A stretch of DNA of 64,000 bases from Datnioides undecimradiatus. Lineage: Eukaryota; Chordata; Actinopteri; Lobotiformes; Datnioididae. The notes below the pieces were generated by a model. It saw only the letters and a list, made by a program, of their open reading frames with translations, searched no databases and was not told the DNA's origin. Positions 1-64,000 of this stretch are shown one piece after another. Each line of letters starts with the position of its first letter. The first letter of the stretch is position 1. The translations under genes and the position numbers were made by a program. Location: the NCBI GenBank assembly GCA_008933995.1, contig WARS01000036.1, positions 21,798,285-21,862,284 of the forward strand. Reading direction: 5' to 3'.

Positions 1-1893
1 ACATGTTGACTATGAGTGGCGGCGCACCGACAGAAGTGAGAGTCCTCAAATTGCCATCTAGACCTGTTGAAAGCATGGAAGGCTGGGGAGCCCGGTGTCA
101 CTGGTGTGGCCGTGGCGAGGGATGAGCCTGGGGCGGAGGTTTCCCATTCCTCCGGAGTCCGGCTCACTCCTCTCTGACGTCGCTCTCACGTCCCAGCAAG
201 CGGGCGTAGCCGCCTTGCAACAGCGCCAGATGTGTTCTCCCCCTGCAGGCACTAACCTCATTCAACATCATATAGAAACACTCCCAGGGGTGGTGTGTGT
301 TCCGCGTCCCCTACAGTTACCTGAACACAAGAAAAGGTGATTCAGGAAGGAATTGGAAGCAATGCTGGCGATGGGGTAATAGAAAAGAGGTCACACGAAA
401 GTGCCTGGTGTAGCCCATTGTTCTGGTGGTCAGAGGATGGGTCTGCTCACCCGGTTCTGCATCAGCGGACTTCTCGCAAAGATGAATGATGTGTGTATCA
501 CGCGATTTGATGCTTATCCGATGCCCCAGATCTGACGAGCTCCTGGATCGGCTTGGCACTGCAAGCTTTTCCGACACTGGATTTAACCAAGGGTTACTGG
601 CAGATTCCTTGTCTCAGAGTCCAAGGAAGCAGGCGTTCTCCACCGTACGGTTTGTACCAATTTGTCGCGCTTCCATTCGGATTGTTTGGGGCCCCAGCCA
701 CCTTCCAACGCCTCATGGACCGGGTGCTGCGGCCCTGCGCTGCCTCGCCCGCCTACTTGGATGATATTTGTTATCATAGTAACAGCTGGGTAGAACACGT
801 CACGTGATGGCTGCTGTGCTTAGTCGCTGGGGCAGGCGGGGCTCCGCGTATCGAAGAAGTCTTAATTAGACGGAGGAGGTTCGGTATCTGGGTCACTGCT
901 TGGGTGGCGGGCAGGTGCGTCATGGTGGATAAAACTGGTGATTACTTGGCCTGCCCATGACAAATCCCAAGGAGGTCAGGCGGTTTTGGGTCTGGCGGAT
1001 ATTACCAGCGGTTTTATCCTGGTTTTTGCTGATCTGGCCAGCCCATTGACCGACTGATGACCACGTAAGCAACGCCTCAGATCCAGTCCAGTGGGCCGGG
1101 CAGTGCCAGCTGGCGTTTGAGAGGTTGAAACAGGCCCTCTGTGAGGAGCCACTCCTCTTTACTCCTAACTTCTCCCTCCCTTTTGTCCTGCAGACTGATG
1201 CATCGGACCGGGGCTGGGGCCAGTTTGTCCCAGCAGGTGCGAAGTCGTCGTCCGGTGTACATCGGCGGAAATTGCCGGATAGAAACCGGTTCAGCACTAT
1301 CGAAATTAACCGCCGTCCGGTGGGCGGTCGAGCCCTCGCGGTACTATCTCCTGGGGCCGCCCTTTCACCTCTGTTGGACCATGCCGCTCCAGTGGCTCCA
1401 CCGCATGAAGGATACCAACGCCTGGATCACTGGTATCACTGGTGGTATCTGGCGTTGCAGCCTTTTAAGTTCACAGTGGTCCACAGGCGGTAGCGGATAG
1501 CGTGGCCGACTTCTGTCGCGTCCCTCCAGGGGCGGGAATTAACTGGGCAGACGGCCGCCCGGCCTGGTCGGGCGGTGAGGTATGATGTGGTAGGGGTGTG
1601 GTTCAGCATCAGCTGTGGGAGAGGGGCCAGGGAGTGGCTCGGATTAGTCTCTGGCCACAGGTGTGAGTAATTTGACTGAATTGCTTCCTCTGCCTGCAGT
1701 AGCGGCTGCTGGGTCGGGTGATAAAGACTGTCGGGGAAAGGAAGGGGGAGGATATCGGCATCGCGGTCGAGCGGGACCAGAGCGCGTGGATGCCATGCTT
1801 TTCATTAAAGAAAATAAAAACCAGTTTGTACACCCGTGATCACCTGCCTGCTTTCGTGTGTATGCGTGTGTAGCTCGAGAGAACCAGTACCAT
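1..1893 (+). mobile_element. Ty3/gypsy LTR retrotransposon, decayed, copy 1 (pol fragment and 3' LTR-like end)
   Basis: Broken pol remnants lie in order on the plus strand. The protease/RT linker is at about 170-360. The RT core is at 553-780, with LDLTKGYWQIP, LYQFVALPFGLFGAPATFQ and the catalytic YLDD box. RNase H follows at 1125-1270 (FVLQTDASDRGWG). The reading frame shifts repeatedly and most of the RNase H to integrase region is missing, so the copy cannot make an active polyprotein. The window begins inside the element, so its 5' end is unseen. A second copy of the same family lies at 35314-36508 and has different deletions. RT and RNase H motifs make the superfamily call firm; the family name is not determined. 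Confidence 0.85.
1586..1893 (+). repeat. Probable 3' LTR of gypsy copy 1
   Basis: This segment starts TGTGG after a purine-rich stretch and matches, with differences, the segment at 36190-36508 that ends the second gypsy copy. It contains an AATAAA-like polyadenylation region near 1812. The boundaries are inferred from the match between the two copies; no 5' LTR is visible in this window. Confidence 0.5.
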
Positions 1894-2312
1894 ATGCCTT
1901 GACAATGTTCAGTAACTTGTGTATATTGGTGTTATACATAGTTTGGTTCTTGGGGATTTCTTGCTGACCTTGGAACAATGTGGTAGACAATGTGGTAGAC
2001 TTGTCCAGAAGCCAGCTGCCCATTAGAAATCACCACAGATTCTGTGAAATATCTCCTGGCAATTAAAATCATTTTTCATTACAAAAAAAACACTATTATT
2101 TCACTATTTCCACATAACAAGAGGATAGTTCATTCTTTTTTATTTTTGTACTCATTACACTAATAATGAGGCTGCTGCTTATTACTGCGCAGTGGTATTG
2201 CAGGAAACAAATCCTCACGTTAAACACTTCCAAAGATCACAGAATCCACATCTCTGAATTATTTTGGAAAGAACCGTAATGTCTGTGCAGTTTCATTATT
2301 GGTACATTAAAG
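1894..2312. other. Intergenic, no gene seen
   Basis: AT-rich spacer between the gypsy LTR and the first OR pseudogene. I see no reading frame, repeat or RNA gene that I can name. Confidence 0.5.
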
Positions 2313-3245
2313 TATTTTTTGCTGAACAACCTTTTTGAAATTGTTTAAATTTCTATTTGCATTTCAGTCCATATATGATCGGTTGAAGAGAGGATGGCAT
2401 ATTATTATTTGCATTATTAGATTAAACCCATGCAATTTTGGGAAAATCTGTGTCCACTCGCAGCGAAGTATATCATATACACTCAAGAACCAGGAAAAGG
2501 TTGAATAAAACCATTAAGTGTGGTAAACGAATTCTGCAGCGGCTTTTCTCCTGTGACTTCTCTACTAGCACGATAGGTTATTACAAGTATTCTGGTGTAT
2601 GTAAAAAAGGATGAAAAGAGTACAGGAAGAAAGAACAAGATTTACCAAAACAAATAAGCCATAGATATTTTAGAGACACTTGAAGTCACACAGTAGGTTG
2701 TAAACTGTGCTGTTACAAATTATTCCTTTGAAAGTAAATTGACAGAGTTTTTATAACCATTCAGTGTAATTGGCACTACCATTTGGCCAGTGGGCAGGGC
2801 AGGCTAAAACCAAGAAAGTGTTGACAGTTGTTTTTCCTCCTGATGATTTGCATGTGCAGAGGGTTTACATATATAGACACATATCTGTGTAGGACATGAC
2901 TGCCAACAGTAGGAATTCCTGAACCACCTAAAGCATAAAACGCAAACCACTGAGAAGAGACAGAGGCTGAATATGACATGATCTGTTTTTCAGATAAAAA
3001 GTCAATCAGGAGCTTTGGGTAGATAGCAGAGCAGAAAAGAACAGAGTTCAGTAACAGAGCTGCAATAAAAATGTACATGGGCTCATGGAGGTTTTGGTGA
3101 ATCCAGATCAAATACACAATAGTAGAATTGAGTGCTTGGCCAATTAGAATATATAATGTGAGCATAATCACAAAATAAAGATATCTGTATTTGTGCAGTT
3201 CAACATACCCATCGATGATTATATGTTGAATTTTCTGATTATCAT
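2313..3245 (-). pseudogene. Odorant receptor pseudogene (OR-psi1)
   Basis: Relic of an intronless teleost odorant receptor, a class A seven-helix GPCR. Recognisable pieces in order on the minus strand are the N-terminal segment ending GYVELHKYRY, TM2 (NLHEPMYIFIAALLLNS), the intracellular-side segment SEKQIMSYSAS, a damaged TM3/DRY region near 2880, a TM4 region near 2800, TM5 near 2620 and the NPIIYGLK region near 2375. Several single-base insertions and deletions break the frame, for example after the SEKQ segment and around the DRY motif. The ATG expected by alignment with the intact paralogues is not in frame. Closest in pattern to OR-psi2 at 5845-6751. The family call is firm and the gene is not functional as read. 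Confidence 0.85.
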
Positions 3246-3414
3246 TAAGGGCATCTACTCAGTACATTATGTGAAAAGTCTAATTTAAAGATAACAACAT
3301 ACCGCTATACAGCATTGTTGGCGAGTCGTGTTTATTAAAAAACAGTCCAGTGAAAACAAACTTTAAGATCTGCGACGACGAACTTCATTTGAGTCTGTGG
3401 ACAGTTTTTATCAT

Positions 3415-3440
3415 GCATAGCCTCCATGGATCTCATTAAC
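3415..3440 (-). promoter_or_regulatory. Shared OR upstream block (for OR-psi1)
   Basis: On the receptor's sense strand it reads TTAATGAGATCCATGGAGG, about 170 bp upstream of the relic's start. The same block precedes nine other ORs here (see findings). It persists although the receptor is dead. Confidence 0.55.
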
Positions 3441-3449
3441 ACCCCAACA

Positions 3450-5844
3450 AAGTGCTACTCTCTAATTTCAAACAACTTAATCAGCTTCTGAGGCCTAAAC
3501 TCATGAGTGTCGTTTACTTGGATGTTTGTCCTTGTCCATCAGGAGAAAAAACCCACAAGGCACAAGCCTGATCGCAGTTCTGCTATAGGGCCACAGGAAA
3601 ATATGAGAAATCAAAGTTTTGTTTTGCATTTAGCATTTTATACCAAATATACTGTTGGTTTTTAAATATTTTAAATCCTTGTTTTTTATGTCCATTTTAG
3701 CTATCGTGCAGTCTTTGCTAAGGATTGCATTAAATATCTTGGTATCCTGTCAACAGTCCTGGATCCCTCATGCAGCTGCAGGTATAAAATATGCCAGAAT
3801 GCAACTGGCATTTGCCCCATTCTCCAGACACTCTGAGCTACATATTTGAGATACAGTGAGGAAGGACTCCAATGACTCAACAGCTGTCCCCTCAGTATTC
3901 AGCCAAAAGTAACATCAAAATAACTGCAGACCACCTCTTAGGAGAAAGCGAGGCCCCTAGTTCGTAGATAGACTTCTTTTCAGACATGTCTGCATATTGA
4001 CATTAATGTATAGGTATGTGTACATCAGTAGTTTCTTTTACCTAAGATCTACAAACCAGATCATCATGACCAAGCGAGGTGTCAACAAGATGAGGCTCTT
4101 CTTGTCACCTTTATGTCAGGGGGTAAAAACAAGGACCGAGCCTCTAAATACAGATGTGGCACTGGATCCATGTCAGTGGGAGGATCATCTTCATAGGACA
4201 AGAAAGGGTGATGGTGAGCTATCTACTCTTCAAGCAAAGAGATCACCAACTGGTCTCCGAATATTACTTATTAACTCTGGGTGCAACATGTTTCCTCAAG
4301 GAGGAATCCCACTCTAAATAAACTAATCTACTGCATGGCTGGACCAAGCTTGGCAAATGAATTGCCTGTTAGGGCAGTGCTTCTGTACTGTCTGTTCTCA
4401 CAAGTGCACAATGGTTTCTTGGGTCTGGCAGGAAGTGCAGTAGAATTTGATAGTAAACTCGCACTACCTGACAACACTGGCAGTAGTGAATTTCCTTTGT
4501 TTAGTTGCTGGTTTCTTTCCTGTCTGAGTAGATATTTCCATGTCTGGAAGATTCTTCTGTTGGCAGAAAGCCTGGGGCTCAGTGCTATATTAACTCGCGG
4601 CTGCCATCTTTCCAAAGAGGCAGTCATAGTCTTTATGTTACCTTATTTCTAGGCTGGAACAGGAAGAAACCTGTCTTCAGGAATAAAGGAAAGAGTTCCT
4701 GCTCTGGTAGTCCTCCAGTCTGGAACCTGCTGTTGTTGAACTACAGTACATAGTATCTGTGTCCCTCTGATATTTAGATCAACTATGTGCACAGTGTAGT
4801 GGTTGATTCAGAGTGAAAGACTTCACCAGTTTGAAGTCCACTAACAAGATCTATATATGTCCCTGCTGAGTCAGGTGCTGCTGGATGCAGTGCAGTCCCA
4901 TCCTTGACTGTGATCCACTGACCCTGCTGCCTTGTCCAGTAGAGCAAGCAAAACAGACTGTGTTTCCAGAAATCACATAGAGAGTTGCTAGCATCTGTCT
5001 GTTCATGCATTTTTTTCTATTTTTTTCTGTCTACCTTTAAAGATGTGTTTCAGTAGTTTATTATTGATAGGAATATATCGTAGTGTTGAAATGTTTAAAT
5101 TGCGTTTTTTAATTTTTTAATTGATTATAGTTTCTGTTCATTTCTGATTCTACTGTTTGATGTCTTGAAAAGTGCTATATAAATATAATATAAACTTATT
5201 ACTGTTATTATTGTTTTTAATCAGCACCATCATTATTAATTTACTTCCTTCTCCTGTTTTTTCTCTTTTTTGCTTTTCTAAAACATACTTTTGTCAATCC
5301 ACATATACCCTCCAATACTAACTCCACCATCGTGTGTATTAATATCAATGATATTTATTTTTATCACCTATGCTGAGAGAAAATTCAGCATCACTTCAGA
5401 TTTGAAACAGAAACTGAACCTTGGAGACTCACTGTGTCAGATGAAGGAAGAAGAAATACAACTTTAATTTGCAAAAATGCAAAAAATAAAATAGGTGTTG
5501 AAATGTTTCCAAATAACACACTTTAATGATTTTCTTTTCAACTCATGAGAATATGAAATAAGCACATACTCTTTAAATGACATTGATTGTATAGTAATCA
5601 AAATTATTGGCATTATATTAAACATTATTTTTATAGTAACAATGTGCTTTTTGTATAATTTTATTTCTAAGGCTATTTGCCTATTCATTGATCAGTGATG
5701 ATGAGAGTTGATGTTGCTCTTTACTATACATTAATGTAAAACAAACTCTCACATTAAATACTTCACAGAAATCACGTCACTGAATTAGTATGACACAAAA
5801 CATTAACTGTACAGTTATTATTGTATGCACATTACAACATTTAA
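3450..5844. other. Intergenic, no gene recognised
   Basis: Mostly unique-looking sequence. Open frames such as 3997-4317 and 4281-4652 overlap, use no recognisable domain and have no splice context, so I do not call them genes. The part around 5040-5300 is AT-rich and contains a tail-like AT-rich stretch near 5170-5220. Nothing else is supportable. Confidence 0.45.
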
Positions 5845-6751
5845 CAGAAAAACCTCTTGAGGTGTTTGTAAATTTCCTTCATTTTCAGTCCATATATGAT
5901 TGGATTAAAGAGAGGATGATACATTATCATTTGTAGCGTCATAATTAAAGCGTAATGTTTTTGGAAAATCTGTGTCCATTCATGATAAAAAGAACATCAA
6001 ATGCAGTTAAACAGGTGAAATTGATTAAAACCATCAGAATTAACAGTAAACAGGTCTGTGCAGCTTCTTCCTGACTTCTCTACTACTCCGATAGGATATT
6101 ATAAAGATCTTTGCATGTAAACAATATAAATAGTGAGAAGAAGAACAATTTGCAAAACAATCCAAGCCATATATATTTGGTGCTGCCAGGGGTCACACAG
6201 TGGAGTTTGTAAACTGTGCTGTTACAAATTATTCCATTGAAAGTAAATTGACAGAGTTTTTTATTAGCATTCAGTATAATTGGCACTACCATCTGGCCAG
6301 TAGGCAGGAGCCAGGCTAAAACCAAGAAAGTGTTGACAGTTGTTTTCCTCATGATAGTTGCATATTGCAGAGGTTTACATATAGACACATATCTGTCATA
6401 GGACATGACTGATAGCAGTAGGAATTCAGAACCAGCTAGAGAGTAGTATATGAACCACTGAAAGAGACAGGCTAAATATGACATGATCTGTTTTTCAGAT
6501 AAAAAGTCAATCAGGAGCTTTGGGTAGATAGCAGTGCTGTAAATAACAGAGTTGATCAACAGAGCTGCGATGAAAATGTACATGGGCTCATGGAGGTTTT
6601 GGTGAATCCAGATCAAATACACAATAGTAGAATTAGTGCTTATTATTAGAATATATGCTGTGAGCATAATCACAAAATAAAGATATCTGTATTTGTGCAC
6701 TTCAACATATCCATTAACAAATATGTATGTCAGATTCACCTGATTATCCAT
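5845..6751 (-). pseudogene. Odorant receptor pseudogene (OR-psi2)
   Basis: The frame is intact from the start (6751) through TM4 to TM5. It has an N-terminal glycosylation site (NLT), PMYIF in TM2, SYDRYVSICKPLQY after TM3 and the extracellular-loop cysteines. It then runs out of frame in the TM5 region and stops at 6083 after 222 residues. The missing half (TM6 signature, NPIIYGLK region at about 5885-5920) is still present downstream in other frames, so the loss comes from small indels, not a large deletion. Full-length relatives here are 308-311 residues. The frame is also SYDRY rather than MAYDRY. Non-functional unless the indels are sequence errors. Confidence 0.85.
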
Positions 6752-6942
6752 GATTATAAACTAAACAAAACATTAAGAATTAAAATTCTCCTTACATTAA
6801 CATACCATACACAGTATCTTGTATTTGACTGCCTGGTACTGGACCTTGACATTTAAATGTGTGTTTGATGAAATATTCCAGTAGATACATCAAAATGCAG
6901 ACAGTGAACTGTTTGAGTCTGTGGACGGTTTTTATCAGCCTG

Positions 6943-6968
6943 CTTCGCCCTCCATGGATCTCATTAAT
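6943..6968 (-). promoter_or_regulatory. Shared OR upstream block (for OR-psi2)
   Basis: Sense strand: ATTAATGAGATCCATGGAGG followed by GCGAAGC and CTGATAAAAAC, the most complete version of the block. It lies 192 bp upstream of the start codon. Confidence 0.6.
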
Positions 6969-7164
6969 GTGCTAATATCACCTAAACAACAACACTAGAG
7001 GCCTGAACACATAAGTGTTGTTTAATAACCCTGTCATAGTTTAGTGTGCACCTTTCATCATAAATATTTTGGAACTAAGCAAAAGCAAAATTTTCATTGA
7101 TTGTTTCTCACTAAAACCAAACTTCCTTACCCAGAGTAGAGGCAAAGTAATGGGCAAAGTAGAG

Positions 7165-7395
7165 GTGTTATGCAGTAAGCACCATGGGGTCATTTGCTGC
7201 TAATATGGACGTGCTATCGACCCTGGTGAGGAGTCCTGATATCCCAGAATCTCAAAGTCTTAAATGACTACAGACCCATGGTCCCCGACATACCATGTGA
7301 TAATGAACTTTGATAGACTGATATTCTCCCATCTCAGGCCACTGGTCAGACCAGCACTGGGATCCGGCCGCATTCCTTCCAGGTAAACGTTCCAG
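7165..7395 (+). mobile_element. Short relic of a second non-LTR retrotransposon
   Basis: A conceptual translation of about 7255-7375 gives LNDYRPM followed, after frame breaks, by ILSHLRPLVRPAL. This resembles the RT N-terminal region of a fish LINE (the 'LNDYRPVALTSH...LRPLVRP' region). It ends just before the LINE at 7424. It is too decayed to classify. Confidence 0.4.
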
Positions 7396-7423
7396 GGAGT
7401 GGATCAGTCTGCAGACACAGCGA

Positions 7424-9118
7424 GGATCCATCCATCCATCTTCCTCTGCTTATCCGGGGCCGGGTCGCGGGGGCAGCAGCCTGAGCGGGGATGCCCAGAC
7501 TTCCCTCTCCCCAGACACTTCCTCCAGCTCTTCCGGGAGGATCCCAAGGCGTTCCCAGGCCAGTCGAGAGACATAGTCCCTCCAATGTGTCCTGGGTCTT
7601 CCCCAGGGCCTCCTCCTGGTGGGACATGCCCAGAACACCTCCCCAGGGAGGCGTCTGGGAGGCATCCGAAACAGATGCCCAAGCCACCTCAGCTGGCTCC
7701 TCTCGATGTGGAGGAGCAGCGGCTCTACTTTGAGCTCCCTCCGGGTGACAGAGCTTTTCACCATATCACGAAAGGTGCGCCCTGCCACCCTGCGGAGGAA
7801 ACCCATTTCGGCCGCTTGTATCTGTGATCGCGTTCTTTCAGTCATGACCCAAAGCTCATGACCACAGATGAGAGTAGGAATGTAGATTGACCGGAAAAAT
7901 TGAGAGCTGAGCCGAAAGGCGAAGCTCCTTCTTCACCACGACAGAACGGTACACCGACCGCATCCATCTCCCATTCCATCTTTCCCTCACTCGTGAACAC
8001 GACCCCAAGATATTTAAACTCCTCCACTTGGGGCAGGAACCCTCCTCCAACCTGGAGAGGGCAGGCCATCTTTTTCCGGTCGAGGACCATAGCCTCAGAC
8101 TTGGAGGTGCTGATTCTCATCCCCGCCGCTTCACACTCGGCTGCAAACCTCCCCAGTACATGCTGAAGGTCCTGCTTCGGTCGTACAGAGACCGGACAGC
8201 CCTCAGCCCTCCTGAATCCGAGGTTCAACTATCAGCCGAATTCTCCTCTCCAGTACCCTGGAATAGACTTTCCTGGGGAGGCTGAGGAGTGTGATCCCCC
8301 TATAGTTGGAACACATCCTCTGGTCCCCCTTCTTAAAAAGAGGGACCACCACCCCAGTTGCCCAGTCCAGAGGCACTGTTCCCGCCCACCACGCGATGCT
8401 GCAGAGGCATGTCAGCCAAGACAGCCCCACAACATCCAGAGACTTGAGATACTCTAGCCCACCCCCAGTGCCTTGCCACTGAGGAGCTTCCGAATTACCC
8501 CTGTGACTTCGGCTTGGGTGATGGACGAGTCGACTTCCGAGTCCCCAGTCTCTGCTTCCTCTATGGAAGGCATGTCAGTGGGATTGAGGAGATCCTCAAA
8601 GTACTCCTTCCACTGTCCAACAGTATCCCCAGTCAAGGTCAACAGCTCCCCACTTCCACTGTAAACAGTGTTGGCAGAGAGCTGCTTCCCCCTCCTGAGG
8701 CGCCGAATGGTTTGACAGAATTTCTTCAAGGCCGTTCGATAGTCCTCCTCCATGGCCTCTCCAAACTCCTCCCAGACCCGAGTTTTTGCCTCCGCAACCG
8801 CCTGGGCTGCAGAACGCTTGGCCTGCCGGTACCCATCAGCTGCTCAGGAGTCCCAGAGGCCAACCAGGCCCGATAGGACTCCTTCTTCAGCTTGATGGCA
8901 TCCCTTACTTCCGATGTCTACCACCGGGTCCGGGGATTGCCGCCGCAACAGGCACCAGGGACCTTACAGCCACAGCTCCGAACGGCTGCGTCGACAATGG
9001 AGGCGGAGAACATGGTCCACTCAGACTCAATGTCCCCAGCCTCCCTCAGGACCTGGTCGAAGCTCGCCTGGAGGCGATGGTTGAAAACCTCTCTGACAGA
9101 AGGTTTGGCCAGCGAGGA
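7424..9118 (-). mobile_element. RTE-clade (Rex3-like) LINE, 5'-truncated and internally deleted
   Basis: Minus-strand non-LTR retrotransposon. The 3' end is a short (CCAT)n run at 7427-7440, that is (ATGG)n on the element's strand. Upstream it encodes the C-terminal segment (MTERTRSQIQAAEMGF, WLGHLFRMPP), the RT thumb (VGGGFLPQVEEFKYLGVVF), the RT N-terminus ([17 protein letters not shown]) and the linker [13 protein letters not shown]. The RT core between RIQEG (about 8215) and the DLQHVLGRF segment (about 8180) is gone, removing the FADD catalytic box. The 5' endonuclease is missing. It is a sister of the copy at 26395-29280. The clade call rests on RT wording and the GATG-type tail; the exact family is an inference. 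Confidence 0.75.
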
Positions 9119-10716
9119 TCATGTTCTTTTATTTCACTCATAGTTTTGACACATGTTGGGAGCCCAGGGCCATAAGGCCCACTCATAAACAAATGTTCAA
9201 TATCACCACTAATGGTCAAAAATTCTGCAGTGAACCTTTAAAGCCACTCATTTCTTTTTAAACCACAGATTGTTATTTTTACATTTCTGTTTCTTCACTG
9301 ATTAAACAGTTACAAATAGTACAAAGTACAAATTAAACAGACAAGCTTCAGCATGTTAAACTGTGTTGGTAGGAATGTTCTTTTACTTGGACAGAGCTGA
9401 GTTACTTGTTCATAATCATTTGATTCCAGTTTGCTCGCATACAGTATTACCTATAACAGACAGACTTGGGATTGAAGTTCGAGGTACGTGGAAGGACAAT
9501 GTTGGTCTGATCATTTTCGCCATCTGGTTTTTCTACTGTCTACAGTCATGCAAAATGCTCTGAGGCTTTGAACTAAATGGTCAGCATTTTAACGTGCTTG
9601 TGAGGACAATAATACACTGACATATAGCAGCTACAATGCTATAATGTTAGTGTGTCAGCATGATAATATGTGGTTATTGGCAGTAAATAGCTGATGGGAA
9701 TGTCGTTTGTTCTGCAGGTCCTATGATGAACAACTTGACATTTTGTCCTGATGACGTTGCTAAATGAAAAGTGTGAGGGGCGGTTTTGTGGTTGTCTGCT
9801 TCCTTTTTGAGACAGTTCACTGAAGTTTTAGTGATTAAATGTGCTGGACAGACAGAGGCCAGGGAAGTAGAGTTTATTTGTGAACAAGACTCATTTAATG
9901 TCTTTACATTTTAAAGTGTCTTTACTCCTCACCCATGAAATGCAGCAACTTGATCTGTGGCTCTTTGCAGACGTTAACAGATGTCGTTAACATCAGTTTT
10001 GCATGTGCAGAGCTCGCAGTCAAGTTAAAAACAATATGTATGCAACTTCAGGTTAGACTTTCATTTTATGAGTTTTGAACATACACAAAAGAGGGAAGTC
10101 AGGTGACCTTTGACAGTTAATGGCAGTTCAGCAACCTTCACTTTAATGTGATAACATTTATGCTGTAATTAAAGTTTTAAGGAAACGTTACAGTGAAATT
10201 GTCACTGTGACTTTTTTATGAAAGGGACTCTATTCAGACCTGAAACACTGACTTTAAAAAATGCATGACAGTATCTTTGATGTCATGGTCACAGATTACC
10301 TCAAGGTTTTTAATGTTTGAGTTGAAAGGTGAACATTCATGCAAACATACGCACACAATAAGTAGTTGTTTCATACACGAAGGCTAGGTGAAACTTTATA
10401 TTAAAGGCATTACTGTGTAATTTGCTGTATAATTTTATTTTACCACATTAATTTAAAACAAAAATGTTTTTTTAATGAAATGAAATTTGTTCATGTACAG
10501 AAAGAATCAAAACATCATATTGAAGCTTAGAATAACAGCACTAAACTGATAATCATTAAATGCTGCAGCTCATACCTTCAAAACATTTCATTTAGATTTA
10601 AATCTTTAAAGAATCACATAAATTCATCTCGTCTACGTTATTATTTTGTATAAATGATATAAATATATATTACTGCAAATCTATATAACTACACGTTAAT
10701 TATTTATATTGATGTA
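9119..10716. other. Intergenic, contains a fish dispersed repeat
   Basis: Around 9560-9780 is a diverged copy of a dispersed fish repeat with CAGCATTTTAACGTGCT and, later, GATGGGAATGTCGTTTGTTC wording. A related copy lies at 51430-51610. The rest, to the OR at 10717, is AT-rich with no gene seen. Confidence 0.4.
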
Positions 10717-11643
10717 TTAGTTTAGTTTGTCTTGACAGAACAGGCTCTTGATGTGTTTAGAAATTTCTTTCATTTTCAGTCCATAAATAATCGGATTAAA
10801 GAGAGGATGATACAAAATGACTTGTAACGTCATTGCAAAACGCACAGTTTTTGGAAAATCAGATTCCAGTTTAACTATAATCACATCATATGTAAACAGA
10901 CAAGAAAAGTTTATCAAAATCAATAGGTGAGGTAAACAGGTCTGTGCTGCTTTCATCTGAACCTCTCCGCAACTTTGAAAAGTTATAATAAATATCTTTG
11001 TGTATGTAAAAAGTATGAATAGCAAGGGGAAAAGGGCAACATTTAACAAAACAATCACACCATATATAGACAGAGCTCTTGAGCTCACACAGTGAAGTTT
11101 GTAGATTGAATTGTTGCAAAAGATTCCTTTCAGAGTGAAGTTACAGAGTTCAGTGTTAGCACTGAGTGCTATGGGCACTGCGACCTGACCAGCAGGCAGG
11201 ACCCAGGCCAAAATCAGGAAGATATTGACAGTTGTCTTTCTCATGATAGTTGCATATTGCAGAGGATTACATATAGACACATATCTATCATAGGCCATGG
11301 CTGCCAACAGTAAGAACTCTGAACCATTTAAAGAGTAATATAGAAAACACTGAAAGAGACAGGCCGAATATGATATGATCTGTTTTTCAGATAAAAAGTC
11401 AATCAGGAGCTTTGGGTAGATCACAGAGCTGAAAAGAACAGAGTTGATCAACAGAGCTGCAATGAAAATGTACATGGGCTCATGGAGGTTTTGATGAAGT
11501 GAGATCAGACACACAATAGTAGAATTACCACAGATTATCAGAATATAAACTGTGAACATGATCATAAAATAGAGATATCTGTATTTGTGAACTTCCACAT
11601 GCCCACCAAGGATTATCAATGATGTATTTAATTCATCATCCAT
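10717..11643 (-). CDS. Odorant receptor, intact (OR-A)
   Basis: Single-exon, 308-residue class A GPCR. It would sit in the membrane of an olfactory sensory neuron and signal through the olfactory G protein; no ligand can be read from sequence. Features are an N-glycosylation site (NTS, residues 6-8), GN in TM1 (39-40), PMYIF after TM2 begins (56-60), a conserved TM3 cysteine (95), MAYDRYVSIC (116-125), three extracellular-loop-2 cysteines (167, 176, 185), the OR TM6 signature KAAQTCLPHL (231-240) and NPIIYGLK in TM7 (283-290). Length and motifs are normal for teleost ORs. The start is the first ATG and aligns with MDxxLN starts of the paralogues. The shared upstream block lies 178 bp away. 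It is a member of the large teleost type-1 OR group; subfamily not assigned. Confidence 0.93.
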   Translation of the reverse strand: MDDELNTSLIILGGHVEVHKYRYLYFMIMFTVYILIICGNSTIVCLISLHQNLHEPMYIFIAALLINSVLFSSVIYPKLLIDFLSEKQIISYSACLFQCFLYYSLNGSEFLLLAAMAYDRYVSICNPLQYATIMRKTTVNIFLILAWVLPAGQVAVPIALSANTELCNFTLKGIFCNNSIYKLHCVSSRALSIYGVIVLLNVALFPLLFILFTYTKIFIITFQSCGEVQMKAAQTCLPHLLILINFSCLFTYDVIIVKLESDFPKTVRFAMTLQVILYHPLFNPIIYGLKMKEISKHIKSLFCQDKLN

Positions 11644-11820
11644 CTAGTCAAAAATCTGATTTTAGTATATACACCAGCCAGATAATGACACAAGCATACA
11701 TGAACTTTGACGCTTACATGCAACCTGTTTGAGTCGTTGACCTTCACTTTGTATGTGTTGACTGTCAGAATTCAGAAAGTGAACTGTGACCTGAGTCTAT
11801 GCATTGTTTTTAATCAGATG

Positions 11821-11847
11821 GCTTCACCCTCCATGGATCTCATTAAA
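11821..11847 (-). promoter_or_regulatory. Shared OR upstream block (for OR-A)
   Basis: Sense strand: TTTAATGAGATCCATGGAGG, then GTGAAGC and, after six bases, GATTAAAAAC as the AT-rich box. It sits upstream of an intact gene, so it is the best candidate for a working promoter. Confidence 0.6.
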
Positions 11848-11859
11848 CTCTCTACCAAG

Positions 11860-14346
11860 AAGCTAACATGTAAACAACTTCATCAAACCAAGGGTCCCAT
11901 AGGAGCAACAACTGGAGCACTGTTTCTCTAGTTCTAGCATGACGTTGCCATTTAAAGTCCGTCTTTGTTAATATTGGATAAAATGATATGAATTTTATAG
12001 AAGATAATCATGGTTCCCGGTCAATGATCACATTACTTTTATGGTCTTCTGACTGTTCCTCTAGCACCATCATGATCATTTATTTGTACTGAATGGCAAC
12101 AGCAATGTTGAGATTACTCAGAGCATGAATTAAAAACTTAAGTCACCTGGGATTTCAACTCGCACCTCCATAAGGTCAGAATCTTTGGGTTGTCCAGTAT
12201 TGTGGCAGGAGCAGCAGTTTGGTAGTAATCAAGACTTCATCAGAAGGTGAGAGTGTGTAGTTGACAGGTGAGCGCGTGTAGTTGACAGGTGAGAGCGTGT
12301 AGTTGACAGGTGAGAGCGTGAAGTTGACAGGTGGGAGCGTGAAGTTGACAGGTGAGAGCGTGTAGTTGACAGGAAGATATAAAAGATTGTATTTAGCACA
12401 AAGAAGCCCCTTGGTCATTACTCTATGTGCAATGTCCTGCCTAACCACCAAAGCCTTGGCCAACAACAAGCATGTCAGCAAACGGAGGAACATTACCTTT
12501 GTCAGGACTAATGAGGACCCTCAGTTACAGCCCAGATCAGAGGTTGGCTTGCTCACCTCTGCATTGTACTGGGACCAGAGAGTCAACCTCTGGAGGCAGC
12601 TCAGAACATGAATGCCTCATGTTCCAGATCATTGCTGACTATGACAAACAGTAAACTCAGGGCATCAGGTCAGAAGGACTGGATGGTTGTCTTCTCCACA
12701 AAACCATCTCCACTGCACATCATTCACTTTTGTTTGGTACAGTTCCTCCCTCAAACACCTCACAACAGAGACTGTCAACAGCAGCTGTTGTATGTTCACA
12801 TACTTACTGTCCTCCCTACCTAGGGATGATCCTCCACATGAGGCTCAGGTTTGAGACAGATTTTGGTTTGTGCACCACTCAAGTTGCTCATTGCAGATGC
12901 AGTAACTCAAGTCTTGCTGGTGATTTAATTTCTTTGCTTGGGACCATATGACTCAACTGTTATAGCCAGCAGCTGCCACTTGCGTGTTACCTTGTTATTG
13001 ACCATGCTGAGACCATTTTGATCACCTTGTACATTTTATTCTGAGCTGAGGATGAAGGACTATGTGTAATATAAAGTACTGATGTCAGTAAAGATAATCC
13101 TCTGGGAGTTATCTAATGTTTAACCAGAATTTGTCAGTAGGTCTCTCTAGGCTGATTTGAGAAAATGAAATGAATGTCCGACAGGAGGGGAGACACTATG
13201 GAAATTTCTCAGTAAATTTTCCAGATTAGTTTCAGAGACAACTGAGCTAACTCAGTTAAACTTGTTTTCACTCATGCTCTCTGAAATAGTACAAAATTCT
13301 GTGTTGTAGAACAAAGGCAGTCTCCCTTCCGACATCCATTTATCCAACATCTACTCAGTCCTGTGTCTTTGTGGGCCCTCCTCACATGGCATACTGGCAT
13401 ACTCAGTCTGTATACTCAACATTTTCAAATATTACTAATGTGCAGACATAGCTTAGCATGCCCCACTGCACACACTTCTCTGCATTTTCAGACACTTTTA
13501 CAACATACTTTCTTTTCATTAGTTTAATTGTTCATGTCTTTTCATTTTTTTGTGTGTTGTTGTACTTCTTGTGTTTTGTGAGGTATATCGTTTTTTTTCA
13601 GGGTGGGTACCTGATGCTTTTGTTTGTTCAAATGATCCCAGCGATCTTTTATTTTTTATTAGTTTTTTTTATTTTTAATTATTATCTTTTTATGTCTTTA
13701 TTGTGCTGCTGCCTCTTTTTTATTTCTCTGAACCAAAGTTATCACAAGGCGCTTGTTTTGATCTGGAGGAGGAAAAAAGGAAACTGCCTGAGCAAAGAGA
13801 TGAAATAGAAAGTGAGACAAAAATAAAATAGCAAACATACACAATTAAGTCACGGAAAACCTTTTTAATATGGACATTTTCATTTAAAAGTCAGATGTCA
13901 TTTGCTTTAGTTTATTTACTGTTCATTAAATATTTGAATTGATGATCAGAGCAATGATATACATTCAAGGGATTTTGTAGCATTTTGATTTAATTACCAA
14001 ACACACTCTTTTGTTTTTGTCTTTTCAGATGAACTTCACCACACTGGACAATGGTACTAATATATGAATGTAGTTACTGGTAGTAGGGTTTATGTTTTGA
14101 TTGAAAATTTAATTTTTCATTGAATCCACAAAAATACAAAAACAAAAACAAAATGTTATACCGTATATTTAAATACATTTAAATTTGCTAGGATAGTTAA
14201 AGCTCATGATCCTCTTATGTTCTGCTGTGTGTTACTTACAAATAAATCCTTACATTGAATCCAACATGCGCCTGATTACATTACATCACTTCACTGATTA
14301 TAGTTTAAATATCAGATAATAATGAGTAACTCATGTTAAAAAAAAA
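11860..14346. other. Intergenic, minisatellite and unrecognised sequence
   Basis: Holds the 21-bp minisatellite at 12247-12372. Around 13500-13740 is a T-rich low-complexity stretch whose open frame is an artefact of composition. Region 12380-13090 is not recognised. No gene is supported. Confidence 0.45.
12247..12372 (+). repeat. 21-bp minisatellite, six tandem copies
   Basis: Six head-to-tail copies of a 21-bp unit (GTGAGAGCGTG-type start, AGTTGACAG end) with a few substitutions and no indels. As 21 is a multiple of three, the minus strand reads as a heptad repeat S-P-V-N-[YF]-T-L inside an open frame at 12176-12493. Confidence 0.9.
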
Positions 14347-15273
14347 TTAGTTCGCCTTGGCCTGAATGAACAACATCTTCAGGTGTTTAGAAATTTCTTT
14401 CACCTTCAGTCCATATATGACTGGATTAAAGAGAGGATTATACATCACCATTTGTAAAGTCATTACGAAACGTACAGTTTTTGGAAAATTAGCTTCTAGT
14501 CTGACTATAACAATATCATATGTTATCAAAAAAGAATAGTTGATTAAAACTAGCAGGTGGGGTAAACAGGTTTGTGCAGCTTTTTTCCTAACTTCTCCAC
14601 AACTCTGATATGATATTATGAGTATCCTTGTGTATGTAAACAGGATGAATACCATAGGAAAAAGAGCCACATTAAACAAAACAACTACACCATATACAGA
14701 CAGAGCTTGTGAACTTACACAGTAAAGGTGGTTAGCTGAATTGTTACAATAAATACCTTTTAAAGTAAAGTTACACACTTTGTTGTTAATATTTAACAAA
14801 ACTGCCACCATAATCTGACAAGCAGGCACAAGCCAAGCTAAAACCAGCAAAATACTTACAGTCTCTTTTCTCATGATAGTTGCATATTGCAGAGGTTTAC
14901 ATATAGACACATACCTGTCATAGGCCATGACGGCCAACAGTAAGAACTCTGAACTGGTTAAAGTGTAGAATACAAAAATCTGAAAGAGACAGGCCGAATA
15001 TGATATGATCTGTTTTTCAGATAAAAAGTCAATCAGGAGCTTTGGGTAGATAGCAGTGCTGAAAAGAACAGAGTTCAGTAACAGAGCTGCAATAAAAATG
15101 TACATGGGCTCATGGAGGTTGTGGTGAATCACGATGAGGCACACAATGGTGGCATTACAGCAAATTATCAGAATATAAGCTGTGAACATGATCACAAAAT
15201 AAAGATACCTGTATTTGTGAACCTCAATATGACCACCAAGAGTTATATATGTTACATTTAAATCAGGATCCAT
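14347..15273 (-). CDS. Odorant receptor, intact (OR-B)
   Basis: Complete intronless OR. I take the ATG at 15273 (MDPDLNVTYITL, 308 residues) because it matches the MDxxLN start of the other receptors. An in-frame ATG nine codons further upstream (15300) exists and is probably unused. It keeps an N-glycosylation site NVT, PMYIF, MAYDRYVSICKPLQY, the loop cysteines, KAAQTCLPHLLVL in TM6 and NPVIYGLK in TM7. TM1 has CCN in place of the usual GN, a conservative departure shared with other receptors in this window. It should be a plasma-membrane odorant receptor; ligand unknown. The upstream block is present but degenerate. Confidence 0.92.
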   Translation of the reverse strand: MDPDLNVTYITLGGHIEVHKYRYLYFVIMFTAYILIICCNATIVCLIVIHHNLHEPMYIFIAALLLNSVLFSTAIYPKLLIDFLSEKQIISYSACLFQIFVFYTLTSSEFLLLAVMAYDRYVSICKPLQYATIMRKETVSILLVLAWLVPACQIMVAVLLNINNKVCNFTLKGIYCNNSANHLYCVSSQALSVYGVVVLFNVALFPMVFILFTYTRILIISYQSCGEVRKKAAQTCLPHLLVLINYSFLITYDIVIVRLEANFPKTVRFVMTLQMVMYNPLFNPVIYGLKVKEISKHLKMLFIQAKAN

Positions 15274-15405
15274 GAAGATTGTCACAAACCCAACATGCAA
15301 AACAATTACAACTTTATATATAGTTACCTGACACTGAAATGTATTTGCATGGAGAGGTCAGAAAATGAACTGTTCGAATCTGTGCAATAATTTTAATCGA
15401 CTTTG

Positions 15406-15429
15406 TCAGCCTCAAACGATCTCATTAAA
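15406..15429 (-). promoter_or_regulatory. Shared OR upstream block, degenerate (for OR-B)
   Basis: Sense strand begins TTTAATGAGATCGTTTGAGG, so the homeodomain-like core is kept but the CCATGG palindrome is lost. It is 133 bp upstream of the chosen start, the shortest spacing in the set. Confidence 0.45.
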
Positions 15430-15439
15430 TATCCTGCAT

Positions 15440-17075
15440 CATCAAACTCTGGAGACTTAACCCCCCCAAGCAGGAGTTTGGAAAATGGGGCAGGAATAAC
15501 AAATGTTTCTGAGGGTCCAAAGCTGGACTCAGGCCCTATAACACACCAGAGAATGAAGTTGAGATATTTTCTTTTCCTTGGAGCTTGAAAGGGGTCTGTC
15601 ATTCTGTATATAACCACCCAAAAGATAAAAACTATGTCATTTTTATCACTCGATGCTATTTCCCTTGGTGTAAAGTATAGCCAGTTGGCAGTTACAGTTG
15701 GGATGAGGGGTGACATTGGCATCAAATTTTGTACAATCATATTTCCCAGAGGTGGAATCCTACTAACTTTGATGATCCCCTCACTTTTCTTCTTTCAGCA
15801 CCTTAAGGATGATATCTGTGGTATGAATTAAATGTCTAAAAAACAATGGGATTAGATTGACATTAGACTCAACTTTATGGGAATGATGCACAGTGTTGGT
15901 ACAAAGCCAGTGAAAGGCAGTATCCATCAAACCAGACGCACAGAAAGGAAAGTATGTCTTTAATTATAGTATTTGTTTTTTTATGTGGAAGAATGACAGT
16001 GATCAGTGTTGTGTTGCTCAGAAGGAAGAAAGCTGTTCCTGAGCTGGTGCAGCGTTGGAGGGTCTTATAAACCCTGTAGGATAGGAAGCTAGTAAAAAGT
16101 TAATGGTCAAAGTGGGACACATTTTTGCTTCCTTGATGAGGATGGTCATCCTGCTTAGGCAGCACATATGTTCTCAATGTAGTTCATGGGACACTGAGGT
16201 CCTTTATGGTCTGATGTAGAGCAGTTGTCCTTGTACACCAATATGCAGTTGTTGAGTTTTGCCGTCAGTGGTTAAGTCCAACAATATTCTGGGACCCAGG
16301 TGAACTCTCTTTAGGCTCTGTCGGAAGTAAGATCAAGATATAGGACTTCAGGGTCTAGGTGAAATTATCAGAAATGTGGATGCCAAGAAGTCTAAAGTTC
16401 ATTGACTGCTCCACTACAGCCTCATCGATGCCTCATAGATGTAGTCATGTGTTGGTTGAAACCATGTACATGCATGCAGTGATGGAGTGCACTTCTCATC
16501 TAGTTCCATCATGAGGGCAAGATTTGGAACAAACACCTGCAGAGCCAACAACATTCCCATTAACTGGCTTTGTTTGTGTTTGACGTGATAGTTAATTAAG
16601 CACGATGGCATGCTAATTTGACAGGAACAGCCATTTGTTTCAGATCAGTTTTATTTTTGTCACAGTGAAACTTTTGTCTCTCCACATGCTCATGACTGAC
16701 CAGGTTATTCATCACTAAACAAGAGAAACATTTTCACATTACAATTTAAAAAAAACAAAAAAAAAAAAAACATTATCAAATTAGACAGAACAAATGAAAA
16801 TGTCTCAAACAAAGGCAGATGCTTGTTTGTAGGGATGTTTAAACAATTTTCAAAGCTTATTTGTTGAGGTGCATCTAATGCTACTGATATGTTCTGTGTT
16901 TAAGATTTCAAAAGAAATTTAAGAGTAATAGGATTATAATTAGCTACAGAAAAGCAGAGAGAACAGATGGAAAAAGTCATAGAAGCAAATACTTACATTA
17001 CACCCATAGATCTGAGGAATCACATCTCTTCACAAATATTACAAAAGTAATGACTTTAAGTTAAATATACATCTT
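15440..17075. other. Intergenic, no gene recognised
   Basis: Unrecognised spacer with an A-rich run at 16741-16772. No frame in it has a domain I recognise. Confidence 0.45.
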
Positions 17076-17082
17076 TCACACA

Positions 17083-17969
17083 TTAATTCTGTTTGTTTGA
17101 ACAGAACAACCTTTTCAGCTGTTTAGAGATCTCTCTCATTTTCAGTCCATAGATGACTGGATTAAAAAGAGGATTATACAAAACCACTTGTAAAGTCATT
17201 ATTAAATGCACAGTTTTTGGAATATCAACTTCCAGACGAGCTATAATGACATCATATGCACACAAACAGGAGAAGTTTATCAAAACTATCAGATGTGGTA
17301 AACAGGTCTGTGCCGCTCTTGTTCTAACTTCTCTGCTGCTGCGATAGGATATTAGATCCTGGTGTATGTGAAAAGGATGAAAAGCACAGGGAGAAGTGCA
17401 ACATTTAACAAAACGACCAAACCATACGCAGACAGCAACTTTGAGCTCACACAGTAAAGTTTGTACATTGCATTGTTGCAAAAAATACCTTTTAAACTAA
17501 AGTTACAGAGCTTTCTGTTAGCACTCAGTGCAACAGCAGTCGCCACTTGAAAAGCAGTCATCCTCTTCATGATGGTTGCATATTGCAGCGGTTTACATAT
17601 GGACACATATCTGTCATAAGCCATGGCTGACAACAGCAGGAAATCTGAAGCGCCCAAAGAATAAAATATAAACCACTGAAAGAGACAGGCTGAATATGAT
17701 ATGATCTGTTTCTCAGATAAAGTGTCAAACAGAAGTTTTGGGTAGATAGCAGAGCCAAAAAGAACAGAATTGACTGACAGAGCTGCGATGAAAATGTACA
17801 TGGGCTCATGGAGGGTTTGGTGAATCCAGATAACATGCACGATAACAGAATTACTGCAGATTATAAGAATATAAACAGTGAACATCATAAAAACATAAAA
17901 ATATCTGTATTTGTCCACTTCCACATACCCATCAAGAGTTATATATGTTGCATTAAGTCCATCATCCAT
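17083..17969 (-). pseudogene. Odorant receptor pseudogene (OR-psi3), nearly complete
   Basis: Starts normally (MDDGLNATYITL) and keeps PMYIF, MAYDRYVSICKPLQY and NPVIYGLK. It carries two lesions. An in-frame loss of 12 codons removes most of TM4, between IMKRMT and FQVATAVALS, compared with OR-A. A frameshift near 17352-17370, just after the TM5 end (ILFTYTRI), puts TM6-TM7 (TCLPHLIVL to the C-terminus at 17083) in another frame. The shortened TM4 alone would probably prevent folding. Relatively few other changes, so it died recently. Confidence 0.87.
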
Positions 17970-18155
17970 GAAGAAGGACTCGAGTTAAAAGATCAATAAG
18001 ACAGATGGATGTGTAATGAGCATTAATAAATAAAAAGTTATGAAGACTACATTAACATTGAATATGTATTTGATCTCCTGATTCACTTACAGATACCAGT
18101 TCATCTACATTTACAGACAGTGAACAGTCTGTTGGTGGAAATATTTTATGAGACT

Positions 18156-18181
18156 TCTTCACCCTCCATGGATCTAATTAA
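18156..18181 (-). promoter_or_regulatory. Shared OR upstream block (for OR-psi3)
   Basis: Sense strand: TTAATTAGATCCATGGAGGG then TGAAGAAG and TCATAAAATA. It lies 187 bp upstream of the start. The core is TTAATTAG instead of TTAATGAG, still a homeodomain-type TAATTA site. Confidence 0.55.
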
Positions 18182-18189
18182 CTCCTCCA

Positions 18190-18871
18190 CCAAGAGGAAC
18201 AACTTCATCAAACTCTGGAGACCTGAGCCCATTGGTTTTTGTACTGAGGAGTTACAGGGTTGGTGTAAGACCCTGACGACTGACCTGCACAGTAACTACA
18301 CAAACGTGAACATCAAATTTAGGGATTGTTCAACCTTCTGAAATGGGAGCTTTTTTCAACCTGGACATGGATGTTTTTGTGTCTGAATGTCTGCTGAGGA
18401 TAGCAGTCTCTGAAACTGGTCCAGTAATGATCAGATTAGCCAGGAATCAAACTATGATGAATAATGTAGGACACCTTGTTTGCCACCAAAAGACTCTATC
18501 AATCAAGAGGAATTTCAGAAGCACTTTGGTTGTCCTTTATCTTCCACATCTTGAGTTCAAAGCATGTTAGGTTTTTCATATATGCAAAAAAATATATATA
18601 TAAAAAATGTCTCCATCCGCCCTATTCACTGCACAAGGTTACCACTCTGAAGTTCAAACAAACAAAACCAACATAAGGTTTAATGGATGTAATATATTTA
18701 ACATGAATCTCATACAACACAACATTCACACAGAGAGAGTTTACAATGTATGCATAATGAGGAAAAAACCCAACAACATTATGGTTCATAACTTTATTTG
18801 AATCCCACTGAGATAGGCATCATACGTCTTTCAGTGCAAACAAACCTGCCATGCCTGCTTTGGCCACCTCT

Positions 18872-18933
<62 letters not shown>

Positions 18934-19075
18934 CTTTCTTTTCTAAATTTACAATTTTAAGTACAATGCAAAGGTTTAGTCTGTTTGTCAGGGACACAAG
19001 TGTGTATGTTTAAACCCCTTTCAAGAATCCACATCTCGGCAAGAGTTGACTGTACTTCAGTGTTAATACATCAAA
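18190..19075. other. Intergenic with (CA)n microsatellite
   Basis: No gene recognised. The region holds the dinucleotide repeat at 18874-18931, and the short reading frames over it are repeat artefacts. Confidence 0.5.
18874..18931. repeat. (AC)n microsatellite
   Basis: Uninterrupted AC dinucleotide run of about 58 bases. Confidence 0.97.
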
Positions 19076-19079
19076 TGAG

Positions 19080-19968
19080 TTTGGCTGAACACAACAACCT
19101 TTTCAGGTGCTTAGAGATTTCTTTCATTTTGAGCCCGTATATGAGCGGATTAAACAAAGGATGATACAAAATATTTAACATCATTATCAAACGTGCAGTT
19201 TTGGGAAATTCAATTCTGAGCTATAATGATATCATATGTCTCCAAAAGAGAATGCTGATTAAAACCAACAGGTGGGGAGTAAACAGGTCTCTGCAGCTTT
19301 TCCTGACTGCTTTTACCACTTTGATAAGATATAATGGAAATCTTGGTGTAAGTAAAAATAATAAATAGCATAAAGGAGAATCTGGGTCTATAACAATTAT
19401 GCCATATATTAATTACTCTAAAATTTTTACACAGTGGGTTATAAATTGCATTGTGAAAATATTGCTTTTAAAGTGAAGCTACACAGTTTGATTTCTCAAT
19501 TGCAGGGACTGCAATATGACAAAACAGGCACAGTAAATTAATTCAGAAAATACTCACTGTGTTTTCTCCTCATGATGGTTGGATATTGCAGAGGTTTACA
19601 TATAGACACATACCTGTCATAGGCCACTGGCTGACCAGCAATGGGAAACTCTGAACAGAGTGTAAAATAAAATGAAAAAACTGGAAGAGACAGGCGAGGC
19701 TCTGTTATGACTGGTTTATCAGATAAGAGTCAATCAGGAGCTTGGGTAGATCACAGTGCTGTAGAACAGGGATTGATCAACAGAGCTGCAATGAAATCTA
19801 CATGGGCTCATGGAGGTTTGTGTGTCCAGATAAGGTACACAATAGTAGAATACTGCAGATGATTAGAATATATACCGTGTGAACATGATCACAAATAAAG
19901 AAATCTGTATTTGTGAACTTCCACATACCCATCAAGAGTTATATATGTGACATTTGATTCAGCATCCA
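19080..19968 (-). pseudogene. Odorant receptor pseudogene (OR-psi4), indel-rich
   Basis: The whole receptor outline is present on the minus strand, from MDAESNVTYITLDGYVEV-type codons at 19968 to the C-terminal segment near 19100, but single-base indels occur every few tens of bases. Many are contractions of homopolymers relative to its near-identical copy at 37605-38518 (for example AAAA to AAA and TTT to TT). The first 180 bp and about 25 bp upstream are almost identical between the two copies. It is either a fast-decaying duplicate or a stretch with uncorrected long-read errors (see findings). I see no copy of the shared upstream block within 350 bp. Confidence 0.8.
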
Positions 19969-20339
19969 TGAAGACCTGCAAACTAACCATTACTGAATTA
20001 AGCAGGCAGATTGTTTAACTCATCATCCAATATTGTTGTCTTCAACTAAATGTGCAGCCATAAAACATCAGCAGAAGTTCATAAATGAAGTAAATTTTAA
20101 AGAGACACCTCCACTCACTGAGATTTGTTGAAAAAGCGCTCATTGAGTACTTTTTGTCATTTCTATTGTGGCTCTAATCCAACTCCGCCCAAACTTAGAA
20201 AATGAAAGCAGCTTAAGTCATCAAGGACGCTCGGGACAACTCACTCCACTTTTCTGTTTTATTTAGTCTGTTTCACAACATACTTGAGAGCTATTAGGTT
20301 GATGACCTTTGGAGCCAAATAAAGTATATAAAATCAATT

Positions 20340-21115
20340 AATATTGTCACACGCGGTGAGAGTTTTGTCTCGTTCTGGTTTTTTTGTCTTGTGATTTCCT
20401 GTTTCAGGTCACTTGCCCTTCCTCATGTGTCACCTGTCTGATTGTCTTCCCTGATTCCTGATTGTGTCCACCTGTTCCCCATTACCTCATGTGCTTAAAT
20501 AATTCTGCATCTCCCCTTGTCTTGTGCAAGAGTGTTTTTGTTCGATCACTAGCCTCGACCACGAATTTTGACAGCCACAACCTTGTTTTTTTCACGCGGC
20601 GTAAACCAGATTCCTTTTGCATCATTGTGAGCGACTTTTTGTTTGTAAGTTTCATAGTTCATAGTTTGTTTCATAGCCGATTTGTTTGACTCCTTAGGAG
20701 TAAATTTTATTTCTGGTCTTGATTTCTTAGAGTTTTGTAGAGCCTCCGTGTTTTAAGAGCTTGATTTATTTTGTCCTACTTTTATATAAAGTCAGGTTTT
20801 TTCCTCCAGTCAGAGTGTTTTCAGTTGATTGATTTTTGTTCCTGTTCAGGTAGTTTATTCCTCCTTTAGGAGTGAGCTTTTGTTTGATAAATGTTTCATA
20901 GCCTGTTTATTTTCCTCTCTTCAGAGAGCCAGTAATTTTGATAGCTGCGTATCCTCCCTTAAGGAAAGGCGTGCTAGAGGCCTAACCTACTTGTTTTGTC
21001 ACTCTGTCAGAGGATTTGGATTTTCTTAATAAGTCTGCCATTGCTGTCCTCATCTCTGCGTCCTGTTTCAAGTCCTGGCCTAAACCCAATATTATTTCCT
21101 GAAAGTAAATATAAA
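20340..21115 (+). repeat. Fish dispersed repeat, family R1, copy 1
   Basis: Contains the stretch with CCTGTTTCAGGTCACTTGCC, CACCTGTCTGATTGTCTTCC and CACCTGTTCC, also found inverted at about 43640-44195 and partly at 49440-49680. Three copies in one window mark it as an interspersed element. I cannot assign it to a class, and no coding capacity is seen. Confidence 0.55.
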
Positions 21116-23719
21116 TAAAAATACCATAAAATTAACTGATTTCACTTCAGTAACAAAATATAGTAGCAAATTTTATCTGACTACAGAAAATATAGCAGAA
21201 CCTTAATCTGGTAGACAAAATACATGGACTAAAATCCATTACAATCCATAATCAATAATCAGTCAAATAAATCACTCTGAAAGGATTGCTGCCATCTAGT
21301 ACATCTATAATTATTTTTCCGTCAGTAACACTCATTCAATCGTGATGCACAAGTAGCGTTTCTCTATTGTCATTTCTTCTACCACTAGCATCTTTGAATC
21401 AGCCACGAGTTGAACGCCATCCTCCTTCTCCGTTCTCCTATTGGGATGCCAAGAAGCGCACAAGTGTTTCAGAGCTACAAATGAAACCTTTCATCTGTGC
21501 TGGTCAACTTCTGATGGAAGCAAGTATAATTTTATTTCTTCTTATTATTATTACTATCATCATCACTTTTATCATCATAATCACTATTGTTATTATTATT
21601 AATTAATTTATTTACTCGATCATGCCAGTTTGTTGACTTAACACACCTCCCACTTGAGCTCCTGGTTCTTGAACCCAAGAATTCTGCCAGATATGTAGTT
21701 TTGGAGTCATTTGTTCTTCTGGGAAGGATAACTAGGCATCTGACGTCTCTGTGAAGGAAGGTGGCAGGAATTTTGGTGGACAGTCCTTTTTTTTTTGTGT
21801 TACTTCCTTGGCTTGTGGTGACGTTTGGCTTCGTAGTTGGAACTGAATGGCGCTTAGGAACGATTTTACAATAACATCTCTCATTATTTCCTTTTGTCGA
21901 TGATGACAGTGACCACTTTGCCAAGTCTGTATTGAACTAAGCATTTTGATCCGCTACCCACACAATATCTCCAACAGCCACGTTTCGCTCCCTTGTGTGC
22001 CATTTGCTTCTCACAAACAAGTGGGTCCAGCTAATTGACTCCATTTTTTCAGAACTTGCCCACCTCTGGATGACTCTTAATCTCTTGTAGGAGTATCCTT
22101 CAAACCTGAAACAACCCGGGTCCCTCTTGGTTCCAGCTGCCCAACAACAGGGTGTTTGGGCTGATGTACTCTACACAGTCTTCTCGGCTATGAGTCCTGG
22201 CATCTACAGGTTTCTCATTGGCTAGGTTGGCTGCCATGAAGAGAAATGTTTGAAATTCTCCCCACGTGAAAAAAAATTTAGCAGGAAACACTTTTTTACA
22301 ATACGAACAACAGCTTCAGCAGCTCCATTCCTGTGAGGCGAGTTGGCAGGATGGATTTGCCAGCTCCATTTTGTCCAATGCCTGGCAGACTCGTTCTCCA
22401 GTTTTGTTTTATCCAGCGTGCTCAGGAAAAGATAAAAAGCTCTTCAAGGGCAGGTTTGGCTCCCTGAAGTTTTCCCAGTGTCTGACCAAAGGATTTTCTT
22501 GGATGTCCCTCAACACTGTAAATCTTTCCCCGAGCAGGCTAGCAGAATCCTTCAGATGACTGGTCACTAACAATGTTGGTGTGCATAGCTCTTGATGCCA
22601 TGCAGCGAAGACAATTCCCCACCTTGGTACTTATTTTCTTTCTTACTTCATCCTTGACTTCATGTGGTCCCAGCAGACCTACTGTGTTGTGAACTCAAAT
22701 ATACTGGCTGGCTGTGCGCTCAGTGGAGAAGATCACCCATAGTTGTTTGCACATTCTTGCTCTGGCCTTCCTGCAAATTACAGTTGTTGATGACTTTTTT
22801 ACCCAATTTCCTGCCTTGTAACATCCAGGCTTTCTTTCTCATCCATAACAGTGTTCCTGCTATTTCTTCATGGTTTACTTTGTGAGCTTCTTCAGCTATA
22901 AGGAGTGTGGATATCTATGCCTCGCATGGTAGGTTAATTACTGCAGTTTATCCTCACTGAAGGCTGGATTCTTCCTCCACACACAAGAAGTCCCATTCCT
23001 CCTTCTTAGTATACAACTAATCTGCTGAGGCTAGTGTCCCTGAATATGACATCCTCCTGGGCTGCAAGGAAAAGATCTCTCAGTGCATCTTCACTCTTCA
23101 CCAAGAAATTACAGCTCAGCCACTTTTAGCCCTTGTTTCTTCTTTTGAAGGGATTACATTAGGTTTTGTTGTGACTACAGTTGAGCTTTTTAACTTCATT
23201 TTCCACTTTGCAGCAGCTCTCCACATCCAGGCAATGACTCTGACCAGCCTAGTTTAACTGCTGAATGTCCTTTCATCGACAAGGTGACGAACTACTGAGC
23301 CAGCTGGAGCTCTCTTCATCCTGGAGACTTATCTTCCTTTCTCTCACACCTTCTTGAGAACTTTACCGCTCCTGGGCTGTTCTGCAGTGCTCCGCTTTGA
23401 TTCTTGCCTGTGCTCTGGTCATTGCCACTGAAAGCTTTCCTCTGGATTTTGTTTAAGCCCTCCTTAGCATCTGCGCTTCTCTGGCTGACTTTATGGAGGC
23501 CTCCTCCATTGAATTTAACCCGAGAATTCAGGTCATTTGCCATTCAGAATCCTCTAAAAGCTCCTCAGGGTTGGTACAGTCGTGGGGAAGGTTGTGGGTT
23601 GACTGGACATCAATGATGGCAGCCAAGAGAAACAACATTGTTGTTATTCGACAGCGACAGGGGAGAGTTTAGATATTTGACAGATTTATAAATGTAAAAT
23701 AATAAATAATATATTATAA

Positions 23720-24477
23720 AATATAATAAATATGGGTGGAGTTGACCTGTCAGACCAGCTCATACAGTACTACTCCTGGTACAGGACCATGTTGCTGCAC
23801 TTCTTGGACATTGCCACTACAAAGGCATTCATTTTGCACCATGAGATGAGCAGTGCCAAGAATGTGCAGCCCATGGCACACAAAGACTTCATGGTGGAGC
23901 TGGTGTGTCAGCTTTGTGGCATGGACAAGGCAGGTGTTACCCAGACCAGGCCTGCTGCTCATGTTCCTGTGCCCATAGCCACAGCCTCCAGGTGGACATG
24001 ACACACCCTTGAAGTGTCAAGCCTGTGCTGTGCCCCTCTGTCTTGTGGTGGACAGGAGCTGTTTTTTGGAGTGGCACAAATAATTTGTGCCATTGTGGCA
24101 TCTTATTGTGACACCTGATTACAGATGTACAAGAAACACCTGGGGTATTACATGCATTTTAATGTAAATAGTTGTATATAACTTTGTTGTTTGCTAAATT
24201 TATACATAAATTTCTGAAATTTACAATTTATATTTGCATTCTAAGTTATCAAAACAATTCGTTCAACATGTTTGTGGTTTTTACAGTAAAAAATGTAGCT
24301 TTTTCCTACTCGGATTTTAGGTCCAGTGTGTTATTACAGTATGTCAACCTCACACATGTGAGGTTGTGCTGAACAAAATGATACCAAGCAAGGCAAGATA
24401 AACAACTTTTAAAGTGAAATATAAAGGTAAAATCAAAAGTAGTCAAAAACGGCCAATTGCACCCAGGATTCCAGAGA
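23720..24477 (+). mobile_element. piggyBac transposase fragment
   Basis: The frame at 23732-24001 begins MGGVDLSDQLIQYYS and continues RTMLLHFLDIATTKAFILHH, the conserved C-terminal part of the piggyBac DDE domain (the region around the third catalytic aspartate in MGGVDxxDQ). Only about 90 residues remain, followed by an unrecognised 3' region. The right edge abuts BEL/Pao sequence at a TTAA (24480-24483), the known piggyBac target. No matching TTAA-flanked left end is visible, so that side has been lost. Not functional. Confidence 0.7.
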
Positions 24478-25875
24478 GTTAATAGGAGTGGCTAGACCGA
24501 TAGGGTCATAGAGGCTTGCTACTTGGCTGAGCAGCTCTCTCCGGGTTAAAGGGTTGGGAGTTTTTGTTCTCACCTAATCTCATAGGAGGTTTTGGCCTAA
24601 TCTCATTTTCTTTCTCCTTTTTGAGAAATTGATGGAGGTCATTACATAAAGTTTATCTTCCTCCACCAGGTATCCAGCTCCTAAGGCCTTGCTGTCTTCC
24701 TCTTTCATCTGATTTGGGAGTATGAGGACTTTGTCTTTTTCTGCCTGTGTCTCTGGTGCAGGTTTTCCAGGCCTTTGCTGATCCTTCCCACTTTGCCCAG
24801 ACCAGACCCATGGCTTGAGGAGGAATCTGCCAGCTCTCAGAATCTCGTCAACCTTTTTTGTAATCTCATCCAGTCTTTTCTTGTCATTGTGGGTGGTTAA
24901 GATATGGTCCACGCAGCTATCTTCTTCCATAATCCTGCGCTTGTCCTCTAAGTGGGAAAACAGTGGTAGCTTTGCTGTCTCCCGCATAGCCAACTGTGCT
25001 ATGCATCCTGCCGGTTGGTCACCGATGTTAACTCTTGTGATAACATACTCACTGATCTCCTCATTTTGATTGTCCCTCTAGCGGAATCTGTGGAGGTGCA
25101 TTTCCCGGTCCTCCAACCACACAGAATTGTGTTGTCACTGAGTGGGGGTTTGGTGCTACTAAGTGGCTCACATACCACACTGGTCCTTTCCAACTACTTA
25201 TGGTCCCTTCTGTGAGCTTTACTGCTGCTCTCAGCTTGAATTCCTTCCGCCTCAACTATTTCTTTATACCTTACTGCAGCTGTTCTCATGAAGTGAGCAA
25301 AGTGTGTCCTAGATGTATGCAGTCATGTCAACTTCTTCCAAGAGCTGTGGATGAGCTCCCCCTACAGTTCTCTGCGGACTCTCCCACAAGACACGATCTC
25401 CAACAACTTTCACTCTTTGGGGGATAAGTCTACCTTCTCTGTGACTGATACGTAGCTCAATCTTCTCTGATCTCTTCAAATCTTCCAGCCACATTTCTGA
25501 GAAGAATTTCTTCAATTGCTCAGGCTTGATGGTTCTGTGCACCTTGGCTATTTCATTCAGACCATAGCAAACAAGTTTGTGAGCTCTTTCAGTCCCTCTG
25601 GGTGTTTTGATTCTCAGTCTGAGCAGGTATTGCCTAGTTTTTACTTTTACGGACACTCCCCCATCTCCATAGACTCCAAGTTATCTTTTCACTCCTCAGA
25701 TTCAATCTCCTGGCAGCTTTGTGGGTGATGTAATTGATGTCTGAGGCTAATTTTATCAGGGTTCCAATTTTCTGCCCTGCATTGGTGGTGACTTCCATTA
25801 GCATCATCAGAACTGGCAGCTCTTTCAATCCACCTGTGTCCATCAGTCCAGTCTGGTCGTTATGAGCGCATTTTG

Positions 25876-26382
25876 TTATTGCTCCCACATTAGTAAAAAC
25901 CATTTCGGGGGACAGTTCAGCCATGAATTTCTCTTGTTCCTCTGTAAGTCTATGCCTACTGCTGTCTTTGCAACTTTGTCTGCATCTCTTCTCTTCGATG
26001 TTCCCTTTGGACAGAGGAAGTAATGGTGGTCCGATGAACTCCCCTTCCTGCAGTCTTTATCCCTGCATAGGAAAGTGTCTTTACATTCATCATATTCTTC
26101 ATGGCAATCCAAGCACCTTTTACACACTCCCAGCTCCTTTATAGCATTCAACTTCTCAGTCAGTTTCATTTCTTTGAAATGCTTGCAGAAGAAAATTTTC
26201 CCTGTATGCTTTTCATCTCCACAAACAATACAACCTCCTTTTTTCCTTAAGGACCATGAGGAAGTATATTTTCTCTCAAATATTCTTTCTGGTTTCTCAG
26301 TTACTTCAAGCTGCTCCAGTCTTTCCAAAATTTCTTCTTGTGTTTTCAGGAACCTGCGGAGGCTGTCAGAATGGTCATTGCT
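25876..26382 (-). pseudogene. BEL/Pao gag-pol zinc-knuckle region
   Basis: Continuous frame with a QEEILERLEQLE coiled-coil-like helix and then a cysteine/histidine-rich array (CIVCGDEKH, CKH, CKRCLDCH, CKDTFLCRDKDC, HHYFLCPK) typical of BEL/Pao polyproteins. The apparent N-terminus of the open frame, up to 26466, is not retroviral-type coding sequence but the 5' end of the inserted LINE. The true preceding codons are at 29291 and beyond. Confidence 0.75.
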
Positions 26383-26394
26383 GGGGTTGATCAT
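26383..26394. repeat. Target-site duplication, left copy
   Basis: GGGGTTGATCAT, repeated exactly at 29279-29290 on the far side of the LINE. Removing one copy plus the LINE leaves the BEL/Pao gag frame continuous, which independently supports these edges. Confidence 0.85.
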
Positions 26395-29278
26395 CCCCTC
26401 CTTGTACCCAAATGACCCTAGGAGCTTTGTTATCGGGGGCTTAATGCCCCTGGTAGGGTTTCCCAAGGCAAACAGGTCCTAGGTGATGGGTCAGACTAAG
26501 AGCGGTTCAAGAAGCCCCTCATAAACAAGACATTATCAAGAGCCATTACGTCCCCTGGAATGGCATCACCGGGGCCCCACCCTGGAGCCAGGCCTGGGGT
26601 TGGGGCTCACAGGTGAGCGCCTGGTGGCCGGGTCTCTGCCCACAGGACCCGGCCGGGCACAGAAGAGGCGATGTGGGCTCGCCTTCCCGTAGGCCCACCA
26701 CCCATAGGAAGGAGCATAAGGGGCCGTTGCAAACTGGATTGGGTAGTGGTCACGGGCGGGGGCCTCGGCGACCCAATCCCTGGACAAAGAATCTAGCTAT
26801 AGGGACATGGAATGTCACCTCTCTGGGGGGGAAGGAGCCTGAGCTAGTGCGAGAGGTAGAGCGGTACCGGCTAGAGATAGTCGGGCTCACCTCTACGCAC
26901 AGCCTGGGCTCTGGAACCACACTCCTTGAGAGGAGTTGGACACACTTCTATTCTGGAGTTGCCCACGGTGAGAGGTGGCGGGCTGGTGTGGGCTTACTGG
27001 TAGCTCCCCAGCTCAGCTGCCACGCGTTGGAGTTTTCCCCGGTGAACGAGAGGGTCGCTTCCCTGCGCCTTCGGGTCGGGGATAGGTTTCTCACTGTTGT
27101 TTCGGCATATGCGCCGAACGGCAGTGCAGAGTACCCAGCCTTCTTGGAGGTCCTGGGAGGGGTGCTGGAAAGTGCTCCAACTGGGGACTCCATAGTTCTA
27201 CTGGGGGACTTCAACGCTCACGTGGGCAGCGACAGTGACACCTGGAGGGGCGTGACTGGGAGGAACGGCCTCCCCGACCTGAACCCGAGTGGTGTTTTGT
27301 TGTTGGACATCTGTGCTAGTCACAGTCTGTCCATAACAAACACCATGTTTAAGCATAAGGGTGTCCATCAGTGCACATGGCACCAGGAGTCCTCTCGGGC
27401 CTGGTTGGCTTCTGGGACTCCAGAGGCAGCTGATGGGTACCAGCAGGCCAATCGTGCTGCAGCCCAGGCAGTTGTGGAGGCAAAAACTCGGGTCTGGAAG
27501 GAGTTTGGAGAGGCCATGGAGGAGGACTATCGGGCGGCCTCGAAGAAATTCTGGCAAACCATCCGGTGCCTCAGGAGGGGGAAGCAGCTCTCTGCCAACA
27601 CTGTTTACAGTGGAAGTGGGGAGCTCCTGACCTCGACTGGGGATATTGTCGGATGGTGGAAGGAGTTCTTTGAGGATCTCCTCAATCCCACTGACACGCC
27701 TTCCATAGAGGAAACAGGGACTGGGGACTCAGAGGTCGACTCATCCATCACCCAAGCCGAAGTCACTGAGGTGGTTCAGAAGCTCCTCGGTGGCAAGGCA
27801 CCAGGGGTGGATGAGATCCGCCCTGAGTATCTCAAGTCCCTGGATGTTGTGGGGCTGTCTTGGCTGACACACCTCTGCAGCATCGCGTGGCGGTCAGGAA
27901 CAGTGCCTCTGGACTGGGCGACTGGGGTGGTGGTCCCTCTTTTTAAGAAGGGGGACCGGAGGGTGTGTTCCAACTATAGGGGGATCACACTCCTCTATTC
28001 CAGGGTACTGGAGAGGAGAATTTGGCCGATAGTCGAACCTCGGATTCAGGAGGAACAATGCGGTTTTCGTCCTGGCCATGGAACACTGGACCAGCTCTTC
28101 ACTCTCTACAGGGTGCTTGAGGGTTCATGGGAGTTTGCCCAACCAGTCCACATGTGTTTTGTGGACGTGGAGAAGGCATTCGACTGTGTCCCTTGTGGCA
28201 TTCTGTGGGAGGTGCTTCGGGAGTATGGGGTCCGGGGCCCTTTACTAAGGGCTGTCCGGTCTGTGTATGACCGGAGCAGGTTCGAGTTTGGTTCGCATTG
28301 CCGGCAGTAAGTCAGACCTGTTCTCAGTACATGTTGGACTCCGGCAGGGCTGCCCTCTGTCACCGGTTCTGTTCATTGTTTTTATGGACAGAATTTTTAG
28401 GTGCAGCCAGGGGCTGGTAGGGGGTCCGGTTTGGGAACCACAGCATTTCATCTCTGCTTTTTGCGGATGATGTTGTCCTGTTGGCTCCCTTGGGTCAGGA
28501 CCTTCAGCGTGCACTGGGGCGGTTTGCAGCCGAGTGTGAAGCGGCGGGGATGAGAATCAGCACCTCCAAGTCTGAGGTCATGGTCCTCGACCAGAAAAAG
28601 GTGGCCTGCCCTCTCCAGGTTGGAGGAGGGTTCCTACCCCAAGTGGAGGAGTTTAAGTATCTCGGGGTCGTGTTCATGAGTGAGGGAAGGATGGAGCGTG
28701 AGATTGACAGATGGATTGGTGCAGCGGCTGCAGTAATGCGGTCGATGTACCGTTCTGTCGTGGTGAAGAAGGAGCTGAGCTGAAAGGCGAAGCTCTCGAT
28801 TTGCCGGTCAATCTACATTCCTACTCTCACCTATGGTCGTGAGCTTTGGGTCATGACCGAAAGGACAAGATCACAGATACAAGCGGCCGAAATGGGTTTC
28901 CTCTGCAGGGTGGCAGGGCGCACCTTTCGTGATATGGTGAAAAGCTCTGTCACCCGGAGGGAGCTCAAAGTAGAGCCGCTGCTCCTCCACATCGAGAGGA
29001 GCCAGCTGAGGTGGCTTGGGCATCTGTTTTGGATGCCTCCCGGACGCCTCCCTGGGGAGGTGTTCCGGGCATGTGCCACCGGGAGGAGGCCCCAGAGAAG
29101 ACCCAGGACACATTGGCAGGACTATGTCTCGACTGGCCTGGGAACGCCTTGGGATCCTCCCGGAGGAGCTGGAGGAAGCGTCTGGGGAGAGGGAAGTCTG
29201 GGCATCCCTGCTCAAGCTGCTGCCCCCGCGACCCGGCCCTGGATAAGCGGAAGAAGATGGATGGATGCATGGATGGAT
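26395..29278 (+). mobile_element. RTE-clade (Rex3-like) LINE, nearly full length, inactive
   Basis: Inserted in the BEL/Pao gag, it starts right after the first target-site copy and ends in an (ATGG)n tail. It encodes a 5' region, an APE-type endonuclease ([33 protein letters not shown], about 26800-27370) and the RT ([65 protein letters not shown] near 28465) followed by a C-terminal segment to 29246. The longest frame is 26613-28310. A deletion between CTWHQ (about 27375) and SSRAWLASG removes the last endonuclease motifs. A frameshift near 28290 separates the FADD box from the upstream RT. No longer autonomous. Its sister copy is at 7424-9118. Confidence 0.83.
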
Positions 29279-29290
29279 GGGGTTGATCAT
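29279..29290. repeat. Target-site duplication, right copy
   Basis: Exact second copy of the 12-bp sequence, immediately after the ATGG tail. The first two Gs may also belong to the tail. Confidence 0.85.
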
Positions 29291-29782
29291 AAAAAAAAGC
29301 CAATCCTTCTTTAAGGTGTCAGGTAGCTTGCGCTCTATAGATTTAGTTACCAGTGGATTTATGATTGCAGCAGTGTCTCCAAGCTCTGTGATATCAGCCA
29401 GGGCCTTCTCCACTGTCTGTATTAAGTTTATAACGTTCCTTGGCTGATTTGTCTTTAAGACTGGAATTTGATTCAGTTCTTCAGTTATTTCCAACACAAT
29501 CGTAGACTTATTTCCATATCTGTTTTCATGCACTCTAAACATGTCTGAAACAGTGTTATAGGAAGACAGGTGAAGATCTCTGGAGATTTTTTCATCCACG
29601 TTGTTCAAAAGTTGAATCTTAACTTCTACTGACCCAGTTGGTTCTCCTGGTTCCAAGTCTTTTTGCCTTCTGTGAAAATTCCTTTTACAACCATCAAACG
29701 TGGTCAGACTGCTTGGCTTTATCTTGACAATGGGTGCATCTTGTGGAGCCAGTATGCCTGCTGCTCCTGCTACAGATGAACC

Positions 29783-29965
29783 CTTTTCAATTCAATTCAG
29801 TTCAATTCGGTTTTATTCATATAGCACCAGTTCACAACAAAAGTCATCTCAGGGCAGTTTACAAACAGAGCATGTCTAGACCACACTCATTACTGTTAAT
29901 TACACCCACCAGTTCCACCATGAGCAAGCACTTGGCAACAGTGGCAAGGAAAAACGTCCTCTTCC
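29783..29965 (-). repeat. LINE 3' tail / SINE-like fragment, copy 1
   Basis: Minus-strand copy ending in (ATTGA)n-type repeats with the wording CCCTGAGATGACTTTTGTTG and ATATGAATAAAA, typical of the 3' tail of fish L2/Rex1-type LINEs or SINEs borrowing it. The same tail is at 42497-42620. Confidence 0.6.
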
Positions 29966-30081
29966 TGTCCTCTTTTGTATCCCACTTTCTCGACCGTCCT
30001 CATCTTCATCTCATTTGTCTTTGTCTTGTTCTTTTCCTTGTGCCTGTAGTGTGGGTTTCAACTTAATTTTGTCAGACTTTG

Positions 30082-30234
30082 TTGGATTTTTGGCTCCTCG
30101 CTGCCTGGATTTGTTTGCTCTTGTTGGACTGACGTCCTGCCTGTGACTCTTTGTGCCTTCAGTAAACATATTCCAGGTTTACTTTGTGTCCTCTGTGGTT
30201 ATCTGCAATCTCTGTGTTACCCAGACTTGTTATA
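30082..30234 (+). repeat. Direct repeat, left copy (about 153 bp)
   Basis: Begins CTTTGTTGGATTTTTGGCTC and ends TTACCCAGACTTGTTATAG. It matches 30546-30699 with a handful of differences. The 311 bp between them includes a short stretch resembling OR 3' flank (see findings). Confidence 0.8.
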
Positions 30235-30545
30235 GGTCACAGGAAGGGGAATAAAAACTTGGGAGACTGTTCAAATACAGGATGACATTAGTTTCAGACG
30301 TCATTAACTTGACTGCTGAAGTAGAGCAAAAAGCCCAACATTATGTTAATTTATTTCCATCTTTGTAGATATAGGAAATGTTTTGCTGCAAACAAACCCT
30401 CATTTCTTTGTCAAAAGGCCACTTCACACACAATCACCCTGTCCTTGTTTCTTCAAAGCACAATGGAAGACAAAAAAATGCTGAAAAGAGCAAATGTTGA
30501 CGTTGGTCAAAGAACCTAAATCACAGTCTGTAAAGTTCAACTAGC

Positions 30546-30699
30546 TTTGTTGGATTTTTGCCTCCTCACTGCCTGGATTTGTTTGCTCTTGTTGGACTGA
30601 CTTCCTGTCTGTGACTATTTGTGCTTTCAGTAAACATATTCCAGGTTTACAGGTGTCCTGTGTGGTTATCTGCAATCTCTGTGTTACCCAGATTTGTTA
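30546..30699 (+). repeat. Direct repeat, right copy (about 154 bp)
   Basis: Second copy of the 30082-30234 unit, directly followed by the 5' end of the L2-like LINE. The pair could be the two ends of an LTR-like or duplicated fragment; no coding sequence lies between them. Confidence 0.8.
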
Positions 30700-30968
30700 T
30701 ATGCAGCGGAGATTCAGCGCCGGTAACGTATTGTGTCACTTCCTGTTGTTGTCTTTGCTCTGTGGTGGATTGTAGCGTGCTGTAGCGTCGTCAACTACTA
30801 AAACATTTCTGGTTTAAAACATTTAATTTCACCGTGGTGATTCAGAAATTGTGGCATTGGTGCACATACCTTTGCTAAACACCTGTTTCACATGGCTTTC
30901 TGGGGATTTTACTCTTCCTTTCCACTTTTCCCCTCTGGTTAGCTTGTTCGATCACATCGTCGATAGCA

Positions 30969-31867
30969 GTGGCTGCTCTCTCTTCCTGTGCTTCTCCTTT
31001 GTTTTGCTCTGTGTGCGGGATGTATAGTTACTCCTCGACCTCCTTTAATAATAATGACATGTGTACTAAATGTAGCATTCTTATAACTTTGGAGGCGAGG
31101 CTTAAGGAAGTAGAGGCACGGCTCCGCATCATTGAAAGCCCCCCTGTAGCATTAGCTAGCCGGTCCCCAGTAGCCGGTGCAGCCCTGCCCAGCATAGCCT
31201 CCGCTAGTGATCCCAGGGTAGCTTCTGTTACCGTCCCCCAGCAGCTCCCGAGCAGCCGGGAAGCCAGGGTGGCTGGGTGGCAGTCCAAAGGAAACCTAGC
31301 CCGAAACAACGGCCCACGGTTCACCACCAACCACTTCACGTTTACAACGGTTTTTCCCCACTCAGCGACACACCCGCTGACGGAAAGACTCTGGTTATTG
31401 GCAGCTCTATTTTGCGCAATGTGAAGTTGGAGACGCCGGCGACCACAGTTAAATGCATCCCCGGGGCCAGAGCGGGCGACGTTGAATCCTATTTGAAACT
31501 GCTGGCTAAGGATAAACGTAGATTCAATAAAATTGTTATTCATGTCGGCGGAAATGACATCCGGTTACGGCAGTCGGAGGTCACTAAAATTAACATTGAG
31601 TCGGTGTGTAAGTTTGCCAAAACAATGTCGGACTCCGTAGTTTTCTCTGGACCCCTGCCCAATCTGACCAGTGACGACATGTTTAGCCACATGTCGTCAT
31701 TCCATCGCTGGCTGTCGAGGTGGTGTCCAGCAAACGACGTGGCCTTTATAAATAATTGGAAACCATTTTGGGGAAAACCTGGTCTCATTAGGAGAGACGG
31801 TATTCATCCTACTTTGGATGGAGCCGCTCTCATTTCTAGAAATATGGCAAAATATATTAAAACCTGA
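30969..31867 (+). pseudogene. L2 LINE ORF1 with SGNH-esterase domain, frameshifted
   Basis: The first frame (30969 to about 31280) gives CSVCGMY...CTKC, a CxxC...CxxC zinc-binding pair, followed by the helix LEARLKEVEARLRIIE (coiled coil). The second frame (about 31277-31867) gives the esterase: VIGSSILRN (nucleophile serine, block I), HVGGNDIR (block III) and DGIHPTLDG (catalytic Asp/His, block V). The two halves are one frameshift apart near 31270-31400. Esterase-bearing ORF1 proteins are known from CR1 and fish L2 LINEs; their role in retrotransposition is unsettled. All catalytic residues are kept, so only the shift inactivates it. Confidence 0.75.
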
Positions 31868-31981
31868 CAAACCAGAGCAGAGACCAGGCGGAAGAGCTGC
31901 AGTCCTACACGCTTCTCTGCAGTTTCCTTAGAGCTGTCACCCTCCCAAGACCACCACTACCCCCAGTTTCCTATAGAGACT

Positions 31982-34951
31982 GTGTCTGTCCCTCGTCCAC
32001 CCAAACTACCTGGGGCAAACAATGCAAGAGGTATTATTCATAAAAACCTCACAAGAATTAAGTTATCTGGACCTAAACACACCACAATAAAATGTGGATT
32101 ATTAAATATCAGATCTCTCTCGTCTAAATCCCTGTTAGTAAATGATTTGATTACCGATCATTGCATTGATTTATTTTGTCTTACTGAGACCTGGCTGCAG
32201 GAGGAAGAATACGTTAGTTTAAATGAGTCGACCCCTGCCAGTCACATTAATCACCATATTCCTCGAAGCACAGGCCGAGGAGGAGGAGTGGCAGCAATCT
32301 ACCACTCAGGTTTATTAATCAATCCCAGACCTAAGCCTGGGTTTAAAACGTTTGAGTCCCTCACTCTTAGTCTCTGCCACCCTAACGATAGATCAGAGAA
32401 ACCAGTTCTGTTTGTGGTTGTGTATCGTCCGCCTGCTGCTTATTCAGAGTTCTTATCTGAATTCCCTGACTTCTTATCTCAACTAGTGCTCAGCTCAGAT
32501 AAAGTAATCATAGTGGGTGACTTCAACATTCATGTAGATGACACCAATGACAGCCTTAGGAATGCCTTTAACTCAGTATTAGATTCAATTGGTTTTTCTC
32601 AAAACGTTAACAAACCAACTCACTGCTTTAATCACACCCTCGATCTTGTTTTGACATATGGCTCAGAAACTGAACATTTAATAGAACCCTCTTTTATCTG
32701 ACCATTTTTTAATAACATTTCAGTTCACAATTATGAACTTCTCAGCATTTGGCAGGGAAACTACCTACAGTCGGTGTCTCTCTGATAATGCTGTTTCCAA
32801 ATTTAAGGAAGTTATTCCGTCTCTTTTGGTTTCTATGCCACGTGCCATTACAACAGAGGGTAGCAGCCTAACTGCTAATCCAGCACATATAGATTATCTT
32901 GTTGATAATACTGCAGCTACACTGCACATAGCACTGAATAATGTGGCCCCTATAAAACAGAATAAGAAAGCCATCAAGCAGAGGAAGCTAGCTCCCTGGT
33001 TTGACACACAGTTACGCACTTTAAGACAGTTCTCACGAAAGTTAGAGAGGAAGTGGCGATCCACTAAAATAGAAGAATTTCACCTTTCCTGGAAAGATAG
33101 TATTATAACATACAAATCAGCCCTGCGTAAGGCAAGAACTGCCTATTATTCCAAATTAATAGAGGAAAATAAGAATAACCCCAGGTTTCTGTTCAGCACT
33201 GTAGCCAGGCTGACAAAGAGTCACAGCTCTGTTGAGCCAACTATTCCCTCAGCTCTCAGCAGCAATGACTTTATGAATTTCTTTACTAGTAAAATCATAG
33301 ATATTAGGGAAAGAGTTCATTACATCCTCCCTTCAACTGTTAGAGATCCATGTGTGTCAACTGCAGCAGCCCCTGAAATGTCTGCAGGCTCTGATTTATC
33401 TCTAGACCATTTCTCTCCTATAGATCTCACTGAACTGTCCTCAACAATCATTAGATCCAAACCCTCAACCTGTCTTTTGGACCCCATCCCAACTCGTCTT
33501 CTCAAAGATGTTTTGCCCCTGATTGGCACTTTTATATTAGACCAGATCAATCTGTCATTACTAACAGGTTATGTTCCACAGGCTTTTAAGGTTGCTGTCA
33601 TCAAACCTTTACTCAAAAAGCCTTCTCTTGACCCCGGTGTCTTAGCACACTACAGACCAATATCCAACCTCCCCTTTATTTCTAAAATCCTTGAAAAGGC
33701 CGTGGCTGATCAGTTCTGTGATCACCTGCAGAGGAGCAGTTTATTTGAAGTTTGTCAGTCAGGATTTAGAATAAATCACAGCACAGAAACAGCATTGGTT
33801 AAGGTTAGCAACGACCTCCTAATAGCTTCAGACAATGGCCTCGTCTCTTTACTTGTCCTGCTAGACCTCAGTGCTGCATCTGACACCATCGATCACAATA
33901 TCCTACTACAGAGACTAGAACATGTCATTGGCATTAAAGGAACAGCACTAAGCTGGTTTAAATCTTATCTATCCGACAGATTCCAGTTTGTCCATGTTAA
34001 TAACGACTCGTCCGTACACAAAGGTTAATCATGGAGTTCCACAGGGTTCTGTGCTTGGACCATTGTTGTTCTCCCTATACATGCTCCCCCTAGGCAATAT
34101 TATTAGGAAGCACAACATAAATTTCACAGCTATATTTATCTATGAAGCCAGAAGAAACAGATCAATTAGCCAGACTTCAGACATGTCTGACAGACATTAA
34201 GGCCTGGATGACTTATAATTTTCTGCTTCTAAATACAGACAAAACTGAGGTGATTGTGTTTGGGCCTAAACACCTCAGAGACAGGTTATCTGACCTCGCA
34301 GTCACTTTGGATGGTGTTACCCTGGCCTCCAGTTCTACCATGAGGAACCTGGGATATATTTGACCAGGACATGTCCTATCAGTCCCATATTAGGCAGGTC
34401 ACTAGGACTGCCTTCTTTCACTTGCGCAACATAGCTAAGATTAGGAGTATCCTGTCCAAAAGTGACGCCGAAAAGCTAGTCCATGCATTTGTTACCTCAA
34501 GGCTGGACTATTGTAATTCCTTGTTGTCAGGTTGTCCGACTAGCTCACTGCGAGGCCTCCAGCTCATCCAAAACGCTGCTGCGAGGGTTCTGGTGGGAAT
34601 TAGCAAGAGAGATCATATTTCTCCGGTTTTAGCTTCTCTTCATTGGCTCCCTTTTAGTCCAGAATAGATTTTAAAGTCCTTCTCCTTACCTACAAGGCCC
34701 TTAATGGCCAAGCTCCATTGAACTTCAATGAGATGCTAAGTCCCTATTACCCCAACAGATCACTTCACTCCCAGAGTGCAGGTTTGCTTGTAGTTCTCAG
34801 AATCTCCAAAAGTAGAATGGGAGGCCGAGCCTTTAGCTCTCAGGCTCCTCTCCTGTGGAACCAGCTGCCAGTCTGGGTCCGAGAGGCAGACACCCTCTCT
34901 ACTTTTAAAGTAAAGCTTAAAACCTTCTTGTTCGACAAAGCTTACAGCTAG
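31982..34951 (+). pseudogene. L2 LINE ORF2 (endonuclease and reverse transcriptase), broken
   Basis: The endonuclease is in 31982-32701 ([45 protein letters not shown]). It ends at a frameshift just before the SDH motif, which is still readable near 32694. The RT is in 32733-34028 (HYRPISNLPFISKILEK, SGFRINHSTETALVK, DLSAASDTIDH where F is usual in place of S). It continues in other frames ([21 protein letters not shown] near 34040). Around 34127-34140 about 20 bp are missing, exactly where the YADD catalytic motif should lie. The C-terminal region continues in fragments to 34951. It cannot be active. Confidence 0.8.
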
Positions 34952-35274
34952 CTCTAGTTACCATGTGAACTACACCCATAGTCTAAACTACCCCTCCATG
35001 CCATCCCCTAGTTATGCTGCTGTAGGCCGAGGCTGCTGGGGGACATCCCATGATCGTCTCCACACTCCTCCTCTTCCCTCTCTCTCCTTAAACTCCATTA
35101 ACTCTGTGTCCTCTCTCCCCTAGTGCTGTGCTTGTTTCTCTCTGGTCTCTCTCTCTGTACCTCTCTACAGATACCTGTGGCTCCAGAGCTGAACATCTGA
35201 TCTGTGACTCCACCGACCTTCCCCGTGTCCTCTGCTGCCTATTGCTGTCATTTGCTGTCATTATTCTATATTGT

Positions 35275-35277
<3 letters not shown>

Positions 35278-35313
<36 letters not shown>
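35278..35313. repeat. (TC)n microsatellite at an L2/gypsy junction
   Basis: A TC run of about 36 bases. The L2 3' region ends here and mid-pol gypsy sequence starts directly after it. Confidence 0.9.
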
Positions 35314-35319
<6 letters not shown>

Positions 35320-36508
35320 GGAAGCAATGCTGGCGATGGGAGTAATAGAAAGTCCCCAAAGTGCCTGCTGTAGCCCCCGTGTTCTGGTGTGGTCAAAGAA
35401 GGATGGGTCTATGCGGTTCTGTGTGGTTCTGCTCGTATTTTCACGACACTGGATTTAACCAAGGGCTACTGGCAGATTCCCTTGTCTCCAGACTCAAAAA
35501 CAGCATTCTCCACTCCATACTGTTTGTACCAATTTGTCACACTTCCGTTCTGATTGTTCAGGGCCCCAGCCGCTAGCGCCTCATGGATCGGGTGCGCTCT
35601 GGCCTGCATGCTATGCTGCTGCCTACTTGATGTAACAACTGGGCGGAGCATGTGCGGCAGGTGGCTGCTGTGCTCGAGTCTCTGAGCAATGGGCATCCTG
35701 ACGGAAATCAAAAGTGTACAGTTGGAGCAGTTCGGTATCTGGGTCTTTCATGAGCAGAATATAGTCCGTGGAGTGGATAAACTGGCCCGATCATAGCCTG
35801 TCCAAGGCCCAAGTCCAAAAAAGAGGTCAGGCGGTTTTTGGGTCTGGCCGGCTATTACCAGCAGTTTATCCTTGGTTTTGTTGATCTGGCCGGCCCATTG
35901 ACCGATCTGACCCGTAAATGTGCTTCAGATCATCTGGTGGGCAGTCGGCGCCCTGCAGTACTATCTCCTGGGACGCCCTTTCACCCTCTGTTCGGACCAT
36001 GCGCCCATCCAGTGGCTCGCAGAGATTCTGCTTGCCCGGATCACTCTGTGGTATCTGGCTCTGCAGCACAAGTTCCCCCAGTGGTCCTGGGCGGGTCTGG
36101 CGGATAGCTGTGGCTGACTTCCTGTCGTGTCCCCTCGGGGTTAGCTGGGCAGGGCGGCCGCCCGGCCTGAATCCCAGGCCGGTGGGGTATGTGGTTTGTG
36201 GGGTGTGTTGGCGTCAGCTGTGGGAGAGGGGCGGAGGTGGCTCATGGATGCAGGACCGGGCACAGGTGTTAGTGATCAATCTAAATTGCTTCCTCTGTCC
36301 TGCAGTAGCGGCTGGGTCTGATGATGAGAACTCGCTCCCAGGAGAGGAGGAGAGAGGTGTTATTGGCACAGTTGACGGCCGGGCGGCTCGCCAGGGAGAC
36401 GAGCATGTGTCGAAGCAACATATAGACCGGTGGCGAAATAAAAAGACACTTTTGGACCTCACCCTGCCTGCTTCGTGTGTGTGTAGCTGGAGAACCCACT
36501 GCTACACA
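35314..36508 (+). mobile_element. Ty3/gypsy LTR retrotransposon, decayed, copy 2
   Basis: Starts inside pol with ATTGGAAGCAATGCTGGCGA, the same sequence found at 350-369 of copy 1. The RT pieces LTKGYWQIP, LYQFVTLPF and the segment RRFLGLAGYYQQFILGF (RT thumb, about 35826) follow, then a piece of RNase H and an LTR-like end (36190-36508, TGTGG...CTACACA, AATAAA at 36437). The palm YLDD region is deleted. Its deletions differ from those of copy 1, so the two decayed independently. Confidence 0.82.
36190..36508 (+). repeat. Probable 3' LTR of gypsy copy 2
   Basis: Starts TG and ends CA as LTRs do, contains AATAAA near 36437 and matches 1586-1893. No 5' partner is in the window. Confidence 0.55.
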
Positions 36509-36509
36509 G

Positions 36510-37600
36510 TGATTTTAACCGGTCTGTTATGTTTAAAGAAAAGTTGTCTGCATTGTTTGTACAAGTGTTATCGTAAAAGGTTGGTTTAAGAGAGTCCAGT
36601 GCTTTCAGTTCACACCTTCATTGTTAGTCTTAGGCATATCCAGTATCTCCCAGGTACTGATATCTGTAGCAACGTTTGTGAAAACTGTTGATTTCGAGTT
36701 GGTTATTGGTCCCTGATACCAGGGTGGTGCCCCGTAATTATTAATTCTGATCACTAATAATATTCTTTCGATAATAATATTCTTGCTAATAGCAAACACT
36801 AATAAAAGCCAACAAGGGAGTTACAAGAAGAGACTGACCTTTAGGATGCTATAGAAACGCGCCGGGTGAGCCCGGCCCAGCAGTGAGTGTGGCTGCAGAC
36901 TATCTGTGTCTAGAGAGAGAGGAGTGAAGGTGTGGGGAGCTCAGTGTTAAGATCATTGATGGAGTGAAGATAATGGTATAATGATAGAGAAAGTCATCAA
37001 GGAGATGGACAACACACAGGAGTTTGTTAGTGTATGTCAGGATAGAACAGCGGAGGTGGAGCAAAAGGACCTTAAAGATGCTGGTAATGTCTGTCTTTGT
37101 CAACCAGACCTGGCCTGCAAGCTTGCTGATGGAGATGTGGTGATTTACTGTATCATACTTCATGGAAAAGTCTGATCAGGGAACAAAACTATTGATGGTT
37201 GAGATAAATCCTAAATGCTGTGAGTAAAAAAATACGATATGTGCAAAGTGTGATTGTCATTTATAAACTAAGTTATAAAACTCCTTTGTGTGAATTTTGG
37301 ATTTTTGCCTGGACAATAAATGTTTTGTAGGTTTTCGACAACCTGCCACTTCAGCTTTGTCAAAAGTTCTACCTCAAAATAATAACTAATACCACAGTCC
37401 ATACAGTAACAACCACAACACACATTGTCTTTCTTTGCCAGTTTATTTAGAGCACAATGGAAGACACAACAGCTGAAAAGAACAAATATTATTATACTAT
37501 TTATAAAGTGTGTTAATTTAAACCATTTTCAAAAATCACAGTTCTGCATGAAAGATTTCAAGAAGAGTTGACTGTACATCAGTAATCGGGTATTAATATC
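36510..37600. other. Intergenic, no gene recognised
   Basis: Unrecognised sequence. 37440-37600 is the 3' flank of OR-psi5 and resembles 30440-30500 (AGCACAATGGAAGACA wording). No reading frame is supported. Confidence 0.45.
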
Positions 37601-37604
37601 AAAT

Positions 37605-38518
37605 GAGTTTATTTGAACACAACAACCTTTCGGAGTGTTTAGAGATTTCTTTCATTTGGCCATTATATGAAATGGCGGGATTAAACAAAGGATGATACAA
37701 AAATTATTTTAACATCTTATCAAGCGTGCAGTTTTAGGAAATTTGATTCCACCGAGCTATACTGACATCATATGCGCACTCAAAGAATGCCCAATTCAAA
37801 ACCAGCAGGTGGGGTAAACAGGTCTCTGCAGCTTTTTCCTGACTTTCTTTACTACTTACGATCGGTTAATGAGTATCTTGGTGTATAAAAACAATAAATA
37901 GCATCGAATTATGGGGTCTACTAAAACAAGCACATATATAGTAATTACTCTCGATTTTACACATTGAAGTTAACACCAAGTGCATTGTACAAATATTGCT
38001 TTTTTAAAGTGAAGCTACAGTTTGATTTCACTACACTCAGGAATTGCAGGGACTGCAATATGACAACAGGCACCGAGCCAGGCTAAGACCAGGAAAATAC
38101 TCACTGTGTTCTCCTCATGTGATGGTTTGGATATTGCGGGGTTTACATATAGACACATACCTGTCGCAGGCCATGGCAGCAAGCAGTAAGAACTCTGAAC
38201 TGCCTATAAGGTAAAAAAAAAACTGAAAAAGAGACAGGCTGAATATGATATGATCTGTTTTTCAGATAAAGAGTCAATCAGGAGCTTTGGGTAGATCACA
38301 GTGCTGTAAAGAACAGAGTTGATCAACAGAGCTGCAATGAAAATGTACATGGGCTCATGGAGGTTTTTGTGTGTCCAGATAAGGTACACAATAGTAGAAT
38401 TACTGCAGATGATTAGAATATATACCGTGAACATGATCACAAAATAAAGAAATCTGTATTTGTGAACTTCCACATACCCATCAAGAGTTATATATGTGAC
38501 ATTTGATTCAGCATCCAT
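37605..38518 (-). pseudogene. Odorant receptor pseudogene (OR-psi5), indel-rich
   Basis: Near-identical copy of OR-psi4. The N-terminal 100 codons are clean (MDAESNVTYITL through PMYIF and SEKQIISYSACLF). A short A-run disruption after TM3 (about 38210-38220) then breaks the frame, and from there to the C-terminal region near 37620 there are many single-base changes. The DRY region, TM4, the loop cysteines, the TM6 TCLPHL region and the TM7 region are all recognisable but scattered over frames. The contrast between the clean first third and the ragged remainder is odd. Confidence 0.82.
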
Positions 38519-38810
38519 GAAGACCTGCAAACTAACCATTAGATAACATTGGATTGTTTAACTCATCATCTGTTAACATTGTCTAAAACTATAGGTGCAA
38601 CAATAAAACAGGCTGATTGCATAACTTCAGTACATTGATGATAATTCATAAAGGAAATCTTACAATAACAATTACACCAATATCTGACCTGTACTGGAGC
38701 ATCTTACTCACTGAGTGGTCTCTGACCTTGAAATGCACTATCAGTGTGTGTTCATTTCCAAAAAACAGTAAATAGACTATGAGACTCCGTGGAAAGTTTT
38801 TATTGTATTG

Positions 38811-38837
38811 CTTCACCCTCCAAGGATCTCATTAAAC
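38811..38837 (-). promoter_or_regulatory. Shared OR upstream block (for OR-psi5)
   Basis: Sense strand: TTTAATGAGATCCTTGGAGG then GTGAAGC, one mismatch from the commonest form. At 293 bp upstream it has the widest spacing in the set. Confidence 0.5.
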
Positions 38838-38849
38838 TTTTCAAAAAAA

Positions 38850-39815
38850 TAGATCCTGATGAACAACTTCATGAAACTCTGGAGGCCTGAAGTCAGCAAT
38901 GTTTGACCTCTTACTAGTGCCCACTTACGCAACCTTTGTTACAATGATCTGCCATGGTCCGTTTGGTTTCTGGTGAGAGTTGAGGCATATACAGAACAGT
39001 TTTTCCAGAATGGTGGTGATATCTATCTGGTCACACCCTAAAGGCGTTCATGTCTGAACCTTTGATCATCTTGGCATGTAGGCTAAATCCATGTTACAGA
39101 TTTAACCTTTGCTGTGTATGCGCCTATCTTCCTCACAACTCTGACATTTTAGAGCCACTGTGCTTGGAAACTCTGCAGAGCTTGTTTTAGTTTTCAGCCG
39201 TAGTATTTTCTGTAACTAAACATAGAGATCTATGCTACCATTGTTTTCTTGTCTACCATGGACCTGTTAACACACCTTCACCTTCCAACAGACCTACTGG
39301 ATGTGTATCTACCACCAGGATGTCACCCATGTCCACTGCTAGATCTTGGTGTCATATCACTGCAGTTGAATAAATCATTGCATCTCCACAGTAAAATTAG
39401 AGCTATGGGGCACTGAATTTGGTGAGTTTTTTATAGAACCTACAACTGGTTAGCTCAGGTAGCTATGCAGCTAACTGGCTGATCCTGCCTGGACCAAACT
39501 AAACATCAGGGTTTTGGACATACAGGTCTCCTTAAATGAAATCATAGAGAGAGGCCATGTGGGAAGGTTCAGACTCCTACGATTAAAGGCTGAATCTGGG
39601 GCACATCCAGGTGCCATGAGTCTTTGGGATCCACAGAGGCTCCACAGAGTGGCCTATCTGTCTCAAGGAGCAATCTGTGTTCTTAGCCCAGACAGTTTTT
39701 AAAGAAATGACAGTATAATGAAAAATAAAGCAGGTCACAGGACCCAGTGAACAAGGTCTGAAACACTGTCCCCAGAGTTTCAAAAAGTTGTTTACAGCTT
39801 CATCTCTGTTGGTGG
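38850..39815. other. Intergenic between divergent ORs, no gene recognised
   Basis: Sequence between the minus-strand OR-psi5 and the plus-strand OR-C, so it is the head-to-head spacer of the cluster. No reading frame is supported. Confidence 0.45.
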
Positions 39816-39818
39816 AAA

Positions 39819-39846
39819 GTTTAATAAGATCCATGGAGGATGAAGC
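39819..39846 (+). promoter_or_regulatory. Shared OR upstream block (for OR-C)
   Basis: Reads TTTAATAAGATCCATGGAGG then ATGAAGC, with ACAATAAGAAC as the AT-rich box. It lies 203 bp upstream of the start and on the opposite strand from the blocks at 2-19 kb, so it follows gene orientation. Confidence 0.58.
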
Positions 39847-40048
39847 AACACAATAAGAACATTTCACAGGCTCAAACTCAGCTAACTTCTCAGAGTTTTG
39901 CAGATGAGCACTTCCTGAATGAATAAGGGAACCCAACACATCGGTCACGTTATCGCAATCATCAAAGTGAGACCTACTTTCTTTCTTTTTTTTCATATTC
40001 CTGTGAAACTACCTGCCTTTATTGATCAATATTTATTTGACTTTCTTA

Positions 40049-40984
40049 ATGGATAAAGACTTAAATGTAACATATATAACTCTTGGTGGGCACGTGGAAG
40101 TTCATGAATACAGATACCTCTATTTTTTTGTCATTTTTATTGCTTATATTCTGATAATCTGTGGTAATTTTACTATTGTGCATCTTATTGTGATTCACCA
40201 AAACCTCCATGAGCCCATGTACATTTTCATTGCAGCTCTGTTGATCAATTCTGTTCTTTTCAGCACTGCTATCTATCCAAAGCTCCTGATCGACTTTCTC
40301 TCAGAGAAACAGATCATATCATATTCAGCCTGTCTCTTTCAGTACTTTATGTTTTACACTTTAGGAGGTTCAGAGTTCTTACTGTTGGCAGCCATGGCCT
40401 ATGACAGATATGTCTCTATATGCAAACCTCTGCAATATGCAACCATTATGAGAAAAACAACCATCAGTATCTTTCTGGCTTTAGCTTGGCTCGTGCCTGC
40501 TTGTCAGCTTGTGGCCTCAGCAACAATGAGCGTTAATAAAAAGCTCTGCAGCTTCACTTTGAAAGTCATTTTTTGCAATAACTCAATTTACAAACTTCAT
40601 TGTGTGAGTTCAAGAGAAATATCTATATATGGTGTGTTTATGTTGCTAAATGTTGTACTTTTCCCAATGCTCTATATAGTTTTCACCTACGCAAAAATAT
40701 TTAAAATAACGTATCGAAGCTGTAGAGAAGTCAGGAGAAAAGCTGCAGGGACCTGTTTACCACATCTGCTGGTTTTGATTAACTTTTCCTTGTTGTGCAC
40801 ATATGATGTGATTATAGTTAGACTGGAGTCTGATATTCCAAAGATTGCACGTTTAATTATGACTTTACAACTGGTTTTGTATCATCCTCTCTTTAACCCA
40901 ATTATATATGGACTGAAAATGAAAGAAATCTCCAAACACCTCAAGAAGCTGTTGAGTCGAGACAAAATGATCCAGCATCAGTGA
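40049..40984 (+). CDS. Odorant receptor, intact (OR-C)
   Basis: Complete intronless OR of 311 residues from the ATG at 40049 (MDKDLNVTYITLGG). An in-frame ATG nine codons upstream at 40022 is likely unused. It has an NVT glycosylation site, GN in TM1, PMYIF, the TM3 cysteine, MAYDRYVSICKPLQY, the loop cysteines (KLCSF, IFCNN, LHCVSS), KAAGTCLPHLLVL in TM6 and NPIIYGLK in TM7. The C-terminal tail is basic with DKMIQHQ at the end, a few residues longer than OR-A. It is the only plus-strand receptor with a full frame. Odorant unknown. Confidence 0.93.
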   Translation: MDKDLNVTYITLGGHVEVHEYRYLYFFVIFIAYILIICGNFTIVHLIVIHQNLHEPMYIFIAALLINSVLFSTAIYPKLLIDFLSEKQIISYSACLFQYFMFYTLGGSEFLLLAAMAYDRYVSICKPLQYATIMRKTTISIFLALAWLVPACQLVASATMSVNKKLCSFTLKVIFCNNSIYKLHCVSSREISIYGVFMLLNVVLFPMLYIVFTYAKIFKITYRSCREVRRKAAGTCLPHLLVLINFSLLCTYDVIIVRLESDIPKIARLIMTLQLVLYHPLFNPIIYGLKMKEISKHLKKLLSRDKMIQHQ

Positions 40985-42495
40985 TGACTTCTGTAAAGAC
41001 AATGCACAGATGGGACTGTAAAAGCACCTGTATCATGACTGAACTGTAGAGTCCATCAGTCTCAACAGAATCAACCCTAATCTACTGTCAGGGTCAAAGC
41101 CTCAGGACTCAGTACTTCTGTTAACTAATTTCTGAAATCACAGAAATTTATCATAAAGGAAACACTGATTTTACTGAACTCCATTTGTTTTTATTTTGTC
41201 ATTGTTAACTGCTTTGTTTTGATGCCTGTCCTGTTTTTATTCTGAATTTTATTCCTTTACTGTGCAGTTTTATCTCTTCCTCACCATTTTAATAATATGG
41301 GATAAATGATTTGAAAGCATCATGGTGTGATTCAGTGATTAAAATCTTATAATGCAAACAGTCATCACTGTAACTTCTGGTACACTCAGTCTGAACCTCA
41401 CTGTATAAGCACGAACATGTTATTTATGCATCCAGCATTCAACAATGACATAACTTTCAGAGTAAAATTGATACTGTGTTAAAAATAGATATATTTCATG
41501 TTTTTAACCAATTGTTTGGTTATTTTAGGAGGATAGTAACAGTTTTTGATTCTTGATGTTGCTCAATACACAATCTAAACTCAATGTCTTCAGTCTCATC
41601 ACATGACCTGGATGTGGTCCAAACTAAATGTCAGGCGCAGATGGACGCACCTGAGCCTGTCTGGTTTGTTGTCAGAGGAGTTAAAGAGCTAAGCTGAAGT
41701 TGTCATAACACAACATTTATTCAACCAGAGCAATGATTCCAATTCTCTCTTTCAACACTTTGCTGGAAATGGTTGATGTGATCATGTGTGTAAGAGTGGC
41801 AAAAGGAAGCAGTCATGTTGGTTTATCTGCAGCAACATATCTGCATCGGTGAATTTATTGATAAGACTCAGGAAATGAAAGTTTGCAGAAACAGGACCTG
41901 AAGTCAGAGAGTTTGGTGTTTATTGCTGAGGCTACGGTACAGGCTTTGAAAATAGGACTTCATGTCCTATGGACTTCATGATCTGACAGGGAGACAGGAA
42001 ATGAAGTGATGTGTGTATAAATGGTGACTGGCTGATGAGGGAATAAGATTAATGTGAGCAGGTGGGAGGGGATGTTACACTAGAGCTACAGCTAGAGGAT
42101 AGGTCAGGGGAGTTGAGATTAGAGAAAGGGATGTGGGACATTTAGCAGTTGACTCAAAGGGTTCCCAGAGGATCTGATTAGAAAAAATGCACCAAGATGT
42201 CTGCATGATCCATGGAACCACATCGCCCCTAGCACTGTCACCTGCAGCTCATCTAAAGCATCAGTATTATACAGGAAGAGCTTCCACTGCAGAGGAGCAA
42301 CCTCTGAAGAACCATCATGCCAGAAGCAAGAATCAAAAGCTAGTGATACAATTAACAACAAACTGAGTCTGTCAGAGACACAAACACTTCTAGTGGAGGG
42401 ACACCGACGGGATGCAGTTGTCCTGTTTCCTGCTGATCGACACTGGACCAGTTTAACATTAACATTCAGAATATTCAGCAGAATATGAGAATATA
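40985..42495. other. Intergenic, no gene recognised
   Basis: AT-rich 3' flank of OR-C and unrecognised spacer. The minus-strand frame at 42119-42502 has no recognisable domain. Confidence 0.45.
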
Positions 42496-42496
42496 G

Positions 42497-42620
42497 ACTC
42501 AATTCAATTCAATTCAATTTTATTTATTCACAACCAAAGTCATCTCAGGGCACTTTACAAACAGAGCAGGTCTAGACCACACTCATTACTATTAATTACA
42601 CCCAACAGTTCCACCATGAG
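42497..42620 (-). repeat. LINE 3' tail / SINE-like fragment, copy 2
   Basis: Same sequence as 29783-29965 in the same orientation: (ATTGA)n tail, AATAAA and GATGACTTTGGTTGTG wording on the minus strand. It ends about 25 bp short of the shared OR upstream block of the next receptor. Confidence 0.6.
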
Positions 42621-42644
42621 CCATTTGTCTCTTTTGGTGAAGGG

Positions 42645-42670
42645 ATTAATGAGCTCCATGGAGGATCAAT
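42645..42670 (+). promoter_or_regulatory. Shared OR upstream block (for OR-psi6)
   Basis: Reads ATTAATGAGCTCCATGGAGG then ATCAATAAACCTGATTAAAAC. It lies 165 bp upstream of the start. A LINE-tail insertion begins just beyond it. Confidence 0.52.
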
Positions 42671-42834
42671 AAACCTGATTAAAACACTGAACACACTCAG
42701 ACTGTGCACTTCCTGAACATTAGGGGTGTACATGTCAGTGTCAGGTAACATGTAGGTAGATGATGAATCCATCTTCAAACTGACATGTTTGTAACATTAT
42801 CTGCCTGATTGCCTGTTAATGTTTGACGCTCTCA

Positions 42835-43274
42835 ATGGATGAGCAGTTAAATGTCACATATATAACTCTCAGTGGGTATGTAGAGGTGGAAAAATACAGA
42901 TATGTTTACTTCGTGTTTATATTTGCAATATATATTCTGATAATCTGCTGTAATTCCACTATTGTATGTCTCATCGTGATTCACCAAAACCTCCATGAGC
43001 CCATGTACATCTTCAGTGCTGCTCTGTTGATCAACTCTGTTCTTTACAGCTCTGCTATCTACCCAAAGCTCCTGATGTTTCTATATGCAAACCTCTGCAA
43101 TATGCAACCATCATGAGAAAAACAACCATCAGTATTTTCCTGGCTTTGGCCTGGCTTTGGCCTGGCTCGTTCCTGCTTGTCAGGTGGTTGGAGCAGCTGC
43201 TTGGAGTGCAAAGATCAAACTCTGTAACTTTACTCTGAGGGGAATCTTTTGCAACAATTCAGTGTACAAACTTC
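42835..43274 (+). repeat. Inverted-repeat arm 1 (440 bp)
   Basis: By eye, 439 of 440 bases match the reverse complement of 45550-45989. It begins exactly at the pseudogene's ATG and ends at AAACTTC. Confidence 0.85.
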
Positions 43275-43500
43275 GTTGTGTGAGTTCAAGAGCTCTGTCT
43301 GCGTACAGTGTGATCATTTTGCTCAATATTGCCTTTGTTCCGATGCTCTACACTTTTCACGTACACAAACATTCTCATCGTGACCTATCGAAGTTGCAGA
43401 GAAGTCAGGAGAAAAGCTGCACAGACCTGTTTACCACATCTGATCGTTTTAATCAACTTTTCATTGTTGTGCACATGCATGCAAACATTCTGTTTTATTA
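42835..43500 (+). pseudogene. Odorant receptor pseudogene (OR-psi6) with a TM3 deletion
   Basis: Starts MDEQLNVTYITLSGYVEV and is clean through TM2 (PMYIF, AIYPKLL). About 121 bp are then missing relative to OR-C, removing TM3 and the DRY triplet. The join after CTCCTGAT shifts the frame, so the first frame ends at MFLYANLCNMQPS. The rest (TM4, LCNFTLRGIFCNNS, TM5) reads in the next frame to about 43370, then shifts again before the TM6 region. A 12-bp tandem duplication (GCTTTGGCCTGG) lies in TM4. TM7 is not seen. Its first 440 bp are repeated inverted at 45550-45989. Confidence 0.88.
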
Positions 43501-43639
43501 ACAAATAAGGTCCAATAATATCTTCTGAATATTGTGTTGTGGAGATGTGATTGGTCCTTGAAAAGTATTTTTAATGATTTTAATGCTTTTATAATTAAGG
43601 CAGAACAAAGATCATTATCAGCTTCAACTGACAAGGCCG

Positions 43640-44195
43640 ATCGGTGAACCCAACAGCACGACTCAAAAACAGGATCTTAAATATAGCAAGAGTTTATTAA
43701 CACAAAATCACTCAAACGAGGAAAAACAATCTGACAATAAAAACTCTGACGTGGAAAATACTAGAAACCAAAATCCGCTCTGTAGAGGGAAAAATACTAC
43801 TAACAAAAAATCACTCTTTCAAGGAAAATAGATTCTTAATGAGTAAACAAAGTAACAAAGAAATTCTAGAAGCTAGCAATACATAAATTACCAAAACAAG
43901 CCAGATCAAAGAGCAAGAACAAGGACATGGATGCTAGTGGCCGGACGAAAACTGACACAACGAACTGGCACAAGACTGCGGAAGACACAGACTCTTATAC
44001 AAGCCAGGATTAGGAGAACAGGTGGAAACAATCAGGGCGGGGAAGACAATCAGACCAGTGGGAAACACGAGGGGAAGGGCAAGCCACCTGAAACGAGAGG
44101 GAAGTTAATATTTTCAAAATAAAACAGGAAGGCACGAGACAACACATATACACAAAAAGGAACTAAACATGACCAGCTTTACTTATCCATGACAT
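43640..44195 (-). repeat. Fish dispersed repeat, family R1, copy 2
   Basis: The reverse complement contains CGTTTCAGGTGGCTTGCCC, CTGATTGTCTTCCCCGCCC and TTTCCACCTGTTC, matching the order seen at 20340-20530. The left part is rich in short AAT/CTC motifs and has no coding frame. Confidence 0.55.
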
Positions 44196-44199
44196 CAAC

Positions 44200-45545
44200 A
44201 ATGTAATGACTCGAAAGTTTAATAAAATAAAATTATCACGCACACGGTTGATTCGTCTTTACCTTTGTATCAATGATGTTCATTATGATCACAGAGCATC
44301 ACACTCATTTTGGTTCTTCTGTAGCAACATCTCTGGTGGTGCCTTGAAGGAACAGAACGTGAGGTTTGTTTCCACCTTTCGGAGGTTGTAGTGGACCAGC
44401 AGGAAGTTCTTCTTTGGAGAGCAAATCCTCATCAAACCTGGTCCCACAACTCTTCCCCTGAATCTCATGGTAATACTCATGGTTTCTGATGGTCCTTCAA
44501 CTCTGCAAACTGATGTTAATCCATGTGTGCTGTCTCTGAATCTTGTCTTTGGGCTGAGCCACCTTTGTCGTTTTTGTTTCTACTTCCAGCTCAATGACCA
44601 GTGTCACGACTTTGAACAGAATCTAAACATTTATTCAGTTGCCTGCTCTGCTTTCTTGGTCATAAACATCTCATTTCCACTCTGTCACTGCCAGATTGTA
44701 TAGTTTGCTTTCGTACAGCTCTCTGCCCTTGTTGGATGAGCTTATCAGATCATATTATCTGCCATTTGACTGACGTGAACCTGAACTTTAACCTTGTTCA
44801 TGCTTGCGTTTGCACGTCAATTCTAGAGTGATTTGATTTAAGAATAAGGAGGTTTTAATGTTTAGAGGTACCATAGACCCACACAAGTGCTTTCAGTAAC
44901 TCATTAGGACTTTAATCAGGTGGAAGGTTGTGTGAAGCTATACAGCGACTCATGTTGTCACCAAAGGGTAGCAAAAATCTGGAGCTTATTCATCTGCCAG
45001 AAAAAAATTAAAAAGATAAAATTCAAGATATTTTAGTTGTAAATGTTTTAGTTGTAAATGTTTTTGTTTTTGTTTTCAAACAACAGTTATGATGAGTTGG
45101 TTTGGGATTGCCCATTGTTAAGACCCGGGTATGGATGGTTCAGAGGACTGGTTTTAAATTGCCCCCAATACGCGATAACATCAGAATCAAAATATATTTG
45201 TGCTGCTGTCAGTGACTGCAGTGTTTGAACAGCAGGTATTTTTAGGTCATCTAACTGACATTCAACACCTCACAGCTTCTATATTTGCAGTTTGGATGAC
45301 TTAGTGGCATCTAGTGGTGAGGCTGCAGATTGCAATGCATGGTCACCACAAAAAACAAGTTTCTCTGAAGAACCAGTGTTTGGTTTGTTCATTATGGTCT
45401 CCTGCAGAAACATGGTGATGCAACCTCGTCACATCCCTCCAGCAGAGTTACCAGAAGCTACTGAACAGCCAGTTTAACATCATGTGACTGCTGCACAATG
45501 CTGCTTTTAAAAGTCGTCACAATGAAGTTTTGATGAATCGTTATT
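44200..45545. other. Intergenic with one small dispersed repeat
   Basis: No gene recognised. About 45290-45470 reads GTGGCATCTAGTGGTGAGGC followed by TGCAGATTGCAA, a common fish interspersed motif. Confidence 0.4.
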
Positions 45546-45989
45546 TGTTGAAGTTTGTACACTGAATTGTTGCAAAAGATTCCCCTCAGCGTAAAGTTAC
45601 AGAGTTTGATCTTTGCACTCCAAGCAGCTGCTCCAACCACCTGACAAGCAGGAACGAGCCAGGCCAAAGCCAGGCCAAAGCCAGGAAAATACTGATGGTT
45701 GTTTTTCTCATGATGGTTGCATATTGCAGAGGTTTGCATATAGAAACATCAGGAGCTTTGGGTAGATAGCAGAGCTGTAAAGAACAGAGTTGATCAACAG
45801 AGCAGCACTGAAGATGTACATGGGCTCATGGAGGTTTTGGTGAATCACGATGAGACATACAATAGTGGAATTACAGCAGATTATCAGAATATATATTGCA
45901 AATATAAACACGAAGTAAACATATCTGTATTTTTCCACCTCTACATACCCACTGAGAGTTATATATGTGACATTTAACTGCTCATCCAT
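45545..45989 (-). pseudogene. Odorant receptor pseudogene (OR-psi7), inverted copy of OR-psi6
   Basis: Begins MDEQLNVTYITLSGYVEV and shares with OR-psi6 the same TM3 deletion, the same frameshifted ending MFLYANLCNMQPS and the same 12-bp TM4 duplication. It stops being OR sequence right after GIFCNNSVYKL, so TM5-TM7 are absent. Shared lesions mean that one is a copy of the other, or that the two have been homogenised. Confidence 0.88.
45550..45989 (-). repeat. Inverted-repeat arm 2 (440 bp)
   Basis: Partner of 42835-43274. The single difference seen is in the codon before LRGIFCNN (ACT against ACG, silent in the ancestral frame). The arms are separated by 2275 bp. Confidence 0.85.
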
Positions 45990-46201
45990 TAACGAAATAA
46001 GCATTAACAGATTAAACAGATAATCTTTCAGACATACGCAGATACAATTGAGTAGAGAAATCTCAGTTTGAGGTTAGATTCAACATCAGAATCAGTGTTT
46101 ATTCAGTCACAGTTACCTGACGCTGACATGCGGTCAGACTTAGCACTCTCTGAACTTTAGAGGTGAACACAGTCTAATTTGTTCGGTGTTTTTATCAGAT
46201 C

Positions 46202-46229
46202 GCTTCACCCTCCATGGATCTCATTAAAC
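46202..46229 (-). promoter_or_regulatory. Shared OR upstream block (for OR-psi7)
   Basis: Sense strand: TTTAATGAGATCCATGGAGG then GTGAAGC and CTGATAAAAAC, the consensus form. It differs from the block of OR-psi6, so the 440-bp identity does not extend into the promoter. Confidence 0.58.
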
Positions 46230-46890
46230 TCTTCACAACCAGAAAAATAACGTGACCAACTTTGTCAAACTCTGAAAAGTTTGTCCTGTTTGATTGAGAC
46301 ACATGACCCGCCCAGTGTTTCCTCTGTCCCATTGATCTTCACTGCTTCATCATGATGACGTCATTGAAATACTGATGGAAATGTGAATCAGTTTATTTCT
46401 TCCACCCTTTGGTCACTTTGTGCTGTTTTGTTGGATGATGGGGGAATGTCATAGTTTCATCCAACACAAGCAACCTTACCGGTACAGCAGACCCTTAAAA
46501 AACACTTGTGCTCCTATTTCAGAAACATCAATAATACTGCAACACTTCTCCTTGATTCAGAGTAGAAACCTTGTGCAGCTGCTCCAGCACTGCTGCCATG
46601 ATTGGATCTCTCCCTGGAGGTTCCAATCTAAAAGCACATAAAACATAATCTGTGATGTAGTCTGGACCTCTACTGTGTCATAGCAGAGACTCTTCAAGTT
46701 CAAGTTCCGAGGAGACAAAAAACAGAAAATGAATAATAATACAGCTAATTGTGAGAATATCATTTGCATTGAACACAAAACATGTCTCTAAACAAAGAAG
46801 AAGACAATGTCACATTGGATTCATTTTCAGCATGATGAAATATTGTGCAACAGCATGATCGATCAGCGTAAAGAGGTCACCTGTGGACAC
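46230..46890. other. Intergenic, no gene recognised
   Basis: Spacer between head-to-head OR-psi7 and OR-psi8. No supportable frame. Confidence 0.45.
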
Positions 46891-46891
46891 T

Positions 46892-46917
46892 TCAATGAGG
46901 TCCACCAAGGCTGAAGC
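46892..46917 (+). promoter_or_regulatory. Shared OR upstream block, diverged (for OR-psi8)
   Basis: Reads TCAATGAGGTCCACCAAGGC then TGAAGC. The core AATGAG and TGAAGC are kept and the palindrome is lost. It lies 169 bp upstream of the start. Confidence 0.45.
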
Positions 46918-47085
46918 ATCTGATGAAATCAGTCACAGACTCAAACTCCTTGTCTCTGTGAACCACAGTTGAGTCCAAGTAACATGTTGGTGCAGCCGGC
47001 ACAGTGAGACTTTATGTCTGAAATGATTCCTGGGTGTCTGTCATGTGATCTTCCTGCATTACTGGCAAACAGTTTGGTTTGGAGA

Positions 47086-48007
47086 ATGTTGACTGATGCT
47101 GCTCTTAATGTCACATATACAACTCTTGATGGGTACGTCAATGTGCACAAATACAGATATCTTTATTATGTGATCATGTTCGCAGCATATATTCTGATAA
47201 TCTGCACTAACTCCACTGTTGTGTATCTGATCTATGTTCACCAAAACCTCCATGAGCCCATGTACATCTTCATTGCAGCTCTACTGATCAACTTGGTTCT
47301 GTACAGCACTGCTGTCTACCTAAAGCTCCTGATCGACGTCCTGTCTGAGGAGCAGATGATTTCGTTTTTAGGATGTTTCACTCAGGGTGCCATCTATTAC
47401 TTCCTGACCTATTCAGAGTTCTTACTGTTGGCTGTCATGGCCTATGACAGGTACATGCCCATATGTAAACCTCTGCAGTATGTCTGCAGTAAGTCTGTCT
47501 GGTTTCAGCATGGCTCGTGTCTGCCTGTGAGATTTCCGTGGCCGTTGTGTTGCCATTAAACTGGCCATTAAACTCTGCAGCTTCAGTTTAGATGGGATTT
47601 TCAGCAACAGTTTGTTCTTCAAGCTTCAGTGTGTGCGCACAGAAGTCCTGTCGGTCTACGGCGTGATCATTCTCGTGCACATTGCATTTCTCCCCCTGCT
47701 CTTCATCCTCTTCACCTACACCAGGATCTTCATAATAACCTACAGCAGCAGCAGCAGAGACGTGAGGAGAAAAGCTGCGCAGACGTGTTTGCCACACCTA
47801 ATGGTTTTAATCAACTTCTCCTTTTTTGTGACTTACGAAGTGATCATAATCAGACTGGAATCAGGAATCCCCAAAGTGGCTCATCTACTGACAACTCTGC
47901 AGCTGGTTTTGTATCATCCTCTCTTCAATCCCATCATGTACGGACTGAAAATGACAGAGATCTCCAAACATCTCAAGAGGTTTTCCTGTCGGGTCAAATC
48001 CCTCTGA
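47086..48007 (+). pseudogene. Odorant receptor pseudogene (OR-psi8)
   Basis: Start taken at 47086 (MLTDAALNVTYTTLDG); an ATG 24 codons upstream is in frame but lies outside the family pattern. The frame is open through MAYDRYMPICKPLQY, where VS is replaced by MP. The start of TM4 (the ATIMRK region) is then lost and the frame breaks, ending at 47559. TM5-TM7 reopen at 47612 (LSVYGVIILVHIAFLPLLFILFTYTRI, KAAQTCLPHLMVL, NPIMYGLK) to the stop at 48007. One loop cysteine is changed (GIFSNS for GIFCNN). It is GC-richer than the other ORs and the most diverged of the set. Confidence 0.87.
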
Positions 48008-49439
48008 AGCTGCTGATGTTCATAGACACAAACACTTTAAATATTGGTGGTTTATATCCAACAGTTATAAAAATCTGTTATTCAAAGGAATAAAAGTAAA
48101 GAACAAACGCTGGAGACGTGTCGTCTTTCCTCCAAAAGTTAAAAAATCTCATTTAGTTCAATTTCATCTGTCTGGACCCTGGATATTGTCCTTCGGTGCA
48201 CAGGTCCCCGACAGTTCAGCCAAAGAGACAAGTTAAGACATTAAAGGGAAAATCCACCGGTTTTAGACACAAAGGTCGGTTTATTTATTTATTTTGAGTG
48301 ATTGATTTGACAGGGACAATGCACATTCCTGAACGTTGCCATAAATGCGGAGAATTGAAATGTAAAATTCATGTTGTAGTTCAATACATATAGAAATACC
48401 AAATGAGAGAAAGAGAGCAGGAGAGGAGAAGCTCAGTGTATTTGTCAGTCTGTGAAGGTCATCGTAATGTCATCGAGGTTAACTCCAATCAGATCCTGCT
48501 GTCAAACTAAAACAAAACAAGTTACTTTCACATGTAACTAATTACTTTTATAAGCAGTATCTGGCACTTTAATTCTAATTGATTCAATTATTATGAAAGT
48601 AATAAATACAAACTAACTAATTATGTTACTTTGGTCATTAAGTGACTTCAAATACGTGTGAAATCAGTTTCAACATTTTTACAGCTGTACTCTCCTTTTA
48701 TGTGTACAAATTGTATAAATTATTGTATAATGATTAATTTAGTTTAACGATTATAAATGTGTGTGTTACTGTTTGTATTCAGGGTCTTTGGATGAGGACC
48801 AGTAAAGATGTTTCACAGGGAGACATCCACGTCTGTAAATATAAAAATACAGATCCAATCAGAAAAATGTTGCTTACTAAAGTGGAAATAGATGAAAATG
48901 TCTCTACTTATATAACAGCTGTTATTAAATTGCATAACTGAACTTTCTGCACAGATTTGTTTGCCTGCTTCAACTGTTCATAACAAAGATATAAAACATA
49001 AAACCTGCAGAAACCTCTGATCCTGTGTTTTCCCACTGAACCAGGGTCAAACTCCCGGACTCTCCTCAGAGAGGAGGACAGTCCCCAGAAATATTTCGGC
49101 TGTGAAGAAGAACCGATATCAGTCAGAAATCAGTTTTAAAGTTAAAGCTACGACATATCGATGCCTGGACCTCTGGATCGATGTAACTGTGCTGTGAACT
49201 GCTCGATGGCCCAGTCTTAAAGTGATGAATCGGTTGAGAGAAGCTGCTGCGCTGCCTCTGCCACAAAGTGGCTTCAAACTCTCATAAACGTTCAAAGGTC
49301 AGCGCGAGGCTCTGGCGACACTCGTTGCAGTGACGTCGGTGTTTTGTTGCCTGCTCAGCAAACACAAAAGCAACATGTCAACGCCGGCAACACGTACGGT
49401 ACAACGCCAAACCTCAAATCCCAGGTTGGAGAAGGACGC

Positions 49440-49680
49440 AGAGTTGGACACCAGTCTGAGCCTAACTGTCTGACTGTCTGACCAACAGAGAGCAAAGGAA
49501 ATGGCACAACCTAAATAGACAGGGGAGGGCAGGAAAACGAGACACAGGTGAGACCAATGAACTAATCAAGAACAGGAAACAAGTAGACAGAAACACACAA
49601 GGGAAACACTTTTCAAAATAAAACAGGAAATAACAAAACAAGAAACTCAACTCAAAACCATGACACACACAGCCCTAATC
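49440..49680 (-). repeat. Fish dispersed repeat, family R1, copy 3 (partial)
   Basis: The reverse complement has TTTCCTGTTTTATTTTGAAAA, as in copy 2, and a CACCTGTGTCTCG segment. Shorter than the other two copies. Confidence 0.45.
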
Positions 49681-50685
49681 CACTCCGCCCAAACAAAATA
49701 ACCTCTGTTCACTTTGTGAACACGTTCATCTGCCTCGGTCTCTGTGTGATCTGAAGCCACAGAGCCTGACCTGAAAGTTGTGAAAGTGACTTCAGGTCAA
49801 AATGATGTAACTCAAGTTTCGCTGGGCCGACGGACGGAGGCTGTAATGAGCCTTGTTACCGTCCTTCCTCCCTCTCCTCCCAGGAGTGTCATCAACAGTG
49901 GGCCGTGCCCCAGGGAGGGCACTGGGTGCAGTCGGTCTAACGGCTAATTAGGAGGTGGAGGTTGGACAAAGGCCTCAGAGGAGACATGATCACAACACAA
50001 CAGAGCAAACAGGCTCCAAACCGACGGCTGGACTAATTACCACAGTAATTATGTCAGAGCTGGTCAACAGGTCATTATCTCCAGCGTCCACTGAGGGCAA
50101 TTAAAAACATGTCGCCTGTAAACGACACAGCAGCTCTTTGGTTTCAAATAATGATAAAACAAGTGTTCGAGTGATTCCCTGCAGGTGAGAGTTTCAAACA
50201 AACTGAAATCTGACGGAGGAAAGGTTCAGCGTCTGGAGCTGGACAGGTGGAGCCGGTCTCTCAGCTTCAGTCAGTCAAAACAGTCTGTTAATAAACAAAC
50301 AGTCCGTGTGCTGACTCAGGGTCATCACAGTGAAGCACAGTTGACTGCTCAGACGTGTGACTGCAGGTCTCATTTGCTATTAATTTCATTAATTAATGAG
50401 CCTTTAATAAATTAATTAATGAACATTTTTGATTTATTATGATGTTGATGTGAATCATTTCATATTCACTTACATATCCACTAACTCTTATTCAACATTT
50501 CAGTTAACTGGCCGGTTCCTTCATGTACCGATCATTGTCTGATCACTTATTAAAACATAAGAAACGATGAGGAGCTGCTGGTCTCTGCGGTGGCAGCCAT
50601 GTTTGCTAACATCTGCCTGTTTCTGAAGGATCAGTGTTAATCTTTGAGGAGGTGACCCAGTGACCGTCAGCCTGCGCTAACCCCC

Positions 50686-50724
<39 letters not shown>

Positions 50725-50737
50725 ACACACTCACACA

Positions 50738-50782
<45 letters not shown>

Positions 50783-50853
50783 ACAGATACAGACACACAC
50801 ACAGACACACACACACAGATGTTGCACACACACACAGACACACACACACACAG
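50686..50853. repeat. Compound (CA)n microsatellite
   Basis: CA runs interrupted by CACT, CAGA and CAGATGTTG units; about 170 bp. A related GT-rich tract follows at 50938-50990. Confidence 0.95.
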
Positions 50854-51059
50854 ATGTTGCAGCAGGATTTAATGCATCATGTTTGTGTGTTGGTGTGTTA
50901 ACACTGCGTTTCCTGCTGCTGTGTACGTTTGACCTGCTGTGTGTGTGTGTGTGTCTCTGTGTGTGTGTGTGCCTGTGTGAGTGTGTCTATGTGTGGCTAA
51001 AAGCAGCAAAGAGTTAAGAAGCTTTGTGATCTGTTGAAGTACTTAAAGTGAGAGAGAGC

Positions 51060-51352
51060 GAGAGCATGAGGCTGCAGAGTGAGGTGATGGTGGAGAGACG
51101 CCGGCGAGCAGCAGAGACAGACGGAGACAGAAACGAGGTTTAAAGGTCCAGAGGAAGGACAAGGAGAGGAGGGGAGGAGGGGTGAGAGGGGAGAGGGGGG
51201 AGGTGAGTGGATGGTGGATTAAGGCGGGTTACAGAGGATTAGTGTCTGTTTGGTTTGGTAGTAAAATCACGTCCATGTCAGTCAAAGTGCTGCTGCTTCA
51301 CACACTCACACACAGCAACGCTGCAGCGCGCGAGCAGGACGACACTGAGCAG
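51060..51352 (+). promoter_or_regulatory. Candidate promoter / 5' untranslated exon of mpp4
   Basis: Purine-rich GA/GG stretch, then a segment ending GACACTGAGCAG followed by GTGAGTC, a consensus splice donor at 51352/51353. The first coding exon of mpp4 begins at an acceptor (53341-53342), so at least one upstream noncoding exon must exist and this is the best visible candidate. No TATA box or CpG island is evident. Confidence 0.35.
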
Positions 51353-51359
51353 GTGAGTC

Positions 51360-51361
<2 letters not shown>

Positions 51362-51403
<42 letters not shown>
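51362..51403. repeat. (GT)n microsatellite
   Basis: About 21 GT units directly after the candidate donor at 51353. Confidence 0.95.
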
Positions 51404-51405
<2 letters not shown>

Positions 51406-51429
51406 CACTGACTCTACTTGATGCTGCAG

Positions 51430-51610
51430 CTCTGAGGCTAAATGCTAACACCAGTATGCTAACATGCTCACAGTCACAGTGCTAACGTGCTGATGTTAGC
51501 GGGTGCAATGTTAACAGTCTTAGTTTAGCGTGTTAGCGTGCTAACATGAAATAATTGCTAATTATCAGCAAACACAGAGCAGCTGGGGCCGGACGTCATC
51601 AGCTCTGCAG
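51430..51610. repeat. Fish dispersed repeat with GCTAAC motifs
   Basis: Contains TGCTAACGTGCTGATGTTAG and TTAGTTTAGCGTGTTAGC wording, a widespread teleost interspersed sequence. Diverged relatives occur at 9560-9780, 53755-53875 and 57850-57925. Confidence 0.5.
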
Positions 51611-53356
51611 GAGTTTGATGAAAAGTCGATAAAGTTTTTACAAATCGAAACAAAAACAGGAAGCTGCACCAACCGTCAGCCCGACGATGTCGTTGTGGAT
51701 CAGCTGATCTGACTCTGATCTGATGATGATGAGTCAGCAGAAACATGGAGCGTCAAAGCAGCAAAACATTAATCAGTGAATCAGCTGATTGTTTTCATGA
51801 TCAGTCGACTGTTTGGTCTTCATTCACCATCAGACATGTGGCACGTTGACCAGTCGCCGCAGCTTTAACCCAGATAAATAAATGGTGTTAACAGCAGGAG
51901 ACAAACAAACAAACAAATAAACATTTAGAAGCTTTAAACCACAACACCTTGTTGTTTCTCTCACAGCAACATGGAAACAGGCAGGAGCTCACGGCCTGAG
52001 GTTTGATGACACCCTCCTGTCATTAAAATATAGATTTTAGTCATGTTTTATTCAAAAGGCTGTAAAACATCTTCAGTGTCGATGGTTCAACTGAGTCAAG
52101 ATGAAGTGAAAAACGTCTTTAACCCTTTCAGCTCACATCCACACATCAGTGTGTTTTCATATTAAATTCTGTTCATTTCTTCCTTTAAAGCAAAATCTGA
52201 GGTCATCTTGAACCGACCAATCACGTCCTGCCATCCAGCCTCCAATCAGAGTCCAGCTGTTAGCATCAGAGCTAAGGTTCATCAGTTAGCTAGCTAGCAG
52301 CAGCATGCTACATGGGTGTGTCTCCAGGTGTTGTTCGCCTCAAACAGGTCTAAACTTCCTCAGTGAGACAAAAAACCTTTGTGAAAACATTTTATTCATC
52401 AGAAAATCAAAGCAGCTCGACTCAAACTCTGACGGTTTGGGTTTCATTTCACAGTTAACACCACAAATATTCAGATTTATGGTTTAACCTGCAGCTAAAA
52501 TCACCTGAGCAGCTTCGTGACGCTCAGGTGACTTTCACTTGTTTCAGTGGGAGAAGCTCCTTCTGGACGCCGCTCAGTGGAAACGGAAGCTGAGCCAAGA
52601 TTAGAAACTAAAGACGAAACATAACCGGGAATGACCCCAGGCCAGAAACCTGCTGCTGTAACAGGAAGCACCAGAATAACGGATGACCTCTGACCCACAG
52701 TGCATTTAAAGATTTAACATGAAGATATATTAAAACTCAGAGCAGCTCATGGTGCAGAATCATATCATTAATGATGCACTCATTTCACTCATTTTCTGAC
52801 TTTACAATAAATTATTCATCTATAATATTAATGATTTACTGGTTTTATTATCATGTATTTATCATTAGGAGACTAACCAATACCAGAGGTTATATATGAA
52901 GAAATGCTCTTCCAGCTGCTGCGTGGAGGAAAATCAGACTAAAATATAAATAATGTCATGTTCAGAACAACAACAACAGTTATTAATGTTAAAGTTAAAC
53001 AATAACTGATGCAGTAATTCAGATTTAACAGTGACGATGTGTGATCGTGTGGTTTAGGTCATAACAGCAGTGACTGACTCATGTAAATATATATCATAAA
53101 TATCCAATAAGACTGCATGCTGCAGGCGTTCAGGGACAGTCACGGACAGTCAGGAGGATTTACATGCACAGGCAGTCGCTGATGGTGGCGGCACGTTCTG
53201 ACATCAGATGCATAAAATAATAATAATTAAATATCAGTTAATGATGATAATCTGGAAAGCTTATGTTCATGTCGCCTCTGAAACAAACTAAAAGTCTCTT
53301 CATGTTTATTTTCAGTGGAATGACCCTTTTGTTTTCTTTCAGTGTGGACAGTCACC

Positions 53357-53906
53357 ATGAGACAAGCTATGGAGGACGGTGAGAAACACACACATCCACA
53401 TACACACACACACGCTGACCTTATTGTCGTATTTAATTTAAGTCTGAACCTTGAACTCGAGTCTAAATCCAGACCTGGGCCTGATGTCAGTGTAATCCTG
53501 TGATGTGAAACCTAATTCTGGCGGCATTAGCGTGTGTCTGTGGGGTCGCGGCGCCGTCATGTTAATCCCGTCTGACACAACCTGCTGCTGTGGACGAACT
53601 GCTGCTGCCACATCACACACTGCTGATGCGTCGTACTCATTACGTCTGTTTAAAACACCGCATCTGAAAAATGAATTATTATTGTTGTTGTTGTTGTTAT
53701 TGTTATTGTTGTTTGTCACCAGATAATCAGTTTGTCCTGCAGTGTCTCAGACACACATGTTAGCATGTTGCACTCAGCTGTGGTTTAAATGTTAAGTTAG
53801 CATGCTAATGTGCTATCTGTGCTGTTAAAGTCATATTAGCCTGCTAATGTAGCAAGCTAATATGCCAATATAGTTTTTAGACTTTAAGTGATGTGTTTCT
53901 CTGTGT

Positions 53907-53963
<57 letters not shown>

Positions 53964-56900
53964 AGGTGTCAGTGCGGTGCTGTCCAGTGTGGTGGACGAT
54001 GTCGGTGAAGCCGTTCACAGAAATGTTAGTGGTGCTCAGCTGCTGCATGAACTACTGAGTGCCCCGTGGCTGCACTCTCTGCTGAAGGTGGATTACACAC
54101 ACACACACACATGCTTGCACAGGGGTCAAGCAGTGACATCATTTCCTGTCTTGTCTCTCCAGATTTATGAGTGCCTTCTGCAGTTCCAGAGATTGACGCC
54201 CAGCCCTGTTCTGCCTTATGCCTCGGGACTGTCACATGAGGTTTACACACACACACATGCACGCACACACACATGCACACACACGCACACACACGCACAT
54301 GCACACACGCACACACGCACATGCACACACACAATTAGTAGGTTTTCATTAGTGTTCACAAACTTAACTGCCTGTCTGTCTGCCTGCCTGTCTGTCTGTC
54401 CCTCAGATCATGTCTGTCCTACAGAAGCTCCACCGTCCTTCAGCTGAAGCTCGCGAGCTCTTCGGCCTCCTCAGCTCGCCACATGTTCAGGTGTGTTCAC
54501 TCGTTCAGGAACTGAATGCATGTCCAACTCACACAGGTCGAGTACCTGCACCTGTCTAACTCCACCTGTCTGTCTCTCAGGCCGTCCTGTCGTCCCACGA
54601 CAGCGTGGCCCAGGTAGACTACGCGCCCGTGTTGCCGCCTCTGCCTGATGAGATGCCCGAGGATGAGGAGGCCATGAGGATCGTCTGTCTGGTGAAGAAC
54701 AACCAGCCGCTGGTGAGATGATGTCATTACGTCTGATCTGCTGAGACTGTCAGATGCTTGATGAACATCTGAGATCAATATTCTCTCTATTGATTAATTA
54801 ATTAATCATGAATTATGCAGACAGATCATTGTTATTACTAATTCTATCTGTAAAGTCTCAAAGTGTCGCTGAGCTTTCACAGCAGCTGCAGCCTCATCAA
54901 CGTTTCCATGTTCAGACGAGAAGCTTCAAACCAAATTTCAGAAGAAACTCACTTTCTCTCACGTGTCACAGCTTGTTTGTTGCAAAAAGTGTTAAACCGT
55001 CATGTCACAGTGTCACACCGTGACTTCTTGTCATCTCCACTGGTTGCCTAGCATCATCAGGGTGATGACACCACAAAGTAAATCTCTGTTTCACTTTGTT
55101 TCTTTGCGTAGTGATCTTTAGAGAATAGACACAGGCTAGCTGTTCCCCTTGTTTCCTGTCTTTGTGCTAAGCTAAGCTAACTAGCCACTGGCTTTGACTT
55201 GACAGTTTAAGCAGGGAAGCTGCTTCCTGAAACATCACCTCATGTAAACATTGCATCAACGGCGGCAGCTCAGTTTCAGTTTTTATCTTTTGCTCAATGA
55301 GAATGGGGGAGTGCGACAAGGATTGGCAGACGCAGAGGGAGTGATTCGCAGTCGATGGAGCAGCCTTCGCCACCTCACGCTGGAGCGCCTCGTCCCTGCG
55401 AGGAAGGCGCGGTCGGGGGAGGAGCTCAGAGCAACTGAAAGCGAAGCCAGGCCTTTGCCCCTTCCCAGAGGGGGACAGTCCCAGCCCTTCCTACCCCGCT
55501 ATGAGTCAACCGGAAGTTCCTGTTTGGCTCCACAAACCAAACAGCTTTGGAAGAAAGGGCTCAACCAATCAGCTCCCTCCATCTTTGGTAAGAGGAAGAA
55601 AGATGACAGCCAGGAAATCACCAATCACCCGTCCTGATTCTTCATCCTGGTGTTGTTTGTCCCGTCAGCAAAGGAGCTGCAGTGAGGAAGTGCAGAGGAG
55701 CAGGTCTTCCTGTTTTATGACAAACAGGAAGCAAACAGGAAGCTTCAGCACAAGAAAGATTACGTCACGATGATCACAACCGCAGCTCATGATGGCGTGA
55801 TGCAGTTTAAAAGCTCAAAATATTTATTACAAGAAAAGAATACAAACCTTTGCAGCCGTAAAGTATAGATTTCTGAGTTTATGAGGTGTACCTGAAGGCA
55901 CCTTTAAATCTTAATTAATAACAGTACCAATGCTGCCATGGTGAGAGCATGACCGGCCCCACTCTGCCTCTGATTGGCTACATTAATGTATGAATATCAA
56001 GGGAAACCAATCAGAACAGGGCGGGTCACGTCTTCGCCGTCGTAGGATTCATAATTCTATAAAATCCATGTCAGCGTCCTGATGCTGGGCTGTACAAAGT
56101 GATGCAGATTCCAGAGTTAACACAGTGCACTTGAATGCACCGCCAGTGCTCATCATCAGTTCATCTTCACCTTCTTCATCTGACAAACTCATTATTCGTA
56201 CTCGTCTCTTCATCATCTTTTCCATCTCACTGTCCTCCCGCTGGTTTCTTGCATTGCTTCTTTCTGACTGATGTGTTTTTCGTTTTTCTGTTGGCTCTAA
56301 CTTTACCAGCTCTGTCTTTGTCTCCATCCGAACGTGGAGGTTCATTTCCAGAGACACACAGCTGGGGAAACGGTGCCTCTGCTGGTGGGAGCAGTGATGA
56401 CTATGCCTACCCTCCTCCTCCAGTCCCAGCGTTCACTGTCAGCCTTCCCAACTCCCCCGCCCTCTACAAAAAAGGTCCCACAGGGGGTCACTCGAGGAAC
56501 GTCCCGACACCCGGCAGAAGCCCCTCTGGTTCTGGGACGAGCCCCCTTCGAGCTCACACAGCTCCTTCCAGTCCTGCAGCTCATCGCTCCATCCGACAGC
56601 AGGGGGTCAGCACTCTGCCCACCCCAGGCAGGCAACATCTGGGTCAAACCAGATCCAACAACAAACGCCAAGAAGACACCATGAAGCATCCCGCGATGAT
56701 CCACTACTCCACCGCTCCTCCTGATAAAGAACACCAGAACCAACCAAACCAGCAGCTGAAGCTCCATCAGCATCCTCCACCAGAGCTGATCAAACAGTGC
56801 AGCGTGGAGGAGCTCAGGTCCACCGTTCAGACGATGGCCAGCAGTGTTGAGCACGGCACTCAGGATGTTCGCCATCTTGGCCAGAAGATGATGGCTGCGA

Positions 56901-58408
56901 CAGAGATGATCACAGACAGCGTGGAGGAGAACGCCCAGGCGCTCAACCTGCTGGCTGAGGTGGTCGATAAGCTCCAAGGGCTCATTGTTGCAAGCAAACA
57001 CCCTGAGTCATCACCTCCACCCAGGCTGACACAGAACCTGCCTCCCCCACTGCCTCCAAGAGTTTCTTCACTCTCTCCCAAAATGATCCGTAAACCTCCC
57101 ACACCGTACCCACGGCACCTGTTGTCCTCCTCTTCTTCTTCTTCTTCTTCCTGCTCGTCCTCCTCTTCCTCCTCTCTCAGCTCCTGTGCAGACAGCTTCG
57201 CGGCATCTCAGAGTCAAAAGCAAGTGAACAGGGGCAATAAAAGGTCGGCGGTGAGCTTTGGTGCCGCCCACAGGTCGAGTGGTAGCAACAGACAGGTGAG
57301 GCTCAACAACGGACCAGTTTCTAGGTCTCCTGTGGAGGACCATCAGGACTGTAACAGGACAGGATGCCTGAAAACCAGGAAGAAGAAAAAGAACAAGTAG
57401 TCCAGATTCAGACCGTCTCCACTGCTGCTCGGCCAGAGATAAACTAAAATCCTCAGCCTCCTTTACTTTTTCAATCAATTGAAAACTTTTCGATCCCAAC
57501 TATTAGATTCAGGTGTGATTACACAGACTAATATCCACTCTTGGACGACTCTTTGTTTTTCATCTCTGCATGATGGAGAAAAAGCAAAATACTTAAGGTA
57601 CAAAGAATTTACATTTTCTCAGCCATCATCTCCCATTTCATCCCGATGTCTTCAAACCTGAGGCCATCGTCATCGTTGCCTTTAAGTATTTAGTCCAGGT
57701 TTATCAAAGTTTATGCAGCAATCAATGGCTCAGTAGTTGCTTAGTGACAGTGTCATCTGCGTATTTGTGCATAATTAGAAATATGCAAACGTAACCTACC
57801 TTCCCATGATGTTCCCATCAGCCGCAGCTGCACTCCGTGTTTACTGCTCATTATCAACTGTTAGCATGCTAACATGCGAAACTCTGTGAACCTTATGTGC
57901 TATGCATAGTCATAGCATCCTGATCTTAGCATTTAACTCAACCCTTAGAGAACATGGTTACAGTCAGGGTCATATGAGGAGCGCATGAACTCGTCTTTTA
58001 TCTCATTTATTTATTATTGTTTTGATTGGCTGAGGGAGTGGGTGTATGGTGGCCTGTGTGGACCAAAACATGAACCGAACCAACCAGGTTGTTCCACCTG
58101 TTGAGCTGAGTTTGACTCTCGATGGATCAGTAAGCGGTTTTAGAGCTTCAGTTGTCTTCTGGTTCACAGTTTCCTTCTCTCCATTCAAACAGAGTTTACA
58201 GACAACAGGACGTTTGACTGCAGCCGCTGAAGGTTGTTTGTTTGTTGTCAGGGGGCGACTATAAGGAGGGACGAGGAGACGGGAGAGATCTACATCGCCA
58301 GGGTGATTCATGGAGGACTGGCTGACCGCAGCGGTGAGATGAAACTTTTAAAAACCATTAACTGTTAATGTCTTCAGACAAAACATTAAATACAACACAA
58401 TAACACAG

Positions 58409-58449
<41 letters not shown>

Positions 58450-61400
58450 AGGGCTCCTCCATCCTGGGGATCTGTTGGTGGAGGTGAATGGGAACCCTGT
58501 GGTGGGTCTGGAGCCAGAACAGGTGATCCAGATCCTGGTAGGTCACCTGCCGGAGAGATGACATAGAGAGAAATCAGATGATATGAAGGAAGAGAAAATG
58601 GGTTTTCCAGTTGTGCGTCCAAACTTTGTGTCTCCTGCCGTCAGATCAACTCTCAGGGAACGATCCTGTTTAAAGTGATTCCCAACTCAACTCAGAGCTG
58701 CAGCAGCCTGAAGTCGGTAAGAAACATCACGATGGATTCAAGCTCAACGCGTCCTGAATCACAGGAGGCTGAAAACATGAATATGAATTAACTATTCTTT
58801 ATTGAAAACACATTGCTGTGATCTGGTTTTAGCTGCAGGAGCAGAGTGTGGTGATGTTTTAAAGGAACAGTTCAACATTTTAATGATGATGTGATGGTTG
58901 ATTCATTGTTCATCTCGCTGCAGCCTCAAAGTCTCACTTAACTAAAATATAAACATTATTTCAACTCATCTGTCTCCTTCAGATTCATTATTATACCAAT
59001 TCATTACTATTAATTATAGTAAATTATTAATTATTAGTAAATTAGTGATTTGTATCATACTTAATTACAGGTAAAAGTCCTGCTTTGAATTAATCAGCAG
59101 GGAGCACTCAGACAATGTGTGTTTTATGGATGTTTGAGCAGGTAAATAAAGCAGCAAATAGCAGCTTCAGGTTTTAATTATGACTTCATTAAGTAGTTGC
59201 AATAACGAGATGATTTAACTTGTTAAGTTAAAAACCAAACTGACTTACTCTGGAGTTAATTTCTCCCTGCTCTGCATCTGTCAGGTGTTCATGAGGGCGA
59301 TGATGGACTACTGCCCCCTGCAGGACTCCTCCATCCCCTGTCCGGATGCAGGGATGGCGTTAAGCCGAGGAGACCTACTGGAGGTGGTCGACCAGTCAGA
59401 CGGGCGGTGGTGGCAGGCGAGGAAGCTGCCCTGCGCCGTTTCCTGCGCCGGTCTGATCCCGTCTGCCAGCACGCTGAAGAGGTGAAGCTGTCATGTCGTG
59501 CGTCTGTCAAAGTGCAGTAATAAAAATAAAAATAAAACAATAGTTTATATTTTAGATACTGACTACTATTAATCTGCTAATTATCATCTGGTTTGATCTG
59601 TGACATCGTCAGTTTATGAAACATTAAACAGGTTAACACCAGAATCCAACATGATGCCTTCAGTGTCCTGAACCTGTCTCATTCCTGCAGTTTTCACTGA
59701 AACGATCAATCAGTTCATCAAAATTCAATCAATCAAATTAATTCATTGTTGCAGCCAAACGAGTTTCATCCACCGTTGATGACAGTTGTTTTTGTCATTG
59801 TTGGTTCTTCTTCTCTGTAAAAGTTGTTTGTGTCTTCAGTTCAAATGTTTTATGATTCTTCTCTCTGCAGTAAACAGAGGGAGCAGTGGTGGTGTCAGCC
59901 GCTACAGGTTCATACCTGCATCAGACCCTGTGAGCACTATTCAGTATTATCAATAACATCAGTTTGCTCTGTGCTGACATCCAGACAGCAAGGATCAATA
60001 CGGTTTATTGATTGATTCATGTATCAGTGTTATTTATTCAGTTTTTCAGTAAACACATCAGAAGCAGCGTCTCTGTATCCACAAATGGACGATCGTTACG
60101 TGCACCTGCACATTATTATCAACACAGACACATAAACAAATGTTGCTGTTAGTGGTTGCTGTCTGTCATTGCTGTCAGTAGATGCTGTCAGTAGCTGATG
60201 TCAGTAGCTGATGTCAGTAGCTGCTGCCAGTAGCTGATGTCAGTAGTTGCTGTCAGTAGCTGATGTCAGTAGTTGCTGTCAGTAGTTGCTGTCAGAAGCT
60301 GCTGTTAGCAGCTGCTGTCAGTAGCTTCATGTTAACCTCTGATGCTTCTCTCTGTTCGGCCTCAGTGACTCTCTCTGAAGGTGAGTGTGACTCTGTGTTT
60401 GAACTAATTATCAGCAGATTTTCAATGATGTAAAACAAACTGAACTCCTACAGGACAGTGAAGTAAACACTTTATTCATTTCTATTATTTCTACTGTCAA
60501 ATCTCATCGGGGGGAAACTAATTTGGACTTTTTCTTTGTCGTGCAAGCAAGTCGTGACTAACTAACTTTGTATAATATAATATTCATTTAATATCATGTT
60601 TATCTGTATTAATATCAGGGTAGAGTTGTGATTTCTGTTGAATGTGTTTGTGATGATTTGTGTGATTGTTGAGTCCAGCGCAGTCTTAATATTGATCTGC
60701 TGATTGGTTGGTTTCATCTGTTGCAGAAGACAATCACACACATGCTGAGGACAAACTCACAGGATCAGGTAAAAACACACACAGACACATCATCAACACG
60801 TTGCCCTGAACCAGCCTGATTCTTCTTCTTCTTCTGCAGAACTGGAGGAAATTCATTTTGGTGAGTTCAGGACTGCGGTGTCCTCAGCTTGTATGTGTCT
60901 GCTGCCCTCTGCTGGACGACACTGGAAACACAACAAAAACAGTTCATGCAGTGATTAAATGTCAAAGTACAAACAGGTTTAATCAGACTTTATTAGTTAA
61001 TTATCACAGTGAACACACAAAAATACAGTTTAAAGATTTATTTTATTTATTTTTTTTATTCCCAGTTTATTTTGTTTGTATTTGGTCTTTTTGTTTTAAT
61101 GTTTTCTTGTTTCAGACGAGGCCGACTCTGACATCACTGATGGGATTTACCTGGGTGAGACTCAGCTGGTTTATTGAAGCTGCAGTAAACAAACAAACAA
61201 ATGTCTTATGAATGAATCCTTTGTCTGTTTGTCTCCAGCTGGTTTCCGTCGTAGCTTCTGTCTCTGGAGGAGGACGTCCTACAGGAGGCGGCGTCAGTCC
61301 TGCACCTCCTGCTCCCCCAGCAGCACCGCTCTGTCCACGCCGTATGAGGAGGTGTCTCTGTACCAGCGCCCCCCGCAGGAGAACCACCGCCTCATCATCC

Positions 61401-63609
61401 TGATCGGTGAGGGAGGAGGTTCAGATCATTGCCTGAACACCAGAGACCTCCAGAGACCCTCACAAACCCTTAGTGTTCCCAAGAGGCCCCCAAAGACCTG
61501 GACCTCAGTCTGAGTCTGCCTATGAAGCTCCCCCCACAGTGAAGCAGTGAAACTTTAAAACCAAAGTCTCGGCTGATAAAGACTCAAATGATGCTTTAGT
61601 CTGTTGCTAGGCAACCTGTGTAGCTCTGTCCAATCAGGGATAATCAGCAGTGTACACCGGCTACCTGAGGCCTGCTCCCTGCTCCTGTGTTTGATCATCT
61701 CACAGTCACCAGAGTTAATTATTCAGTTATTCTGTATTTGTAATCGTTTGTCGTTTTCTCAATCAATAACCCAGTTTCCCTCTGTTCTGCGTCTCTCTCC
61801 TCTGATCAGGAGCTTCAGGAGTCGGAGTGAACGAACTGAGGAAGAGACTCATCAAACTGAACCCGTCCACCTTCCAGGGACCCATACCGCGTACGTGCCC
61901 TGCACATCAACACAGTTATGATGTATTTAAAGGGGACATATTATGAGAAACGAAATAATAATGAAGGTAGAGAGTGGCAGACTGCAGACCCTCCTCAGAG
62001 GCTGAACTTCAGAGTTCAGCTGCTAAAAAGTTCAAAAGCTTGTTTTTAAGACATCCAGGACCTGTTTAAACAGCTTTCAGCCATAATGTGTCCCCTTTAA
62101 TGTTTATGGTGACAACGGTGGAAAAACAACAATAATCCACATTTAATGTTCATTAAATTTAAATCATTGGATTAAAGAAACGAAGGTAAACAGAAATTCA
62201 AACAGATCTGTGACAAAATGATGTTTCAGTTTAGACACGTTAATTATTTTCTTATATTATTCACATTTATTTATTTTATTCTGTTCATCTGTTTATCTGT
62301 ATTGTTCTAATCTGTTTTTGCTGAGTCTAGTCACTTCCTGTCTGCAGAGGATGTGAGAGTAAACACCTGTTGTTTATTATCATTCACACCTGAGCTCATC
62401 AGTATCTCAGTGAAGTAGTTACCTAGTGGTGAGTTTTGATTGGCTGTCCCTCTGTTGCTGCAGACACCACCCGGCCAATCAGAGCAGGGGAGCAGACAGG
62501 AAGAGAATACCACTTTGTCACCAAGGAGCTGTTTGAGTACATGGTGTGTAACCACAGGTGAGCTCCCTCCCTCGGTATTGAAGACAGACCGAGATTATTT
62601 GATTTAATCTCATGTTCAAATTAAACTTTGCTCCATGATTAATCTGCGTCCACCGTGTTCAGGTTTGTGGAGTACGGCGAGTGCAAAGGTCACCTGTACG
62701 GGACGAGCACGGACGCCATCGATGACGTGTTAAAACGAGGACGGATGTGCATCATCGATGTGGAACCACACGTGAGCTGATGATTAGCACTGAGGCTAAC
62801 TGTTATTTTCATTATCATTTGATCTGTTGATCATTTTCTTATTTATTTATGAATATTTGACTTTAAAATATGAGAAAACAGTGAAAACTCACCCAAAGTG
62901 TAAACAGAAAATGTTTTTTGTTGAGAAACAGAATTTCTGTTTTCCACAGATGTAATGTTTTAAATTGATCACAACTGAGTGCTGATTGGCTGAACAGGAC
63001 TGACCAATCAGAACTCAGAGGTCTTTTCCATCATGTCGAATCATATCTTTTGTCATCAGGACTCATTTCAGTAAAGTCTCACTCAATCTTATTCTTTAAT
63101 CATTGTCAACAAACCGTGTCAGCTGCTCAGACAAACAGGAAGTCATGTTTTTCTCGGGATTACTTTCAGTGGCAGATCACTGACGGCAGACATGTTGGTT
63201 TCATTGTCAGAGTGTTCAGTCGCTGCGGACGAGGAAACTGAAGCCGTACGTGATCTTCATCAAACCGCCGAGCTTGGAGAGGCTGAGGCAGACCAGGAGA
63301 GACGCCCGGATCCTCACCAACTACACTGTCACCAGAGTGTTCACAGTGAGCCGCACCCACTCCACACACCTCTCTGAAACAGGAAGTGAGGAAACTGACA
63401 GCTTCCTGTCTCTCCCCCCTCAGGAGGAAGACTTCGTGGAGCTGGAGGAGGCGTCACGGCTGATGGAGGCGAAGTACAAACAGTTCTTCGACAGCGTGTT
63501 GGTGAACGATGACCTGCAGGATGCCTGCATGCAGCTGTGCTCCATCATCCAGGAGGCCCAGGACGAACCCCAGTGGATACCGGTGAGCTGGAGCCGGACG
63601 CAGGAGTGA
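53357..63609 (+). CDS. mpp4: MAGUK scaffold MPP4 (membrane palmitoylated protein 4), 20 coding exons
   Basis: Coding exons by GT-AG sites with matching phases: 53357-53378, 53966-54087, 54163-54240, 54407-54490, 54581-54712, 58252-58333, 58452-58537, 58645-58716, 59285-59481, 59871-59929, 60366-60380, 60727-60768, 60840-60860, 61116-61154, 61239-61406, 61810-61890, 62464-62557, 62663-62771, 63211-63345, 63424-63609. Total 1824 nt, 607 residues. Order: two L27 domains (about 8-125), PDZ (about 140-220), SH3 (228-295), hook, guanylate-kinase-like domain (about 400-595). The hook segment [16 protein letters not shown] is what points to MPP4 rather than MPP3 or MPP7. MPP4 is a retina-enriched scaffold at photoreceptor synapses that links PSD95/Veli-type partners. 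Start: first ATG after an acceptor; the leading exon codes only seven residues. One of two teleost paralogues could be meant (a or b not decided). Confidence 0.9.
53670..53712. repeat. (TTG/TTA)n microsatellite in mpp4 intron 1
   Basis: Imperfect trinucleotide tract. It explains the poly-asparagine and poly-leucine open frames on the two strands. Confidence 0.85.
53909..53960. repeat. (GT)n tract ending at the mpp4 exon 2 acceptor
   Basis: About 26 GT units run directly into TTACAG, the acceptor of exon 2 at 53966; there is no normal polypyrimidine tract. Confidence 0.93.
53966..54712 (+). CDS. mpp4: mpp4 exons 2-5: tandem L27 domains
   Basis: Four exons encode [58 protein letters not shown] and [16 protein letters not shown], the helical L27N/L27C pair that in MPP proteins pairs with LIN7/Veli and other L27 partners. 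The last exon adds the acidic linker [24 protein letters not shown] that leads into the PDZ. Exons 3, 4 and 5 are all phase 0 and multiples of three (78, 84 and 132 nt), so skipping any of them would keep the frame. Confidence 0.88.
54246..54331. repeat. (CA)n/(CACG)n microsatellite in an mpp4 intron
   Basis: CA-rich tract between exons 3 and 4, with a shorter CA run at 54093-54110 between exons 2 and 3. Confidence 0.92.
55251..55587 (+). CDS. Unrecognised reading frame in mpp4 intron 5, exon A
   Basis: Open for 112 codons and ending at TTTG/GTAAGA, a strong splice donor, in phase 1. Codon content is GC-rich at third positions in the [21 protein letters not shown] region and unlike surrounding intron sequence. 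The 5' boundary is unknown: no in-frame ATG or clear acceptor is visible, so 55251 is only the start of the open frame. The product is basic and disordered-looking, and I do not recognise it. A second open frame with the same donor exists (55501-55587, containing [17 protein letters not shown]), but its phase does not fit exon B. Confidence 0.5.
56310..57400 (+). CDS. Unrecognised reading frame in mpp4 intron 5, exon B
   Basis: Begins after a pyrimidine tract and CTTTACCAG in the phase that continues exon A, and runs 363 codons to TAG. Layout: proline/serine-rich disordered region ([37 protein letters not shown]), a helix-rich segment at about 56783-57000 ([39 protein letters not shown]), an SH3-ligand-like PPPLPPR at about 57041-57062, a polyserine run (57127-57180) and a basic end KTRKKKKNK. 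No known domain recognised. Same strand as mpp4, lying wholly between mpp4 exons 5 and 6. The frame is far longer than chance and compositionally protein-like; whether it is a nested gene or an old exon set is not proven. Confidence 0.6.
57405..58245. other. mpp4 intron 5, downstream part
   Basis: Intron sequence after the nested frame. It includes a short copy of the GCTAAC dispersed repeat near 57850-57925. No further exon recognised. Confidence 0.45.
58252..58716 (+). CDS. mpp4: mpp4 exons 6-8: PDZ domain
   Basis: Encodes [39 protein letters not shown] and [13 protein letters not shown]. The carboxylate-binding loop is the QPLGATI segment that begins in the previous exon. A 3.5-kb intron containing a separate reading frame precedes exon 6. 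Exon 7's acceptor is fed by a (GT)n tract. Confidence 0.9.
58410..58448. repeat. (GT)n tract ending at the mpp4 exon 7 acceptor
   Basis: About 19 GT units that run directly into the TCAG acceptor of exon 7 at 58452. Confidence 0.93.
59285..59929 (+). CDS. mpp4: mpp4 exons 9-10: SH3 domain and start of hook
   Basis: Exon 9 (197 nt) encodes [37 protein letters not shown] and [13 protein letters not shown], an SH3 fold with the MAGUK-type ALxY-to-MMDY change that weakens proline-rich binding. Exon 10 gives [20 protein letters not shown], an MPP4-specific hook. Confidence 0.88.
60150..60332 (+). repeat. 12-bp minisatellite in mpp4 intron 10
   Basis: About a dozen imperfect copies of a unit like GCTGTCAGTAGC/TGATGTCAGTAG, ending about 35 bp upstream of the 15-nt exon 11. 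Confidence 0.85.
60366..61154 (+). CDS. mpp4: mpp4 exons 11-14: hook microexons
   Basis: Four tiny exons of 15, 42, 21 and 39 nt, each a multiple of three and each phase 1. They encode an acidic low-complexity segment ([39 protein letters not shown]). Any combination could be skipped without changing frame. Sites have AG/GT boundaries, but the 15-nt exon rests only on splice signals, phase and the MPP4-like position. Confidence 0.68.
61239..63609 (+). CDS. mpp4: mpp4 exons 15-20: hook end and guanylate-kinase-like domain
   Basis: Exon 15 encodes a very arginine-rich stretch after AGFRRSF and ends RLIILIG. The GUK domain follows: [13 protein letters not shown] replaces the nucleotide-binding P-loop and lacks the lysine of active guanylate kinases, so it is a protein-binding, non-catalytic GUK as in all MAGUKs. 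Later blocks are [45 protein letters not shown] and a C-terminus ending [14 protein letters not shown] at TGA 63607-63609. The 63211 acceptor is preferred over one nine bases later because it gives [15 protein letters not shown]. Confidence 0.88.
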
Positions 63610-63914
63610 GGGAGGAGGAGCCGAGGAGGAGTGAGGGAGGAGGAGCCGAGGAGGAGCGAGGAAGGAGGAGACGCTGCCTGTGGAGCGTGAAGTCAGTATT
63701 TTTCAGAGAACTTCTGGTTCACAGACTCCCTGGTTTTAAAAACAACAAGCGATGGATGAAAACACACTCTGTCATCTCCCTTAACTTCCTGTGTCCTCTG
63801 TTGAAAGTCAAAATCTTTCAGGATTTTCATGAACTCAAACCTCTTTGTGTTCTTTTTCATGTTATTACTGTGTTTACGTTCTGTATCAACAGGTAATTTA
63901 ACCTTCTGTTTCAG
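63610..63914 (+). other. mpp4 3' untranslated region or alternative intron
   Basis: After the stop there is a purine-rich stretch with two copies of a GGAGGAGGAGCCGAGGAGGA unit (63612-63665), then unremarkable sequence. It would be 3' UTR if the TGA form is used and intron if the donor at 63581 is used. Confidence 0.4.
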
Positions 63915-64000
63915 CTGGACACCCTCCTGCAGCAGCGTGATGATGAGATAACGCAGCTCTGTCGCTGTCGCTATAACGATTCTGTTTCACTTTCTGTCTA
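63915..64000 (+). CDS. Candidate alternative 3' exon of mpp4 (runs off the window)
   Basis: Preceded by CTTCTGTTTCAG, a good acceptor. In phase 0 it is open to the window end and reads LDTLLQQRDDEITQLCRCRY, with a heptad-like leucine pattern. The donor in the last mpp4 exon (CCG/GTGAGC, 63580/63581) is also phase 0. Either an alternative C-terminus or chance; the remainder is outside the window. Confidence 0.35.
   Translation, partial: MDTLLQQRDDEITQLCRCRYNDSVSLSV

Follow-up and report, generated by a model that had tools for sequence, protein, structure and literature searches.

The choice of one receptor gene per neuron has been worked out mostly in mouse, and a cluster of odorant receptor (OR) genes in the fish Datnioides undecimradiatus raises the question of what a short block of sequence, repeated ahead of nearly all of its genes, might be. 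Within the window analysed here, a stretch of 64,000 nucleotides, the 20-bp block TTTAATGAGATCCATGGAGG is found upstream of ten of the eleven ORs, on the strand of the gene itself, and nowhere else. Taken as a whole, the sequence is best explained if this OR subfamily has the block as a module of its proximal promoters, carrying a homeodomain and an O/E-like site as a composite-type site, a reading to which we give a probability of roughly 0.55.

The receptor cluster and its upstream block

The eleven ORs were located by tblastn with the three intact ORs of the window as queries; the other eight are broken. On the reverse strand lie g1 (2356–3249; start codon lost), g2 (5844–6751; frame broken), g3 (10717–11643; intact, also matched by the Pfam families 7tm_4 and 7tm_1), g4 (14347–15273; intact), g5 (17083–17969; frame broken), g6 (19077–19969; dead), g7 (37602–38518; frame broken) and g10 (45509–45989; dead and truncated), and on the forward strand g8 (40049–40984; intact), g9 (42835–43475; broken frame and an internal deletion, the same as in g10) and g11 (47092–48007; start codon lost and frame broken). 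OR g8 has 85% identity to the “olfactory receptor 6N2-like” of Chaetodon trifascialis; further ORs among the nearest relatives come from Scatophagus argus, Seriola and Lates. A PDB search confirmed an OR-type receptor and nothing beyond. The NCBIfam and tRNA scans were empty, and the 12 and 45 pattern matches obtained when fish DNA was sought in collections of prokaryote or viral contigs included none confirmed as an OR.

The blocks of the reverse-strand genes are found on that strand at 3421–3440 (g1; GTTAATGAGATCCATGGAGG), 6949–6968 (g2), 11828–11847 (g3; exact consensus), 15410–15429 (g4), 18163–18182 (g5), 38817–38836 (g7) and 46209–46228 (g10; exact consensus), and those of the forward-strand genes on the forward strand at 39820–39839 (g8), 42645–42664 (g9) and 46891–46910 (g11). 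With up to three mismatches allowed, the consensus 20-mer has nine matches in the window against 0.01 expected from shuffles, all nine being sites of the first-pass annotation; the tenth copy, that of g11 with five mismatches, is the next-best weight-matrix position in the window. In a leave-one-out matrix scan all ten copies outscored every window position that is not a copy, and the two scans agree with the earlier claim of a block before ten of eleven ORs that flips with its gene. Motif discovery, proposed earlier as a check, recovered the block ab initio from the eleven upstream regions (500 bp each), of which 12-mers with up to two mismatches reach ten, compared with six at most when the same search was made in 20 Markov sets. 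The 12-mers inspected came from a filtered list drawn from g2, g3 and g10 and those listed fall inside the block, which is the best motif shared among the eleven regions.

Judged from the window, it is hardly credible that the block is part of a dispersed repeat. Retroelement-like open reading frames are common in the window, as judged by eye, but copies away from the ORs, which the first-pass annotation had regarded as evidence against a promoter role, were looked for and none occurs within the 64 kb. Three of the ten blocks, each taken with its surroundings as a blastn query of 180 bp, likewise matched only OR upstream regions in the window.

The distance to the start codon had been put at 130–290 bp; it measures 136–298 bp from the 3′ end of the block, or 156–318 bp from its 5′ end; for g1 and g11, whose start codons are lost, the aligned start position was used. 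The homology of g6, the only OR without a block, to g7 ends ~98 bp before the start codon; the remainder of the 420-bp upstream region of g7 gave only a chance-level match to the 2.5 kb upstream of g6 (E 0.13). Retention at dead receptors was confirmed, seven of the eight carrying the block and six of these seven lying within two bases of the consensus; the block of the intact g4 is among the two worst copies.

Divergence of the block among paralogues

The block could instead be leftover homology, a functionless stretch that tandem duplication or gene conversion among the paralogues left behind and that has diverged slowly. All of its copies look homologous, and the coding parts of g9 and g10 agree at 440 of 441 positions, a sign that conversion or very recent copying is active in the cluster; homogenisation of V1R promoters by conversion has also been proposed in mouse (available text of PMC1955453). 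However, the g9–g10 tract reaches no further than the start codon and so leaves out the block, the upstream regions of the two genes being different, and conversion tracts would need to be very short because the flanks of the block diverge on both sides (0.43–0.66 in the alignment of all ten copies).

The divergence of the block itself, about half that of third codon positions, also argues against a mere remnant. Over nine genes the mean p-distance is 0.156 for the 20-mer and 0.284 for third codon positions (first 80 codons), a set that omits g1, whose coding part lies out of register in the alignment, and in which the converted pair g9–g10 is not counted. For seven genes, g4 and g11 having been dropped as well, which biases the result in favour of the block, the values are 0.088 and 0.278. 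Coding windows of 20 nt that are equally conserved make up 36% in the nine-gene set and 12% in the seven-gene set. When gene pairs are taken singly, the divergence of the block equals or exceeds that of third codon positions in 6 of 45, five involving g11 and one being the converted g9–g10, in a comparison that contains nine pairs with the misaligned g1. The block is conserved beyond the level of third codon positions, albeit in a comparison of paralogues only, in which conversion may still play a part. Since it is the best shared motif and third codon positions have diverged further, the block is probably more than a leftover of duplication, and we regard the remnant explanation as improbable.

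The homeodomain and O/E-like halves

A homeodomain core had been suggested for the block, and this part stood up well. The extended homeodomain site of mouse, ACATAACTTTTTAATGAGTCT (as given in the available text of PMC8213819), has a core identical to the left half, TTTAATGAG; TAATGA is present in seven of the ten blocks and TAATTA in g5. TAATKR, the form of the olfactory homeodomain site in the accessible part of PMC5638857, is present in eight copies, being missed by g8 (TAATAA) and g11 (CAATGA). As a prediction the homeodomain half is fairly secure, and TTTAATGAG/TTAATTAG is likely to be a site for an Lhx2-like LIM-homeodomain factor of olfactory cells, or for Emx2.

The right half is less straightforward. 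The first-pass annotation had seen an arrangement centred on a palindrome, CCATGG, but this is not the centre of the block and, although perfect in seven copies, is broken in the other three, one of which belongs to an intact gene. The promoter reading keeps its position, strand, specificity within the window, low divergence and homeodomain core, and loses its palindrome-centred part. By analogy, the arrangement is better read as a homeodomain site beside a degenerate O/E (Ebf) site, which is the layout described for the mouse Greek Island composite in the available text of PMC5608512 and PMC11643329.

It is possible, although we think it rather unlikely, that the block is a promoter element with a homeodomain core but no composite, the CCATGG half being the site of a non-Ebf factor or a mere spacer. 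The O/E consensus, YCCCNNGGGR in the accessible part of PMC8213819, is not matched in full: two of its eight fixed positions are missed in eight copies and three in g4 and g11, so that the match is imperfect at two or more positions in all ten. Moreover, seven of the 16 departures from the block consensus fall within the six bases CCATGG (six of those seven in g4 and g11), and in the intact g4 the homeodomain half is kept and the right half damaged (GATCGTTTGAGG). On the other hand, TCC...GAGG is kept in the right half of eight of the ten copies, and the right half therefore seems constrained; the order and spacing fit a composite, and the Ebf halves of mouse composites are themselves reported to be loose in sequence (PMC5608512, in the part available).

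How far the O/E-like match exceeds chance depends on the pattern used. TAATKR with an adjoining YCCCNNGGGR match (two mismatches) occurs in seven of the ten blocks, compared with 2 of the 209 other TAATKR sites of the window (~1%) and ~2.2% in Markov sets, whilst the nine such pairs in the window lie inside the Markov range (mean 3.4, maximum 13, 100 sets). Because the copies are of common descent, the match should be counted as one event at p ~0.01–0.02 and not as ten; as a single ancestral event the O/E half would then be a coincidence of 1–2%. The published O/E pattern YYYCARRRR, with one mismatch at most, was an unspecific control that favours the reading without a composite, matching eight blocks and 11 other sites as well, and its 22 matches fall short of the Markov maximum of 24 (mean 12.4). 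The strict Ebf palindrome, TCCCNNGGGA, was discarded as a yardstick, its 28 matches with up to three mismatches showing no excess over background (Markov mean 27). A further O/E form, YTCCCYRGRGR, gave with up to two mismatches in the forward orientation seven window sites beside a homeodomain site, all of them blocks, and in both orientations eight matches at the same seven sites (Markov mean 2.2, maximum 7, 40 sets), an outcome that agrees with the test of the published consensus.

The 17-position composite pattern given in the available text of PMC11643329 is matched exactly by seven of the ten copies and by 1.2% of window 20-mers. The exact match is shifted by 1 bp from the best O/E register, where the spacer base (A) falls outside the pattern in six of the seven copies; g9 alone fits in both registers. 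Window frequencies were chosen as the yardstick here because the window has 202 matches to the whole pattern, twice the number in Markov sequence (mean 103). The tolerance of substitutions, judged against the composite alphabet, lent no support (9 of 12 changes allowed against ~8.3 expected, by hand count). We put at about even odds that TCCATGGAGG, which adjoins the homeodomain half, is a candidate low-affinity O/E (Ebf) site; the two halves would together form an Lhx2/Ebf composite-type site holding both proteins side by side.

The surrounding sequence and comparison with known systems

Of the sequence described downstream of the block, the GTGAAGC tail was overstated, being exact in three of the ten copies. 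An ATAAAA-like box fared better, since [AT]TAAAA is present in eight copies at +29 to +34 from the block start, but its likeness to a TATA box is weak, with TATAAAA in none of the ten at +22 to +48; CAGACT and GTTCAC, said to follow often, do so in five and four copies, respectively. Perfect initiators occur in six copies at scattered distances (21–35), none standing out at a fixed spacing. A pyrimidine-A at +61 to +64 in eight copies was considered as an initiator regularly spaced from the TATA-like box and not used, as by a rough estimate it is common by chance. The AT-rich ATAAAA/TTAAAA box, 29–34 bp from the block start, would, if only tentatively, be what positions transcription.

Two further elements accompany the block. 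One, CAGAGTTTGATGAAGTTGTT, lies 15–27 bp upstream of it at 18198–18217, 11873–11892, 38862–38881 and 46255–46274 on the reverse strand and 39773–39792 on the forward strand (up to three mismatches; five window matches against 0.01 expected). The other, TGTCAGTGTCAGGTAAC, is a splice-donor-like (CAG/GTAAC) segment downstream of the block at 42733–42749 on the forward strand and at 15323–15339 and 46112–46128 on the reverse strand (three matches against 0.29 expected, a number reached in 1 of 100 shuffles). AGGT is found at +98 to +122 from the block start in six of the ten copies and upstream ATGs in all ten; the leader may perhaps be spliced at this AG/GT, removing those ATGs.

That the block is itself a transcribed feature, either a short upstream ORF with CCATGG as its Kozak context or the edge of a 5′ exon, we consider very improbable. 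Such an ORF has some appeal in that ATGGAGGGTGAAGC would encode short peptides, for example MEGEAI. However, the ATG is missing in three of the ten copies, that of the intact g4 among them, and the peptides are anywhere between 4 and 30 residues long, only three of the seven sharing the reading frame of the OR; on these grounds the upstream ORF was rejected. Nor did an Rfam scan at the gathering score find any match in the window.

If the block is a promoter module, promoters shared in this way would make all genes of the cluster similarly likely to be chosen by a sensory neuron, and a fixed homeodomain/O/E-like module would provide a concrete, mutable target for studying OR choice in fish and whether promoters there have enhancer function. 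If the O/E half is wrong, the block is an ordinary conserved promoter box. In mouse, juxtaposed Lhx2/Ebf sites mark distant enhancers in one-receptor-per-neuron choice and, in the available text of PMC5608512 and PMC11643329, are reported as scarce at promoters. According to the accessible parts of PMC5638857 and PMC8213717, reporters are driven in the zebrafish nose by the mouse enhancers H and Lipsi and by two TAAR enhancers but not by the class I J element, and no zebrafish counterpart of J or of the TAAR enhancers is recognised. There is a slim chance that in this fish lineage an enhancer-type Lhx2/Ebf composite resides in the promoters, so that every OR promoter, dead ones included, could act on a small scale as a Greek-Island-like enhancer. 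The ten sites, spread over 43 kb, would make the cluster a hub of its own making, and dead receptors would keep their blocks because these still help the genes nearby. The mouse division of labour between promoter and enhancer would then be one of several arrangements, and perhaps a later one.

Among the matches listed in a literature search, from which subscription papers were mostly absent, none was seen that describes the block, or composite sites at the OR promoters of fish. Several known systems bear a likeness to it, each described here from the available text of the papers cited. The V1R promoters (PMC1955453) share with it an upstream homology peak common to paralogues and better conserved than its surroundings, although those peaks exceed 500 bp and the fish block has a sharp core of 20 bp with looser homology around it. 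The extended homeodomain site AACTTTTTAATGA of the H and P elements, which takes a similar form in J (PMC7804114, PMC8213819), has the identical TTTAATGAG core; its 5′ extension AACTT is not clearly kept in the fish block, as judged by eye, and the fish block has an O/E-like half after the core. Mammalian OR proximal promoters (Young 2011, PMC3247239; reviewed in PMC5318403) likewise have, at most a few hundred bp from the gene, homeodomain and O/E-like sites together with an AT-rich TATA-like box, but in most mouse OR promoters the two sites are reportedly not adjacent (PMC5608512), whereas in the fish they form a fixed side-by-side module in ten of eleven cases. The layout resembles that of the mouse Greek Island Lhx2/Ebf composite (Monahan 2017, PMC5608512; the J element, PMC7804114; PMC11643329), in which a homeodomain site is followed, 1–2 bp away, by an O/E-like site on the same strand, the O/E half is degenerate and there is a link to OR genes. 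The predicted O/E half of the fish block is weaker than the consensus. The mouse composite marks distant enhancers and is reported to be depleted from OR promoters, whereas the fish block is present in nearly every proximal promoter of the cluster; a composite borne by promoters in the fish would therefore be a real variant.

Occurrence of the block within the receptor cluster

The first-pass annotation had placed a short block upstream of ten of the eleven odorant receptors (ORs), and this was borne out: with up to three mismatches TTTAATGAGATCCATGGAGG has nine matches in the window against 0.01 expected, the tenth copy (start 46891) carries five mismatches, and in leave-one-out matrix scans of both strands all ten copies scored above every other position. 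An unbiased motif search was carried out on the 500-bp stretches upstream of the 11 ORs, with 20 Markov sets per word length as the null. The top 12-mers (two mismatches) were found in 10 of the 11 stretches (null maximum 6), and the top 16-mers (three mismatches) and 20-mers (four mismatches) each in nine (null maxima 4 and 3, respectively); the best shared words printed lay inside the block or a few bases off. Blastn searches with three of the ten blocks, each taken with its surroundings as a 180-bp query, matched OR upstream regions and nothing else in the window. The evidence base is this one 64-kb window, and the comparisons are among paralogues.

The one receptor lacking the block is g6, with no copy in the 2.5 kb above it and no spare copy found elsewhere on either strand of the window by the matrix scans. 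Homology between g6 and g7 continues for ~98 bp above the start codon and then ends; a rearrangement or an insertion probably separated g6 from its block.

Three of the 11 genes are intact (g3, g4 and g8) and eight are broken; six proteins were submitted to Pfam, and all five OR translations among them matched olfactory-receptor domains. The top-scoring relative of g8, the only intact OR on the plus strand, is a butterflyfish OR (Chaetodon trifascialis, 85% identity), and its named relatives among the matches listed (120 of 3717) are fish ORs, from species which we take to be percomorphs. Within ~10 kb (37602-48007) five ORs stand in both orientations, the intact g8 amid four dead neighbours. 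The cluster is split at ~7.3-9.2, 26-29 and 31-34 kb by retroelement-like ORFs (7346-9175, 26487-29314 and 31028-34028), which by eye resemble fragments of non-LTR retroelements; portions of the first and second sets match each other at 91-95%, one being inverted relative to the other. Outside the cluster, a 421-codon ORF (56135-57400, +) had no match in Pfam or NCBIfam.

Conservation against the paralogue background

Across nine genes the mean paralogue difference was 0.156 in the block versus 0.284 at third codon positions, and across seven, after removal of the two worst block copies, 0.088 versus 0.278. Both comparisons leave out g1 and the pairing of g9 (42834-43274, +) with g10 (45550-45990, -). 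These two dead ORs have an internal deletion in common, and their coding parts, inverted relative to each other, agree at 440 of 441 positions, the similarity breaking off abruptly at the start codon. Gene conversion of very recent date could account for this, as could local copying in inverted orientation or an error in the assembly. Without gaps, similarity outside the block is down to chance level by ~40 bp upstream and ~70 bp downstream; alignment with gaps brings out weaker homology in these surroundings, the second element described below included. Of the coding 20-nt windows, about a third in the nine-gene set and 12% in the seven-gene set are conserved as well as the block, which cautions against overstating its constraint.

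As had been proposed, the block is retained at dead receptors (seven of eight), lying within two bases of the consensus in six of those seven. With these good copies at dead genes and a damaged one at the intact g4, block quality does not track gene health; recent death and continued use both fit.

Sequences flanking the block

At five of the ten ORs the block is preceded, at a distance of 15-27 bp, by a second conserved element, CAGAGTTTGATGAAGTTGTT, against 0.01 expected by chance (11873-11892, 18198-18217, 38862-38881 and 46255-46274, minus strand; 39773-39792, plus strand). Downstream, where a weak TATA-like box had been suggested, [AT]TAAAA follows the block start by 29-34 bp in eight of the ten, with no canonical TATA box and no initiator at a set distance. 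The leaders, between block and start codon, each hold two to 10 upstream ATGs. AG/GT occurs at +98 to +122 from the block start in six of the ten, CAG/GTAAC in three, and acceptor-like AG sites no more than 13 bp from the start codon in five. TGTCAGTGTCAGGTAAC, which has a good splice-donor look, is present in three leaders (15323-15339, -; 42733-42749, +; 46112-46128, -) and possibly marks the end of a 5' non-coding exon. A short 5' intron is plausible and would agree with the classic OR gene structure of two exons, only one of them coding, outlined in the accessible text of PMC4122780.

Candidate factors and comparison with mouse

The left half of the block contains TAATGA in seven of the ten copies and TAATTA in one, and strong OR transgenes have been made with an extended homeodomain site whose core is TTTAATGAG, according to the portions available of PMC8213819 and PMC7804114. 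The homeodomain-type core named by the first-pass annotation is thus upheld as a likely, if putative, site. The right half, TCCATGGAGG, misses two of the eight fixed positions of the O/E consensus YCCCNNGGGR in eight copies and three in the other two. Its position beside a homeodomain site, in like order and closely spaced, resembles the mouse Lhx2/Ebf composite of distant OR enhancers, as does its loose sequence with strict spacing, the same being said of the Ebf half by the authors of PMC5608512 in the sections consulted. The pattern printed in the available part of PMC11643329, with 1 bp spacing, is matched exactly by seven of the ten copies, but also by 1.2% of the 20-mers in the window. 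Apart from the blocks, ~1% of the window's homeodomain sites have an equally good O/E neighbour, and in Markov sequence the share is 2.2%. Because all ten copies go back to a single ancestral one, these figures give the size of the coincidence for the O/E half. A second published O/E form showed no specificity for the block. Whilst the homeodomain half is therefore likely, the odds that the right half is an O/E site are about even.

OR promoters with homeodomain and O/E sites are established (PMC3247239, PMC5318403), as is conservation of chemoreceptor promoters within a subfamily (PMC1955453), as far as the excerpts of these papers go. The literature searched, of incomplete coverage and seen in part, yielded no report of a side-by-side module in fish OR promoters. 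In mouse, the parts consulted of PMC5608512 and PMC11643329 report juxtaposed sites to be depleted from promoters, whereas in this fish cluster a putative side-by-side module appears in fixed form at nearly every promoter, and it is in this that the arrangement would differ from those already described.
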